DNA of 64,000 nt. It comes from Ricordea florida (taxonomy: Eukaryota; Cnidaria; Anthozoa; Corallimorpharia; Ricordeidae). The DNA is taken from positions 30,215,932-30,279,931 of the forward strand of contig OX453272.1 in assembly GCA_949710005.1 (NCBI GenBank). Reading direction: 5' to 3'. Numbering within the stretch: the first letter of the stretch is position 1; each line of letters starts with the position of its first letter. A program made the translations under genes and the position numbers. The notes under the pieces are model-generated. The model saw nothing but the letters and a program-made list of their open reading frames with translations. It was not told the origin of the DNA and searched no databases. Below are positions 1-64,000 of the stretch, piece after piece.

Positions 1-472
1 GCATATAAGATAAGATTTGCTGGCGAAAGCAGGTTGTGATTGTAGGTAGTCAGCAAGTGTTCCATCGATTGTAAATCCAGTCAGTCATGTGATTTGTTAT
101 GATGCAGATCTCAGGGACTGGTCTTGCAAAGTGAAAAACCATATCACTATACCGGCAAGGGTATGAAAATCTTTTTAGGTACATACACAAAGCAGGAATA
201 GATTCGACAACCAAACCGTTGTACGTTACAAACTGATCTGGTAACTGAAGTGCATCTGCAAGTTTGTATATGTCATTTTTATAGAAGCGAAATTCGGCGT
301 TACATTCAGCATTTGTCAATTCGTCTAGTTCAAATCTTTCATAGTTCCAATACGGAAAATCGGGATTTCTTGATCTGTTCGCATCATACAACAAAACAAA
401 CTCTCTGTCGTTGATAAATCCTTTTCTGTATGCATAAGCAATGCAGTTTCTCGTCTCTCTTAAGTTTGGCAT
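1..472 (-). pseudogene. Harbinger/HARBI1-like transposase, N-terminal part, frameshifted
   Basis: An open frame of 140 codons (472 to 50) resembles the N-terminal region of cnidarian Harbinger-type (DDE_Tnp_4) transposases. It has NPDFPYWNYERFELDEL, then a KNDIYKLADALQLPD stretch, then LKRFSYPCRYSDM and ARPVPEICIITNHM. The frame stops at 50-52, but the same protein similarity continues toward position 1 in another frame, with an LLSPANL stretch, so a small indel near 50-60 breaks it. The catalytic DDE part would lie beyond the left edge. It sits on the REV3L coding strand, presumably in an intron. The family call rests on recognised sequence pattern, not a search. Confidence 0.65.
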
Positions 473-2363
473 TCCTCTCGTAGTTTCTCTAGGGGATATA
501 TATATATCTTCACAAATACGCGTTTCCCAGAAAAAATATAATTACTTTCCACAAAGGCACAAACAAGGTACGATCGAGGAATTTACTTCGCGCCAGTCGT
601 CGTCTTGGTATCGTAAATTAAATTTTGGCGCCAAAGTGCGGCGACGCCGACCCAGGACATGACGTCACTAAAAGTCGTCGTCCCGAAAGAAGTCGTCGAT
701 TCGTAAGCTCCCTACTGTAAAAAGGAGAACCTTCTAGAACTGTTAATATTCAAATATTTGCATAGTCACGCAACATTCCTACACATACAGATTTAACAAG
801 GGCCTTGTAAGTTAATGAGCTGTCTATAGCTAGGCCCAAGAGTTTTAATTCTTTAACTAAATCTAAGGGTGGCTGGGTACGATCTGCAAAAAGCTGGAGA
901 TGTGTTGGATTGTCGCCCAATGATAACACTTCGGTTTTTGCCTCGTTTGAACTTAATTAGTTACAATCAAACCATGATTGAAGCATATCAAAGCTATTCT
1001 GTGAAGTAAACTCTTATCTAGAGCATTTGGATTACGGTTTGATAAGTATTCCTTCAAGAGAGTTCTAAAGCGTGATGTAACCGAGTAAAGTAATCCTTCT
1101 ATCAATAGTTATTATTGTTATATTTCGAATGTTCTGGAACTATCTGTAAAAGCTCTAAGCACTTACGTAAGTACGCTCGGAGTTAATCTAATGTACTCAA
1201 GAGTTGTTTGGAGATCGAGTTTGCCGTGCCTGGAGAAGCTATCCGATGGACAATTGAAGTTGTTTGCCCTCACGTGGATATCTCAAACGTGAGATAGCTT
1301 GTTAGCGTATAATTTAATTTTAGCGATCGCTCCCTTTGTAGACTACTCGAATTGCAGTTGTCCAAATAAATAGTTGAGTTCGTAGCGGAAGTACGTTTGT
1401 CACTCTTTTCTGTACGGACAGAGAACAGGCTTATTTATTTATATTTGTTGTCTCGTAACAATACCCCTTTAAGAAGCGGTGAGTAGTAAAGAGAGCGTAG
1501 GATGATTGGAATTACCTTGGGAGCACGCCTTTCCGTACGCTGGGTTTAACAAAGGCGACACCACTCGGACTCACATGGATGTCATCTTCAAGTTTCTACA
1601 CAAGAAATTGAAACAGTGACGTAAGATTCAAATTTCCTCCTTTGCATTCTCATCTAGTTCTTCTACGCAGAGCTCACTTGAAGGTTCATTGACAAACCCA
1701 TCAGTGACGCTCCCTTAACCAACCCAACCCACTCTACCCTGCTGCGAACCTTTGGTAGCAATCCAGCGTCGTCATAGGATAACATTTCACTACACTGAAA
1801 CACCCGTTTTGCTCAGAGTTGAATTTTTTATTAAACATGTCAAAAGACAAATTAGTTCCGAATTGGTAATCGAAGGACGTAGGTTCGCCTTCTATTGGGA
1901 GAGCTCAGATTTTCTTTTTCCGAGTTACCTGAGACACGCTAAAAAAGATACATCGTTCATATTTGGCTGGCAAGGAATAAATTAAATTGTAACGTAGAAA
2001 ACATTACGTTAAACTTTTCACGTTACCTCATTACATTTGGCGGAATTACCAAAAGTAATCGGTTTTTGGTCTGCCATTTTGTATGTCACGTTCTTGTATA
2101 TCAACCCTTTCAACCCCGGACGTTATCAACATTTATATTCTGTTCATCGTGACGACTCATTGTCAAGCAATTAGGCGATGAAACCGAGGGGGGTTAGAGA
2201 CATCTAAAACCATCTTCTCTAAGCAAGCAAGTAGGTTTATGGCAATCACCAGAGGAAATTTCCACACAGACCATGGAGTTAACTTCACATTCTCCATACC
2301 AACAATACCTATATAGCCGTGTCTCGAAGGACCTTGAAACAACCAAATTCAAGAATTTGATTA
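473..2363. other. non-coding stretch, no gene seen
   Basis: Short frames on both strands show no recognisable protein. It probably belongs to the REV3L intron downstream of exon 19. No clear transposon ends were found. Confidence 0.5.
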
Positions 2364-2432
2364 GCCTGCGAACGCAGACGTTCTTCCGGTACTCGACTCT
2401 CTCCTTCCAGAAGAACGTCTGCGTTCGCAGGC
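2364..2432. repeat. perfect 23-bp inverted repeat (hairpin)
   Basis: The arms at 2364-2386 and 2410-2432 are exact reverse complements, separated by a 23-nt loop. The arm begins GCCTGCGAACGCAG. This is close to the GCCTGCGTAGCAG at the ends of the transposon at 2753-3702, so it may be a related foldback remnant. Confidence 0.85.
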
Positions 2433-2752
2433 AAGAATATGATTGGTTAACATCGATATTGACCGCGTTTAGATTTCCCATCTAGACTGATCTTGTCGTA
2501 ACATTTGATCTAAGAAGCTACAAACAAAAAATACGAAAAATCGGTTTGTTCCTTTTAACAATACCAAATGAACAACAAGGAGACCTTAACGAAGAAGCCG
2601 GCAAAGAGAATGAGGAAAGGCTGGCAAATTTTCGTCCAGACGTGGAGGCTACGAGCGAGTGTTTGGTGTGTACTAGTGACCACGATCAATACTATCCCTC
2701 ATTATATGGCTGGTTCCGTGAGGCGAATTCTGGGTTATGATTGGCTACCCAA

Positions 2753-3702
2753 GCGGGCAAGATGGGCCTATCTAGCCTGCGTAGCAGTCTTTTCCGTTTC
2801 CTCTAGAGCCAACGGGAAGTCGCGCGAAGGAATGATTCGAGAGCAAAAAGTTAGGAACGGTGGGAGGGGGTGGGGAGGAAAGGAAAAGCCTGCTGCTGAG
2901 CCCACTCATTTCACCGAACGCCGTTCGTCCACCAACGGGAGGCAATTAGGCATAACGATTGGTCAATCGCGCGTCAATCAAAACGACCAATGTCAACAGC
3001 TTGTCAATAGATCGATCACGGATCAATTTCAGAGCTCAGATCAGATCAAATATGACCGTAGTCGAAGATAATTCTTTCGAAATTGCTCTTCAGGAAACTA
3101 CTAGGGATTTCTCGCAGAGTGGGAAATAAATTAATCTAAAACCAGAGCAAGTGGTTGCCGTTAAGAGTCTCCTCAACGGAAAAGATATTCTGGCGGTTTT
3201 TTTCGGGAAAAGTGCCATATTTCATTTCTTCGTGTCAAAGAGTATATTTGTCCTCTCCGAAGCTTAATGGAAGACCAGATAGCAGAATCATGATCAATGG
3301 GTTTGACAGCGAATTTTCTTCCCGAAGCTTCGCTTGGAGACATGGGTGCGGGGTGCGGGAAAATTTCAATGATTATTCTCTTCCGCTGAAAACGTGTTGG
3401 AGAAAGAGTTCCTCGAATTTTAAAAGCAGGAGACACTATTCTACAGAAGCCTAGCCACAGTCGTAGTTGACGAATCACACACAGTGGAAACTTGGTCTGG
3501 GTATAGGTCCGAGTTATTGCAATAAATACATCGAGGAAACCTGAAGTGAATTTATGCACCAAATGCTCGTTCCTAATTCCTTCCCTACCCCTCCCCCCTG
3601 CCATTAATTGTTACCTCTGTGCCCCGTGCCCTCGCGCGACTCCCGCTTGCCTGAAAGGAAACGGAAAAGACTGCTACGCAGGCTAGGGCCTATCTTGCCC
3701 GC
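2753..3702. mobile_element. DNA transposon copy with about 75-bp terminal inverted repeats
   Basis: The left end (2753-2830) and the right end (3630-3702) are imperfect inverted copies. They share GCGGGCAAGAT, AGCCTGCGTAGCAGTCTTTT, CCGTTTCC and GTCGCGCGA in the same order. The interior holds a decayed helicase-like reading frame, so this looks like a dead or non-autonomous copy of a larger element. A third sequence with similar edge motifs lies near 21640-21725. The superfamily is not assigned because no clean target duplication was found. Confidence 0.65.
3136..3500 (+). pseudogene. RecQ/DEAH-type helicase fragment, decayed
   Basis: Broken frames show LKPEQVVAVKSLLNGKDILAV, then a GKS resembling a damaged Walker A (the preceding P-T-G-F positions are partly deleted). 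About 300 bases later comes VVVDESHTVETW, a DEAH-box-like Walker B. Several stops and frame changes separate the pieces. The order and spacing fit the first RecA fold of RecQ-family helicases. It lies inside the TIR element at 2753-3702 and is most likely that transposon's cargo, not a host gene. Confidence 0.5.
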
Positions 3703-3742
3703 GAAACAAAACAAATCAAAATGGCGGGTAATAAATCCTCCA

Positions 3743-3958
3743 TTGAGCAAGCCTGTTTGGTCAAGATGGCTGGATATTAACCTCGTTCATTTTTTGCGAT
3801 TTTACTGATCTTGACTACGTCTTGGTTAATAAAAAGGCAGCTTGCCTTTTTATTGACCAAAACGTAGTCAAGATCAATAAAGCCGCAAAAAAGAACGAGG
3901 GTAAAAACCAGCCATCTTGACCTCACGCTAGGTCTATAGACAGTCTGCTCGGTTAATA
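3743..3958. mobile_element. foldback MITE
   Basis: The left half carries GGTCAAGATGGCTGG, then GATCTTGACTACGTC. The right half carries GACGTAGTCAAGATC written as its complement, then CCAGCCATCTTGACC. The two halves fold on each other around a short GC-poor centre near 3835-3850. Related copies lie at about 21485 and 29685. Confidence 0.7.
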
Positions 3959-6100
3959 AAAACTAAATAAGGACGTGTATGGCATTCACTAAGTAGAATT
4001 ACTACTCAGATTATTGCAATGAAAGGGTTACAGAAATTTTAGGTCACAATTTTAGAATGGAGTTTCGAGATTTTTTCTATCAGATCCCAGCTAGCCAATA
4101 CTATACAGAGTTACAGAAAACACATCTCCGCACCTTCAGAAGGCTTGGAGGAATGCAAAGCGAGGTCGCCCCGAACTTGAAGTCTCCGTATCTACAAAAA
4201 CAAAATTATTCAACAACTACAACCATTACCGAAATGTTTCAAGCGTTATCAAGACACATATCCCACTTGAACCTAAACGTTCTTATAATGCATAAATATC
4301 AAATGTTACCCATAAAATGGACCTCTTTCAGACAGCAGTGTTGCACCTGTAGTAAGCCTCTTATCTGAATGTACCTATTCGTGTAGCAGTCCCATTGTCC
4401 TTGGGGTTAGGTTCATTGTTTGTTTGTTCTTTTGTTCATTCCTTGGGGGGAGGGAGGGGGATATCGAACCAAAAGCAGGAGATCTTACGACAGCTGTAAT
4501 GTTGCCTCTTTCAGAAAATGTTTTTACAAGCATGAGGGGTTTACGATTTACATTCTCCTATGCAAAGCAAACCCAGACACGTTCACTTAACGATACTTCA
4601 TTCTTTTGAGCACGAGTTACAAAAAGTTCGATTTAGAAAAACTTGTAGCATAATAGTCTAGCGTATCTATGCCAAGTGCTGTTCATAACCTAATTGATAA
4701 TCAGAAACCCTATATATCACCAGCGGTGTTCGAATACACGTACTGCGAGCAAAAAATCGTCTATCTTCAAGTTAGTATTAACTTACTCTGAAAGACAGCT
4801 GACACGTCCGAGGCAGGTCGAGAAACAGTAGTTATAAGCGATAATCATGGAAGGATAAAGGGACTGGAAATCCAACACTAAAACGGGATCAGAGTAAAAT
4901 CGGGATTCTGGCTCCATGACTAGTGGAATGGTCTCCGGAGCTCGCATCCTGGAGATAGGAACAATAACAATTCAAGAGAAACCGTGACAAAAACACCTGA
5001 TCAACAGTCCCTGAGGTTTAAAACGACATTCAGCATTCAGCAGCGAACTTCATTAACACTCAATGCTTCCTTATGGTTACTGTTTCAAAATTTGGGTTAA
5101 ACTGTTTTACATCTGTACTTCACAATAAGTCTAAACTTCCTTAATATATTTGGGATGGAGGCTAAACCGGAAACCTCATCCTATTTTTTCTATTAATAGA
5201 ACCTTACGATATCCACAATCCAAGAAAAATCCCGAAACACCTTCAGAGCGATTGTGTTACCCATGTGCCCCTTCAACTGTTTGCAGCGTGGCGAATGTGA
5301 ACGTTGAGGGTTCTCAGAACACCACAACCACAATAACACACGGAGTGCGTTTTAAGCAAACAAGTGAAATTTGGGGAATGTATCTACTGATTATGACACC
5401 TAATTCTACAAATTGTAAATGCGGGCTTGAACCCAGGAGTCTCAGTAGTTGTGTGTTGAGTTTGATCGTCCTGGTGTAAGTAGTTCTGAAAAAAAACTGT
5501 TGTTGATGATAATGACTGACGTTTCCACAACCTGAGTGGAAGTCATCATCAGTCAAGTTATTTACGTATCGTCAAGTGGTGGTATTTATGTCTCGGTTCA
5601 ATTGGTCGATTAATCCGTGATGTTATGGGCTGTTTGTCAGTGATGGCCATTCCGCAAACTAACAGACACGGAAGTGTACGATACGCACTGTAAGAATATT
5701 TCTCACTGAGAACTCGCGACTGAAAGGTTTGCGAAAAGTGTGGCCACAGTAGTAGTATGGGCTTAAATTGTTTTGAATTTGAAGAGGATAAGTACAGAAC
5801 TTACGCTCCACGTTGCTCGACACTCGGAGAAACTGCAATGTAATTCATTGGCTTAGCGATCCTTAGCATCATGGACTCCACACGATACTACAATGAGATG
5901 ACACCACACCGGTACAATAAACAAAGAACAGAAAAGCGAAGCAACGTAAATTTAAAGATGCTATGACTCTTAGCGATCAGTTGTAGACATATTTTCAGCG
6001 GATTCTTTTTGGCTTTGCCCCATCTGTTTTCGAGTGGATCATGTTGGCCACTACCCACTTTCATCAGGGATAGAAATCCGAACATTAAAAACCTGTACAC
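3959..6100. other. non-coding stretch, no gene seen
   Basis: Only short frames without recognisable similarity occur here. I looked on the minus strand for the next REV3L exon (the palm-domain YPS motif) and did not find it. Confidence 0.45.
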
Positions 6101-6440
6101 ACGTCAGGCAAAGAGACCAAAAAAGCTAATGCCAATTGTTGTAAAAGGGATGTTGGCTTTTTTTATGAGGGGGACGAAAAGTCTTTGAGGCAAGGAGACA
6201 ACCAGCAACAAACTCAGGCAAAGAGACCACGAGATAAAAGAAGAAACGTCAGGCAAAGAGACCAAAAACGCTAATGCCAATTGTTGCAAAAGGGATGTTG
6301 GCTTTTTTTATGAGGGGGACGAAAAGCCTTTGAGGCAAGGAGACAACTAGCAACAAACTCAACTCACATGAGACCATGGGAATTGAACCCGGGCTGTTGA
6401 GGTGCGAGAAGAGGGCTGTCGCCACTGAGTTTAACTTGCT
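6101..6440 (-). mobile_element. tRNA-derived SINE copy with an internal 145-bp tandem duplication
   Basis: On the minus strand the head reads GCCCGGGTTCAATTCCC, a pol III B-box-like motif, with a poor A-box region before it (about 6390-6435). The body (ACGTCAGGCAAAGAGACC at 6101 and again at 6246) is duplicated in tandem with a period of 145 bp. The same body and head occur at 8640-8840. It lies in the intron just downstream of REV3L exon 19. Confidence 0.55.
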
Positions 6441-6490
6441 CCCCTTATATTAGATATTCTATTTATTTTTACTTTTTCACAATGATGTAC

Positions 6491-6751
6491 CTGCGAGCCA
6501 CGAGAAATCACGGAGAAAAAAAGTATTCCAAATAGTCTGGCTAACTCACTGGTCCGACCAATGAAATCTACTGATTCCAGTATTCTGACATTACCACGGC
6601 AACGCTTGACATAGTGGTCAACAGTCCTCCAGCGGTTCAAGGCGGTTCGGTGGTCCCACCAGTCTGAGAGGGTCCGAAACGTGTACAGCGGAATGCGTTC
6701 GTGCAAAACGTGGAACGCGACGTTTTCAAATGTGTAGCTATTCAGCGTTAC
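6491..6751 (-). CDS. REV3L: REV3L exon 19
   Basis: The acceptor is GATATAG before 6751 and the donor is CAG/GTACAT at 6491. It is phase 0 at both ends with 87 codons (residues 2256-2342). It encodes the end of the exonuclease-like domain, with [34 protein letters not shown] and [18 protein letters not shown], all typical of REV3. No later exon was found in the window. Confidence 0.9.
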
Positions 6752-9700
6752 CTATATCAAGAAAGAAACGGAGTCCTGTCTTCCTAGTGCCTAAGGCAAT
6801 AGAAGAACTAAAATTCACAACATCTACCCTAGGTTGCAAACAGTGATGAGCTTTACTATTGTACGGCGTGTTCCCAGTGTCATGGTCTAGCCGACTCGTG
6901 CCGTCATTGGTCTGGGTGGGTGGGGTGAGATCATTCATGGACTGTGGCGGCTCTGTGTGCGGACTGTGGCGGCTCACCCTCTGGTTCCTCCGTAATTCAG
7001 CTACTACAATCCTGGCCAAAACGTTTGGGACACTTTTTCTTTATTCCGCAAACTGAGCCTTCCAATGTATCCCCCCCTCCCCCCCTGGACAATGTTGGCT
7101 TTCAGGAGTTACGGATGTGTCACAAACATTCTACAGTTAAAGGACTTCAACATTGTTTAGGGGGGGGGGGCAAAATCTTTCTAAGGCTGTTATTTATAAG
7201 TGTAAATTGTTGGTTTCTAGCATCTTCCACGTAAAAAAGCGAGAACAACGGCAAGTGTTCCAAACTGTTTTGGCCAGGATTGTAGCTGCAAGTGAGGAAA
7301 AAGTGGCACCGATTCGTTTTTCGTTTACTATTTGTAACAAATCATTACTGTTTACCACAGCTTACCTCGTGTCTCATGACCCTCCACACATTTAATATTA
7401 TCCGTCCAGCGATTTTTATTTCAGAAGTATGCGCTGCACCCCAGAGGTCCTTTTCAGCGTCCATGTTACTCCCTGAAGATGAACCCTTCACACGTGATAG
7501 TCGACTGCAAAGGTCAATTTCCAAGGTCAATGCTCTTTCCAGCAGAAATCCCCAAGAAAACAGCTGCACTTCGTATCCTACTAAAATATCAGGGTCCCAC
7601 CGATGAATCAGACGAATCAAAGCATCAAAAAGGTCTTTTTCCTCTGCTACATACTCAACATCGTAAGCAGTGACTCCAGATCGAGCCAACAGCGGTCGGT
7701 GAGGAACTCTCGCAGCGTTGTCGGATGAATGTAAAACAGAAATGTTACTAGTGGATGTAGAAGCCGCAGATTCGGTACATGGGAAGGGTTTGTCGTTCTT
7801 ACCGGCGTTGGACAGACTGCTGTCTCTGCTCGCTGAAGGGAAAAATGTCTTAGTTACGCGGCGGTCAAGGAGCAAAGTAGAAACAAAACAAGTTTAGGTT
7901 AGCGGGAAAATCAAGTAAAACACGTTGGAGTTAGCTGATCGTAAACAACTGAACAGTAGGGCCAAGTCCAGGAGTAAATTGGTTTTGTTCGAGATAACTG
8001 AGTTTGATATACAGGGGGTTCTACTGTGCCTTCCTTTCGGTTTTACAAAAGTCACTTAGAAAACGTTCTTAGCGGAGCTCCACAGCGGCTCGAAGAGCCG
8101 CAGAGCGGAGCCCCATAACTACCGTGCGAGGATAGAAATTGAGAAAACCATGCGTTTGAGGTTTCATGGTCATCGTGGCTAACGGCATGGCTCGCGGGCG
8201 CGTGCGCCTAGCAACGACGACGACGACGACGTTGCCCCAACATGGCTGCCATAGTCATCCGGGATATTTAGGTCTTAAACTGAAACGAGGCTTTGTTTTT
8301 CGCGCGCTTTTCGCGGCTTGCCGCGGCTACACAACCTACAGCCAGCAGTCTACAGCAGTCTACAATGTTTTGCTGAAGAAACGGATTATTCATAGCGGTT
8401 TTGGAGGAAAAATGTTCTTCCTACAAGTTTTCAAGCGTTTTTGGAGGGACATAAGCATAAAGCTGAGTTCTTTCTACAAGATTTCAAGCATTTTTGGAGG
8501 GACTGTGTGAGGAGCTCCGCTTTTAGGCTTGCCTAAATCTATTTAATATCATATAACCAAATACTATCTATGACCTTAAGTTACATCTAACCCCAAATTT
8601 AAGTTTATACAACTTCAAGAAAGGGAAGCCAACGCCAATAACTGTGGTCCCTTTAATTTTCTAGATCGAGTTGGAATTCAACGATGTTGGTTTTTATGGA
8701 GGGAGAAAAACTGAAGAACCTAGAGGAAAACGTTCGGAGCAAGGAGAGAACCAACAGCAAACTCAAAGCAAAGGAGACGGCGGGAATCGAACCAGGGTCA
8801 CAGAGGAGGGAGGCGAGTGCTCTCACCACTGCACCAACCTTGCTCTCATCACTGCACCAACCATGCTCTCACCACTGCACCAACCTTGCTCTCATCACTG
8901 CACCAACCTTGCTCTCATCACTGCACCAACCCTGCTCTCACCACTGCAACAACCTTGCTCTCATCACTGCACCAACCCTGCTCTCATCACTGCACCAACC
9001 TTGCTCTCATCACTGCACCAACCCTGCTCTCACCACTGCAACAACCTTGCTCTCATCAGTGCGCCAACCTTAATCGCATCATTGCCCTAACCTTGCTCTC
9101 ATCACTGCACCAACCTTGCTCTCACCACTGCACCAACCTTGCTCTCATCACTGCACCAACCTTGCTCTCATCACTGCACCAACCTTGCTCTCACCACTGC
9201 AACAACCTTGCTCTCATCAGTGCGCCAACCTTAATCTCATCACTGCACCAACCTTACTCTCATCACTGCACCAACCTTACTCTCATCACTGCACCAATCT
9301 TGCTCTCACCACTGTACCAACCCTGCTCTCACCACTGTACCAACCCTGCTCTCATCACTGCACCAACCCTGCTCTCATCACTGCACCAACCTTGCTCTCA
9401 TCACTGCACCAACCCTGCTCTCACCACTGTACCAACCCTGCTCTCATCACTACACCAACCTTGCTCTCATCACTGCACCAACCCTGCTCTCATCACTGCA
9501 CCAACCTTGCTCTCATCACTGCACCAACCCTGCTCTCATCACTGCGCCAACCTTGCGCCAGCATTACCATGACTTTCTTACCTTGGCAAAGCTTGCACGA
9601 TTCCGCATCCACACATATGATTCCAGTCAGTCTGCTCTTACCAGATGGAAGCGGAGTATCCGTTTGAATGTAGTAAAATATGGCACAAATTGGGTCAAAC

Positions 9701-12700
9701 ACCGGATCTGGCCTGAGATCCCGTCTGGTCCTTACAAGAAGCTCTAAACTGAAAAGGGTTAAATGTTGGACCTAAAAGGAAGGTGAGACACCAGATTACC
9801 TCACATAGGCTTTTGACTGGTGCAAAGAATACACGCTAACAACATTAAGATTACTATTTTCAGTCACTTTTTTTTCGACTGAAAACATAAACAGAACATC
9901 ACTTTACTGCACCACTTTTCTGAGGAAAAAAGAGTATCCTCTTGCGGAATGTAGCCAGAATACCAATACCATATTTATGATATATTTTTTTTCTGTTTTG
10001 TCAAGTTGAATGCTTAAATTCTTTACCATTTTTAGCTACTAAAGAGGCATTGCGATGAGTCTCAAACCACGTTACACACAAATGAAATGGCTTCACATCT
10101 AAATCCACAACTCACACTAACTCTAACTAACTTATCTTGTGTCTGATGTTCTCTCAGGGTTTCTTTCGTTTGCCGACTGTATTGAAGTAGAATCTACTCC
10201 TGCGCATAAACAGAGTTGAGTTGAAGGTTGGGCATGCACTCTTGAGATCAAAAACCTCATACAACGCGTCAGTTAGTTGAAAACCATCGTAGTCTCTCGG
10301 TTAAGCCCGTTTCAACCTATTCCCATCTTTCAAGCTGTTAGACGGCGTCAAAAAGAGAAATGCTCCAACGTTTTGCTTTTATTTGAAACTCACTTTTAGA
10401 CTCGACGGCGGTTTCTTTGAACGTGGCATTTGACGTTCCTTAAAGAAAACGCCATACTGATAGTAACCAGACAAGACACTAGTAACAAACAAAGCACTGG
10501 TACCTCATGTAAAGCCTTAGCGTCTTTGAGGTTCATCTGTGTCACTTTGAACCCGTAAGTGTTGTTGGGAGATGGGCCCTCGATCTGAGAGCTCCAAGCC
10601 ATACGGTGCCTGGGTTGAGGAGTGACAAACTAGGACCATAAAAAGATTAGGATAGCAAACAATATAAACTATAACCAACAGAAAATATTTAACGACGCAA
10701 AATGGGAAGGTTGAGATATTTAGAGCAGTTTTCAAATGACGTTCGTAAACCCAAAAGCAATTACTGGCCAATCATAAGCGGCGAACATAGCCCAACGAAC
10801 CAATCAGAACTCAAAGCAATTTTCCCGCGCCAAGCACCGGAAAACGCGTGCGGGCTTATCTTATCACAAATAGTTTGGTTTTACTTCTCACTGGTTGAGA
10901 AAGGCAACGCTGCGTCACTCCCTCAGTGGGTTGAGTAAGTTCTTGTCCCAAGTGTTTGTTCCCATATGTCTACTTTTTAGTCCCTCCGGAATCCAGGACA
11001 AGCCTGAAAAGCACCTTACGATGTGATTGCGACCTCACAAAATGTTACTGATCATTCATTCCCACAACAGCACCTTATTCGCTCTGGTGGAGGGTTAACG
11101 CTTTAGACGCTAACTTCTTTATCACCTTACGGCGAATAACCTTTCCTTAACAACTTGTTTGATAACTCTAGGTTTCAAGTACCCACCGACACAACACCTC
11201 TTTCTTTAGGAATCAAACACTACATATTCTCACGCAGTTCATTTGGTGATCAAAGTTCTAAGGTTTCAAAAAAACGTTGCAAAATTTGTTCATGGTGACT
11301 CTCCCGTCACCACCACATGAGCAGTACATTATAACAATCGCCACTTCAAAATTTCAGTTCTTTTCATTGCGGGCTATATTTCAAAACGTTTTGAGTAACA
11401 TGTACGCATGTTTTTGCATCGTTTAAACATTGACTCACCTTAAACTGACTGGCAAGAAGCTGTGTTCGCAGAGCCGGGGACTGACTTGAGGAAGCATCTT
11501 TTCCAAGATGTTTCATTCTAATCGTTCCCCTGTTCATACTTAATGATCTCTTATCTTTCATAGCGCCCACTATTGGAGTGCATATCGGAGAATCGACATC
11601 ATAAACCGATGTCGTAGCCACGGGCGTGCTGTGATACACAGCAAAGGGAGGGGACCCTGACGCCTCAGGTGACAATGAACTCTTCTGGGTCTCCAATGTT
11701 GGTGACATGGGTAGGGGTGCTACGGACGATGGAAGCTGTAAGAGTGTGTCGTCCCGCGGAGGAGGATTATTTTCTGTCCCCACCCCTGCCTGTGCAGGGG
11801 CTTTGTTGTGCCCAGGCAGGGCGTCTCCTTGTTGACCAGAACACGTCTCTATTTCATACAATTCTACGTTCATAGGTTGGGTGCCATGTCCGAGTCCTTC
11901 GTCTTGTTCAGAAACATTGCAAGCTCGATCATCCAATCCTTGAACAAAACTAGGCTTCAACAGATTCTGCTGCTCTGACCCAAATGTGAAAACTCCCTCC
12001 ACTTTCGGCGAAAATAGGACGCAAGGACTTGTAGTCTCCACGACGTAAGCAGAGTCAGAAGGTTCTTTTTCGCCAACTTTCTTCGTCGCTTCAAGCCCAA
12101 CTGGCGTCGTCTTTTCAGGAGCAACGGAAATATAAAGTTCGTCACTGCCTCTTAGGTTTACAAATTCACCAATCTGTTTTGATGTTTGACCAGTTTTTTC
12201 CTTCTGAGTTTCCGCAACATTCACACCCACCCTGTTCTCTCTTGAGCTTTTTTTCTCCGATTGCTCAGCTGTTTCTTCGCGAATTCTTTCTTGAAGTTTC
12301 CCAGCGTAGTTAACTGGCAAGTTCCTATTTTCTTTTTTTTGTTTTGATAGTTTATCTCGAGCCCAGGCCTTGACAGCTTTAGGAGCCGGCGGACTTCGAG
12401 CTGGCGTAACAACAATATCCCTGTCTCCCATCAATGCTATTTGAAGTTCCAGATTTGATTCGACGTTCGACGCATCGTCAAGCGTTTGCTGACAAAGCGC
12501 TCTAAAACTGCTTTCATGTGAAGCGGACATTATCAATCGCCAGTGCCTCAGACCTTGAAAGGAGTTTGTAGATTCAAACTCTGGAAGCTTGACCACCTTT
12601 GGACAACAAATCAGAAATCAAATGGAAAGGAAAGAAGGAACAAATTGTTTGCAAGGAAGCCAAGCCAGAAAAATAAGTCAATACAGTACAATCTTAATAT

Positions 12701-15627
12701 CACAAAAAAATCTTTTGGACGATATGCCGTATGGAAATCGCTTATGCTGGCTTCTCTTCAAAAATGCTTCGAGGGTCTTTTGCTCTTAGAAAACCGTTCG
12801 AAAATGTTCATGCACCAAACGAAAGTTACTGTTTACGCACATAAGGACCCAACTCAATATATATTGTAAGAATCATCACACCAAACCTGATTAGATTCAA
12901 CTCTCAAGTATCTTCCTCCTACTTCCCTGCAAAATTGATACAACAAAATAACAATTTTTCAGTAAAGTTACAACAAATCCATAATGGCCTCTCCCACAAT
13001 AATCCTCACGTCATCTTAACAAAAGCATAATCATTGAACAATTGAACGGGACCGTACATTGACGGTTCATGCAAAGAGTAATTTTGGTACACTAAACACT
13101 TAACGGGAAACGCCTACACTCGGAACGATCGAGTTTGATTACAGACTCGCTCTTTAAATTTTATACCGTGGGAACAAAAATAAAACTGTTTAAAATATAG
13201 CTACGTTCTTACGCGCGCTCTGATCAGTGAAAAACCCATGTTTTATCAGAGTATAAAACATAGAAAAAGCGTGTTTTATTGTTTTTGGGCACCTTACCTC
13301 TACTCGACAATTTTGTAAGAGACGGCGAAAAATATTTTCTTTGAAGAAATTCATGATGGAGTTCTCTGCGAAACGGCAGAAAGTTTTGAAGCCGAGCATA
13401 ATAAAACAAATAAAAAAGAAGAGAAAACAGTCGAGAAGTTGGTATTAACTGGCGTCAGTTTGTCGATCTGTGTGCTTTGTTGTTTCTTCTCGCGGCATGT
13501 AAAATCTATATCATAAAGCGAATAAAGAAGCCTAAGCCGTGTATTACACTGTGATTAAAACACTCCAGGCATTTGAGAACACTCGAGAAATGTAGAAAAC
13601 ACTCGTCTGCGGCTCGTGTTTTCTACATTTCACTCGTGTTCTCAAATGTCCGTCGTGTTTTATCACAGTGTAATACACGGCTTAGGCTTCTTTATTTGTT
13701 AACTAACATTATGTACGAAATCATGACGCTCACTCGAAGGAGACGAAGAGGTAGACAATGTCATGGTTAAAACATCAGACGTTTTGAATATTAATCCCTA
13801 AAAGGCACTGTTCATAAATAATGACTTGGTGTTAAATTGCTTCTCGGTTTTTTTGCCACAGGACCATAACCCGAACATCCATCTCCCATCACGAAACTAA
13901 GCCTTGGAATCAACCCAAGTCCCTATCTTTCTATCTTTAGGATTTGATTCATTTATTTGCCTTTCGCCACCACGCCTCACACCTACACTGGCGGTACGCA
14001 CGGTGGAGCCTAAGAATGTTTCATTCAATGATTGCATTTTTGCTGCAATGCGTTGTTTCTACTAAGAGAAGAAGGCAAAAAGATCTGATACCCTGACGAA
14101 AAAAGTACAAATAGACTCTTTGGGTTAATGTACTTCTGAATGAAGAATTAAGACTTGGACTCAACAACCGAGCGCGTTTCGTGAGAGAAGGAAAATAAGG
14201 TTCTGGCTCTCCTAGAAAAGGATCACTGGATAAGCGTTTACTACACACTCACCAGTGTAAAATATTATCCTTTAGTATATACGAGGGTCTCCCGGGGGGG
14301 GGGGGGGGGGGTCCTTGTTCCCTTGTTCCTTTCCAAAATTGCCCTATGTTCCCATGTTCCCACACATTTTCGTAAATTGTTCCCCTTTTATCAAATCCGC
14401 TTACCAGCTACTCCCCCCCCTGGGAGACCCTCATATACCAACTCGGCAAACTTGGCATTTTTAGCAATATTATTTGCTTTCTACCTCGGGATATTTAACA
14501 GTTAGACCCGTAGCCCTTGAGTGCGAAGGGTCTAATTGTTTTAGTATCACCCAACTAGTCGGACAGAAAAAGCAATAATAAAGTTAGCAAATGCAAGTTG
14601 AAGAAAGATTTAGTTGGGAATAAAACAAAAGAAAGCGCCACGAATTTTGCTACTCGAGGACTATTACTAATAGTCCTCTAGTAGCATAGCCAATCAGATT
14701 GCGGCATTTGCATTAGTCCACTAATTGGGTGATACTAATTAACATTATTATATATACAAGCCCTGGATATGAGCAAACGCGCGCTCTGATTGGTTCCCTA
14801 CTCACAGGCTATCAGCTCATATCCCATTAGTACGGAAAACGGTCATCATGGAGGAATGATTTCTTGAATTTGACGGGGAGAAATTCAAGTCTTGCTTGAA
14901 AAGAATATACCAAAAAACACTACCTAAGCAAAGTAAAGTGGGATGAAATTATTCGGCGGTAAGGGAGCAAATTATATAGCAAAATTGAAACGATTTTAGT
15001 TGTTCATTACGAATTAGAGTAAAACTCTTACAAAAGCCGCCATTTCAAAACATCCATGGAGCCCGTACAGTGAGTGTTTTCTTTTACTTCTGCTTACTTT
15101 ACCAAATTTTCATTCTCAGACTGGTTTGTCAACTCAATAAAATTTGACAAGTACATTAAAGGGATGTTTAAGAACGAACTGGACTCGTGTTTGAAACCTT
15201 TTCAGACATCGGCTCGACAACATCATGTCGGCTCGACAACAACATGGTTCTGTTTACAACCAATAACAAAGTCAATTATTGTCGTGCAAACTAATTCCAA
15301 ATTTCTCACAATCGAGGGTTTAGAGATATAATAAAATATACGCGCCTCGTTGGCTATTAGTTCATGTACGACTCGATTTCTTTGAATAATTGTTAACTAT
15401 CTACAACCAAGGAGGTGAATAATGTAGGGGCTTCTGGGTAATCTTTGCGCCAGTGAGTTTTTCTTTTCGATGAGGTTTTACCAGGGAAATTAAGCAAGAA
15501 ACTACCACGATGAAACGTTGCCCAGGGCAGGACCAAAGCGCGAATGAATGCACGTGCAAAATATAGTCCGGTAAGTCTCTTTCTCGTAAGAATTACCCTT
15601 CACCAATTAAATTTTTTCATCGGTTGT

Positions 15628-15665
<38 letters not shown>

Positions 15666-18600
15666 TTTAATGAATCAAATTTGTAGGCCTAAATGCCTAA
15701 ATTACATTGATTATAAAATACAACTAAGAACTAAAAATACGACTAAGAACTATATAAATATATTCATTAAAAATATTTGACTGAATTCCAATTTATCAGA
15801 TATTTACTCTTGCTTAAGATGATCATTACGGCGTCGTCGTCGTGTTTTCTCCCGACTGAGGTTACTACGTTGGTAGATACTTACTAAAACAATTATTCTC
15901 TTCAATCTCGGTGAATAATGGCTTTAGGAATATTTATTGTGAATATTCTGCCACTATTCACCTCGATTTCTGAGAGTAATTAAATATCCCAGCTACTTAC
16001 CCAGTGTACCCTGGGATGTCATCCGGGTCACTACAAAAGGGTTCCTTGTATCTGCACTGAGGCAGACCATGATCCTTCAGGGTACTGAGCAGACCTTGCG
16101 ATGATGGGGGTCGTTTCATAGGGGCTACAACTACCGCATTTCCATCGAAAAAGCGGCTCTTATCAGTTGAATGTAAATTTAAACACGGAGACGTGTCTTG
16201 CGCGAGACAAGGTTTGTCTTCCTTAGTCTTACAACCAGATTTTTCCGATGACCCTTCAGAGGTCAAACCACCAATGTCTAGATCTCCACTACTTTGGGCT
16301 CTCCCCTGGGAGGATTGCGTTGCTCCGATTTTCAGCGCACTGTGCGCGAATTCAGGATGTCCATCTGAAGTACGCAATCTCTGACGTCCCTCACCTAGTA
16401 AAAGGCCTTGGACGACAGAGTCTTCTTCGTTAGATTCAACGACCAGCTGCCTTGCACAAGTCACCAAGGAACTATTCGAGTAACTGGTTTGCATGGATGA
16501 TGATCTATCCATTTGCGGCGTTCCACTTACTTGACGTACTTCATCTCCATTCGCCGAACCACAGCTTTCAAGTGCAGCACGGAAATCGTTGATTTCAGTA
16601 TGGTCTTCAAGTTTCCTTCTTGGCACATCCTCACAAATACTAACCTCTCCTTTCTCCAAACACGATCCAACGTCATCCTTTCCTTCCGTATAACTGACCT
16701 CCATAGTCGAAGATCCCTTTTCAACAACAAACGATTTCCCGTTGTTGCTAAGCACCTTTTCGTGGATTACTTCTCTTCCCTCAAATGACCCTTTTCCTCC
16801 TCTAGCTGGAACTTCAATTTCAATTAGTTCAGATCGTGTCATCTTCATGTCCCTGACTGCACCAACTTTAATAGGGGTGCTCTCAATCTCTGTTTGCGTT
16901 TCTCCAAGTTGAGGAGCCACGTGAAGTTGACGTGATCTTTTCTTCGGATGCAGATCCACATCACTGGAATCTGTTTCTTGAGAACTGACTTGACTTTCGC
17001 TGAATCGGAGAAGTCGTGTTGATTCTAGGTCACTTAAAGTGACATCCTCACTTGGGGCAGAGGTGTCCAACCTTTGAAACCAACTTTGGGTGTTTTTGAG
17101 ATCAGCCCTGTCTTGAGCGATGTCAAGTGGCGAGGAGGGACTGGGAGGGGAGGAGCTCTGTCCCCTATCGGGGAGGGGTGAGGGGTATGACATGTTGAAA
17201 AGCGCATTTGCTAACAGTTCGGTTTCCTTTTCTGAGGGAAGATGTTGTTTGTTTGATGATTGTTCTGATGCATTTTCATTTAATTTTGAATCATTGTCAC
17301 AAGATACCGCTGACAAACGCAAAAGGTCCGATTCCGCATTTGGAGAAAGGCAAAATGAGTCTTTAACTTTTTCTAGGTGAACGGACCACCGAAGCAGATT
17401 CTCGCTATCTTCCGATTCAATAGGACTACAAGGTACACAGGTCACCTCATCCAAAGACTCTTCGTCACTGGACATCTGAGGATTCGTTTCGTTGTTGTCT
17501 CCATTGTGCTGTTTGTCAAATGGAGTCAAAGTGTCTTGTTTGGGTACAGAACCAACGGTTGATGTAGCTCCCGAACTTTCCAATCTGTCAGCTCTGTGTA
17601 CGGATCCTCGTTTCAGGCTCAATGACAATTGTAACGAAGTCTTCCTCTTCTTCCTCACTACAGATCGCAGAGTTGAAGTAGACATCAAGTCTTTATCGAC
17701 GTCCAATTCAAGTTTTCTCTTCACTGCTTCTTTCTTATGGAGCGTGGTATCAGTTACCTGGTTGCTTTCCATCTTTTCATTATCAGAATCCCTCGCTCTG
17801 TCTTGGGGTGACGCTTCAATAGCATCGGATGACATATTTCGGCAGCTTTGCTTGCCAAGCTTGGGTCGTTCGTTAGGGGCAGACCCGAGGGTTGGATATT
17901 GAGTAGTAGTCCTTTCCATCGCTCTGCCGGACCTCTTCTTTTTGTCCGCAGTAGACTCCGGGGGGGTAGTCCCTGACACAAGTGAAACAGAGTCAACATG
18001 TTTACAAGGCTCCGTTCCAAGGGACTGATCAACTCTTTCACCCTGCATTTGGATTTCGTCGGTTTGTTTCTTTTTCGGCGATGTTTTAACAACAACAGTT
18101 AGTGGGCCGTATCTGTTCATTCTCTCTTCTTTCTTTCTTGAAGAAATTACCTTATTTGGCGATGTAGTTGTCTTAGATTTCTCCAACAGAGGCTCATTGC
18201 TTCTTTTCGGACTTCTCCCTTTTCTACAGGACCCACTGTTTGTACTTCTCCTTCCTTCACTAATTCCTTTTCTTTTCCTCAATCGCACCTGCGCTTCTGC
18301 AAACTTGGATATCAGATGCGATGTGGACGAGACATCGTCTAATGGAACGCTCACGTCTGACATAGCACGTACAACAGCATCTTTGCTCATCAACGCGTCC
18401 ATTCTTCTAACAGTTCCACGAGTGATCATTCTCTCAGACCTTGCTAAAGGTTTCTTATCCGTCAATGCAAACGTCCTTTTACATAAATTTGCGTCCTTTT
18501 GTATTGAAACAGCACTTAGATCTCGTGATCGAGTTTCATTACTAAGATCCTTAGATGACTCTGCACGCGGCGTTGTCCTGTTTATGAAAGTATGTTTATC

Positions 18601-21600
18601 ATTATCGCCTGTTCCTTTTGTTTGTCCCGACATCCTTTGAGGACTGTGAGCGCATCTTGTTATTACTGCAGTATAACTTCCATGTTCCTCTTTTCCTCGC
18701 TTCCTTAAAGTTGTGCTACAAGTTTTTCCCTTTTTCGTTTCGATTCTATCAGATGTTTTAGCGCGTTGCGACGATACAACTTCACACGCGGTTGATTTAA
18801 AGTCTTTATCTGAAGTTCCGGTATCCTCGGACTCGCTTGACTCACTAAGTACCAAACTAAACGTGTCTACAGAGCCACATTGTTCACTATCATCTTTCTT
18901 GTTTTTCGCACTTACAGAGGCACTCTGATCCTTTAGTTGAGGTGACCTGCTTAACTTCAACGAAGACGTCTGTCTCTTGGAGTAGGTGCGAACGATTCTT
19001 CCCTTCTGTGGCCAAACATCTTCACTAACAGACTCGTCAGTCGTATCCGAGCTTGACCACCGTTTTCTTGTGGTTTCAAAAGTTTCACTACGCTGTCCAC
19101 GTGTCTTTTTGGAAGTTCCATGGGGGATATGCATGCTCTCGAGGTCACGTGACTCCTCGTCTCCAGCGCCGTCCACTTGAGGAATAGTAGCAAGCAAGAG
19201 GGACCCAGTCCAAGTGTCCGAGAGCCCTTCCAAGTTGTATTGAGAATATCTGGGTACAAAAACAAGTTTCGGTAGCTAAACGTTTGTGAATTTAACAAAT
19301 TGAATTCTCTAATAATAAACCACTTACCATTTCCATTGCTTTCTTCTGCACTGATACGATAGGTGATTTGTTAAAGAATTTCACTCTACTTTCTCCATAT
19401 TATGACTCTCACACAGTCCGAGTTTGCTTGTTCCCACTTCAGAGAGACCAAAGTAAAAAGAGAGAGCAAAGTGAAAACAGGCGAGCACGAACCGTCGAGA
19501 ATCAGGCTGTTTTATAAACCTACACAAGAAAAACTGACAATAACCTATAAACATGAGCTCTAGGGTCTGAGTCCAAGTAATAACAAACTGGTGCTTCATG
19601 CTACAGAAACCGGGAAATTTCCGGCCACCTGGGAGTCCTGGGGCTAAGCTTACCCATCAGCTTCCTCAGTAGTTCCATTCACATTCTCGTTGTTAGAGGC
19701 CTTCTCGTCACCAGGCTCTGCAGCACGCGGTTCTATATCGTCCCATACCTTCTGGGACATCAGGAGAGACTCCTCATCCAAACTTAGTTCCTCCTCGTCA
19801 CCAGCTTCTTCATCACTCTGTGCATCTCCTAAAATAAGTCACTTATGTAATTTGAGGTCGAAAAGTAGATAAACATAATCCTTGAATTGATAATTTTTTC
19901 AATTCCAAGGCTATTACACTGTAAGATGCACACGGACAGTAACCAAAACTAAGTCTTCACTCTTTGCCTTTGCTTACAAACAAATAACAAGCACGAAAAG
20001 TATTTCTAAGTTGCTGGGATGAAACAGAATCGTTTTTACTACTAGTACATTCCGCAGACCGTTATTTGCTCATATATGAAAACTATTTGTACAAGTAACC
20101 AAATAGTTTCGAGTGCAATTTGGAATAAATGAGCACAAGTAAATTTTTCAAACACTGTCTTTGAAAAAGTTACGCGTGCCTATTTATTCCAAATTGTACT
20201 CGAAAACCATTTGATTACGAGTTAATAACACACAATCATACAAAAATTTACTTTCAAATTTCTGCACTCAATTTCAACTTTCTGCACTGTTTGGGATCAA
20301 TGGACGTGCTCTTATTCGATCTCATTCAATCAGCGCATGTAAATTAATAAACTAGTAATTGAGGAAAACAGTCCACTTTCTAGATTGATCGATGGATATC
20401 TCCTTGACCAATTCAATGGTCTGGGCAGACAATAAACTCACTCGTGTGAACTGCAGCATCATTTCATATCCAAACTATAAGCAGGAAAAATCAAACTTGA
20501 ACCTTGCTTGCACGAGTCCTGTACCTCAGTGTTCATGTTCAACTCTCCGAACTAATGATCAGTGAGTCATACTGGTATCACTTCAACTGGGAGAATCTGG
20601 ATTGCTTTTATACAAATAAGTCCGTGTCATACGAATCTTTCAAAGGGAGGTTTTACTACAACTCATATGTAGGAGAGCACAACAGCCGTTATGAGTCGGT
20701 TTATGGTGCAAATTTTGCGCATACCTTGATCAAGCATGATACTTTGGCTCAAGGGAGTCTTCCGGCTCAAAGGTTGGTCAGCGTCTTCTGCTAAACTTGC
20801 CAAAATATCAACCATTTCTTTGTCTACACTGGAAGCTAAAACGAAGCAAGAAAATAATTCACCAGTTTCTATGTAAAAATAACACAAAAGATGGTTTTGT
20901 TGGATAGCAATGGTTTATTAAAAAGGTTTGCAATTTTAATTAGACCCAACGTCGAAAAATGAATTTTAAGCCGGTGTTAATGCAATAAAACTTTTGTAAG
21001 AGTAATTTACAAGTGTAACTATTGTTCGAGAAATTTCTACAGTAGAAAAATACACTTGTAAAAGTTTCATTGAATTGAAACTAAGTTGGATTGTTTCCAA
21101 TGTCCGACGAAACCTTCCAAGATTTCTGGGCGAGGTCTAACATTTTGACTGGAATCTCGGTTTTGTGGAAGATGTCTTTTAGCTGTAACTCACAAACTCG
21201 GGAAGTTTGTGAGTTACAAACACGGAAGAAGGAACTTCCGTGACCAAGCAGCCGGTCGCTACGTTCATTTGTTCAACTTATACAACATAAAAAGAGTTCA
21301 ACTTCACTTACAAAGCTCCTGGGAAAACGATCTCTGGCTTGCTTCCACAACGTCTTGCACAATACTTTGGTTTACCATGGGTTCATCCTCATCTATGACT
21401 GAAAGTGATCAACAGTTGCATTGAAAAAAGAAACGCTGTCAAATCGTTTTAATGTAATTATGTTAAGAGAGACTAACACATATGCGTTATTGACCAAGCC
21501 AGAGGCTAAGATGGCTGCATAGTGGCCGAGTTCTTTTTTGCGTTTTTACTGACCGAGACGTAGTCGAGATCAATAAAATCGCTAAGAAGGATTTACTGTA

Positions 21601-24600
21601 TGGCCATTTTGCTCGGTCTTGTTTCGCGGGACAACGCGGGCAAGATAGGCCCATTTTGCTCGCTCGGGTAGCCAATCAGAACACCGAATTCGCGTCATCC
21701 TGCCCGCTCGCAGAACCAGCCATATGATAAAAGTAATTACTGTTACTTCAATTCCATCCGCAGATTTTAGATATTACTCAACGTATGGGTACATACACTG
21801 TATGAACCCATTGTAGCCTGTTCCTTGAGTGTGTGGTTTCACTGCTCAGTTGGTAGAGCACCACGTTAAAGGGTGTCGTGGGTTTCTGTCTCGTTGAAGC
21901 GTGGTGCCTTCAAGATTCAAACTAAATAACATACATGCAAAATTCCCACAAGCCAATTGCCTAAGAGTACGCCAATTAATCCAGGAGAAAAAGAAAATTG
22001 AAATTGAGTGCATAAATTTAAAAGAAATAATAGAATATTTGGTGCTATAATAATGACAAGCAATCAAACGTTATCGAGTGCAATTTAGCATACTAATATG
22101 CACTCCAATTTTTTTGTTTTAATTCAACTGTGCTAATTTACTCCAAACTGCCCTCGAATACATTTGATTACCTATGCAAATCGCATTTGCCTGCTTAAAA
22201 TTGCGTTGATACTGTGCGAGTAAATTTTGGAGCAATTGCTTCCGTTTCCTAATTCAGGTAAGAAGTACTGAAAGAAACCATACTTTGAAATGAGTTCTGT
22301 GCCGAGCTGGGTAATGGTGAGTCTTCAATATGCTGAGACAGCAGCTGTGACACGGCATCGCCATCCATTTGGTTCTCAGGAACCAGATCTTTCTGCGATG
22401 CAACAAGTGGTAAGATGGAATCTTGATAAGAAGAAAGCTCTTCTGGTGATAGCGCTTCCCTACCACGTCTTTCCATCTGACTTTGTCTGTAAGGAAGTTC
22501 ACAGGATACAATACAGTTAGTAGACGTTGAAAACGCGAAGAGGCTGAACTTCTCTCAGATTTACATCACTATTGAAAAATGTAACATGGAAGTTATGGGA
22601 AGCGGAAAGTGAGGGAGGGGGGGTGCAAAACAAAGGAGTCAAAATACTCCACCCCACCCCACCCTTGCCTTGTCTGAGTCTGCCCATTCTTTACTACATT
22701 TCAGAAATTGTCACTCCAAACTTCACGTAGCTGTTCCCTTTCTTGACAATTAACATTGCAGGGCTTTGGTAAATTTTACGTGCCTTCCTTTGTGGAAACT
22801 CTCTTTTTTCTACCAAAGGTACGCACAACTTGTAGGAAACTGTTCAAACAACTATCAACTGAGAGTTCCAAAAAATATTGATAGCCACGAGAATACTTAA
22901 CATACGAATGAAAAAAGGTATGAAAAACTATTTATAAGTGAATATGAGAAACAGTTGGTCAAGGCGGCCACCAAAACTTCCCAAAGAAGAAGACATGTCG
23001 CGACTTACGTGTATCTAATAAATTATTTCAGTTTGTGGCAAATTCTAAGAAAATCATCCAAAAGCTTTGTCCACCCAACCAGTTATCATTGCGGCATTGT
23101 TGTAGCTTGAAAAACAGGTATTATGTGGAGCGCGAAGCAAAACTCTAAAAAGTGCCCAAAAGGAACGACACCGAGCCAAACTGCCGCACAAAATACAGGA
23201 TTCATATCATCTTGATTGATTGTGTTCACTTACATTAACATATCTCGCTCTGCAATTATCTCTCTTATTCTCTCCTTGAACCTCCTTTCTGTCTCTGTAC
23301 CAGGAATAACACCCCTGTCTACAAAACAGTAAAGGCCAGTATATTGAATAATTCAAGATAGCCATGGCCATTTTTTATGCCATATGTTTGAGAGAACTTT
23401 CTTACTTTGCGATGGTGGAGAGGCAATTTGTGAATTCTCATTTGCTTCTCTTCTCCGCTGTTGTTCATCCTCCCAGATGGCAGCCAGACCAGGATTTGTA
23501 CCAATATTCGCTGAAAAGCAAGAGAATTGCATGTTGGAAGAAGATGATATTGATAAAGGGTAGAAAAGTCGAATATTTAACAACAACAACGACAATTTTA
23601 TTTAGCTAAATAGGATAGTAAATGAATGAGTTACCCCGCAAATACCTAGGAAAAGCTAATCGAGGTGGGGCAAGCCAAATACAAGAACACACCTATTAAG
23701 ATACAATAGGTTTACACAACAAGACTACAAATTAACTATACAAATTTCCTGAGGATTGATTATTCAGATTATTATTAAGGCCAGCAAGTTTACATGCAAT
23801 TACACATACATCATGTTAACTAATTATTAATCACAATTTACAGTACCCTAAAACTGGCTATTTACAAAATCTATAAGCTAATAAAGATAACATCAAGTTA
23901 TAGGATTAGGATGGAAAAGGAAATAGTAGTATCAAGATATTACTTAATTTCACCCACTTTCCTAATTATCACAGGTATTTCAATGAAGTCATCTCCGTTT
24001 TCCAGAATATTAAGAAGCAATGTTCTAAGAGCCCTTTTAAATGAAATAATAGGATTGAACAAATTCTTCTTATTTCAGTGACTGGTGGATTACATGTCAT
24101 ATGACATTCATTATTGACCCCATTCCACCATGAGAATGGTGTACATCATTTCATTCCAATATAATGGTTAAAACTCCATAAAAAATATGGAATCTGACAT
24201 CTCTGACATCATGCTCAAGAAATGATTGAAATGGTAAAATCTTGAGGTCAATCATTATGGTGTTGAGCCTATGTCACATTTCAAATGGTGCAATCATTAT
24301 GGTGAAATTTTGTGCTCAATAAAACTTAAAATTAATGTTCTCAATAGCTGATATCTTCAGAGTATTACAAGAAATCTTGATTTCTCAACTCGACTGACAT
24401 GTTTTCCATTAATCTCAATAATATGAACTCAGATACAAGTATAAAGAGCAGATTAAATACAACAGGCTTGCTTCTGCAGCTTGTACACAAGAATCTTTAC
24501 TATGACAGCACATTATACCTCCTATCTCAAGTTTGTTTAGGATGTCACTGGCCAAGATGTCAACTTCAAGTTCACAGATGCTGAGTCGTTCCACATCAAA

Positions 24601-27600
24601 CCCTAAGATTCTATCACTGCAACAAAGAAGCCATACATGAGGTTACAGGCACAAGACTTCTAAGGTACAATGCACCAAACCCTGTTGCTACATGTACATT
24701 TTGCCTACAGTACATGATGTTTTACAAATAACTGTAACAGTATCACATGACCACCACACCACGCAGTCACTGTCATTTGGAGAGAGCTTCCATATTGGCC
24801 AATAAAATTGACAAAGTTCACAAATAAAACGCCACACTGACAAAAGGGTGACATCATTCCTACCTAGGTACTGTGTTTTCATTCCATAATTGGGTTTGTG
24901 TACTGTATGCTTTAGGAGGTGATGGATCTGGAGAGAGGTGTTCCGATCTCAAGTTTCCAATTTCACCTGTAAAAGATAATTATCAATAAGATTCCAAACT
25001 TAAAAAAAATTATTCACAAATTTTTCTTTTTTTTCTTCCCAATGACCATTCTTCACTCTTTTTCATTTTACAACTTTGTTGACATTTGTGTTTATCATTA
25101 ACTGGTAGATAAGAGAGCTGGAGAAATGCATAAGCACTGTGTTTTGGGGGTGAGAACACAACATCTGGTATACTGGTGCATGTTGTGTCCTTGCCTGCAT
25201 CACACCCTAGACCTTAAAATAATAATTATCCTGTCTGACCAATGAAAGATTTAACTGCAGGACAGTAAATATGTTCAGTCTGTATAAGAACTTTTTGAAA
25301 AAGAGCTCTGCAGCAGTTTCATTACGAAAGGGAATCCAAAACAACACAGACAACTCTGAGTAAGCAGATGCCACAGTTCAATAAGAAAGACACTGATGGA
25401 AGCTCCCGACCAAAATTCTTGTTTCTCTCTGAACCTAAATCTCCCTTGACGTGGAAATCTCTCTAAAGCAGACAGTGGACCATGTTAATTAACAATTATT
25501 CGCTGAAGGCAAAGTGATTATCGGTGAATATTCACCGATGATCACTGAGCCTGAGGCGAATAATTACGCGGGATGACGTAGTCAGCCAGCGTATAAAATT
25601 CGGTAGCGCATTCCTTTCGTCGTCTTGGGAGTCAAAAATTGCCTTGTTTTTTTACTTTCCCGTATCCCGAGCCCGTCCCGAAAAAATTGTGTGATTCTTA
25701 TTGGCTGTAACTTCGAATCACATGCACGTCAGATTGGATTGCACCATGGATATCCATGATCTCACAATCAGCAAAAAGCATACTGCGTCAGCAATTTTAA
25801 ACCAACACATCCCGCGTAAACGCCTTCAGGCCTCTTCTTGTTGTTTTAGTATAAATACACAGGTGATTATTTCAAAAAAGAAAAGACAAAGCATTGTACA
25901 ACACGAAAACATTTTATTTCATCAAAAGCATGCGAACGACTGGCAGCCATTTTGTTCGTCGAGGTGATTATCAGCTGATAATCCGAGATAGCGAACCAAT
26001 CAGAGTGCGCAATTTTGTATAATCACCTGAGTATTTATACTAACTCCTGTTAGAAGATATCTCATCAGGCAGACACCAGAATACTGAGGATTCTTTGAAC
26101 ATGTACAAGCTATAATGCTCAGATTTTGATACTTGGGCACTTTGAACAGACATGATTCCACTCACTCTAACCTTTTTACTACCCTGAGTCATAAAAATGT
26201 AACCTTCGCTGACCATACCAAAATAAGGTTAACAAAACAGATGGGAAAAAAGGCAATTTATCAACTAATTCTTGCAGATTCTGAGTTGATTGAACATCAA
26301 ATTTGCCATGCTAACATATACCACACCATAGTTTCTTGGTTATGAGGCACACTTGGTTATAAGATGCACCCCTTCTTTACTGTGTTAAATCAGAAACTGA
26401 AAATTTCACCAAAGCACTAAGTTACACTTCTACCAACATTACAAGACACGCCCTGTTTTGGAATCCCCAGGGAAAGAGGAAAAGGGGACAGCCTAGAAAC
26501 TCACGGAGACGAGACTTGGAAGGAGACATAAAGAGATTGGCGCTGACCTGGAGTCAGCTAGATAGAAAGGAAAGCCCAGGACAGAGATAGCTGGAGAACT
26601 CTTGTTGGTGGCCTATGGCCCAGGAGGGGCATTAGGCATAAGTAAGTAAGTACTAAGTTACAAGGTGCAGCCTAAACTAAGGGTAAATATTTTTTCAAGT
26701 TCACTTTAGTGAAAACATAGCTTTATTGAACTCTCTTATTAGCATCTTTCATGGATGGAATAAAAGGAAAAGTGCACACACTCAGTGTGACCTGTTTTTA
26801 CATGTATAAGGAAGTGCAAGACTCGCTTATGATAATATGATATGTACTACATAAGTAATTGGATCTTGGGAGTGAAAGTTATTAATGGGGGTTGTTTGGC
26901 TGAAATGGCTGGATATTGCTAAAAAAAAAATGTAAAAACAAAGGAACTGGGATGATAATTATTTGTATATCATGACTTCGCACCTGGTCAGATACCCCTT
27001 TGCATGTAAAAATATACTTTACCTTCTATAATTCTGATGGGAGCTCTGAACCTTACAGATGATGCATAAAGAAGGTTCATTCCATAAAGATTGTAGTCCA
27101 TAAAAAACTGCAAACAGGAAATGCATTCTACAAATTATCAAGTAAGCTATATAATTAGCATCTATTATTATATATTACAATGTAATGGTATACCAAGCGG
27201 TAACAAATTGATAGAAATGATATCACATGTGTGAATATAAATGATATCTGCACATGTGTGATATCGCTAGCTGGACAGCATGTCTTACAATTTGCTACCA
27301 CTCGATACTCAGTTAATCCTCTAAATTTCATGTAATAAAAGGAAAATTGCATTGTCACTTGGAGATATGAGATCTCTTCCTATGTTGAAAAATATTTCAC
27401 TCAATTATTGCCCTTATGTGTAAAATATTTACACATTTAATACACTCATAGTGAAATTTTGTATCCCCACACACCCATCTAACATCCTCTTCATATCAAT
27501 CAGTTTGTCATGATAACAGACTAAGGCCACAGTGTCCAGTGCAAACTTGAAGCAAGCCACTCGACGCTAGTATATCTTGTTTCATCACTGTTGTCACCAA

Positions 27601-28868
27601 ATTTCCAATAATTCTTCTGATTACTTCCCCCACATATTTTGGCCTGACTTCATCGTTACCTTTATCTAACGGGATAAGAGAGCATGCTAGAATCTGCTCA
27701 ATAGTTGCAGGATCGATGTACTCTATGCACAACCGGCCGGTCAGAGTTGCAAGAGCATCACACAAATTAGAGGCCGATTTCTTGACAGATTTGCTAGCAA
27801 GGATCCTTTGAAAGCCATTTGTGTCCTCATTCAAGGGAACCCCAGCACCTTTTGTTCTTAGTGCTACTTCTGTAATCATCTCACCAGTTATCTCATTATA
27901 AGTTGACTATGCATCTCCTCAACTGGGCCAAAAAGCAACGAACCAAGCTTTGCTGGTTGTGCTTTTGGGCGCTTGTCATGTAGTTACTTCACGACATGAT
28001 CATTCAGAGATAATACACCTCTACAGCCATTATCAGTTAGGTATCACAGGGCAGAGTTTATCTGACCTTCCATGATGAGTTTCACAAATATGTTTGCATT
28101 ATGGCAAGGATCTTTTTTCTGGTGGGATCTAACTAATTGTTTTTGGATCGCTTGCCCCTCTTGTAACAGGTCAACTCTTTTACCATCTTTTCATGGTGCA
28201 AGCCTCTTCGCTAAGCATTCTTGAACTAAGCACAGAACTAAGGTGTTCTTGCACCAAGAAGTTATCTCATTATACGCATTGGTGATTTCTAAGGAGCTCC
28301 TCAGGACTGTCATCCCTTTTTCTCCTGATCAACCCCAAACAATTGAAAACTCCAGCAAGGAGCCTGGCATCTCTGCAAATGGGCTCTCATCAATCGTTTC
28401 GTCATGCTCTATGTCTGGTTGTTCCCCAGAGACATGAGGTGGAGAAGTATGCAAATTCAAGCTATCATTCAAGGAAATTAGCATTTTGGCTTTCTTGCTT
28501 TTCAAAATTTTGATTATTTTCATCATCTGGGATTATAATTCTTGTTGGTCGCTGAGAGTTCCCTAGGTCATTTGTCACTCTCAATCCTTCAAGTCTTGCG
28601 GCCTGATCCCTCAAATTTTGGGCTTTTGTACCAAGGTTTTCATAGCCCATTTTGTCCCATTATCGTTTCATCACCTCAATATATCCGCTCTTTCTATAAC
28701 CATTCTCATTTTGCAGTGGATTTCCTGATGATACGTGTATCATTTCCATGGCCCATGTCTTACAATTCAAAACATCTCTGTTCATTTGCTCTGCTCATTT
28801 TAACTTTTTAGCTGCTTTTCTAGACAACACTCTCTCTCTCCTCTCCTCAGCAGCGCATGCATGATTAA

Positions 28869-28906
<38 letters not shown>

Positions 28907-31900
28907 GCCATCCCATACACCTTGATCTTTAAGCAGAGGTAAGCCAGACAAAGAGGAAGTCTAATCATTAGCATGTACTGATCAATTGCAAATTATTGCA
29001 AGTGATCAAACTAGCCCCATCTGTGAATTAAGTGAAATGTGCACTGAGATGTTTGACTCATTCTACCAACACCTTGTGAAAATAACACGCCACACAGCCT
29101 GCACATCTTGATTTGAATGTCTTGAACAACCCTTAGGGGAGACAACAATATTTCAGCAATATGTGATTCAGCCTTACAAAAAACGAGGGAATAAGCTCCG
29201 GCCAGTAACATGAGCTCCTTGATTCTGGAACATCAGTTCCTTGCTAAGTTACTGTACCTGTAGAAGGTACGGGATATGAGCTTCATGAGGCTGGAAGACT
29301 TTATTCATGACAGCACCATTTTGAAGAAGGCTAACAATCCTGTGCAGAATAAAAAGGAAATTCTTTGAGGGTATGGCTACCAATTTGCTTGAAGGTCAGA
29401 ATATTTTTTGGCCCAAGTCAAATACTTAGCAAAGTTCAAAATGATCTCTAGTTTGAAATCACGCTGAGAAAAAAAATGCTAACTGATAAGATAATATCTA
29501 GAAATTACAAGCACTTGACAATATATATGTCGTGGTACAATTTTATCCTTGGTTCAAAAATTTTTCTACCTTTGGTTTTGGCGATGGTAATGTATGATAA
29601 TGTATGATAAGTAGTTTAAAACAAAGGGAGAAAAATTTTAAACCAAGGATAAAATTGAACCACAACATATGCAATGTGTATGCATTGTTGACCAAGCAAG
29701 AGGTCATGATAGCTGCATGTTTTGCAAGTTCTTTTTTCCATTTTTTTTCACCAAGATGTAGTTGAGGTAATAAAACACAATGAAGAATGAGACCAATATC
29801 CAGCCATCTTGACCTAACAAGCTTGGTCAATAAAACATTTATATGCCCATTTTTTTACGTTTTGTTAACAAAGGTTCAGCAGGAAATCCTGATTGGGCAA
29901 GAAAGGTCCACCTAAAGCGCAAAACAATTAATGGGTCACATCTGCTACTAAAATGCTCACAAGATTACCAGTTATAGAGATTATAGATTGTGCAAAGTTA
30001 AGTTTCTTACCCAAAGTCATAACAGAGAACTATGACCTAAAGATCTCCAGATTTCAAGGTACAGCCAGCCACCATGTAAATAGAATCATTTGCTTTAAAA
30101 TACCATAATACCGAGTATGGTAATAATGCAGAGTTCTCTTTTCTTTATTTCTGCTGACATCAGCAGAAAAAAGAGGCAATGGACAAAAGACTGACCCCCA
30201 GTCCATGGACTACCCAAATGGACTACCCAATGGACTACCCAAATTCATTGTTCCAGTATAATTATTCAATATGGCATACATCGTCCTACAGCCGCCATAT
30301 TGAATAATTATACTGGAACAATGAAGTTGTTTAGTCCATGGACTGGGATCAGTGTTTTGTCCATCACTGGAAAAAGATGAGAAAAACAGATGAGTCCTTC
30401 ACAAGTAATGAGTGTCAAACTATAGCAATTATCTAGAACTATTGTGTAGTTGCACCTAAAAGATTCCAAAGATCACAAAGCAAACAGCTATTAAAAATAT
30501 ACCATTTCTGCTTCGTATCCAAACCCTCCATACCTTGTAACCAAAAAAGGATTATAAAGTGAAATCTTGAGGAATTCTCTTTCTCCTTCATGGTAGCCAT
30601 AATATGGTCTACAGTAGAAACAAAACAAAGACATAACTTAATGAATACATCTATGCTGTTTGGGTACAATATTCTTGCAGCACTCATTCAAAAAACTATT
30701 TCTCACTTTCTAATTGGGTACTCCAAAGCAAGAATGCTACAGTAATACCATTAATGCAATGATTCACCAATAATTTCACTGTCACAAAGTATTGGTCATA
30801 CAAAAATCAATGGTTCCTTTTACTTGGTTCTTCAATTTTCCATTCCTTGAAAAATGAAATGATTACAACCTCAAAATATGAAACATGTTTGGAGAGGCTG
30901 ATGACCGATAGCAAACTTGTAAAAATAAAAACTGGCATATGCCCATCTAGGAGAAACCCCTTCCATGTTTATCAAAATCACCACTCTCGTTATCATTATC
31001 ATCTTCATCAATATCATCATCAACATTGCAGCTTTCATCTTTATAGTCCAGATGCTATTCACAACAGTATTCATATTACCATGAAACCATTTTAAGGTTA
31101 ACTCCCATATCACCTCATATCTTATTATGCTGCTGTATATGTACTGTTCATTCTTCCAATAAAAAGAAATGTCTGCACGTGCCTTATCCTAAACAAGTCA
31201 GCTACAGCATACATGTACATTGATGAAGAATGGGCCAATTTATTGATGCTAAAATGCATACAATTTTGGTGTCAAAATACATTAAAGCCGGATAAGCCAG
31301 ATCCTAGCTCCTTAGGTAGTTTTAAACAGGCATTAAAGACATTTTTATTCAGGAAAGCATTCACTTTGTAATTTTAACTAGATTTAGCCCTCGAACCTTG
31401 ATTGCTGTATTATGGTTTCAGTATATTTAGTTATAGTTTTTATCATAATTATTTTCATCATAGTTTTATCATTCTTAGTCAATAATATATTATATAGATA
31501 GTACTCAATGTAATGTGCAGTTGAAAATTATTGTATTGATAATTGCACAATATAAATGTAATAAATAATAATAATAACAATTATTATTATTCCTCGCGAA
31601 GCGAGGCCGAAGGCCGAGCGTAGCGAGGTTACTAATCGTGTCGGTTCCGGTCAGACCACGTGGCTCGCAAGCCCGAGTAAATCGAGCCGGGAGTTTTTAT
31701 ATATGTATATATATATATATATTTATATATATGTTTATATATATCTATATTTTAAAGGTGTCCGTTCGCAGGCCAGGTTACCTGGCAACATTACTCCATG
31801 TGAAATTCCGACATTACGAATTCCTTGAATGATGTTTTGAAAATAATACGAATTTTGTGGAAACCGATTTCACTCGTCTTGGAAGTACATCCCAGCAAGA

Positions 31901-34531
31901 AGATCTCCGACATATACAAGAAAGAATGGTGAGAGATCGTCGTCGAGTAAGTTTGAATGCCGCAAAAAAATGCACACGGGAAGCGGCGACTCAAAGCAGA
32001 GATTGAGAAACGACGGTAGGGACGATAACAAGAGACATCACAGCTAAGACAAGAACTGCTCGCTCAAAAAAAACAAAGGAATCAGCAAGGAAAAGGACCA
32101 GGAATACCATCAAGTTACCATCAAGTTAGATTGGATATTGAATTTGTTATGGATAGAAACAAAGACTCCTTTTAGGTATACAGGACATGAGCAAGCGATT
32201 ACATAACGAAATTGGCGAACAAAATTTAGCAAAATGACTTAGAACGGAAACCGAGTAGGAACGACTTCCAGCATGCAGACAGAATCAGGGCTCCTACTCC
32301 GTGTACCGGCACAGATGACGTAGCGCATTGTTTCATCATTGTGTGTAAAATTATTCAGTAACATGTTTGTTATTGTCTGGCTTTGTTTTACGTCATCTGT
32401 GCCGGTACACGGAGTAGGAGCCAGAATCAGAAGACGAACGACAAAACAGATTACCATATCGTCGTGAAAAAAGTGCCAGGAAAGGGGAAACAGAAACCAA
32501 CCGCAAAGAAATGAAAGATGACAGTCACGTAGTATTAATACTGCAATGAGAATGCAAGTAGGTATTTTTCGTAGTGAAACGTTTGCCTTCCATTTGAAAG
32601 AAATTCCCAATACAGAGATTGCAGTTGTGATAGCAATTATTTATAATTATGTGATCTGATATCATTGCAACAGTGAAAATATATTGTAGATTTGTTTGAT
32701 GTAGCAGTTATGTTCAGCATTTTCAACAGAATAGATACCAAACAATAAGTTACCGGTTCTGCAATATTATCACTGTTCAATGCAATTATTTGTAAATAAA
32801 GCAGATGTCGTTACGGACTTCTGAGTAGTATTTCTCTTTGCTCTATTTCTTTGCTACATATATGTATTACGTAATTAAAAAGTTTCGTTGGGACAGACAA
32901 GTTCCATAGCCATTTCAAAATGGGTTTTTACCTTTGAGTTCCATGCATTCCTGGGAATTACTCTCTTAGCACCCACCCTTTTCCCACAAATGAAAAGTTA
33001 ATTTAAGCCCTAATTTGCAAAATTAGACAACATCTTAACCTTTTTCCTTAATGCTGTTTAATTCATTTTAATTATGTCAAATACAAATATTTAATAACAA
33101 CCACAATATGCAGTTGACCTTTTACATTGGAAAAACTCTACAAGGGAGAAACTAAAGTTTGAAATGCTAAAAGTTTTAGCTGTTTTTCTGTTTGCTGTTT
33201 TATGTATTCATTGCAAGGGTGCTGTATGTAATAACAAGTCTTTGAAGTTTCCTAAATGCCCTATGCTTTCAATCATGATTTTCCACACTAACTGTATGGA
33301 CAAATGACTGCACTGGCATGATTGCCACAGGTCAGAAAATGGTAAGGGAAAAAATTCTTCAAGGTCAGTGAAAAGTAAGGGAATTTCAAATCAAGTCAGG
33401 GAAAAGTGAAATTTAATACTACTAATTTATTTCTTGCCAATTCAGCTTTGGTTTGGTGTGGTCAAGAATGTGACATGAAATGTGTTGGATTGGTAGAATT
33501 AAATGACAAGCTGATTTTGGGTTTCCAAGAAAATCAATCCTTTTTCCATGAATTGGTTATCGTAAGAAACTATCAATCCACGTACACTGTATGTGACTTT
33601 CTGAAAGCATATTAAATAAATGGGTGGAGAGGTTGGTTGTGAGAGGAGGTTGGAGGTCACTACCAGGACTAATTTGTGACTTTTCTAATTTAGTTGGTAA
33701 GGGAAATTTTACATTTGTCAGGGAAAAGTCAGGAAATTTAAAGATCTTATGGCTGTGGCAACCATGACTAGATTCTAAGCTTAAAAGAAGAAATGGTATT
33801 GTTCAGAGTTGAGTAATTTTTACTTCCTATGATACAAACCCTATTCACAAGAAAAACAGAATTGCATGTAGTTGTAGAGGAACAATACCTTTTCCCAGAT
33901 TAGGACATACACCCCAACCCAATAACAGTATATTATGTTAAACATAAAAAATAACAATACTAATAATAATATCAATACCAGTAATAATATTAAAAATGAT
34001 AATGATAATAATATGATAATAATAATCATGATAATTGCAAAAAATGAGAAAGTACAAAAAGTAAAAATAATATAATAATAAGTAAATACGTAAATTGGGG
34101 TTTTATACCTCATAGGAAAAACCATTAGGAGTCCTTTACAAACTAGCTTCGCGAGGTTTTGCGGGAGTCGTATTTCTAGTTATTATTATTATTATTATTA
34201 CTTACATTCCTTTTACAACCGAGATTTCCTTAACATGCTGAACGGAGGACGAAGCTTTGCCAAGAGCGACCTGCACGGCGAAGTCCACACTTGTGGCAAA
34301 CTGTTTAACGTACTTTTCTGTAGGTTGGGTACCATCATATGGAATATATATGTACGGAAAAACACCATGAACGTGCAAACAAGTCTTCTGTCCGCTCGGT
34401 GTAGCGCCATAAATACGAATGATCGGAACCTTTTTCACAGCTGATTCACGCAAAATAGAGTGGCACATATCGAGATCTGGAATAGGAGCAGCAGTGTAGA
34501 AATCGGCATTGACGATTCTCAACGAAAACAT
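6491..34531 (-). CDS. REV3L: DNA polymerase zeta catalytic subunit (REV3L), exons 1-19, 3' end outside window
   Basis: This is the catalytic subunit of polymerase zeta, the nuclear B-family polymerase that extends past DNA lesions with REV7 and the POLD2/POLD3 subunits. Nineteen exons (listed separately) were joined by GT-AG sites with continuous phase. They give 7026 nt, about 2342 residues. The N-terminal polymerase domain is encoded by exons 1-4, and a long low-similarity, Ser/Lys/Glu-rich region by exons 5-15. Exons 16-19 encode a second part of the N-terminal domain and the exonuclease-like domain. The usual DxE of exonuclease motif I is absent, as in known REV3 proteins, so it should lack proofreading. 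Human REV3L has about 3130 residues, so the palm, fingers, thumb and iron-sulfur/zinc tail (about 780 residues) should lie to the left of position 1. The start ATG at 34529-34531 matches the conserved family N-terminus. Introns are rich in repeats. Confidence 0.93.
6864..6916 (+). repeat. fragment of a dispersed SINE tail
   Basis: About 52 bp (GGCGTGTTCCCAGTGTCATG, then GACTCGTGCCGTCATTGG) match, at roughly 90 percent by eye, the reverse complement of 39480-39535. That is the 3' part of the tRNA-derived SINE at 39470-39800. Confidence 0.6.
7366..7832 (-). CDS. REV3L: REV3L exon 18
   Basis: The acceptor is CCCTTCAG before 7832 (enters in phase 1) and the donor is GAG/GTAAGC at 7366 (leaves in phase 0). 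It encodes residues 2100-2255. The exon opens with a Ser/Thr/Asn-rich stretch of about 45 residues that I do not associate with vertebrate REV3. It then continues into [47 protein letters not shown] and [14 protein letters not shown], the exonuclease-like domain. DPDILVGYE stands where active exonucleases carry motif II. Confidence 0.92.
8074..8524. repeat. possible TIR element
   Basis: GCGGAGCTCCACA near 8076 and its near complement TGAGGAGCTCCGCTT near 8510 could be terminal inverted repeats. Inside, a segment of about 62 bp (CTACAAG..TTTCAAGC..TTTTTGGAGGGAC) is present twice in tandem at about 8418-8508. There is also a short (ACG)n run near 8214-8231. The evidence is weak. Confidence 0.35.
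8640..8840 (-). mobile_element. tRNA-derived SINE
   Basis: The reverse complement of 8780-8840 has an A-box-like TGGTGCAGTGGTGAGAGC, then GACCCTGGTTCGATTCCC, a good B box, spaced as in a tRNA. The body downstream (toward 8640) shares GCAAGGAGA, CAGCAAACTCA and related blocks with the copy at 6101-6440. Its tRNA-like head is the seed of the adjoining minisatellite. Confidence 0.65.
8816..9561. repeat. 23-bp minisatellite, about 32 units, derived from a SINE A-box
   Basis: The unit is close to CTCTCATCACTGCACCAACC plus TTG, 23 bp, in tandem for about 745 bases with scattered C/T changes and two diverged units near 9055-9105. The first unit is the A-box segment of the SINE ending at about 8840. 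The period is not a multiple of three, so all three frames stay open and show a 23-residue protein repeat that has no coding meaning. It ends about 20 bp from the 5' splice site of REV3L exon 17. Confidence 0.92.
9582..9771 (-). CDS. REV3L: REV3L exon 17
   Basis: The acceptor is CCTTTTAG before 9771 (phase 0) and the donor is CAAG/GTAAGA at 9582 (phase 1). It encodes residues 2037-2100. It includes [20 protein letters not shown] and [14 protein letters not shown], the start of the exonuclease-like domain. The region where active B-family polymerases carry the DxE of motif I reads [10 protein letters not shown], with no DxE. Confidence 0.93.
10504..10629 (-). CDS. REV3L: REV3L exon 16
   Basis: The acceptor is GGTCCTAG before 10629 and the donor is GAG/GTACCA at 10504, phase 0 at both ends, 42 codons (residues 1995-2036). 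It contains [18 protein letters not shown] and [10 protein letters not shown], a block strongly conserved among REV3 proteins. Confidence 0.93.
11439..12596 (-). CDS. REV3L: REV3L exon 15
   Basis: The acceptor is TCCAAAG before 12596 and the donor is AAG/GTGAGT at 11439, phase 0 at both ends, 386 codons (residues 1609-1994). Near its start, [20 protein letters not shown] corresponds to a conserved REV3 block. The rest is mostly disordered, rich in Ser, Pro, Glu and Lys. A lysine-rich patch ([11 protein letters not shown]) follows an [12 protein letters not shown] segment. The acceptor has a weak polypyrimidine tract, so the exact 5' edge is the least certain part. Confidence 0.88.
12887..12926 (-). 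CDS. REV3L: REV3L exon 14 (small exon)
   Basis: The acceptor is ATTTTGCAG before 12926 (enters phase 2) and the donor is CAG/GTTTGG at 12887 (leaves phase 0), 40 nt. It encodes [13 protein letters not shown], which matches a conserved REV3 block that must lie between exons 13 and 15. It was found because exon 13 ends in phase 2 while exon 15 starts in phase 0. Confidence 0.85.
13521..13696. mobile_element. palindromic MITE
   Basis: AATAAAGAAGCCTAAGCCGT at 13521 and its reverse complement ending at 13696 form long arms. They continue through GTATTACACTGTGAT and, further in, GAACACTCG and ACTCGTGTTC. The near-perfect palindrome covers the whole 176 bp. It lies in REV3L intron 13. Confidence 0.8.
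14283..14432. mobile_element. 150-bp MITE with 6-bp target duplication
   Basis: The ends are GAGGGTCTCCC and GGGAGACCCTC, followed inward by runs of G and C. The element is flanked by ATATAC at 14277-14282 and again at 14433-14438. The interior has repeated TTGTTCCC/ATGTTCCC words. Confidence 0.75.
14541..14739. mobile_element. MITE with 19-bp inverted ends
   Basis: TTAGTATCACCCAACTAGT at the left and ACTAATTGGGTGATACTAA at the right are inverted copies with one mismatch. An internal GAGGACTATT/AATAGTCCTC hairpin lies near 14656-14682. Target duplications are unclear. Confidence 0.6.
15630..15664. repeat. (TA)n microsatellite
   Basis: An uninterrupted run of about 17 TA units in the large REV3L intron between exons 14 and 13. 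Confidence 0.95.
16001..19249 (-). CDS. REV3L: REV3L exon 13 (giant central exon)
   Basis: The acceptor is GTACCCAG before 19249 and the donor is CTGG/GTAAGT at 16001, phase 2 in and out, 3249 nt, residues 512-1595. Vertebrate REV3L also has one very large central exon. It opens with [20 protein letters not shown], a conserved start of this exon. It then runs through about 1000 disordered residues rich in Ser, Lys, Glu and Asp. It closes with [24 protein letters not shown], which is conserved. Just before that, [11 protein letters not shown] (about 16105-16140) fits the hydrophobic-hydrophobic-x-Pro-x(4)-Pro-Pro pattern of the REV7-binding motif at the same place in vertebrate REV3L. Confidence 0.93.
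19654..19828 (-). CDS. REV3L: REV3L exon 12
   Basis: The acceptor is TATTTTAG before 19828 (phase 1 in) and the donor is TGG/GTAAGC at 19654 (phase 2 out). It encodes residues 454-512, very acidic, with [20 protein letters not shown] aligning with a conserved ELSLxMSQRW-type block of REV3. Confidence 0.88.
20725..20835 (-). CDS. REV3L: REV3L exon 11
   Basis: The acceptor is CGTTTTAG before 20835 and the donor is CAAG/GTATGC at 20725, phase 1 in and out. It encodes residues 417-454, including [19 protein letters not shown], the counterpart of the conserved SSPDEALVxLLAxL block. Confidence 0.87.
21312..21398 (-). CDS. REV3L: REV3L exon 10
   Basis: The acceptor is CACTTTCAG before 21398 and the donor is CTTT/GTAAGT at 21312, phase 1 in and out. 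It encodes residues 388-417 with [20 protein letters not shown], aligning with a weakly conserved acidic helix of the family. Confidence 0.8.
21485..21725. mobile_element. MITE-like repeat, mixed ends
   Basis: The left part (GACCAAGCCAGAGGCTAAGA, then GACCGAGACGTAGTCGAGAT) belongs to the foldback family at 3743 and 29685. The right part (CGCGGGCAAGATAGGCCC, TAGCCAATCAGA) resembles the flank and end of the element at 2753-3702. It may be a composite or nested insertion. Confidence 0.5.
21839..21895 (+). mobile_element. degraded tRNA-derived SINE head
   Basis: TGCTCAGTTGGTAGAGCACC is a good A-box region. The B-box position (GTCGTGGGTTTCTGTC) is poor. It is not a functional tRNA because the acceptor and anticodon arms do not pair. 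Confidence 0.5.
22284..22486 (-). CDS. REV3L: REV3L exon 9
   Basis: The acceptor is TCCTTACAG before 22486 (phase 2 in) and the donor is CAAA/GTATGG at 22284 (phase 1 out). It encodes residues 320-388. It is Gln/Ser/Glu-rich with [16 protein letters not shown] and [16 protein letters not shown], a low-conservation linker. The frame stays open for 30 bases past the donor, but only this donor keeps phase with exon 10. Confidence 0.82.
23234..23318 (-). CDS. REV3L: REV3L exon 8
   Basis: The acceptor is GTTTTGTAG before 23318 (phase 1 in) and the donor is TTAAT/GTAAGT at 23234 (phase 2 out). It encodes residues 292-320, including [20 protein letters not shown], matching the conserved FVPATESEKKF-type block. 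Confidence 0.88.
23406..23510 (-). CDS. REV3L: REV3L exon 7
   Basis: The acceptor is GCTTTTCAG before 23510 and the donor is CAAA/GTAAGA at 23406, phase 1 in and out. It encodes residues 257-292, with [20 protein letters not shown], one of the most diagnostic REV3 blocks. Confidence 0.92.
24519..24616 (-). CDS. REV3L: REV3L exon 6
   Basis: The acceptor is TTGTTGCAG before 24616 (phase 2 in) and the donor is GGAG/GTATAA at 24519 (phase 1 out). It encodes residues 224-257 with [20 protein letters not shown], corresponding to the conserved CELEVDxxAxDILNRL block. Confidence 0.92.
24864..24966 (-). CDS. REV3L: REV3L exon 5
   Basis: The acceptor is CTTTTACAG before 24966 (phase 1 in) and the donor is CTAG/GTAGGA at 24864 (phase 2 out). 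It encodes residues 190-224, ending in [11 protein letters not shown], which fits the conserved W-E-x-D-x-x-P-S segment of the family. Confidence 0.85.
25491..26035. mobile_element. possible foldback element
   Basis: The left end is itself a hairpin: ATTATTCGCTGAAGGC against GCCTGAGGCGAATAAT around GGTGAATATTCACC. The right side has GAGGTGATTATCAGC, GATAATC and TATAATCACCTGAG. A related but weaker inverted repeat with GTGAATAATGG occurs at about 15885-15975. Boundaries are approximate. Confidence 0.45.
26435..26652 (+). mobile_element. 3' end of a non-LTR retrotransposon (5' truncated)
   Basis: One frame reads [40 protein letters not shown], then a frame break and WWPMAQEGH. This resembles the C-terminus of many invertebrate endonuclease/reverse transcriptase LINE proteins. 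It ends in a TAAGTAAGTAAG tail, a microsatellite 3' end. It lies antisense within REV3L intron 4. Confidence 0.65.
27023..27107 (-). CDS. REV3L: REV3L exon 4
   Basis: The acceptor is CTGTTTGCAG before 27107 (phase 0 in) and the donor is GAAG/GTAAAG at 27023 (phase 1 out). It encodes residues 162-190. [20 protein letters not shown] is a hallmark of the REV3 N-terminal domain. Confidence 0.93.
27508..28720 (-). pseudogene. decayed reverse-transcriptase-type retroelement
   Basis: The best frame (27508-27879) contains [52 protein letters not shown] and [18 protein letters not shown]. This is the start of a reverse-transcriptase-like domain seen in repeated cnidarian proteins. The frame upstream continues with stops, showing [25 protein letters not shown] and [14 protein letters not shown]. 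Further upstream lies [18 protein letters not shown]. The palm motifs are absent, so the copy is truncated. The clade is uncertain. It sits in REV3L intron 3. Confidence 0.6.
28870..28906. repeat. (AAT)n microsatellite
   Basis: About 12 uninterrupted AAT units. Confidence 0.95.
29258..29339 (-). CDS. REV3L: REV3L exon 3
   Basis: The acceptor is TTCTGCACAG before 29339 (phase 2 in) and the donor is CTACAG/GTACAG at 29258 (phase 0 out). It encodes residues 134-161. [20 protein letters not shown] then YLLQ matches the conserved REV3 N-terminal domain. Confidence 0.93.
29685..29847. mobile_element. foldback MITE (same family as 3743-3958)
   Basis: The left TTGACCAAGCAAGAGGTCAT and GATGTAGTTGAGGT, and the right CCAGCCATCTTGACC and AAGCTTGGTCAATAAA, are inverted copies with divergence. 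Confidence 0.6.
30180..30363. mobile_element. foldback MITE with perfect 32-bp inner arms
   Basis: The outer ends TGGACAAAAGACTGA and TCAGTGTTTTGTCCA, and the shared CAGTCCATGGACT, form the first inverted layer. The inner arms 30244-30275 and 30294-30325 are perfect complements with an 18-nt loop. The left arm has an extra 12-bp repeat (TGGACTACCCAA, three copies). Confidence 0.8.
30534..30608 (-). CDS. REV3L: REV3L exon 2
   Basis: The acceptor is TCTACTGTAG before 30608 (phase 2 in) and the donor is ACAAG/GTATGG at 30534 (phase 2 out), 75 nt. It encodes residues 109-134. [20 protein letters not shown] is a conserved REV3 block that directly follows exon 1 in the protein. Confidence 0.92.
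31284..31590 (+). mobile_element. 3' end of a CR1/L2-like LINE
   Basis: The frame shows [20 protein letters not shown] followed by a stop, typical of the extreme C-terminus of L2/CR1-type reverse transcriptases. An AT-rich 3' region and an (AATA/AAT)n-like tail follow at about 31560-31590. It is 5' truncated. Confidence 0.55.
32289..32422. mobile_element. 134-bp MITE with 8-bp target duplication (hAT-like)
   Basis: The arms at 32289-32322 and 32389-32422 are perfect 34-bp inverted repeats starting GGCTCCTACTCCGTG. The direct repeat AGAATCAG flanks the element at 32281-32288 and 32423-32430. An 8-bp duplication is typical of hAT or P elements. It lies in REV3L intron 1. Confidence 0.85.
34206..34531 (-). 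CDS. REV3L: REV3L exon 1 (coding start)
   Basis: ATG at 34529-34531 opens [20 protein letters not shown], the conserved REV3 N-terminus. [20 protein letters not shown] and [15 protein letters not shown] follow. The donor is GGAAT/GTAAGT at 34206 (phase 2 out). It encodes residues 1-109 of the B-family N-terminal domain. Confidence 0.95.
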
Positions 34532-34534
34532 CGC

Positions 34535-34700
34535 GGTGTGGGAATAATACTGTCATTTTGCCTTCTCATCCACTGATATCACTTGGTCGGCCATATTTGT
34601 TTTCATGCGTATCAAAGGCGCTTGGTAACGAGTTTGTGCGGGTATGCTGTGCTGTCGCGCATGTGTGACTTTCATTCTCCAAAATGGCGGGTTCTTTCCA
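34535..34700 (-). promoter_or_regulatory. probable REV3L 5' region
   Basis: This is the sequence just upstream of the start codon. It has no TATA box at a useful distance. GGCCATATTT (34589) and AAAATGGCGGG (about 34681) resemble YY1-type elements that are common near TATA-less animal promoters. The call is positional and weak. Confidence 0.3.
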
Positions 34701-37141
34701 TCGCAGAAGAATCATTACTGGGTTGCCATGACAATGGCAATCCAGTATTAAAATGGGGTTGGTATTTTTTTCTCCGTGAGAAATTGCAATTCTTGCGCAA
34801 TATTGCCTATATAAGGCTTAGAAAAGACGCCGCCGCTGTGTGATTGGCTCGGCATGGACATCGCCATAACAACCTGATTGAAGTAAGCACGACAGTGAAG
34901 AGAACGTGAAAAGTTTCATGTGGACTCCATTCGCCTAAGTGTTTTTCTTGTGTAGAGCTGCTCTCTTTTCGAGCTGTTAACTCGATTTATTCACTAAATG
35001 ACTTTATTAGTGTCTATGTTTGCTATTCCTGGATGTGTTTTCGTGCGGGAGAGTGTTTTGTTCTTTAAACGTTGAGGTCTGTGGTGTTAGCGATTCCCTC
35101 GGTGAAAGGATTCACATCTTTTCTGTTGGAAATGTAGAGCTTATTTTTAAGAATTGGTTCACGCTTAGCAGACCACGTCCATCGAGTTCATGAGTCGATC
35201 CACGCGTGAAGTTTGGAAAGCAAGAGTGTGGCTCGCTGTGACATCACGGTATTATTTTGAATCCGAGATAACAAGCTGGTTACGCACGTCAAAATACGAT
35301 ACTTCGTCTTAATTTGACTACTAAAAGCGATCAAATCGAAAACATCGGGGGAAGCATTCTCATAAAGTGTTCATTTATATTTATAGCGTTGGATCCTCTA
35401 TACTGTACAAAAACTACAAAACCCGATATATAATCAACTGGAGTAAAAACTCCGGTGGTATGCAGCTTCATTGAATTTCAAAATCATTATTTGCGACAAC
35501 ACCGAAACCGGCACATACCCACCAATTTAAGGAACTTATCTATTTCTGGTGAACTTCGCGCTTTCAAATAAAATGTTGAACCTCCAAAACGGGTCAGAGG
35601 AAGGGAAGATGCCAAGTATTCACGGCTGGGTTTGTGCTGTCGAGTCACGTTTCAGGTTTCACTTTCCCCATAAAATAAAACACGTTCGTCAATGTTTACC
35701 ACAAATTTGTCAATTCTACAACGGCATCTCCATTTTAAATATCGGTTTCCAGATAAAGCCTCGGGAATGACGGATTACCTTTCATGAACGTGGAAAAACT
35801 AGACGCTTTCGGGAGCGTTCACTCGGGCTACATTTTATAATACGGCTAAACGTGAATGTCAGTTTACGCCTAAGTTTTGTATATATTGTATACTATATGG
35901 CTGGTTCCACGACCGCAAAAAACCAACTAGACTGTACATTGCACCGCAATTCTTGTCGACGTCGTGTTCAACCTGAGCGATTTTATCGGAAAGATGTCTA
36001 AGGTTTTACAGAAATTTCAGTAATAATTGTGTTTGTTTACTTATCCGATTAATGTTGAGCAATCAGCTTTCTTGGTTCCCACGATAGAAAAACAATTGTG
36101 AAATCTGATGCCAGTTATAGAAAAAGCGATATGTGGGAAAAACAACAATATTACACCTCAATCGGATATACTATTCTTCCGATTTAGCCTTTTTGGCCCT
36201 GTTCCCGCTAATGTCTTTCCACACGAACACGCAGGCAAGAAAAAAGTTGAGTTTGGATAATCCAGACATGGTTTTGAAAAGAGGCCCGAGGGAATTCGGG
36301 CTGACAAAGATAGTCTCCGAGTTAATAGCTTTGTTAGCCGTTTTGCGGTCATAATTACCAAGAACTTTATTATAAACAAACAACAAGTTAAATACATTTT
36401 AGAAACAGTCTTAAATAACATTGTGTCTAGCAATCCTTTGTAACGTCAACCGTTTCACCTGCAAGCGTAATCTAACTTTGAGCGTTATCAAGCTTTTGTT
36501 GTCAAGTCTTTCAGGCTTACAACTACTTTCCACGCGACCACGCATGAGACAGACCGTACTTGAGAAAACTTCATCCAAAAATGTTACCAAAATTTAAATT
36601 AGATGAAAAAAATCCTTTATATAACCTCCTTTATTCGCTTAATGTTGTCTTCAACAAATTGTTGACTCGAGGCATCCAACGACGCGTCTGTCCTGTCGCT
36701 GTAAAAATTCGTGTATTAACTTCAGCTTTTGGATCCCAATGACAACAGTAGCTGACAATACAGCAGTTAGTAGTACTCATGTGCATAACATTGGCTTTCA
36801 AAGATAGTTCAGAGTTTATCGCAGCTTCATAGTTTGCTTTCATGGCTATCATTTAGTTCTCTTTGAGTTCGCGGAACGACGTGGCCGAAAAGTGCTCACT
36901 GTTGTAGTTTTGGGTAGGTCTACCGCGAACGGCGTCTGCGTTTGTAAAAGCGATGTGAGCATTCCAAGGAGAAACCCGAACAAAAGCAGGGCACACATCT
37001 TCCGCATCCAACATCGACGGTGCAATAACTTGATGACCCCGTGCGCAGCTTCGTTTTCATAATAGCAATACCCAAAGGCCTCTGCGGGTAGTCCGATTTG
37101 CGACGTTGTCGATAGACTGATAGACCGAAAAGGTAAACCTA
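34701..37141. other. intergenic stretch, no gene seen
   Basis: Only short frames are present. None has a recognisable domain or a plausible splice partner. Confidence 0.5.
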
Positions 37142-37516
37142 GGTTGTTTACCATTTACCACAAATTCCCGGAAATCTCGGTTCAGAATTTTCGTTCGGAA
37201 AGAACGGTACGTGTCGTTTACCATTTGCCCCCAAATTTCCGGATTGTCGCGCCGCGCTAGACTGGATTCATATTTGTTGTTGTTGTTGAAGCGATTGCGC
37301 TCGGAAAGGCCTGAAACTAGTACGAAACTCGAGGAACTTGTAAATGGTAAACGAATTTCTATTCAACTCCTCTGGCGTCCCAACCGGGAAAACGGGACTA
37401 CCTTTTCAGAATTTCCGTTTGTCCCGGGAATTTTCCAGTGGGACGAACCGAAAAAACAATTACCATTTACATCCCAACCGGAATTTCCGGGAATTTGTGG
37501 TAAATGGTAAACAACC
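37142..37516. mobile_element. MITE with perfect 34-bp ends
   Basis: The left end GGTTGTTTACCATTTACC... is exactly repeated inverted at the right end (37483-37516). Further in, a second inverted layer uses GTTTACCATTTGCC, CCGGGAA and TTCCGG words. An open frame at 37211-37510 is a by-product of the repeat. Confidence 0.8.
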
Positions 37517-37656
37517 CTAGACTCGGGCTACCTGTGGTAATAGCCCGAGTAATGAGATATAATTTTTAGAGCTTCACTCAGTAGAGTGTACGAGCGAAAG
37601 ATCTATAACATATAAAATATAAGATATGCCCTACGTAAGCACGTGATTCTGGATGG

Positions 37657-37740
37657 TCTAATGGATGGCATTCCGCACTGCGGAGCAGCATGGTCCGAGT
37701 TCAATCCCCAGTGAAGTATTCTTGACTACTCTTTTTGTTC
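37657..37740 (+). mobile_element. tRNA-derived SINE fragment
   Basis: TGGTCTAATGGATGGC (A-box-like) and CCGAGTTCAATCCCCAG (B-box-like) lie about 35 bp apart, as in a tRNA gene. No full cloverleaf is evident. Confidence 0.5.
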
Positions 37741-38587
37741 TTTTTCTTAAACTGAATCGATTTTCTTTTCTTTTTTCAAAGATACCCTTGTCTATATAGA
37801 ATGTGAAGCTGTATGCAGGCCTTGGCTGCCTATTTTTTAAATTGGTAAATGGAACACGAGATGGCAGAGCCCTACAGGCCTTTCTTGATTAAATTATTTG
37901 AATGAGTTCTGAAATCTAAAATTCTCCTCATGTGTCAACGAATGCATTCATGAGTTTGTTCATAGAAGCCTTTGATTAACTCCTTGTACACTTCTCTTAT
38001 TGAACACAACTGACACTGCAAACTAAAATGGATTGACAAAACAGTTTCAAAAAATTGAGCCGTTTGCATACTAAGGGTTCACAAAGGCAACCCAGTGAAG
38101 GCTTTTGAAGCCTCTTGTTCGCAATGCTTCACCGGTTAGGTCAGTTCTTACACCGGTTGAGGCACTTCTATACGAATATGAAGTCGCCCCCAATGATACT
38201 ACTAATTTTGAAAAATAACTGATTAGGAGCTTTGCTTAAGTAGGGTGGGAGAGATGGCTAAACTACATTTTGAAAAAAAATTATAGTCACTTAGCTTTTG
38301 GTGAGAAACCATCATCATTATCGCCTTAAACCTCTCATGGTAAGCAAGTAGCCAATTAGTTCCGAAGAAGTCGTTTTAACTTCCCCATTAATCACCTTAT
38401 CTGCTTCCAGTCCTCTTTATCTATACCTCGTCTGCCCATGGCATTGTTTTGTTTAGCACGAAACTTAATAGATAACGAAGATTTAGTGCTGGGGATATCC
38501 CTAGCAACTACGACTAGCATCCCATCCAGGAAGGTGGGGGAGGGGTGAGAAAGTAACTACAGTCCTACGGTGTGTTTTCTACAAGAA

Positions 38588-38857
38588 TGAGGCCCCATTA
38601 GGGGTTTTAGGGATATGGGATATTAGCGAAAAAAATTATTTCCCAATGAAAAAACATCATCCTTCAAACCCTATTTTCACTCGATTTCTATTTTGAAGTA
38701 TGGAACCGCACCGGAAAATGTGTTTTACATTATTTGGTAATCGGACTTATCACATGCAGTGACGTCGTCAGTATTAACTTGAATGATAGGGATACAAACT
38801 ACAGGAAATAATGGGATACGGGATATTCAGACCCCCCCCCCCCCTAATGGGGCCTCA
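38588..38857. mobile_element. MITE with TGAGGCCCCATTAGGGG ends
   Basis: The left end TGAGGCCCCATTAGGGG and the right end CCCCTAATGGGGCCTCA are perfect complements, 17 bp. GGGATATGGGATATT and GGGATACGGGATATT recur near the two ends. Confidence 0.75.
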
Positions 38858-38951
38858 GGAATCGGGGTATTGCGCGGCCGTGCGGGCCTTATGACTTGTG
38901 TGAGCGTTAAGCTTTTACCTAAACATTTATAGCGATAAACGTTTTTCTTAC

Positions 38952-39265
38952 GGTCCGGTAATAGGAGCAACATTTTCTCTCAACTTGTCGTGCAACGTTG
39001 CTGCACTGCAAGTTGAAAAGCGTTGTTTCCGTATTACCACCTACGTGAGCAACTTGTCAAGTTGCGGAGTGTGTGCTAATACGAGCAACAAAACTAAAAC
39101 TCAAGTCTACTTTGCGCAACATGCTGCTGAAACCTCCAACCCTGGATTTTGTTGCGTGACAAGTTTCTCACGTAGGTGGTAATACGGGCAACAACGCCCG
39201 TCAACTTGCAATGCAAAAACGTTGCGCAACAAGGTGAAAGAAAATATTGCTCGTATTGCCGGACC
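38952..39265. mobile_element. foldback MITE with arms longer than 100 bp
   Basis: The left arm runs GGTCCGGTAATA, GAGCAACATTTTCTCTCA, ACTTG, GTATTACCACCTACGTGAG, CAACTTGTC. The right arm is its inverted copy ending CCGGACC. Together the arms fill most of the 314 bp. A 65-codon open frame inside is incidental. Confidence 0.8.
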
Positions 39266-39469
39266 TTTACAAGAAAAGTCTTTTTTTTATTTCAGTGGTA
39301 ACTCTTTACTTTCTTAAATTTTACTTCTAACATACAAACTTACGTGGCGTAGCTGACATATTTTCGTACTTACCAACGACACTAATATTTACATTTGACT
39401 TACTGAGTGTGCTTATTATCTTCATTATCTTATATTGCTTATTTACACACTAATAATAATAATATAATC

Positions 39470-39800
39470 ATATGCGCATTACAACCAGACCAATGACGGC
39501 ACGAGTCAGCTAGACCATGACACCGGGAACACGCCCTACCCTTTTCGAACAGTGCCGTGGGTTCTTTCACGTCCCACATTTACAAATCAATTATAAAGAG
39601 TTGTAAGGCGGGACCTACGGTTTATCGTCCTTATCCGAGAAGACTAGAAAGTCTAACCATATGCAGATGTCATTACAAAGGCAGCACTTTCTCTTCAGTT
39701 ATTTAAAGACCCTGAGTGTTGGTCCGGCCGAGGTTTGAAACCGCGACTTCTCGCACGCTAGTCCGGTGCTCTACCAACTGAGCTAACCGGTCGGCGGTTA
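39470..39800 (-). mobile_element. tRNA-derived SINE, near full length
   Basis: The minus-strand head (39800 to about 39720) reads GGTTAGCTCAGTTGGTAGAG, CACCGGACTAG, CGCGGTTTCAAACCTCGG, with good A and B boxes. The body extends to about 39470 and its last 55 bp recur at 6864-6916. The head looks tRNA-like, but the acceptor stem does not close, so it is a SINE and not a tRNA gene. Confidence 0.7.
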
Positions 39801-40079
39801 CATAACTTACATAACATAACAATTAAATGATGTGGACTGGTTATCTTATCTACTTGTATCCACACCAGCCACCGTTCCACACACGCGGTCCCCAATCAGC
39901 AGAAGGCAGAAAAAAATATAATTAAAAAGAATATAATGTAACAGGAGAAAACGGAAAGGGGGGAAAGGTCTATTGTAGGATGCATATTTTGCATTCTCCA
40001 TATATAGGGTCTTGCAACTAGGAGTAAAAAGTTAGAAATGTTTGCGAAGAAATGGGTGGGACTTTAAGCATATAATCAA

Positions 40080-43060
40080 GGAAGGCGTTAGCTCAAGCGA
40101 ACATAGAGAAGTTTCATTATAGAGAATCTTCAAAAATTATGCCAGAAGCAAGACGTTACTGTACAGTTCCAGAAAAGATGGATAAGATGTTTTTCTTCGA
40201 TTTGACAGAAACTGCAGAGATCGTTATTATTTAGATTTACCCTTTTCGAGAACTGAAATCATTAGTGTCTTTTCTCCTGTGTAAGAATTTAAATTGAAAA
40301 ACGCGAGCCTGTAAGCAGCCTCCCACTGTACCAGTCAATAAGTTCATTTTCTCCTATCATGCAGTCCGAAGACAACTTCGTTTGGCTGTTATCTTCTTAG
40401 ATAATGTTTGACCAGGTTTGCAAAATTTCTTGCATGAAAACATCCGATACCTTGAAGTAGGTTAATAAATCCTTTTTGTGGAGATTAGCTTTGAAGATAA
40501 TATCGCCGTTTACGTCTCTTAATTGAAGACTGAAGAAAAGCTTCCATTTCGCATCATTTCCTTTGCCGTCAGGGTATTTTTTACCCAGTGTAGTTTCAAT
40601 GCTTGGTTGAAGAGTTTTGTATCAGTCATCGTTGGTCCTCCATCTTCATATTCACTGATCATTACATCACGCTTGATCTTGTCATCTTTTCCATCCCACA
40701 AAAACTTAAAGAAAAGTCTATTGACTTCATCAACGGCAGACTGGTTTGGTGGCAAAAGTGACAAAATTAACGTGCCGGAGTTGAGAGGCAATCACAATCT
40801 TCTCAACACTGTATTTTTTCGAAGTAGACTTAATCTTCGCTGTTCCCAGTAGCCCAAGAGTTTGCCTTGAGTTTTGTTAACTTTTCATCGCAGTAAGCTC
40901 TTATCATTATTTCTGCCGGGTCGACTGAGAACCATACACTTAAAGTTTTGACTTTGTCTCTCATCCATTTCAAATCGTATTGAAAACACAGTTTATCTTC
41001 TCGCCCAGGAAATGCGCTCATCCTCAACACTTCTGTTTTTTTTTTTTGTAATTTCGTCGGAGGCCTGATATTATACTATAAAACTCTAATATCTGAAGCG
41101 GGGTTTGGAAAGATGTCCTAAATCCATCTAGAATAAGAGTTGTATCATCTGCATATAGACTGATTTAGTAATTTCATGTCCATCAACCTTTTATATCTTC
41201 GATGTTATAAATTATAGTATTTCCTTACTGCGTCTAGCAGGACTTCCGCGTAGGGGATGAACAAACAAGGTGACAAACGACAACCTTGCCTGACCCCTCT
41301 TCCTAGCTTGAAAATATGACAAGACCAGCCACTGTTCACGTTACAAGTTTCTATGTCATTATAAAAGAGCTTAATCAACCAGATAATGGAGGGACCAAAA
41401 TTAAAGAGCTGAAAGGTTTTTTGAATGAAAGGCCACTCAGGCTGTATCAAAGGCTTTTTCAAAATCAAGGAAAACTAGAAGTCCAGGGATGTTTTTCGCA
41501 GCTGTAAAGTTGATGACACTATCAGTTAGTCTAATATTCTCCCCAATAAATCTAGCTTTAAAGAAGGAAGCCAGTCTTATCGTTGTCGATACGTTTAGGA
41601 AGTATTTGCTTAAGGCGATTAACGAGACAGCTTCAAGTTGTTGATAGTTTTGTAGCCACAGTTCAACAGCGATACTGGACGCCAGTTTTAAACGAAATAC
41701 GGTCCCGTATCTTTTTTTGGAATGAGTTTAACGATTCAACGCTTCTGAGTTACGAATACCTGATCTGTTTGATCAGAAGCATAACTAATTGAACCAAGAA
41801 GGAAGTCGGCAACATCACTCTAAAAAAATTTAAAATTCATTAGGTAAGCCGTCTGAGCCTGGTATTTTATTGGAATCCATTTCTTTAAGTTCCTTTAGGC
41901 ATTCCTCTCTCGTCAAAAAACCCTCGCAGCTCTCCTGGTTAGATTGATTTGGTTCCTTCTCTGTAGAAGCCTCAAAGAACATGGGTTCATACGTTTCATT
42001 TGGGATGTCACTTTTGGAGCTATAAAGGTTTCTATAAAAGGAGTCACATTCATTTCAAATTTCTTTATCTGTTGTAACGAGTTTGTCATCGTCGACTTTT
42101 AACCGGGTGATGACACCTTGCTTTTAGAAAGTACTCCGTGTTTTTCCCTGTCGTTAGACCACCTGTATCTAGCACAAAATGGATCCTTTGGTGCGATACC
42201 CAATAATCCTTTCCAGTTCCCTTTTCCTAGCCTCGAGGGTGTCAAATTTCTCTGTTTTTGATTTTTCATTTGGGTTATTTTGTTGGATTCAATGTAGTTT
42301 TGCAAAAAATTTCTTTCTGGAGTTCTTCTTCGCATCTTGACATAATTGCTTTTATTTTGCTGTCGAGTACTTTATTGATTGTTCTCTTATTTTAAGTTTC
42401 ATCATCTCACATAGCGAGGCTTTGTTTATGAAGTCATCATTTTGATATTCTTCATGGGTTTTCTTAATAGCATTTCTGATTTGATTAACATAATCAGTAT
42501 CAATAAGACTCTGACTTACGAGAGAAAGATCAGGGCGGCATGAGATTTCAGGTCTTCTTTGACGCCAAGTGTATTTGCGATTGTCCGAGTTTATTGTTCT
42601 CCACGAGTCAATTTTGGGCACAGCGGTCAATAACTATTATTAACTGTCAACTAACTAGAAACCTACTGTGTGTCCTCGCAAGTCCACCTTTTTTGTTCAT
42701 ATTCTATGATATCTATGTTCAAAACAAGATCAAAGTCTCCACCTATGATGATTTCGCCACACTCAAAGCCGAGTAGATGATCAAAGAAACTCTCAAAAAA
42801 ACTTGGGGCGTCAACATTAGGTGCATATACTGTAGCTAAAGTAACATATTTCTGTTCTGTTTCGATATCGGAGATAACAAGTGTACCATTTGGGTCAGAG
42901 AAAGGTTTTTGGTTTCTAAAGCTGAGTTGATGATAAACAATATGGCATCCCCACGCTTGCTGCTAGTTTGTTCACTGACTGAATAGTTTTGTAGGCCCAT
43001 TCTGCAGACCACATGGAATTTGCACTTTCAGAACAATGAACTTCTTGCAGCTTGTAGATT
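40080..43060 (-). pseudogene. L1/Tx1-like LINE, heavily decayed
   Basis: Minus-strand pieces occur in the order of a LINE ORF2. An endonuclease-like block comes first (about 42680-43030, with VTLATVYAPN and GGDF). A reverse-transcriptase core follows (41205-41468, with FGPSIIWLIKLFYNDI and LGRGVRQGCRLSPCLF), then NRLFFKFLWDGKDDKIKRDV (near 40700). A C-terminal cysteine motif closes it (CSFCQIEEKHLIHLFWNC, about 40140-40220). Stops and frame changes are frequent, so the copy is dead. Confidence 0.7.
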
Positions 43061-44620
43061 AGATAAATGTGGCGATATAGGACGGGTAGATAGAGGTACG
43101 ATACAGTATAGTAAATAGATATGGCGATAAACGTTCTTGCTATTTTGAATTGACAGGCAAACCTGCAGTGGTAAACATAACATACGTCACAGATTTATTG
43201 AGAAATTTTTGAAGTATGAACGAGTGATTATGATTGGTCGGGTAAACAGAAGATGACGTAGTAAGGGTCGATCATCATTGATGGGCCAATTGAATTCACA
43301 CACCGAACCTGCCCCGCTGGGTGCGTCCCCTCCCCCTAAACAAAAAAGAAAAACACGAACGACGCGCCAAATCTTTCAAGCTCTCTGACACACGAAAAAC
43401 CCAAACACCGCTCAGCGGCGTATCCAGTAATTAATTACAAAACTGCAAACACCAGTCTTTAAATTAGTTTCACACCTCATTTACTTTAACTCGGCAGGAA
43501 TGATTTATTCGACTCTTTTAGAAACAGTATGTGTTCAAATAGAGACGGAAACGGGTGATTGTATTCATTAAAATCCTTATAATGGGCTTTCTGTCTAAAA
43601 CGAATTAAGGCTTACCACTTGTTCGGAATGACTGAAATTTAAACTTCATTTAAAAAATGCTCGTTATAACAAGGAAAAACTAAGGTTTAAGTAGTAAGAG
43701 CCGGTAATTTTCAGTCGCACGCAAATCCCAAATCGACTGCAAAAGTTTGTATTTACTGATGTATGTAAGATTAGAGATATTGGAGATTGCTGAAACATAC
43801 AAATGACCGTTAATAATTCGCGTAAAATCATGTCTGCTTGAACAGCACCTGGCTGCGTAGATGGAACTTTTACAATCCCCAAACACAGCAAATCTATTCT
43901 GACCCTCATGCATTTTGCTTGTGCGGTGCAATTTTTAGAATTTATAATTTTCAGCTTATGTTTTGAGTTTTGGAGAAGGGCCTGTTAGTTCAAGAATGAT
44001 AATTTTTATGAAATACTCCTGAACAATCAAAGAACCGTTAACTCGAAGATTCCCAAGAAAGTTAACACTGCAAGGTTTAATTTTACCATGAGTGAAAACC
44101 TAAGAGTGATCGAGTTAAACTCTAAGCAAATGCTGTTTTAGATACAGTAGCTCAAAAACTATTGATTGCAAATTAGTTCGGTAGATGCCGAGGCAAAGAA
44201 AGAACTGTGCATTTACATGGTGCCTGATGAATTTAAGTTGCAGGAGACATTTGAACCGCTTTGTCTTTTATTCGCGCCTTTTCTCGACAAAGATCAAACA
44301 CCGGAAAGTTCTGTTCAATGGCCGGTTAAAGGGAGTTGTAACAGTACGCGGCTTAATTTGTAGTCAGATGAAAATGGTGAGGGGAGGGAAATGCTTTCTT
44401 TAGCTAGCTTATAGCTAGAGAGAAAACACCCAAAACGAAAATCTTCTGTTCTCAAGTAAGTTCAGTAGATCCAAGAGAGCGGGAAAAAACTTGAATGAGT
44501 ATGGTGCGAAAAAGCCGGAAATTAAAGTACGCCTTTACATGTACACGCCTTTTCAAAAATGGGATGCCATAATTTGAACCTTAACTGCTGAGCAATTATT
44601 TTCTCTTGTTGACACTGCAG
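43061..44620. other. intergenic stretch, no gene seen
   Basis: Short frames only, with no recognised domain or repeat structure. Confidence 0.45.
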
Positions 44621-45478
44621 TTATTCGTTTTCTTTAGAGAGTATTTTCTTCCATGTTTTAAAAACAGCTGTTCGCAATTCAGTGAGACGCCAACAGTACA
44701 AAAACGGGTTTAGAGAAGAATTTAGAAATACTGCCGTATGTGCGAGGTACCACGCTGAATGTTGAAAACCAAGCGAAACTTTTAAAACGTACGGAAAGTA
44801 ACATATAAGTAAGCAGCAAAATACTATTAAACTGTCCACGGTTGTTTTCTTGAAACGCGCCATCTGCAAACCACTTTTGTTAGTCGAAGGACGAGCTGCG
44901 AATTCTTGCACCACTATCTGTAGATGGTGATGTCGAACCGTGCGGAAAATATAAATGTAAACACACGTAGATATGAAAAAACATGTACCAATTCCTACCA
45001 GTAAAATCACCAACAAGAGTTTAAAATTCCATAGAGCCGAACTTATCAGGGAAAAATTGATGATCCAAATAACAACGAGGACGACAACACATCGACGTGG
45101 TGTGACAAGAACTGGGTATCGCATATGATAGAAAAGCGCCATAAATCGATCCACGTTCCCTGCTGTTATGGTGCAAAGGGATATTCCACACAAGCTGTAG
45201 ACTATATAGGAGTTCCAATCATGAAAGACTCTATCTTGATCAGCGATACGAATGGCAATGTAAATTGGTTGAACGATAAAACCAACTGCGACATCGCAAA
45301 CTGCAAGACCACATATAAAAGTGATGGACGGGCTGCGTAGTGAAGGAGTCTTGAACACCGCAGATAAAACCGAGATATTCCCAATGATGGCTGTCAACAT
45401 GAGCACGATGTTAAGCACAATGTTAAAAATGTATAGAGTCTCAGAGATTCGGTCTTTTACCAAGGTGGAATTTTGCAT
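44621..45478 (-). CDS. rhodopsin-like (class A) G protein-coupled receptor, intronless
   Basis: A 285-residue intact frame has seven hydrophobic segments. Features are IIGN in TM1, LAVCDVAVG in TM2, GNVDRFMALF (DRF instead of DRY) at the end of TM3, a Trp in TM4, ICYFP in TM6 and LNSSLNPFLYCWR (NPxxY) in TM7. TM3 lacks the usual disulfide Cys, TM5 lacks the usual Pro and the second extracellular loop is very short. This resembles the melanocortin/MECA-like group found as many intronless copies in cnidarians. The start at 45478 gives an N-terminus with an N-glycosylation site (NST), and the upstream open frame has no ATG. Ligand unknown. Confidence 0.85.
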   Translation of the reverse strand: MQNSTLVKDRISETLYIFNIVLNIVLMLTAIIGNISVLSAVFKTPSLRSPSITFICGLAVCDVAVGFIVQPIYIAIRIADQDRVFHDWNSYIVYSLCGISLCTITAGNVDRFMALFYHMRYPVLVTPRRCVVVLVVIWIINFSLISSALWNFKLLLVILLVGIGTCFFISTCVYIYIFRTVRHHHLQIVVQEFAARPSTNKSGLQMARFKKTTVDSLIVFCCLLICYFPYVLKVSLGFQHSAWYLAHTAVFLNSSLNPFLYCWRLTELRTAVFKTWKKILSKENE

Positions 45479-46174
45479 TTTATGTTTGTAAGACACGCTG
45501 CGGTAATTTAGTTGCTGGGTGGTTTTCGAAAGTGACAAAGTGACATTCTTTTCGTTGATTTTGCTGTGGCTCGTTGAGTACTATCATAACACAGTGAAAC
45601 CTGGCCACAGTAGAAATGAATTTACAACATACCGTTAATACCCAACGGGATATCAAGGAATTCATTATCTTTATACAATTCACGCAGTGCTTATTTTCAA
45701 ACAAATTCTATTTCATTACAGCGCTAAGCGAACCACTAATTATAATTCGCTAAACAATAATTTTAAAAATGCTAATTGCTAATTGCTATTGGCCGATGGC
45801 CAAAATAAAGAAAGAAATACTGAATAAAAATAATCTCCAAGCACGGAAATATCCCGGAAACGCGAAAAGCATGAGAGTCAAAGGTATGAAGAAACGAGCT
45901 GATTTTAGAGATGAAATAATGAAAAAAAGCTAACGACAGAATTGAAGTAATAAATAGGGCAATCAGAACTCAGAGCTGAGTATACAATGGAACGTCCCAG
46001 TCGGATATTAATTTCTTATCCTGTTATTCTTATTTTCATCTGCTAATTACCTTTGGGGCGGCCGTATAATTTCTGTAATGACAATGTGCATGGAGTAATC
46101 AACGTGTTTGGTAAATATGATGGTAGTCTCTTAAATGAGTAGAACAAAAGAAGTAGTTGCAAAGTGCGGATTCT
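45479..46174. other. spacer between the GPCR and the virus-like element
   Basis: No gene is seen. The left terminus of the virus-like element may lie here or just downstream. It cannot be placed because the right terminus is outside the window. Confidence 0.4.
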
Positions 46175-46276
46175 GGGCCAAAGTGGTTTTTGCCGGATGT
46201 GACTTTTTGCCTCAAAGCCGTTTTTGGGCTAAAGTGGTTTTTGCCGGATGTGGCCTTTTGCCTCAAAGCCGTTTTT
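46175..46276. repeat. two tandem 51-bp repeats upstream of the viral polymerase gene
   Basis: GGGCCAAAGTGGTTTTTGCC begins the first unit and GGGCTAAAGTGGTTTTTGCC the second. They differ at a few positions. This lies about 180 bp before the polymerase start and could be part of the element's terminal or promoter region. Confidence 0.8.
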
Positions 46277-46453
46277 GAATATTTAATGAGTTGGTGGAAG
46301 TTCAAAAATTGAAATTGTTATTTGGGTCCGGGTTAGGCGCAAAATTATCCTTGGAGGGGTGGGGTGGGTATTAATTGTATCTGAATCGCATTTTTAGGAA
46401 AAAGTGGAATTGGCCCCGCGCTGATATTGAAATGAGTTAAAGGATTTAGTTGC

Positions 46454-49400
46454 ATGTATAAGTGGGGGGCTATGGAAAAATTGCCAGTGAAAGAGCTGAG
46501 GGCAATTGCTAAAAAAGCTGGAGTGAAGAGGTATAGTCAATTCAGAAAGGCTGAGCTCCTTGAAGTGTTGGCTGATGTTCAGCCGGAGAATTTAACAGTG
46601 AGGGTACTAAAAATCATATCCAAGAAACTTGGTACAAAAGGCTATGCTAAGATGCGTAAAACAGAACTTATCAATGCTGTTAGATCCACATCAGCATCTG
46701 AGGTTAATATTCCAATTCCAAAACCAATTAGGCCCATAACAAAGCCTGCTCGTGTTTCAAATAGGAAGGTCATTGATTTAGCTAAGAATGAAATTAAGAA
46801 GTTTACGGATTGGATAGAATCTTACGTTCCAGACCCGATCAAGAGGGCTGTGACTAAGAGATTAAGAGGCCTTAAGAAGAAGCTAACTAGCATTTTAGAA
46901 GAGCAACCTGATTATTTAATTCCTGAAAAACTCGAAACGGCCCTGAAAGGGTTTTTGAAGACATATATAATAAAGGGTAGAAGTGGCTATGACTCGACTT
47001 CGTTCCTGAAGAAGGTTAGATCACAGTTCTATGTATTAATTCGCAAACAGAGGAAGCCACTCAAATTGAAGTGCATATTATCATGTGGCTTCATAAGGAG
47101 GGACAATAGGAACAATAGTATTATTGAGTGGAGTGAAGGCTATTTTCATTCATTGGTGGAGACAGTAACAGCTTCAACAAACATATTTACTATGTTCGAT
47201 CGTATTGCAGATAGACTGATTGAATTGGTCCATAAATATGAGAATGAGCGATCTGGATGGGTATTTGATCATATTATAGACCTTCGTATCCACATAAACC
47301 CATTCCAACCGTTTTCTGGAAGTTCATATATCCCATTACCACCTAAATTGGCTGCCAAGAAGGCAATCATAAATGTTAAGAACAAGGAAGACCAGGAGTG
47401 TTTTAAATGGGCAGTAACGTCAGCTGTGTTCCCCAGAGAGAATCATCCTGAAAGGTTGAATAGAGAGATGAGAGAGAACTCTGAGAAATTCGACTGGTCA
47501 GGAATAGAGTTTCCAGTGGAAGCACTTAGTACAAACCAGATCGATAAGTTTGAAAGTGAGAATCCTTATGGGATAAATGTTTTTGGTTATGAGAACGACG
47601 AGCCAACAATAATCAGGCTTAGTAATAAGTTAGAAGTACGAAAGATAAACTTACTTATCATATCAACAGACGAGACAAATCATTACTGCTGGATTAAGAA
47701 CATGTCAAGATTGATCGAGAATAAACGTAAAGAGGCTCGTTATCATTGTTACAATTGTTTGAACTCATTTCGTTCAGTGAAATCACTGAAGACACACTTG
47801 GAATACTGTCTAGATAACGAAGCAGTGAAGGTGGAAATGCCGGTGAACGAGGACGGGAGCCCAAGGTATATCACTTTCAAAAATCATAACAGAAAGATGC
47901 AAGTCCCCTTCGTGATCTACGCGGACTTCGAGTGTTTCACGGAAAAGATAGACACTTGTTCACCGGACGATAGGGAGAGCTTCACGAACCAATACCAGAA
48001 ACACAAGCCATCAGGGTTCTGTTATTTTATTAAGTGTTTTGATGATGAGGTATTTGAACCCAAGCTCGTGATGCGTACAGCTAACTCATCTGAGGATGAT
48101 ATCCCCCAAATTTTCCAGGAAAGCTTAGAGGAGGACATTAAGGAGATCTATAAGCAATTCAAGTCTGAAAAGAGTCTTATAATGAGGATGAGTGATCATA
48201 GGAAACATAAGAATGCGACTCATTGCCACATTTGCGAGGGTGAATTGGGGGATGACAAGGTGATCGATCACTGCCATCTTACGGGTAGGTACAGAGGAGC
48301 GGCTCATAATGAATGCAATTTGAAATTCAAGGTCCCCAAGTTCTTCCCGGTCACATTTCACAATTTGTCTGGATATGACAGTCACTTGTTCATCAAGAAG
48401 CTTGGATTGACAGAAGGTAAGGTAAATTGCATTCCCCTCAATGACGAGAAATACATCTCATTTACAAAGGAGATTGTGGTCGATACCTTCAAGAAGGGGG
48501 ATGAGAAGGAGATTGAGATTAAACGCTACATTAGATTCATAGACAGCTTTAGATTCATGTCAAGTGGGCTAGCAAGCTTAGTGAGTAATTTACCAGAGTC
48601 CTCCCTAACAAACCTATCGGTTTTACATGGAGAAGAGATGGCTGTAGCTAGTAAGATGAACCATGAGAAGAGGATACTTCAAAGTATATTGGAGGACACT
48701 ACTGATTTTGATGTCAAAACAATGAGAATGGTTATACAAGAGTTCTATCAACGCCTTAATCGCCGTGCTGTTATTAATAGGAGAGAAATAAGGGCCTTTG
48801 TGGATGGAATTTTACCCTACTACAGGGAGGGAGAACAGCCCCCAGAGGAGGATGAAACGATAGGACCTGATGTAAAAGACAAGTGTCTAAACCTATTGGC
48901 TAGAAAGGGGGTGTTCCCGTACGATTGGTTCGATTGTTTTGATAAGCTACAAGTGTATCGTCTCCCACCCAAGGAGGAGTTCTATTCGAGGCTTTATGAT
49001 GTTGATATATCGGAGGAGGATTATCAACATGCTGAAACCGTGTGGGAAACTTTTGGGATGGAAACCTTCAGGGACTATCATGACCTGTACCTTAAGACGG
49101 ACGTACTCCTATTAGCCGATGTCTTTGAGAACTTCAGAGGCGTTTGTATGAATAATTATGGACTGGACCCCGCATGGTACTTTACTGCACCTGGATTAGC
49201 ATGGGATGCCACATTGAAAATAACAAAGGTGGAATTGGAGCTCTTGAGAGACCCAGACATGCTGATTATGATTGAGAATGGCATCCGAGGTGGGATCTCA
49301 ACAATTTCCACCAGGCACGGGAAGGCCAACAATCCGTACATGAAGGAGTACGATTCATCCCTACCTACAAAATACATTTCATATTTGGATGCAAACGGAC

Positions 49401-50581
49401 TGTATGGCCACGCAATGACCAAAGCACTACCAACTCACGGTTTTGAGTGGATGGATGACCAAGAATTATTAAACTGGAGGGATCATCCATGCATATTGGA
49501 AGTGGATTTGGAATATCCCCAACAATTGCACGACTTGCACAATGATTATCCATTAGCTCCAGAGAGGATGGACGCAAACGGGGTCGACAAGTTAATCCCG
49601 AATCTCATGGACAAAATAAAGTACATACTCCATCACGAAGCACTAAAACAGTACCTATCTCTAGGACTAAACCTAACCAAAGTACACAGAGGTATCAAAT
49701 TTGAAGAGTCAGAGTGGCTAAAGACTTACATCGACTTGAACACTAGTCTGAGGGCCAAAGCGGAGAATGACTTTGAGAAGAACTTCTTCAAACTAATGAA
49801 CAACTGCGTATTTGGGAAGACCATGGAGAATATCAGGAAGAGAGTGGACATTAAGTTGGTCACGAATGAGAAGCAGGCACGTAAATTAATCGTGAAGCCT
49901 AACTTCCAGCACAGGAACATCTTTTGCGAGGACCTAACCGCCTTCCACATGAAGAAAACGAAACTGGTCTTTGATAAGCCCATTTACTTAGGTTTATCCA
50001 TTCTGGATCTGAGCAAGACGACCATGTACGATTTCCATTACAACTACATAAAGCCAAAGTATGGAGAGAAAGCTAAGTTGTTGTTCACAGACACGGATTC
50101 TCTTGCATATGAGATACAAACCGAGGATTTCTATAAGGACATCAGCCCAGATGTTAGGGAAAAGTTCGATACCAGCAACTATCCCAAGGATCACCCATCG
50201 GGGATTGAGGTGGGAGTGAACAAGAAGGTTGGAGGCATGTTCAAGGATGAAGCCGGTGGTGAACAGATCACGGAATTTGTTGGTCTACGAGCCAAACTCT
50301 ATGCCTTCAGAACGGATAACCAAAGCGAAGTGAAGAAGTGTAAGGGGGTGAACAAGGCAGTTGTGAGCAAAAGTATAAGTTTTGATGATTACAAGACTTG
50401 CCTTTTCAGCGGCCAATCACAGAGAAGGAAGATGAATACCATCAGAAGCCATAATCACGATATATACACGGAAACCGTCAATAAGATTGCATTATCACGC
50501 GAGGACGACAAACGGGTGATAATGGAAGATGGGGTGCATACTTTCGCACATGGTCACTTTAGAACGCTATCTCAGGAATAA
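46454..50581 (+). CDS. polB: protein-primed-type DNA polymerase B with SAP/HeH-like repeats and an endonuclease VII-like insert
   Basis: A 1375-codon intact frame. Residues about 7-80 hold two helix-extended-loop-helix (SAP/LEM-like) repeats: KELRAIAKKAG...FRKAELLEVL and LKIISKKLG...MRKTELINAV. Near 430 there is a zinc-finger-like CYNC...H...C. At 489 YADFECF is exonuclease motif I. Near 590-625 CHICEGELGD, VIDHCHLTGRYRG and HNECN form a recombination endonuclease VII-like zinc domain. Near 880 YLKTD is exonuclease motif III. Palm motif A is LDANGLYGHAM (about 978), motif B is NNCVFGKTMENI (about 1115), and motif C is FTDTDSL (about 1211). It should replicate the element's linear DNA from a protein primer (family knowledge). 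ATG at 46472 starts exactly at the first repeat and may be the true start. An AATAAA lies 20 bases after the stop. Confidence 0.93.
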   Translation: MYKWGAMEKLPVKELRAIAKKAGVKRYSQFRKAELLEVLADVQPENLTVRVLKIISKKLGTKGYAKMRKTELINAVRSTSASEVNIPIPKPIRPITKPARVSNRKVIDLAKNEIKKFTDWIESYVPDPIKRAVTKRLRGLKKKLTSILEEQPDYLIPEKLETALKGFLKTYIIKGRSGYDSTSFLKKVRSQFYVLIRKQRKPLKLKCILSCGFIRRDNRNNSIIEWSEGYFHSLVETVTASTNIFTMFDRIADRLIELVHKYENERSGWVFDHIIDLRIHINPFQPFSGSSYIPLPPKLAAKKAIINVKNKEDQECFKWAVTSAVFPRENHPERLNREMRENSEKFDWSGIEFPVEALSTNQIDKFESENPYGINVFGYENDEPTIIRLSNKLEVRKINLLIISTDETNHYCWIKNMSRLIENKRKEARYHCYNCLNSFRSVKSLKTHLEYCLDNEAVKVEMPVNEDGSPRYITFKNHNRKMQVPFVIYADFECFTEKIDTCSPDDRESFTNQYQKHKPSGFCYFIKCFDDEVFEPKLVMRTANSSEDDIPQIFQESLEEDIKEIYKQFKSEKSLIMRMSDHRKHKNATHCHICEGELGDDKVIDHCHLTGRYRGAAHNECNLKFKVPKFFPVTFHNLSGYDSHLFIKKLGLTEGKVNCIPLNDEKYISFTKEIVVDTFKKGDEKEIEIKRYIRFIDSFRFMSSGLASLVSNLPESSLTNLSVLHGEEMAVASKMNHEKRILQSILEDTTDFDVKTMRMVIQEFYQRLNRRAVINRREIRAFVDGILPYYREGEQPPEEDETIGPDVKDKCLNLLARKGVFPYDWFDCFDKLQVYRLPPKEEFYSRLYDVDISEEDYQHAETVWETFGMETFRDYHDLYLKTDVLLLADVFENFRGVCMNNYGLDPAWYFTAPGLAWDATLKITKVELELLRDPDMLIMIENGIRGGISTISTRHGKANNPYMKEYDSSLPTKYISYLDANGLYGHAMTKALPTHGFEWMDDQELLNWRDHPCILEVDLEYPQQLHDLHNDYPLAPERMDANGVDKLIPNLMDKIKYILHHEALKQYLSLGLNLTKVHRGIKFEESEWLKTYIDLNTSLRAKAENDFEKNFFKLMNNCVFGKTMENIRKRVDIKLVTNEKQARKLIVKPNFQHRNIFCEDLTAFHMKKTKLVFDKPIYLGLSILDLSKTTMYDFHYNYIKPKYGEKAKLLFTDTDSLAYEIQTEDFYKDISPDVREKFDTSNYPKDHPSGIEVGVNKKVGGMFKDEAGGEQITEFVGLRAKLYAFRTDNQSEVKKCKGVNKAVVSKSISFDDYKTCLFSGQSQRRKMNTIRSHNHDIYTETVNKIALSREDDKRVIMEDGVHTFAHGHFRTLSQE

Positions 50582-50623
50582 CTTAAATATTTTACTAATA
50601 AAATATCACTAGACAAAGTTGGT

Positions 50624-51466
50624 ATGAATTATTATAACTCAGAATTACCTTATTCTAGCCTTGTCCAGTCTTTTCAGTCTTTGTTCAAGAAAGCCGATTT
50701 GGAATCTATGGAAGACTGTAAGCATGATAGTGCGTATAGGGATAACTCAGGGATTGTTATTTGTAGTCTCTGTAAAACTGAACTCGAATCGATGGACTAC
50801 TCTCAACACGAATGGGGGTACAACATTTCAGCCGTTAGATGTGATATTCGAAGATCTTCATCACCAAAGGGAGTTCGTACTGCATTTGAGAAATATAAAT
50901 TGGATGTGTCTCCTATGATGATGGATATCATAGAAGCCAAGTACAGAAAGATTCTCCAGTCTGAGTGTAATAAAGTTTTTCGCGGGCAGAATCGCGATTC
51001 TGTGGTGGCTTCATGCTTGTTTCATACATACCAAGAATTTGGTGAATATCGTACGTTAGGTTACATTAGAGGTTTGTTTGGACTCAAGCGAAAAGCTATG
51101 TTAAATGGTTTAACTATGTACTTGAAAACATTTCCAGAGGCGCGAACCAACTACATTACACCAGAGAAACTTATCCCCTGGATAATGAGACTTACTGGGG
51201 TTGATGAATCTCATCACAGACGTATTTTGTCCATTGCCAAGTACTTTGACGCGACATCAAAGATTCTTGAGCGTAGTAATCCCAATACAATTGCAGTGGG
51301 TGTTGTATTTTTTTACTTATGTCTTAACCGGGAGTATAAAAAGAAAATAGGTATGACAAAGCGAGTCTTTGCTAATAAAGCTAAAGTTTCGGATGTTACA
51401 TTAAGCAAGACACTTAATGAGATGGTTGACATCTCAGTGTCACTTAAGGACGTTATCAGGCGGTAA
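50624..51466 (+). CDS. TFIIB-like transcription initiation factor
   Basis: 280 residues. The N-terminus has a zinc ribbon of TFIIB type: CKH at about 27-29, then GIVICSLCKTEL, with DYSQHEWGYN just after, in the position of the EWR(x)F motif of TFIIB. Two cyclin-like helical repeats follow (about 90-180 and 185-275), with SVVASCLFHTYQ in the first. TIAVGVVFFYLC and a KVSDVTLSKTLNEM helix (recognition-helix-like) lie in the second. TFIIB bridges RNA polymerase II and TATA-bound TBP, and an element-encoded copy could direct transcription of its own genes (inference). The start follows an AT-rich TATA-like stretch (TTAAATATTTT). The last 27 bases overlap the 3' end of the convergent integrase gene. 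Confidence 0.75.
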   Translation: MNYYNSELPYSSLVQSFQSLFKKADLESMEDCKHDSAYRDNSGIVICSLCKTELESMDYSQHEWGYNISAVRCDIRRSSSPKGVRTAFEKYKLDVSPMMMDIIEAKYRKILQSECNKVFRGQNRDSVVASCLFHTYQEFGEYRTLGYIRGLFGLKRKAMLNGLTMYLKTFPEARTNYITPEKLIPWIMRLTGVDESHHRRILSIAKYFDATSKILERSNPNTIAVGVVFFYLCLNREYKKKIGMTKRVFANKAKVSDVTLSKTLNEMVDISVSLKDVIRR

Positions 51467-52429
51467 TTCAGTGTCTTGAGGTACAAACTGAAGTTCCTCG
51501 CGGACGAATCCTCGTCTTAGGCCTCCATCCAAATAATACAAAACTGGTTGACCCGGGGAAACCACAGTTCTAGCTAAATCATAAACTTCAAGGCTCCATA
51601 TAGGATCTGTAGCCCTTCGTTTGTCTCCACCTTCGTCCTCACCAGGGGCATACAGGTACCTGACTTCAACGTCTGGAGGCAACCTCTTCTCATCCAATCC
51701 CACAGGTCGCTTATACTGTGGAGGCTTAATATCAATAGCCTCCATTTTCAAAGCTTCCTCAGGCTCTTTACCAGTGATACGGGTCGGCTCGCTATTCAGA
51801 GTCTTCATGATAGCGGGCAATCTTTTCACCCAAACTCTGGATCGGTCACCACTCACCATCTCCTGAGCGTATTGATGGCTGAATAATTTCTCACCAATAG
51901 TCCGATTGGCTCTCTCAACAAAAGCTTGAGCTCGATGATTTCCAGCTTCACTCCGCTGGATGGTTACCTGGTGCTTATTCATCAGAGTTGTCACATTACC
52001 CTTGAATTCTGTGCCTGGATCCACTATTAATGTATGCGGCCATTTTAACTTACGGGCATAAATCCTCTCGAAGGCATTGGCGACTTCCTTACTGTCTTTC
52101 GAAGTCAATGCTTCAGCATCTTTGTATCTGGAAGCAATATCAATCACGACTAGCGCATAGCGATATGTTTTTCTTCTCACTGTATCGTGAGGAAGAAACA
52201 ACAAGTCCGCTTGATGGATTTGATTGGGATTATCCACACTCCAATGTGGTCTGGGTATATACTTGGGAGCTGGGAGATATATTTGCCACAAGGCTTGCTT
52301 TTCCAACCACTTTTTAGCCACGTTTTCACTGACCTTAGCCGCTCTGGCCAATTTGGGTATAGCTGAGTATCCTTTCCAGTATCCATCAGTGGAGTAATAG
52401 AACTGACTTAAAACATTGTCATTGGTCAT
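51440..52429 (-). CDS. int: retroviral/Polinton-type integrase (DDE)
   Basis: 329 residues, intact. The N-terminal part has a helical segment, LARAAKVSENVAKKWLEKQA. The RNase H-like catalytic core shows D75 (IHQADLLFLP), D137 (LIVDPGTEFKG) and E172 (NHRAQAFVERANRT), with 34 residues between the last two. NRT after the Glu is usual for Polinton and Ty3-type integrases. The C-terminal part (about 240-315) could be a chromodomain or SH3-like fold: GQPVLYYLDGG, RRGFVREEL. It would join the element's ends to host DNA. It is transcribed opposite to its neighbours, starting 26 bp from the capsid gene, with ATTATAA just upstream of its ATG. Confidence 0.92.
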   Translation of the reverse strand: MTNDNVLSQFYYSTDGYWKGYSAIPKLARAAKVSENVAKKWLEKQALWQIYLPAPKYIPRPHWSVDNPNQIHQADLLFLPHDTVRRKTYRYALVVIDIASRYKDAEALTSKDSKEVANAFERIYARKLKWPHTLIVDPGTEFKGNVTTLMNKHQVTIQRSEAGNHRAQAFVERANRTIGEKLFSHQYAQEMVSGDRSRVWVKRLPAIMKTLNSEPTRITGKEPEEALKMEAIDIKPPQYKRPVGLDEKRLPPDVEVRYLYAPGEDEGGDKRRATDPIWSLEVYDLARTVVSPGQPVLYYLDGGLRRGFVREELQFVPQDTELPPDNVLK

Positions 52430-52455
52430 TTATAATCAAGACTCTGTGTATTTAA
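52430..52455. promoter_or_regulatory. 26-bp divergent promoter region between integrase and capsid genes
   Basis: This is the only sequence between the two start codons. It reads TATAATCAAGAC toward the integrase side and GTATTTAA directly against the capsid ATG. Both starts therefore have A/T-rich TATA-like motifs within a few bases, and either core promoter must overlap the opposite coding region. Confidence 0.5.
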
Positions 52456-53691
52456 ATGGAAGGGATATCAGACATTCTTGATCCAAATCGTGTTCCCAGG
52501 ATGCGTAAAGGTTTGAAGGCGGAGGCGTCATTAAATCGGATCACGTTAAATCCCTCATCAGCCAATCCTGGTGATACATTATTCATTGAGATACCAAAAC
52601 TGGCGGATAACCTGGTGATTGTGCCTGGCAGCGTGTACATCACTTTCGATATGACTATAACAGGCCACAAGAATAACACCCTTGTTAATAACTTGAGAAG
52701 GAACCTAGTTTCACGATGCAGGGTTCTATTCGGGGGTGAAATCATAGATGACCTTAATAGGTTTGATTTGTTCAAGACTTATCACGATTTGTTTTTACCA
52801 GAGACTGATCGTGAGAACAGATTGAGACAGGGTACATCATCTGAGAATGTGAGGAAGATTAGAACCAATGCCGGGGACAAAGTTAGTTCAAATGCAAAGG
52901 ATAATATTCTAGCTGCGATCCATAACACCAGGTACGCAATACCATTGGACCATACAATACTGAAAGATCATGGAGTCTTCTATCCAAAAGCATTACCACA
53001 TCAACTCAAATTTGAAATAACTCTAGCTCCAGTTTCTGATGTCGTCGTTTACTCAAACATAGAAACACCACCTGGTTACAATTTAACAAATATGGAGATG
53101 GAGTATCGCTGCATATCAAGTAGTCAATTGGCCAATCAAGCTCTTGCCTCGTATCATACTGGAAGGGTGTTCGAGTATGAGAGAATACTTCTTCACAAAA
53201 CGTTTAAAATCTCTGAGGCTAATGATGAAATGATTAATGAGCATATTAACGTGCCTAGGAAATCTATGACTGGGATACTATGTATTTTCACGGCTCCTTA
53301 TGCAGCAGGTGCTAGGGACTCTGAGATGTTTGCCAGCCCAAAAATCACATCGGTTATAATTGACAGCGATGGAGTGCCAAACCGACTTTATTTGAAAGGT
53401 ATGATACCCAGTGATTTATGGCAGTCCATAATTAAAAGAGTTGGTGTCAGTGATTCCATCAAGGAGTTTAATTTCTATACGAATAAGTTTGCTTTGTGGA
53501 TTGACCTGAGGAGTTACCCGGATAATAATATTCATGGAAACGGTTTGAAGCTCACTAGTACTCGTGATGGTATAAGACTTGCGATTAACAGGGAAAAAAC
53601 TGGAAGCAGGGTTCTTACCTGCCACATGTTCGCAGTAGCTGATGCGGTCATGGCCATCATGAATTCTGATCTAAAAGAAATAGTGTACTGA
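52456..53691 (+). CDS. probable double jelly-roll major capsid protein
   Basis: 411 residues, no signal peptide or membrane segment, beta-rich pattern. It has LVIVPGSVYITFDMTIT and NNLRRNLVSRCRVLFGGEII near the N-terminus. LFLPETDRENRLRQG, FEITLAPVSDVVVYSN and YRCISSSQLANQALA come later. The run of alternating hydrophobic strands after a basic NLRRNLV segment recurs in proteins encoded at this place in cnidarian Polinton-like elements, next to the packaging ATPase. The assignment rests on gene order, size and pattern. No structure comparison could be run. It starts at TTTAAATG. Confidence 0.62.
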   Translation: MEGISDILDPNRVPRMRKGLKAEASLNRITLNPSSANPGDTLFIEIPKLADNLVIVPGSVYITFDMTITGHKNNTLVNNLRRNLVSRCRVLFGGEIIDDLNRFDLFKTYHDLFLPETDRENRLRQGTSSENVRKIRTNAGDKVSSNAKDNILAAIHNTRYAIPLDHTILKDHGVFYPKALPHQLKFEITLAPVSDVVVYSNIETPPGYNLTNMEMEYRCISSSQLANQALASYHTGRVFEYERILLHKTFKISEANDEMINEHINVPRKSMTGILCIFTAPYAAGARDSEMFASPKITSVIIDSDGVPNRLYLKGMIPSDLWQSIIKRVGVSDSIKEFNFYTNKFALWIDLRSYPDNNIHGNGLKLTSTRDGIRLAINREKTGSRVLTCHMFAVADAVMAIMNSDLKEIVY

Positions 53692-53697
53692 GTAAGG

Positions 53698-54324
53698 ATG
53701 AACGAACTGAGAGACAAGATCCCATTCAATTGCATCATCACTGGGCCCACTAATTGCGGAAAGACTCAATATTTGGTGGACCAGCTTCGAGGGCATTTTA
53801 GAGGCGCATTCGAGTATATTGTGCTGATATGCCCGACCTATTCTTATAACAAGACTTACAGAGGCTTTGCAAAGGGGGACAAACGATTCTTGGTACTTTC
53901 ACCAGATGCGAGTGATCAGGACGAAATCAACGAGTTGTTAACACTTTGCTCCTCATTCCTATCAGGTGAGAACGCACTCATAATCCTGGATGATTGCGCT
54001 GTGTCCAAAGACTTGAAGAAGCGTTCAAACAAATTTATCGACCTGGCATTCTCTGGGAGGCACACCAGGATATCCGTGTGGGTTCTCACCCAACAGCTCA
54101 CATTGATCGCGAAGCCTTTCAGAGAGAATGTTGCATGTGTAATATCATTTTATAACCCATGTCAAATCGCCATGAAGATGCTATTCGAGGACTATGGTGG
54201 GACTATGGACGCTGAAGCTCGTAAAAGGCTCGAGCCACTCAAAAAGGAAAAGTACGCCAGACTCTGCTTCTGCCTTCGGCACCCATTCCAAAGTTATTTA
54301 GAAATACCAGCGCCTATGGTATAA
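53698..54324 (+). CDS. FtsK/HerA-type (A32-like) DNA packaging ATPase
   Basis: 208 residues. Walker A is GPTNCGKTQ (about 17-25) and Walker B is ALIILDDC (about 94-101). A WVLTQQ sensor-like strand lies near 127-132, and RENVACVISFYNPCQ follows. Length and motif order match the genome-packaging ATPases of Polintons, adintoviruses and large DNA viruses, which pump DNA into preformed capsids. The gene starts 6 bases after the capsid stop. Confidence 0.88.
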   Translation: MNELRDKIPFNCIITGPTNCGKTQYLVDQLRGHFRGAFEYIVLICPTYSYNKTYRGFAKGDKRFLVLSPDASDQDEINELLTLCSSFLSGENALIILDDCAVSKDLKKRSNKFIDLAFSGRHTRISVWVLTQQLTLIAKPFRENVACVISFYNPCQIAMKMLFEDYGGTMDAEARKRLEPLKKEKYARLCFCLRHPFQSYLEIPAPMV

Positions 54325-54326
54325 CC

Positions 54327-54821
54327 ATGTCAACTGCCGAAGAGATATTGAACGGTGAAAACTCAGTGAGTAACACCCCACCAGACGATGAGGTGGAGTC
54401 AAAGAGAGAGGCACTTTCAATATTGGCTTGCTTAGGGTCTACGAAGGAATATACGGGCACTGATATGGATTTCAAGGATACACTTAAACTATCAGAGAAG
54501 GATGTGGAGAAGTATTACAAGAGATACCAAGTCGTCTCTGGCAAAAAGATCACCAATGCATTCATGGACTCGTCCTTGCGGTTGACTGCTCAGGTTGTTA
54601 GCAGGTTAATACAAATAGATGACATAGATGCTCTTGTGAGTGACTGGAAGAGCGACCAGTTGATACTAAAGGAGATCTCAGAGTTATCTGGGTTACTTGT
54701 ACTTAAGGGTGGTAGACTAACAGCACTACTATCAGCAATCATTCACGTTGGGAAGCACTTCAAATTTCGAGAGCCTAGTGAGGCCGTCCCCCAGTTAGTT
54801 CCAGCACAACCTGAGCAGTAA
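54327..54821 (+). CDS. uncharacterised element protein, 164 aa
   Basis: The gene starts 2 bases after the ATPase stop. It has an acidic, polar N-terminus (about 35 residues) followed by helices with conserved-looking hydrophobic heptads (TLKLSEKDVEKYYKRYQVVS, LTAQVVSRLIQIDDIDALVS). The C-terminal segment, LSGLLVLKGGRLTALLSAI, is moderately hydrophobic. No protease triad or nucleic-acid-binding motif is evident. Close coupling to the ATPase and capsid genes suggests a structural or assembly role (inference). Confidence 0.7.
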   Translation: MSTAEEILNGENSVSNTPPDDEVESKREALSILACLGSTKEYTGTDMDFKDTLKLSEKDVEKYYKRYQVVSGKKITNAFMDSSLRLTAQVVSRLIQIDDIDALVSDWKSDQLILKEISELSGLLVLKGGRLTALLSAIIHVGKHFKFREPSEAVPQLVPAQPEQ

Positions 54822-54922
54822 AATTAAGATTACTTGACACTCCTAATACAAACACCTATTAGGAAACGCAGTAAACTAAGACTACTTGACATTCCTAATA
54901 GAAACACCTATTAGGAAACTCA
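54819..54922. repeat. two tandem 52-bp repeats, each with a CCTAATA/TATTAGG hairpin
   Basis: Each unit has AAG(A/C)(T/C)TACTTGACA, then a hairpin. Hairpin 1 spans 54841-54864 (8-bp arms, loop CAAACACC). Hairpin 2 spans 54892-54917 (9-bp arms, loop GAAACACC). They lie between the stop at 54821 and the start at 55015. A third copy of the hairpin is at 56044-56068. Confidence 0.85.
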
Positions 54923-55014
54923 TATTTGACTAAGTATGGTCATTTTGGGTTGGTAAAAAATGGCTTAAAGGAGGGTCTGCCCTTAGGTATAAGCACACGA
55001 AAGCTAAGAGAAAC

Positions 55015-55821
55015 ATGTCACAATCAAACACATCGAGAACACGTTTAGTACCCATTGATGAAACCGACTTTGATTGGGGCTCCATAATTGTGGAGAATCC
55101 CGTAAAGAACAAAAAATACAAGTGCTCCTCTTCAAAAGTCTTTGTGAAGGATGGTGATGGTAACAAAAAGGGAGTTTGCTTTGAACTAGCAAAGCAAGAC
55201 GTATGGGGTGTCTCATATAATTACAAGTATGAAAAAAGACAACAGAGAAATCTTGAAGACATCACTGGAATACAAGTTAACTATCCAATGACATCATTTG
55301 ATACGATTAATGAACCTACAGAGGAAGAAGAAGAGACTATGAAGAGGCTTATTTCTATCGTAGAAATTATAGGGGATAGTCTTCAAACATTTTATAAGGA
55401 TAAAGACATTATTGGTGACATGCCTGACCTCAGTAAAAATAAAAGAACTATACTGAACAGTGAGCCTAATGATTTGGTGAAGCCTCCATTTACACAACCT
55501 AAAATGAAAGGTGACAGCGGTGCTAATGATGAATCAAAACCACTGTGTCTTTACCTTAATTTCAAGACTAGTGGATCTGGTAGTAAACTTAGATGCCACA
55601 CTGTATTCAAAGGCCGTAAAAGGAATGAGACTTATAGTGACTACCTTTGGGATAAAGACAAATCTAATAGAGCATGTGCACAAATAGTAATAAGATGGGA
55701 AGATATATACTTTGGTGGACATGGTGCTTCAAGTGACTTCATTGCATCTGCACGATTTGTAGTTCAAGAAATCAGGTTACGTAAACCTATGCTTGAGTTT
55801 GATCCAGTGCAACTGAGATGA
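55015..55821 (+). CDS. uncharacterised protein, possible ssDNA-binding protein; apparent frameshift at its 3' end
   Basis: 268 residues, soluble and beta-rich. It has DFDWGSIIVENPVKNKKYKC near the start and LCLYLNFKTSGSGSKLRCHT near 180. CAQIVIRWEDIYFGGHG and FIASARFVVQEIRL are near the C-terminus. The frame ends at 55819-55821, but the next frame stays open to 55993. That tail is extremely acidic and then lysine-rich. A single-base change near 55815-55822 would connect them. Acidic C-terminal tails are usual in single-stranded DNA-binding proteins, and Polinton relatives need one, but I cannot show the fold. The gene is bracketed by the CCTAATA hairpins. Confidence 0.65.
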   Translation: MSQSNTSRTRLVPIDETDFDWGSIIVENPVKNKKYKCSSSKVFVKDGDGNKKGVCFELAKQDVWGVSYNYKYEKRQQRNLEDITGIQVNYPMTSFDTINEPTEEEEETMKRLISIVEIIGDSLQTFYKDKDIIGDMPDLSKNKRTILNSEPNDLVKPPFTQPKMKGDSGANDESKPLCLYLNFKTSGSGSKLRCHTVFKGRKRNETYSDYLWDKDKSNRACAQIVIRWEDIYFGGHGASSDFIASARFVVQEIRLRKPMLEFDPVQLR

Positions 55822-55993
55822 AGAACAAGTGCTTGGTGATTCTGATTATGAAGACGATGACAAATATGAGGAGGAAGAGCAAGAACTATTTGCATCTAAT
55901 GAAAGTACTGCTGAAATGATGTTAGAACAAGTGAAGAAAGAGAATGAGGAGAGAAAGAAGAAGAAACCAATACCAGCTAAGCGTAAAAACTAA
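55820..55993 (+). pseudogene. acidic/lysine-rich tail in shifted frame of the preceding gene
   Basis: 57 open codons, beginning inside the stop region of the 268-aa gene in the next frame and lacking an early ATG. The first half is mostly Asp, Glu and Tyr, and the last 20 residues are mostly Lys, Arg and Glu. This is best read as the lost C-terminus of the upstream gene. A sequencing error or programmed frameshifting are alternatives. Confidence 0.55.
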
Positions 55994-56043
55994 ATGAGTA
56001 ACTACTCTTCTTGGTGTAGTAGTCAAATAGGTTTATCAAAAAA

Positions 56044-56068
56044 CTCCTAATAGACCACCTATTAGGAG
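56044..56068. repeat. third CCTAATA/TATTAGG hairpin
   Basis: CTCCTAATA and TATTAGGAG arms (9 bp) around a GACCACC loop, between the acidic tail stop and the gene at 56104. Same arms and similar loop as the two hairpins at 54841-54917. Confidence 0.85.
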
Positions 56069-56089
56069 ATTTAAAGATTTGGCTCATAC

Positions 56090-56103
56090 TCCCCATATAT
56101 AAC
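56090..56103 (+). promoter_or_regulatory. TATA-like element directly before the 56104 start
   Basis: CTCCCCATATATAAC abuts the ATG. The position, immediately 5' of the start codon, recurs in this element (GTATAAATG at 57110, GTATAACCATG at 54327). Confidence 0.45.
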
Positions 56104-56502
56104 ATGTCTGAGGAAAACACTGAGCAGATCACTAAGGAGCCTAATACTAAACCTAAGATCAAAGACCCTAAGAGAATAGAGGCTGGTAAGAAGTTATCAG
56201 CCAATAATAAGAAGGCCAGAGAAGCTTTGAAGCGTGAGCAGGATAGAGAGGCCAAGGTACTCAAAGATGAAGGCACCACTTCAATGGATGCTAAGGCCTG
56301 GATCCCTAGTCTAACATTCCAGAATGTGCTCACACTCGGGTCCATTGGGCTCGCTGCCTATGCCCTATTCACAAATTATAGGAGTAGGATTGCTGACTTG
56401 CGTGTACCAGCCCACACCTTCAATCCCCCTCCCGTCAGAAACATCGATGATAGTATGAGAGCGGCTGAACACGAAATTAATTTAAAAGATGACTTGATGT
56501 AA
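56104..56502 (+). CDS. basic protein with one membrane segment
   Basis: 132 residues. The first 60 are highly charged (Lys/Glu-rich, helical). A hydrophobic segment follows at about 74-88 (VLTLGSIGLAAYALF), then a short polar tail with PPPVRNIDDSMRAAEH. It looks like a DNA- or capsid-associated membrane anchor. No known family was recognised. First of four small genes packed within 1.4 kb. Confidence 0.7.
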   Translation: MSEENTEQITKEPNTKPKIKDPKRIEAGKKLSANNKKAREALKREQDREAKVLKDEGTTSMDAKAWIPSLTFQNVLTLGSIGLAAYALFTNYRSRIADLRVPAHTFNPPPVRNIDDSMRAAEHEINLKDDLM

Positions 56503-56509
56503 TCCGTAA

Positions 56510-56728
56510 ATGGCTGAGAATAAGCTCGTAAAGACAGTTACTGACTCTGCAGTACTCATTGGTCTCGCAGCCGCTGTGGGTTATGTGGGCAAAAAGGCCC
56601 TGAGAGAGTCATTCATTGGTGATCCATCGTCCAGTATCATGAATTATGCTAAATGGGTCGCTGTTTTAGCGGCAAGCATGTATCTCAAAACCTATTTAGA
56701 GGAACAGAAAATACTACCCAGTTACTGA
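56510..56728 (+). CDS. small membrane protein, 72 aa
   Basis: It has two hydrophobic helices (about 10-26, SAVLIGLAAAVGYVG, and about 46-58, AKWVAVLAASMYL) joined by a polar loop. It starts at GTAAATG, 7 bases after the previous stop. Probably a virion or assembly membrane protein (inference). Confidence 0.65.
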   Translation: MAENKLVKTVTDSAVLIGLAAAVGYVGKKALRESFIGDPSSSIMNYAKWVAVLAASMYLKTYLEEQKILPSY

Positions 56729-56733
56729 TAATA

Positions 56734-57102
56734 ATGGCCAAATTGATTTTTGCTGATAAGAAATTCAGGACAGATTTATTACTACATATCAAAAAAGCCT
56801 TTGTAGATGATTTGATGTATGATGATGATGTCGAAGGAGAAGAATATGAAGAAGACGAAGGCTTCATCAAGATAGACAAGTATCATAAAGACGTAATTTC
56901 TGGACTACCTACAAAAGACATGGTGAAATGGTATTATGGATTCGATCATTCACTTCACCATGACACTGAGCCGAAATTGAAAGATTACATAACAATCGAA
57001 GACAAGCGAAAATTCTTCATACTACCACTTATCACACTCACAAGCTTACTAACTATTACATTATACATACTACCAAAAATGTTTAAGAGAAAAGATAAGT
57101 AG
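56734..57102 (+). CDS. acidic protein with C-terminal membrane anchor
   Basis: 122 residues from the ATG at 56734, chosen because it follows the previous stop by 5 bases. A longer frame from 56653 would overlap the previous gene. The N-terminal part is soluble, with a stretch of Asp and Glu near residues 29-46. FFILPLITLTSLLTITLYIL near the end is a clear transmembrane helix, followed by a short basic tail. Type II/tail-anchored topology is likely. Family unknown. Confidence 0.7.
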   Translation: MAKLIFADKKFRTDLLLHIKKAFVDDLMYDDDVEGEEYEEDEGFIKIDKYHKDVISGLPTKDMVKWYYGFDHSLHHDTEPKLKDYITIEDKRKFFILPLITLTSLLTITLYILPKMFKRKDK

Positions 57103-57109
57103 AGTATAA

Positions 57110-57520
57110 ATGGCAAGTATAGCGATCATGCTTGGAGGGGCAGTCCTCAATGCAACAGCGCTAGCCTTCATTGGTGGGAATTATATAGCAAAGGCCCTCA
57201 GTGGGTCATCATCCACTGATCTCCAACTCGAAAGGGAGAGGCATGACAAAGCAATGGAGAAGTACCAGAAAGATTATGCTGAGTACCATGAAAAGAGGCT
57301 GGCTTATATTGACTTTATGAACAATAGGAAGAGCGATGCGAACCAGGCCTCTGAGAACATATCAAAGACGGATGAAGCGCTGAAATTGTACAGTCAAATG
57401 GGTAATCCCCCCAAGATCTCAGACTATTACAGACCGAATTCAGATCAAAGAATGGGTGAGATGGCCTATGTCTCCGGTGGGATGTTAGCCCTGGGATATC
57501 TCACTAGCAAGTGGCTGTGA
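57110..57520 (+). CDS. membrane/coiled-coil protein, 136 aa
   Basis: It has an N-terminal hydrophobic segment (AIMLGGAVLNATALAFIGG, about 4-24). A charged coiled-coil-like helix follows (LQLERERHDKAMEKYQKDYA, about 38-62). A glycine-rich C-terminal hydrophobic stretch (YVSGGMLALGYLTS) ends the protein. It starts at TATAAATG. Probably a minor virion component (inference). Confidence 0.7.
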   Translation: MASIAIMLGGAVLNATALAFIGGNYIAKALSGSSSTDLQLERERHDKAMEKYQKDYAEYHEKRLAYIDFMNNRKSDANQASENISKTDEALKLYSQMGNPPKISDYYRPNSDQRMGEMAYVSGGMLALGYLTSKWL

Positions 57521-57556
57521 TAAACTAATTTAGAAGTTCCCATATTAGCATCAAAT

Positions 57557-58513
57557 ATGGCAACTGCTTATCCTGATCCCGATCTCGATCCAACTACATT
57601 AAATGAACTAGGGGCCACTGGTGGTGGTGATGATGGTGATGATGGGAATGAAACGCTCTATCTTAGCCCAATAACAAAGACATCCACCACTCGTGGTGAC
57701 CCTGATATGGAAGAGGAAACATCATTCACGGGAGATAATTTCGGTGAAAGAGTCCCATTGATAGGAGAAATGGAGATCGACCAAGATGAAGCTTGGGCTA
57801 AGATCAAAGCAAGATTCCCCAAAGTTGATACTTCCAAGTTTACAGCTCGTCTGAATCAATTCAAGCAAGTAGTTGTGAAATTGATTAGATCTAATTCCAT
57901 CCCTTATGAGTTCTTCAAAGGCGATGAAGTGAATGATAGATTGCCGGATACCATAAAGAATAGTCTCGGGCCAAGCGCAGAAGAAATTGTAGAATCCAAT
58001 GATGGTGAGATAACTAAGAAAAAAGGGCTCGTTAGTAGATTGAAGGAGACGCTAAGATTCCATCGAGATAAGTCACTGAATACCCCAGAGGAAGAAAACC
58101 AAATAAAGACTCTCGAGAGACAAATTGGTGAACAAGAGCAAGAGATAGCTAACTTGGAGGGGGAGAATGAGCAAATACAAGAACGAATGTTATTGCGAGA
58201 GCGTGTGAAAGTCATCTTCAAGAAATATGGGTTCACGGCGTTTGCCGTTGTGAGTGCCGTTAGTGTGGTCATTGGCGTTATCGTGTCTAATCTTTCCAAA
58301 GGCCTATCCAAATTGGGTAAAGGCGTTGGGGACGGGCTGAAGACCATCGGTAAGAAACTGGGCGAGATACTGCCTGGAATGGTGGGGGCGATCGTGAGCT
58401 TTCTGTTCAAGACTGCTGGGGAGGTCATCTCTTTACTAGGGAAGAACGCTTGGCTATTGATTGTAGCTGTTGTTGTGTACTTCATAGAGAAATTAAAGAA
58501 GAGGCGTCGTTGA
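57557..58513 (+). CDS. large membrane-active protein with coiled coil and glycine-rich hydrophobic C-terminus
   Basis: 318 residues. The N-terminus is acidic and Gly/Asp-rich. A central coiled coil occupies about 175-215 (IKTLERQIGEQEQEIANLEG). The last 100 residues alternate hydrophobic and Gly/Lys-rich amphipathic helices: FTAFAVVSAVSVVIGVIVSN, LSKGLSKLGKGVGDGLKTIG, then AWLLIVAVVVYFIE and a basic end KLKKRRR. This composition resembles membrane-disrupting or membrane-bound virion proteins. It recurs in cnidarian elements of this type, but no function has been shown to my knowledge. A 36-bp spacer precedes the gene. Confidence 0.72.
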   Translation: MATAYPDPDLDPTTLNELGATGGGDDGDDGNETLYLSPITKTSTTRGDPDMEEETSFTGDNFGERVPLIGEMEIDQDEAWAKIKARFPKVDTSKFTARLNQFKQVVVKLIRSNSIPYEFFKGDEVNDRLPDTIKNSLGPSAEEIVESNDGEITKKKGLVSRLKETLRFHRDKSLNTPEEENQIKTLERQIGEQEQEIANLEGENEQIQERMLLRERVKVIFKKYGFTAFAVVSAVSVVIGVIVSNLSKGLSKLGKGVGDGLKTIGKKLGEILPGMVGAIVSFLFKTAGEVISLLGKNAWLLIVAVVVYFIEKLKKRRR

Positions 58514-58519
58514 ATGTAA

Positions 58520-58699
58520 ATGTTGAGCTATTGCGTCAAAGAGAGAAAACAAACTGAATGCGCGCCTGGCAGTGAAACATACACTAAAACCTCCAAGGGT
58601 AGGTATATGATGAAGTGCAAATGTGCCATCTGTGGTATAACCAAGACTCGATTCCTCTCAGAAGCTGAATATAGAAATTTAAAGAGGGCCAAAAGATAG
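58520..58699 (+). CDS. small zinc-knuckle-like protein, 59 aa
   Basis: It starts at GTAAATG, 6 bases after the previous stop. It has SYCVKERKQTEC, then KCKCAICGITKTRF and a basic C-terminus. Proteins of this form (DUF5679-like) in large DNA viruses and Polinton relatives normally carry a CxxC in the first knuckle. Here the second Cys position reads Glu (CVKE), so metal binding by that half is doubtful. A single ribbon formed by the other cysteines is possible. Confidence 0.65.
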   Translation: MLSYCVKERKQTECAPGSETYTKTSKGRYMMKCKCAICGITKTRFLSEAEYRNLKRAKR

Positions 58700-58705
58700 T
58701 ACAAA

Positions 58706-58933
58706 ATGTTGAGCGTTACCATGTACGAGTCTGAAACTAGAGTGTACTTGGATCCTCCCCTGGACAAGGTTCGGGAGATACAACTCCTGGATTGTAGGAT
58801 ACCCAAACGATTGGTGAATTTCAAGGACCGACAGGGATTACTCAAGGAGGATAATCACCCCTTAATAATAATCGAGCCTGGTACATATTCTCTGCGCAGT
58901 ATCCACGCGATATTTCTCAATGATACGGATAAT
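58706..58933 (+). pseudogene. probable penton/minor capsid protein, 5' part, cut by a LINE
   Basis: 76 codons from ATG 58706, including LSVTMYESETRVYLDPPLDK and VREIQLLDCRIPKRLVNF, both beta-strand-like. The natural frame ends where the LINE tail begins. The rest of the gene continues in the same phase at 63332. The short length when the two parts are taken together (about 218 residues) and the position fit a single jelly-roll penton protein of Polintons (inference). Confidence 0.65.
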
Positions 58934-59213
58934 TTAACAACAACAACAACAACAACAACACGCACTTTATTTTAAAAAACCAATACAGAGACCATAGTAG
59001 CCCGCAATTAGCATAGCTATTCTAGGCGGGCTACTTAATTTTGGAATGGATGTTTAAAACAAAAAAAATTATGTACAACAACAGAGAAAAAAAAAATATA
59101 TATATATATTTAACAATATTAAGAAAAAAAGAAGAAATGGAAAACAAATTATTAATAACGACAGTAAAGAAAAGAGAAAATAGAACCAAATTAACTTTTA
59201 AGACTTAGGGGAA

Positions 59214-62200
59214 CTATTTAATATTTAATAGCCGCATGTGCTTAGAAAGGTCAATGTAGCGCATTTCAACATTCATCTCCTCAGTTCCAAGAATATTTAG
59301 AAGTAAATCATGCAATTTACGTTTGAAGGGTGCTTTCCTAAGCCCACAAAGTTCAGGAGGGATACCATTCCATATTTTAGCACCAATTCTTGAAAATGAA
59401 AATAACTGTTGATTTGTTCTTGACATTTTTATGTGGAGGTTCTCAGCTTGTGAGAATCGTGTGGGGTAGGGGTGAATCTTTTCGGAACGAGTAAATAGAG
59501 TGGAAATATTAGGTGGAGCACATCGATTAGCAGCATCATGTACCAAAGAGGCAACCGATTTAAAATAAAGCAATTTTACTGGTAAGATTCGGGAACTAAC
59601 AAAAAGAGGAACAGTGTGAGATTTGTAGTCTAAGAAATGCATTAAACGAAGAACACGCTTTTGTAAAATGACGATTTTGTTTATGTAAGTATTTGCAGCT
59701 TGACCCCAAGCAACGAGACCATAAGAAATATAGGGTTCGATTAGGGAGTGGTAAATATTTAAAAGTGTGGTAAACGGCACCAGATGCCTAAGCCTAGCAA
59801 TAATGCCAATTCCTTTGCTTATTTTCGTCGAGATATAATCAATGTGGTACTTCCAAGAGAGAGAACCATCAATTAGAACTCCAAGGTACTTCACATATGT
59901 TTTACGCTCGAGAGATACTAATTGTTTAGAATTGTTATCAAATATTTTAAGGTTGACTTCGTGGCGTAGTTTGCGTTGATAAGAATGGAAAATAACAAAG
60001 TTAGATTTAGCCGTATTGAGAGATAGTTTATTTGAATTTAGCCACTCACACAATTTAAACAATTCCTCATTAGCAATGATCTCGAGATTTTTTAGGTCTT
60101 TTTCTGCCAATAACAAGTTTGTGTCATCAGCAAATAAATAGAACTCAAATTTACTAGATGAACGATACATGTCATTTACATAAATTAAGAAAAGAAGAGG
60201 TCCAAGTACAGAGCCTTGAGGGACACCGCAGACTATTCTTTCTTTACGAGAAACAGAAGAACCAATTTGCGTTGATTGTGTTCTCCCTGACAAATAAGAT
60301 GCGAACCAGCTATTGATTATTCCTCTAAATCCATAATGGTGCAGCTTGTATAACAAAATAGTGTGATCCACCGTGTCAAAGGCCTTTTTTAGATCAATAA
60401 AAATGCCGCAAGAATATAATCCTTTATCCATATTATTTTGAATTTTGCTTAGAATATCCAAGATTGCATGTTGAGTAGAATGATTCTCTCTAAAGCCATA
60501 TTGCGAATTAAAGAATGTGTCATTCATGTCTATAAATGACTTAAGACGTTTATACATTAACTTTTCGAATATTCGATTGAAAACGGATAATAACGAGATA
60601 GGGCGATAATTGCCTGGATCAGTTTCGTCATCCGCTTTGTAAATCGGAGTTACTTTAGCATGTTTCAACTGACGGGGATAGATACCACACGAAATAGACA
60701 TATTCATTAGACCAGCTAAAACTTGAGATATGATTTGACGCGCAGATTTTAGCAGACACACTGGACAAGAGTAAAGTCCATACGTTTTATTTGATGGGGT
60801 GTTTATAATTTCCATTTCGATTTCAAAAGGGGTGACATTATGAAAGTAAAAAGAATTGGGAAAATTTGAATTCCCTAGATAATCTTTAAAATCTCTAGTG
60901 GATGGTGTTATGTTATTTGCAAGCTTAGGTCCTACAGATGCGAAGTAGTTGTTCATTATATTCGCCATTTCAGGCAGACTTTGGGTTGTACCTGAACTGT
61001 TGGGAAGCTGGAGTCTTGATGCCATCTTTGTCTTCCTATTTCGGTTAATCAGAGTATTAATACCCTCCCATGTCTTTTTCATGTTATTTAGGTTCCTACT
61101 AAAATAGGCTTGGTAGTAAAGTTTTTTACTAAGGCGGGAAAGGCTTAGAATTTTGTTCCTATACAACTTATATTTCGCCGTATCAGCAGAATGGTAAAGA
61201 TCATTTTTAATTTTTATTGACTTTCGTAATCCCCTAGATATCCATGGCTTAGAAAGTTGCTTGGCCTTACGTTTCGACATGGCTTTGATGGGAGCATGTT
61301 TATTGACAAGTTTATTAAGTTTATTGTAAAAAGAAGAAAAGCATTTGTCCACGGAGCCATTCGTGATCAAACTGTCCCATTTGATTTGCGAAATATCATT
61401 GACGAAATCTTCTTCCGAAAAGTTTGAATAATCACGAGTTTTAACACCTTGATAGAATGACCTTAGTGGAGGAGAGTGGATAAAACAAAACTGAGAGTAA
61501 TGGTCACTGATGTCCGAAATAATATTTCCACTGGAGAGATTACCGTCAAGTCTGTTAACAATTATATTATCAATGAGTGTAGCAGAGTTATTATAGACTC
61601 TTGAAGGTTTATCAATTAGTGGGAGAAACGAGTAACTTTGTATGGACAAGAGAAAATCATGAGAAAAGCCATTAGTTTCAGCCTTGAGGAGATCAATGTT
61701 GAAATCGCCCATGATATAGATAGGTTTATTAGAGGAACTTAGTCTTTCGAGTGTCATATCAAAATACGTTTGAAATTTTTCAGGAGAATTATGCTGCCGG
61801 TAAATTACACCACAAACAATATTTTTTCCTTGCAGGGATTCGACCTCAATCCACAAAGCTTGGAAAGCCTCATTAGACGTTTTTTCCAGAACGATGTAAT
61901 GTAGAGAACAATTGATATACATGCCAACCCCTCCACAGGAAAGAGGTGTTGGCACGTATTCAAACTGATAATTAGGTATGTGTGGATTGAAGTCAATTCC
62001 GGTCAAGTTTGTAATTTTAGTTTCAGTTACTCCGATTATATCAAAGTTATAGTCAAGCTCTTCTAACAGATGTGTTTGAAAATTTTCGAGGTTTCGTCGT
62101 AGACTCCGCACATTATTGTGTAATATCGAGAAATATGTCTGATTAGCAGTTCGTGCTAGGGTATTCTTAAATGTGCTAAAGCTGTGAGGTGAGAAATATT

Positions 62201-62225
62201 GGCTTCGGATTTTTTGATTTTCCAA
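59214..62225 (-). CDS. LINE ORF2: apurinic-type endonuclease and reverse transcriptase
   Basis: 1003 codons, uninterrupted. The endonuclease domain (about 30-260) shows ILHNNVRSLRRN, DIIGVTETKI, YIMGDFNIDLL and ISDHYSQF. The reverse transcriptase (about 500-790) shows PGNYRPISLLSVFNRIFEKL, NSQYGFRENHSTQHAI, FIDLKKAFDTVDH, GVPQGSVLGPLLF and LFADDTNLLL (catalytic FADD). No RNase H domain follows. Domain order and the microsatellite 3' tail fit the CR1/L2/Jockey group. The first codon of the listed frame is not ATG-verified. Confidence 0.93.
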   Translation of the reverse strand: MENQKIRSQYFSPHSFSTFKNTLARTANQTYFSILHNNVRSLRRNLENFQTHLLEELDYNFDIIGVTETKITNLTGIDFNPHIPNYQFEYVPTPLSCGGVGMYINCSLHYIVLEKTSNEAFQALWIEVESLQGKNIVCGVIYRQHNSPEKFQTYFDMTLERLSSSNKPIYIMGDFNIDLLKAETNGFSHDFLLSIQSYSFLPLIDKPSRVYNNSATLIDNIIVNRLDGNLSSGNIISDISDHYSQFCFIHSPPLRSFYQGVKTRDYSNFSEEDFVNDISQIKWDSLITNGSVDKCFSSFYNKLNKLVNKHAPIKAMSKRKAKQLSKPWISRGLRKSIKIKNDLYHSADTAKYKLYRNKILSLSRLSKKLYYQAYFSRNLNNMKKTWEGINTLINRNRKTKMASRLQLPNSSGTTQSLPEMANIMNNYFASVGPKLANNITPSTRDFKDYLGNSNFPNSFYFHNVTPFEIEMEIINTPSNKTYGLYSCPVCLLKSARQIISQVLAGLMNMSISCGIYPRQLKHAKVTPIYKADDETDPGNYRPISLLSVFNRIFEKLMYKRLKSFIDMNDTFFNSQYGFRENHSTQHAILDILSKIQNNMDKGLYSCGIFIDLKKAFDTVDHTILLYKLHHYGFRGIINSWFASYLSGRTQSTQIGSSVSRKERIVCGVPQGSVLGPLLFLIYVNDMYRSSSKFEFYLFADDTNLLLAEKDLKNLEIIANEELFKLCEWLNSNKLSLNTAKSNFVIFHSYQRKLRHEVNLKIFDNNSKQLVSLERKTYVKYLGVLIDGSLSWKYHIDYISTKISKGIGIIARLRHLVPFTTLLNIYHSLIEPYISYGLVAWGQAANTYINKIVILQKRVLRLMHFLDYKSHTVPLFVSSRILPVKLLYFKSVASLVHDAANRCAPPNISTLFTRSEKIHPYPTRFSQAENLHIKMSRTNQQLFSFSRIGAKIWNGIPPELCGLRKAPFKRKLHDLLLNILGTEEMNVEMRYIDLSKHMRLLNIK

Positions 62226-62479
62226 GTTTGTATCAGGATTAAGATTACTCTGAATGTTTAAAGTAAAAAGATCTAAATCGTGAAGGCTACGGAGCTTATC
62301 TAAGTACTTTTTTGAGGGTAGATCACTTTTGAGACTATTGTTAAACTGGCCATGAGATCGAATGATGTCGACATTCGAATATGGCAGAGCGCTGAATATA
62401 GATTTGTTGGAGCGGTAAACGCGTCTATCAGTTAAGCCTATCTTTAAATGTTATTATTATAAGTAAATACTTAGCTATT

Positions 62480-63269
62480 TCAGCATCCATTCTGCAATTT
62501 GAGCAGATCATCAAGATCCTTAACCTTGATAGCGCGGGACGAGGCATCTTTTCTCAAATAAACAGCCGAACCCTTCGACCAACAGTACTGGTAGCAATGT
62601 TGCTCTTTAAACTTCCTAGACTCGAATAGAACTGTTTGCATCCGTGGTGACAAATGATCAAAGATTCTCGCCGCTCTCAACGAGGCATCTTCAGGAAGGC
62701 CAATAGCCACCGGATTTACTCCACACGCATCCTTACGATGATTCATGACAGTCTCTTTGACTAAGCGCCGGACGAATCTACAAACTATTGGTTTTGGCTT
62801 GCCGTTGTTGTTCCTGCTAGGGACGCGATGAGCTGTGTCAATGTCACTGATCAATACATCAGCTCCCATTTCTTTAAAGAGTTTTAGACAAAGCATACTT
62901 GTCGAGGCAGTCGATTCATTTGGTGTTTCAGGAACGCCTACGATTTTAACGTTGTACTGGAAGCTGTATTCTTGGAATTCGTCGACAGCGTTTCCAATGG
63001 CGTCAATCTTTATCTTTAGCTCGGTCAGTTTAGCGCTTAATTAAGCGTTGAAGATCCTTTTTAGCCTCGGTTTTAAAGCGATTAAAGTCGTCATATTCCT
63101 TACTCAGGAACTCTACGCTGCGGGCGCCTTCTTCGCTAGCTGGACTGACTGCTCCGTTGCTGTGCAGTTCAATCGTCTCTTTCAGTTTAGCTATCTCATC
63201 TGCCATCGTAGATAGTTGGGCTTTAAGTGCATTATTTTCTCTCTTTAAATTCGCAACTGACTCAGGCAT
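62480..63269 (-). pseudogene. LINE ORF1 with one frameshift
   Basis: The N-terminal piece from ATG 63269 to the stop at 63030 is a coiled coil (VANLKRENNALKAQLSTMAD, then KFLSKEYDDF-like helices). The C-terminal piece (about 62480-63040, next frame) has NVKIVGVPETPNEST, then DIDTAHRVPSRNN and KPIVCRFVRRLVKETVM. This is the RRM-like fold of L1/CR1-type ORF1 RNA-binding proteins. An indel near 63030-63045 separates them, so this copy likely cannot make full ORF1p. Confidence 0.7.
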
Positions 63270-63331
63270 ATTGAAAGGTTTGTAAACACGGATATAAAAC
63301 ACAAAACACACCACAAACAAAAAAGAAATGC

Positions 63332-63763
63332 AATATTGAAGGAGCTCACAAGTGTACGTCCATCTTGGTCAACCCACCGCTGACCTCTAATAATGCTAAG
63401 CTATCGATCATTGAGACTGATACTGTTGACTATCTGTACTCCAACAAGAGCTACAACATTAAACTTACGAGAGGACTACAAATTGGACTGGGGGTGCCAG
63501 AAATCATAAAACCTGGCAAGTTATACCCCATAAATGTCCAGATCAAAGAGCCCCTGAGACTTACGTGCAGTCTAGTGGATAACCGGTCATCCTATATGAA
63601 TAATGCTCGATTTGTAGGTCCCGTGAAGATCTCCCCCTCATACCTACTCGCCAACATACCCTCTCAGGATTATCCAGTCATCCCGGCTCAGAAATTGAAG
63701 ACTCCCATAAATCACTTCGATCTGAGCATCCTCGACAGTGAATGGATAAAAAATTGGATTTAA
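63332..63763 (+). pseudogene. probable penton/minor capsid protein, 3' part
   Basis: 143 codons continuing the 58706 gene in phase. It has YLYSNKSYNIKLTRGLQIGL, IKPGKLYPINVQIKEPLRLT and a C-terminal PINHFDLSILDSEWI, with a regular strand pattern of a jelly roll. There is no ATG at its start. The stop is at 63761-63763. Confidence 0.65.
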
Positions 63764-63797
63764 AGGGGTCTAGCATTACTGTTAGTTTAAGATTCAG

Positions 63798-64000
63798 ATG
63801 ATGGATGAACACTATAAACCAAATGGGATGCTTAAAGATGCAAGTTCGATATGTAGCACCATATCTATTGCCCTACTATCGGATGGATTAACCAGCTACC
63901 TTATTAGAGTAAAAAATAGAGTTGGTCTTCCAATGTTAGTGGCAAGTGGAGTAATGGGCTTCACATCCGTTACATGCAATCAAATTTCCAAACGTTTCAG
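63798..64000 (+). CDS. partial gene at window end, unknown
   Basis: ATG at 63798 (a second ATG follows at 63801) opens at least 67 codons that run off the window. The protein has two moderately hydrophobic stretches, ICSTISIALLSDG and LPMLVASGVMGF, so it may be a small membrane protein. It shows that the virus-like element continues beyond the right edge. Confidence 0.55.
   Translation, partial: MMDEHYKPNGMLKDASSICSTISIALLSDGLTSYLIRVKNRVGLPMLVASGVMGFTSVTCNQISKRF

What the first reader, a model, noticed from the sequence alone, without database searches (positions are those of the whole stretch)
46454..64000. Largely intact Polinton/adintovirus-like element with a complete morphogenesis module
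Polymerase B, integrase, packaging ATPase, candidate capsid proteins and about eight accessory genes lie in one compact intronless block with mostly open frames. The accessory set (TFIIB-like factor, SAP/HeH-EndoVII polymerase, membrane-protein cluster) differs from the textbook Polinton layout and may define a distinct cnidarian lineage.
Basis: partly seen in the sequence, partly recalled or inferred. Interest (0 to 1): 0.85.

Follow-up and report, generated by a model that had tools for sequence, protein, structure and literature searches.

The report
Broken virus-like element, mosaic capsid gene
A virus-like DNA element of the Polinton kind sits in a eukaryotic genome with both its ends still recognisable, but a jumping gene has broken one of its likely shell genes, and its main shell gene has a different history from the genes beside it.

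Summary
The observation largely holds. PolB, integrase, packaging ATPase and a double-jelly-roll capsid gene lie in one compact block. The element has both ends: a 340-bp terminal inverted repeat (10 mismatches) starting AGTAGT, and a 5-bp target duplication. It runs from window 46152 to 2,962 bases beyond the window. It is not intact: a LINE splits the minor-capsid candidate (about 58934-63389), and a terminal frame has a stop that is sense in 4 of 4 other copies. The capsid model is nearer to PBCV-1, iridovirus and ASFV than to mavirus or adenovirus hexon. Polinton enzymes joined to other capsid types are already in print, so the kind is known.

New is the mosaic. The genome holds at least 101 places matching this capsid and 122 matching this integrase, both ranked, cut lists; only this element is on both. 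Against its nearest examined integrase relative, synonymous divergence jumps from 0.15 to saturation across 26 bp. Three of five integrase relatives nevertheless carry a similar capsid, so the donor is open. All 325 capsid pairs tested have dN/dS below 1 (median 0.31), which suits spread by particles but is weaker than in fish Mavericks. The host was not identified.

The parts
46147..46151 (.). left copy of 5-bp target duplication AAAGA
   Evidence: chance of a 5-bp match at one fixed place in local DNA 0.0014
46152..46491 (+). left terminal inverted repeat; partner is L009:2623-2962 beyond the window; 340 bp, 10 mismatches, K2P 0.030; tip AGTAGTTGC; covers the first codons of PolB
46454..50581 (+). 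family B DNA polymerase, 1375 aa: Rho_N/SAP-like repeats, candidate OTU-like Cys316/His410, EndoVII-like insert, Exo I-III and Pol A, B, C motifs
   Evidence: motif patterns recalled
50624..51466 (+). TFIIB/Brf-like protein, 280 aa
   Evidence: PF00382 E 0.025 below cut-off, in 1 of 5 members; 7 of 8 weak PDB profile hits (E 0.045-0.98) are TFIIB or the TFIIIB 50-kDa subunit
51440..52429 (-). RVE integrase, 329 aa, D137 and E172 spaced by 35
   Evidence: PF00665 32.2 bits, cut-off 32.6; 122 scored places in own genome, itself included
52456..53691 (+). major capsid protein, 411 aa, double jelly roll of giant-virus type by model; codons 1 to about 360 have a different history from the genes on either side
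53698..54324 (+). A32-type packaging ATPase, 208 aa, Walker A GPTNCGKT
   Evidence: PF04665 46.5 bits
54327..54821 (+). conserved protein of unknown function, 164 aa
   Evidence: homologue in 5 of 5 copies
54821..54922 (+). two tandem copies of a 52-bp repeat between genes
55015..55821 (+). 268-aa protein of unknown function; lacks the C-terminal tail seen in 6 of 6 database relatives
56104..56502 (+). 132-aa protein, hydrophobic segment by eye
   Evidence: 5 of 5 copies
56653..57102 (+). 149-aa protein, C-terminal hydrophobic segment by eye
   Evidence: 4 of 5 copies, N-terminal part only
57110..57520 (+). 136-aa protein, strongly conserved (82-91%)
   Evidence: 5 of 5 copies
57557..58513 (+). 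318-aa protein, C-terminal hydrophobic segments by eye
   Evidence: 5 of 5 copies
58520..58700 (+). 59-aa DUF5679 protein
   Evidence: PF18930 27.7 bits, cut-off 27; found in 0 of 5 other copies at E<=0.001
58706..58933 (+). first piece of the minor-capsid (penton-like) candidate, interrupted by the LINE
58934..63389 (-). LINE retrotransposon (endonuclease + reverse transcriptase 59214-62225, ORF1-like 62480-62896), microsatellite at 58936; edges approximate (5-bp repeat ATAAT at 58929 and 63390, not significant given the offsets searched); not part of the element
63390..63763 (+). second piece of the minor-capsid candidate
   Evidence: 56 database relatives, 47 of them 204-213 aa
63798..64000 (+). 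start of a frame resembling, by eye, part of the next (201-aa) protein, running out of the window; that protein and a further frame of about 520 codons with an in-frame stop follow in L009

Best explanation
A defective provirus of a Polinton-type double-stranded DNA virus with a giant-virus-type double-jelly-roll capsid, and a mosaic of element families found in the same genome. Likely working of its functional ancestors: integrase inserts the linear genome, making a 5-bp duplication; PolB copies it from the terminal repeats, primed by its own N-terminal part; ATPase packages it into a capsid of MCP plus minor capsid protein; and particles, not only jumping within a nucleus, spread the family. 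When two families meet in one cell their genomes recombine, so that capsid genes move between replication backbones. Shown here: anatomy, ends, lesions, capsid fold model, copy families, dN/dS below 1, gene histories in conflict. Inferred: priming by the N-terminal part, particles, reinfection, and recombination during co-infection.
Confidence: 0.75

Rival explanations
1. The same provirus, but the mosaic arose by gene conversion between integrated copies in the host's chromosomes, not by recombination of virus genomes in infected cells.
For: At least 101 and 122 places over many contigs give ample templates; the segment is about 1.1 kb, a size plausible for conversion.
Against: Low dS beside high-dS neighbours is seen in further genes (TFIIB, 136-aa and 201-aa proteins), and a second copy, L015, changes at the MCP/ATPase border and stays different to the end of its 4.2-kb stretch, which looks more like crossing over between genomes. 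Not decisive.
Confidence: 0.3
2. A self-synthesising transposon that spreads only inside the nucleus, its capsid genes being inherited relics.
For: High copy number in one genome; no exogenous relative found; capsid dN/dS higher than integrase dN/dS (0.31 against 0.145).
Against: MCP, ATPase and 136-aa protein keep dN/dS well below 1; 89 of the 101 listed MCP places have no stop inside, though these are best hits.
Confidence: 0.12
3. A true adintovirus (adenovirus-like hexon, OTU-type PolB, chromodomain integrase).
For: PolB with the Cys/His pair of a candidate OTU-like domain and an RVE integrase.
Against: MCP model nearer to giant-virus MCPs than to adenovirus hexon; no chromodomain in the Pfam scan. 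Neither excludes it.
Confidence: 0.07
4. An artefact: assembly joining of different elements makes the mosaic.
For: The element lies among many similar copies.
Against: It lies in a 48.6-Mb contig, between one pair of terminal repeats with one target duplication; the genes found keep the same order in 5 of 5 other copies; the change falls inside the MCP gene without a frame break.
Confidence: 0.04

Closest known systems
Meldvirus Meld23486 and similar chimeras (PMC11071296; section 16 and passages read)
   Same: Polinton/adintovirus-type PolB and RVE integrase joined to capsid proteins resembling those of poxviruses or megaviruses
   Different: Described there from assembled contigs; here a provirus with ends, duplication and many relatives in one genome, and evidence of mosaic capsid genes among them. 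Direct sequence comparison was not possible with the tools
Sea anemone Polintons such as P-3_NV and the Hydra Polinton (PMC4028283, PMC4642659; passages read)
   Same: Hydra Polinton MCP matched only PBCV-1 VP54 in HHpred; two sea anemone Polintons were called possibly chimeric, with a PLV-type MCP on Polinton enzymes
   Different: Sequence relation to this element not tested; chimerism there is inferred between virus groups, here between families inside one genome
Vertebrate Mavericks (PMC8097293; passages read)
   Same: Terminal repeats with (AGT)2 end motif, intronless genes, purifying selection on capsid genes
   Different: 6-bp duplications there, 5 bp here; dN/dS about 0.001 there in cyprinid fish, 0.15-0.31 between copies here by a different method; copy numbers mostly low there
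Adintoviruses (definition from PMC11071296, section 16)
   Same: PolB plus RVE integrase plus capsid module
   Different: Capsid protein modelled as giant-virus type; no recognised chromodomain

Membership tests
Polinton/Maverick | family B DNA polymerase with exonuclease and polymerase motifs | tested here: met
   Pfam PF03175 was not listed for this protein at E<=1
Polinton/Maverick | RVE-type integrase | tested here: met
   PF00665 E 1.3e-7, 32.2 bits against cut-off 32.6
Polinton/Maverick | packaging ATPase | tested here: met
   PF04665 46.5 bits, cut-off 22.8
Polinton/Maverick | double-jelly-roll major capsid protein | tested here: met
   (predicted structure)
Polinton/Maverick | single-jelly-roll minor capsid protein | tested here: inconclusive
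   gene broken in this copy; model of relative P0124 borderline
Polinton/Maverick | adenovirus-type maturation protease (identifiable in 74% of Polintons, PMC4028283 passages) | tested here: inconclusive
   no protease family at E<=1 in the ORFs, nor at E<=0.1 in those
Polinton/Maverick | terminal inverted repeats with (AGT)2//(ACT)2 ends | tested here: met
   motif from PMC8097293 passages
Polinton/Maverick | short target duplication (6 bp in vertebrate Mavericks) | tested here: met
   present but 5 bp, in 2 of 2 copies whose both ends were found
Adintovirus | PolB with N-terminal OTU-like domain | tested here: inconclusive
   Cys316 and His410 motifs only; not modelled
Adintovirus | hexon reciprocally recognisable by BLASTP | not testable with these tools
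   no named adintovirus hexon sequence was available
Adintovirus | integrase with C-terminal chromodomain | tested here: inconclusive
   no chromodomain at E<=1 in Pfam scan
Meldvirus with giant- or poxvirus-like capsid | PolB and integrase of Polinton type with capsid protein structurally nearest poxvirus or megavirus proteins | tested here: met
   description

The most novel reading that the evidence does not exclude
Capsid genes circulate as exchangeable cassettes among co-resident families of endogenous double-jelly-roll viruses in one genome, so that a replication backbone repeatedly changes its coat, much as serotypes change, and the genome's many copies act as the reservoir.
Probability: 0.35. 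Interest if true: 0.75.

Novelty: new variant of a known kind. Interest (0 to 1): 0.55.

Why it matters
Whether Polinton-type elements spread as viruses or as transposons is an old question. A genome with well over a hundred copies, constrained capsid genes, recognisable ends and conflicting gene histories makes it testable by counting: recombination and selection can be mapped gene by gene over all copies. It also shows how a giant-virus-type capsid is combined with Polinton replication enzymes.

Tried and rejected
Intact element: rejected for this copy (LINE, in-frame stop, shortened 268-aa protein). LINE as part of the element: rejected, because it interrupts a frame that is whole in relatives. 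Absence of terminal repeats, as the window alone suggested: overturned by the right flank. One search printed no rows at all, not even the direct repeats, and is not used. Mosaic as mere selection bias of a capsid-based search: argued against by the control on 25 other copies, the integrase-based search and L051. A simple two-family picture, with one capsid donor family, did not hold: integrase-near copies carry at least two capsid types; my confidence in the best explanation was lowered from 0.78 to 0.75 for that. L030 first looked like an opposite recombinant; one search showed frame-shifted, misaligned codons (dN above dS), so it was dropped and the numbers recalculated. Three of 30 loci were left out of the MCP count for length change or masked bases, L030 as the fourth. 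For minus-strand loci the orientation was wrong; that result is discarded, one search replaces it. The 5-bp repeat at the LINE edges is not evidence, as many offsets were searched. The 268-aa protein found no family; a single-strand-binding role is a thought from memory only. IMG/VR searches found nothing. A PolB phylogeny with named references could not be made. The host test (GFP family) and the genome count of terminal repeats did not complete. The PDB profile search with the minor-capsid alignment gave only two hits at E 0.18 and 0.26, a ribosomal and an iron-transport protein.
Full report
What is there. The window is a piece of a 48.6-Mb contig of a 537.8-Mb genome. From 46454 rightward lie long intronless frames: PolB, a TFIIB-like protein, a minus-strand integrase, the MCP, an A32-type ATPase, then smaller proteins. 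The MCP passes Pfam's Capsid_N cut-off (24.7 against 24 bits); of the 56 aligned sequences, this one included, 20 match that family at E<=0.001. PolB carries Exo I, II, III and Pol A, B, C motifs, a Cys/His pair that could belong to the OTU-like protease domain described for Polinton polymerases (PMC11071308, abstract and passages), two Rho_N repeats and an EndoVII-like insert. The motif patterns are recalled.

Ends. In the window alone no inverted repeat was found. The right flank has it: 46152-46491 pairs with bases 2623-2962 beyond the window, 340 bp with 10 mismatches, K2P 0.030. The tip AGTAGT matches the (AGT)2 end motif of Mavericks (PMC8097293, passages), and AAAGA flanks both ends (chance 0.0014 at one fixed place in local DNA). 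Of five other copies whose surroundings were fetched, one showed repeats at both ends within the stretches: 278 bp, 97.8%, the same tip, ACAGA on both sides, span 16,368 bp; the other four did not. This element is 20,811 bp with the LINE. The repeat includes the first codons of PolB at the left and of a minus-strand Cys-rich frame at the right, so both terminal genes start inside it.

Damage. A LINE of about 4.5 kb lies at about 58934-63389 and splits a frame whose 56 database relatives are single frames, 47 of them 204-213 aa. Both pieces find homologues in 5 of 5 other copies. A frame of about 520 codons beyond the window holds a stop where 4 of 4 other copies have a sense codon. The element is a defective provirus.

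Copies and selection. The MCP finds 737 proteins at E<=0.001 in the protein database (120 listed) and 101 scored places in its own genome, itself included, a lower bound; 89 of 101 have no stop inside. The 30 loci fetched are the 30 best of those 101. After dropping 3 for length change or masked bases and L030 for frame shifts, 26 remain; 4 of 26 have stops. MCP dN/dS is 0.31 in the median (325 of 325 pairs below 1), integrase 0.145 (24 near-complete copies, 276 of 276), ATPase 0.21 (26 near-complete copies, 324 of 324 pairs with dS above 0.02). Barreat and Katzourakis read constraint in fish Mavericks as spread by particles, but with dN/dS near 0.001 (PMC8097293, passages); here the constraint is weaker, pairwise values include decay after insertion, and best hits favour intact copies.

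Mosaic. Against the MCP-nearest copies this element has dS 0.22 in MCP codons 1-360, 0.99 in integrase and 1.02 in ATPase (L030 still in). The step lies at the 5' edge of the gene and near codon 360. At fourfold sites the differences are 0.169, 0.466 and 0.441, against 0.131, 0.164 and 0.196 between the other copies. As a control every other copy was put in the same place: the integrase/MCP ratio is 0.81-1.52 for 25 of them and 4.59 here (L030, 0.14, is the artefact); the ATPase/MCP ratio is 4.72 here, 0.88-2.66 for 24 others and 4.76 for L015. L015 is a second mosaic with its step at the MCP/ATPase border. An integrase search gave 122 scored places, itself included, with relatives up to 94% identical; only the window element is on both lists within 3 kb, both lists being ranked and cut. 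Five of the 122 were fetched: integrase dS 0.15-0.70. Two have a distant MCP (61 and 64% identity; dS saturated and 1.83), two a similar one (79%; dS 0.22 and 0.35), and the fifth matches in parts (78 and 83%; dS 0.40). The closest by integrase, L051, has TFIIB dS 0.08, integrase dS 0.15, a saturated MCP, and ATPase dS 0.80. So the integrase-near copies themselves carry at least two capsid types, which points to exchange but leaves open which family gave this capsid segment. Against five copies of the MCP-nearest set the gene-by-gene dS also alternates: TFIIB 0.18-0.28, integrase 0.91-1.19, MCP 0.15-0.30, ATPase 0.78-0.99, 268-aa protein 1.3-1.7, 136-aa protein 0.28-0.54, 201-aa protein 0.23-0.37, PolB saturated in 4 of 5.

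Comparison with print. Chimeras of Polinton enzymes with other capsid types are described: sea anemone Polintons with a PLV-type MCP (PMC4642659, passages), meldviruses with pox- or megavirus-like virion proteins (PMC11071296, section 16 and passages), cnidarian MCPs outside the main Maverick-Polinton cluster (PMC10120064, passages) and a Hydra Polinton whose MCP matched VP54 alone (PMC4028283, passages). Searches touching exchange or cnidarian Polintons (20 of 31 and 5 of 5 papers listed) showed none on exchange between families inside one genome by title or start of abstract; full texts were seen only in the parts named, so absence from print is not claimed.

Verdict. A known kind of element, in a version with a giant-virus-type capsid, damaged in this copy, and a mosaic.

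Noticed in passing
G000, 154 matches to PF03175: The same genome holds many other PolB genes, several close together on contig C8 near 21.37-21.40 Mb, apparently of other element families.
   Followed up: no
window 50624-51466: The TFIIB-like gene has dN 0.11-0.18 at dS 0.18-0.28 against five copies, and dS 0.08 to L051, as if it were shared with both sets of copies and evolving fast.
   Followed up: partly
L009:2325-2678 minus: Cys-rich repeat protein (C-P-H ... Y-C-K-x-C-G-G-S units) starting inside the right terminal repeat with the same first ten residues as PolB.
   Followed up: partly
protein P0059: One MCP relative (60% identity) stands for 4,980 member sequences in the protein database, hinting at very high copy numbers elsewhere.
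   Followed up: no
L043:1-4669: Remains of another, inverted element of the same kind (integrase, MCP, ATPase fragments at 43-71% identity, stops in several) lie beside the copy on contig C7.
   Followed up: no
window 44621-45478 minus: Intronless rhodopsin-type receptor frame (7tm_1, 82 bits) just left of the insertion; a frame that looks similar by eye lies at the far right of L009.
   Followed up: no
window 8818-9556: Minisatellite of 23-bp units, 32 copies, overlapping several open frames.
   Followed up: no
window 15997-19275 minus: Open frame of 1,092 codons without Pfam match at E<=0.1.
   Followed up: no
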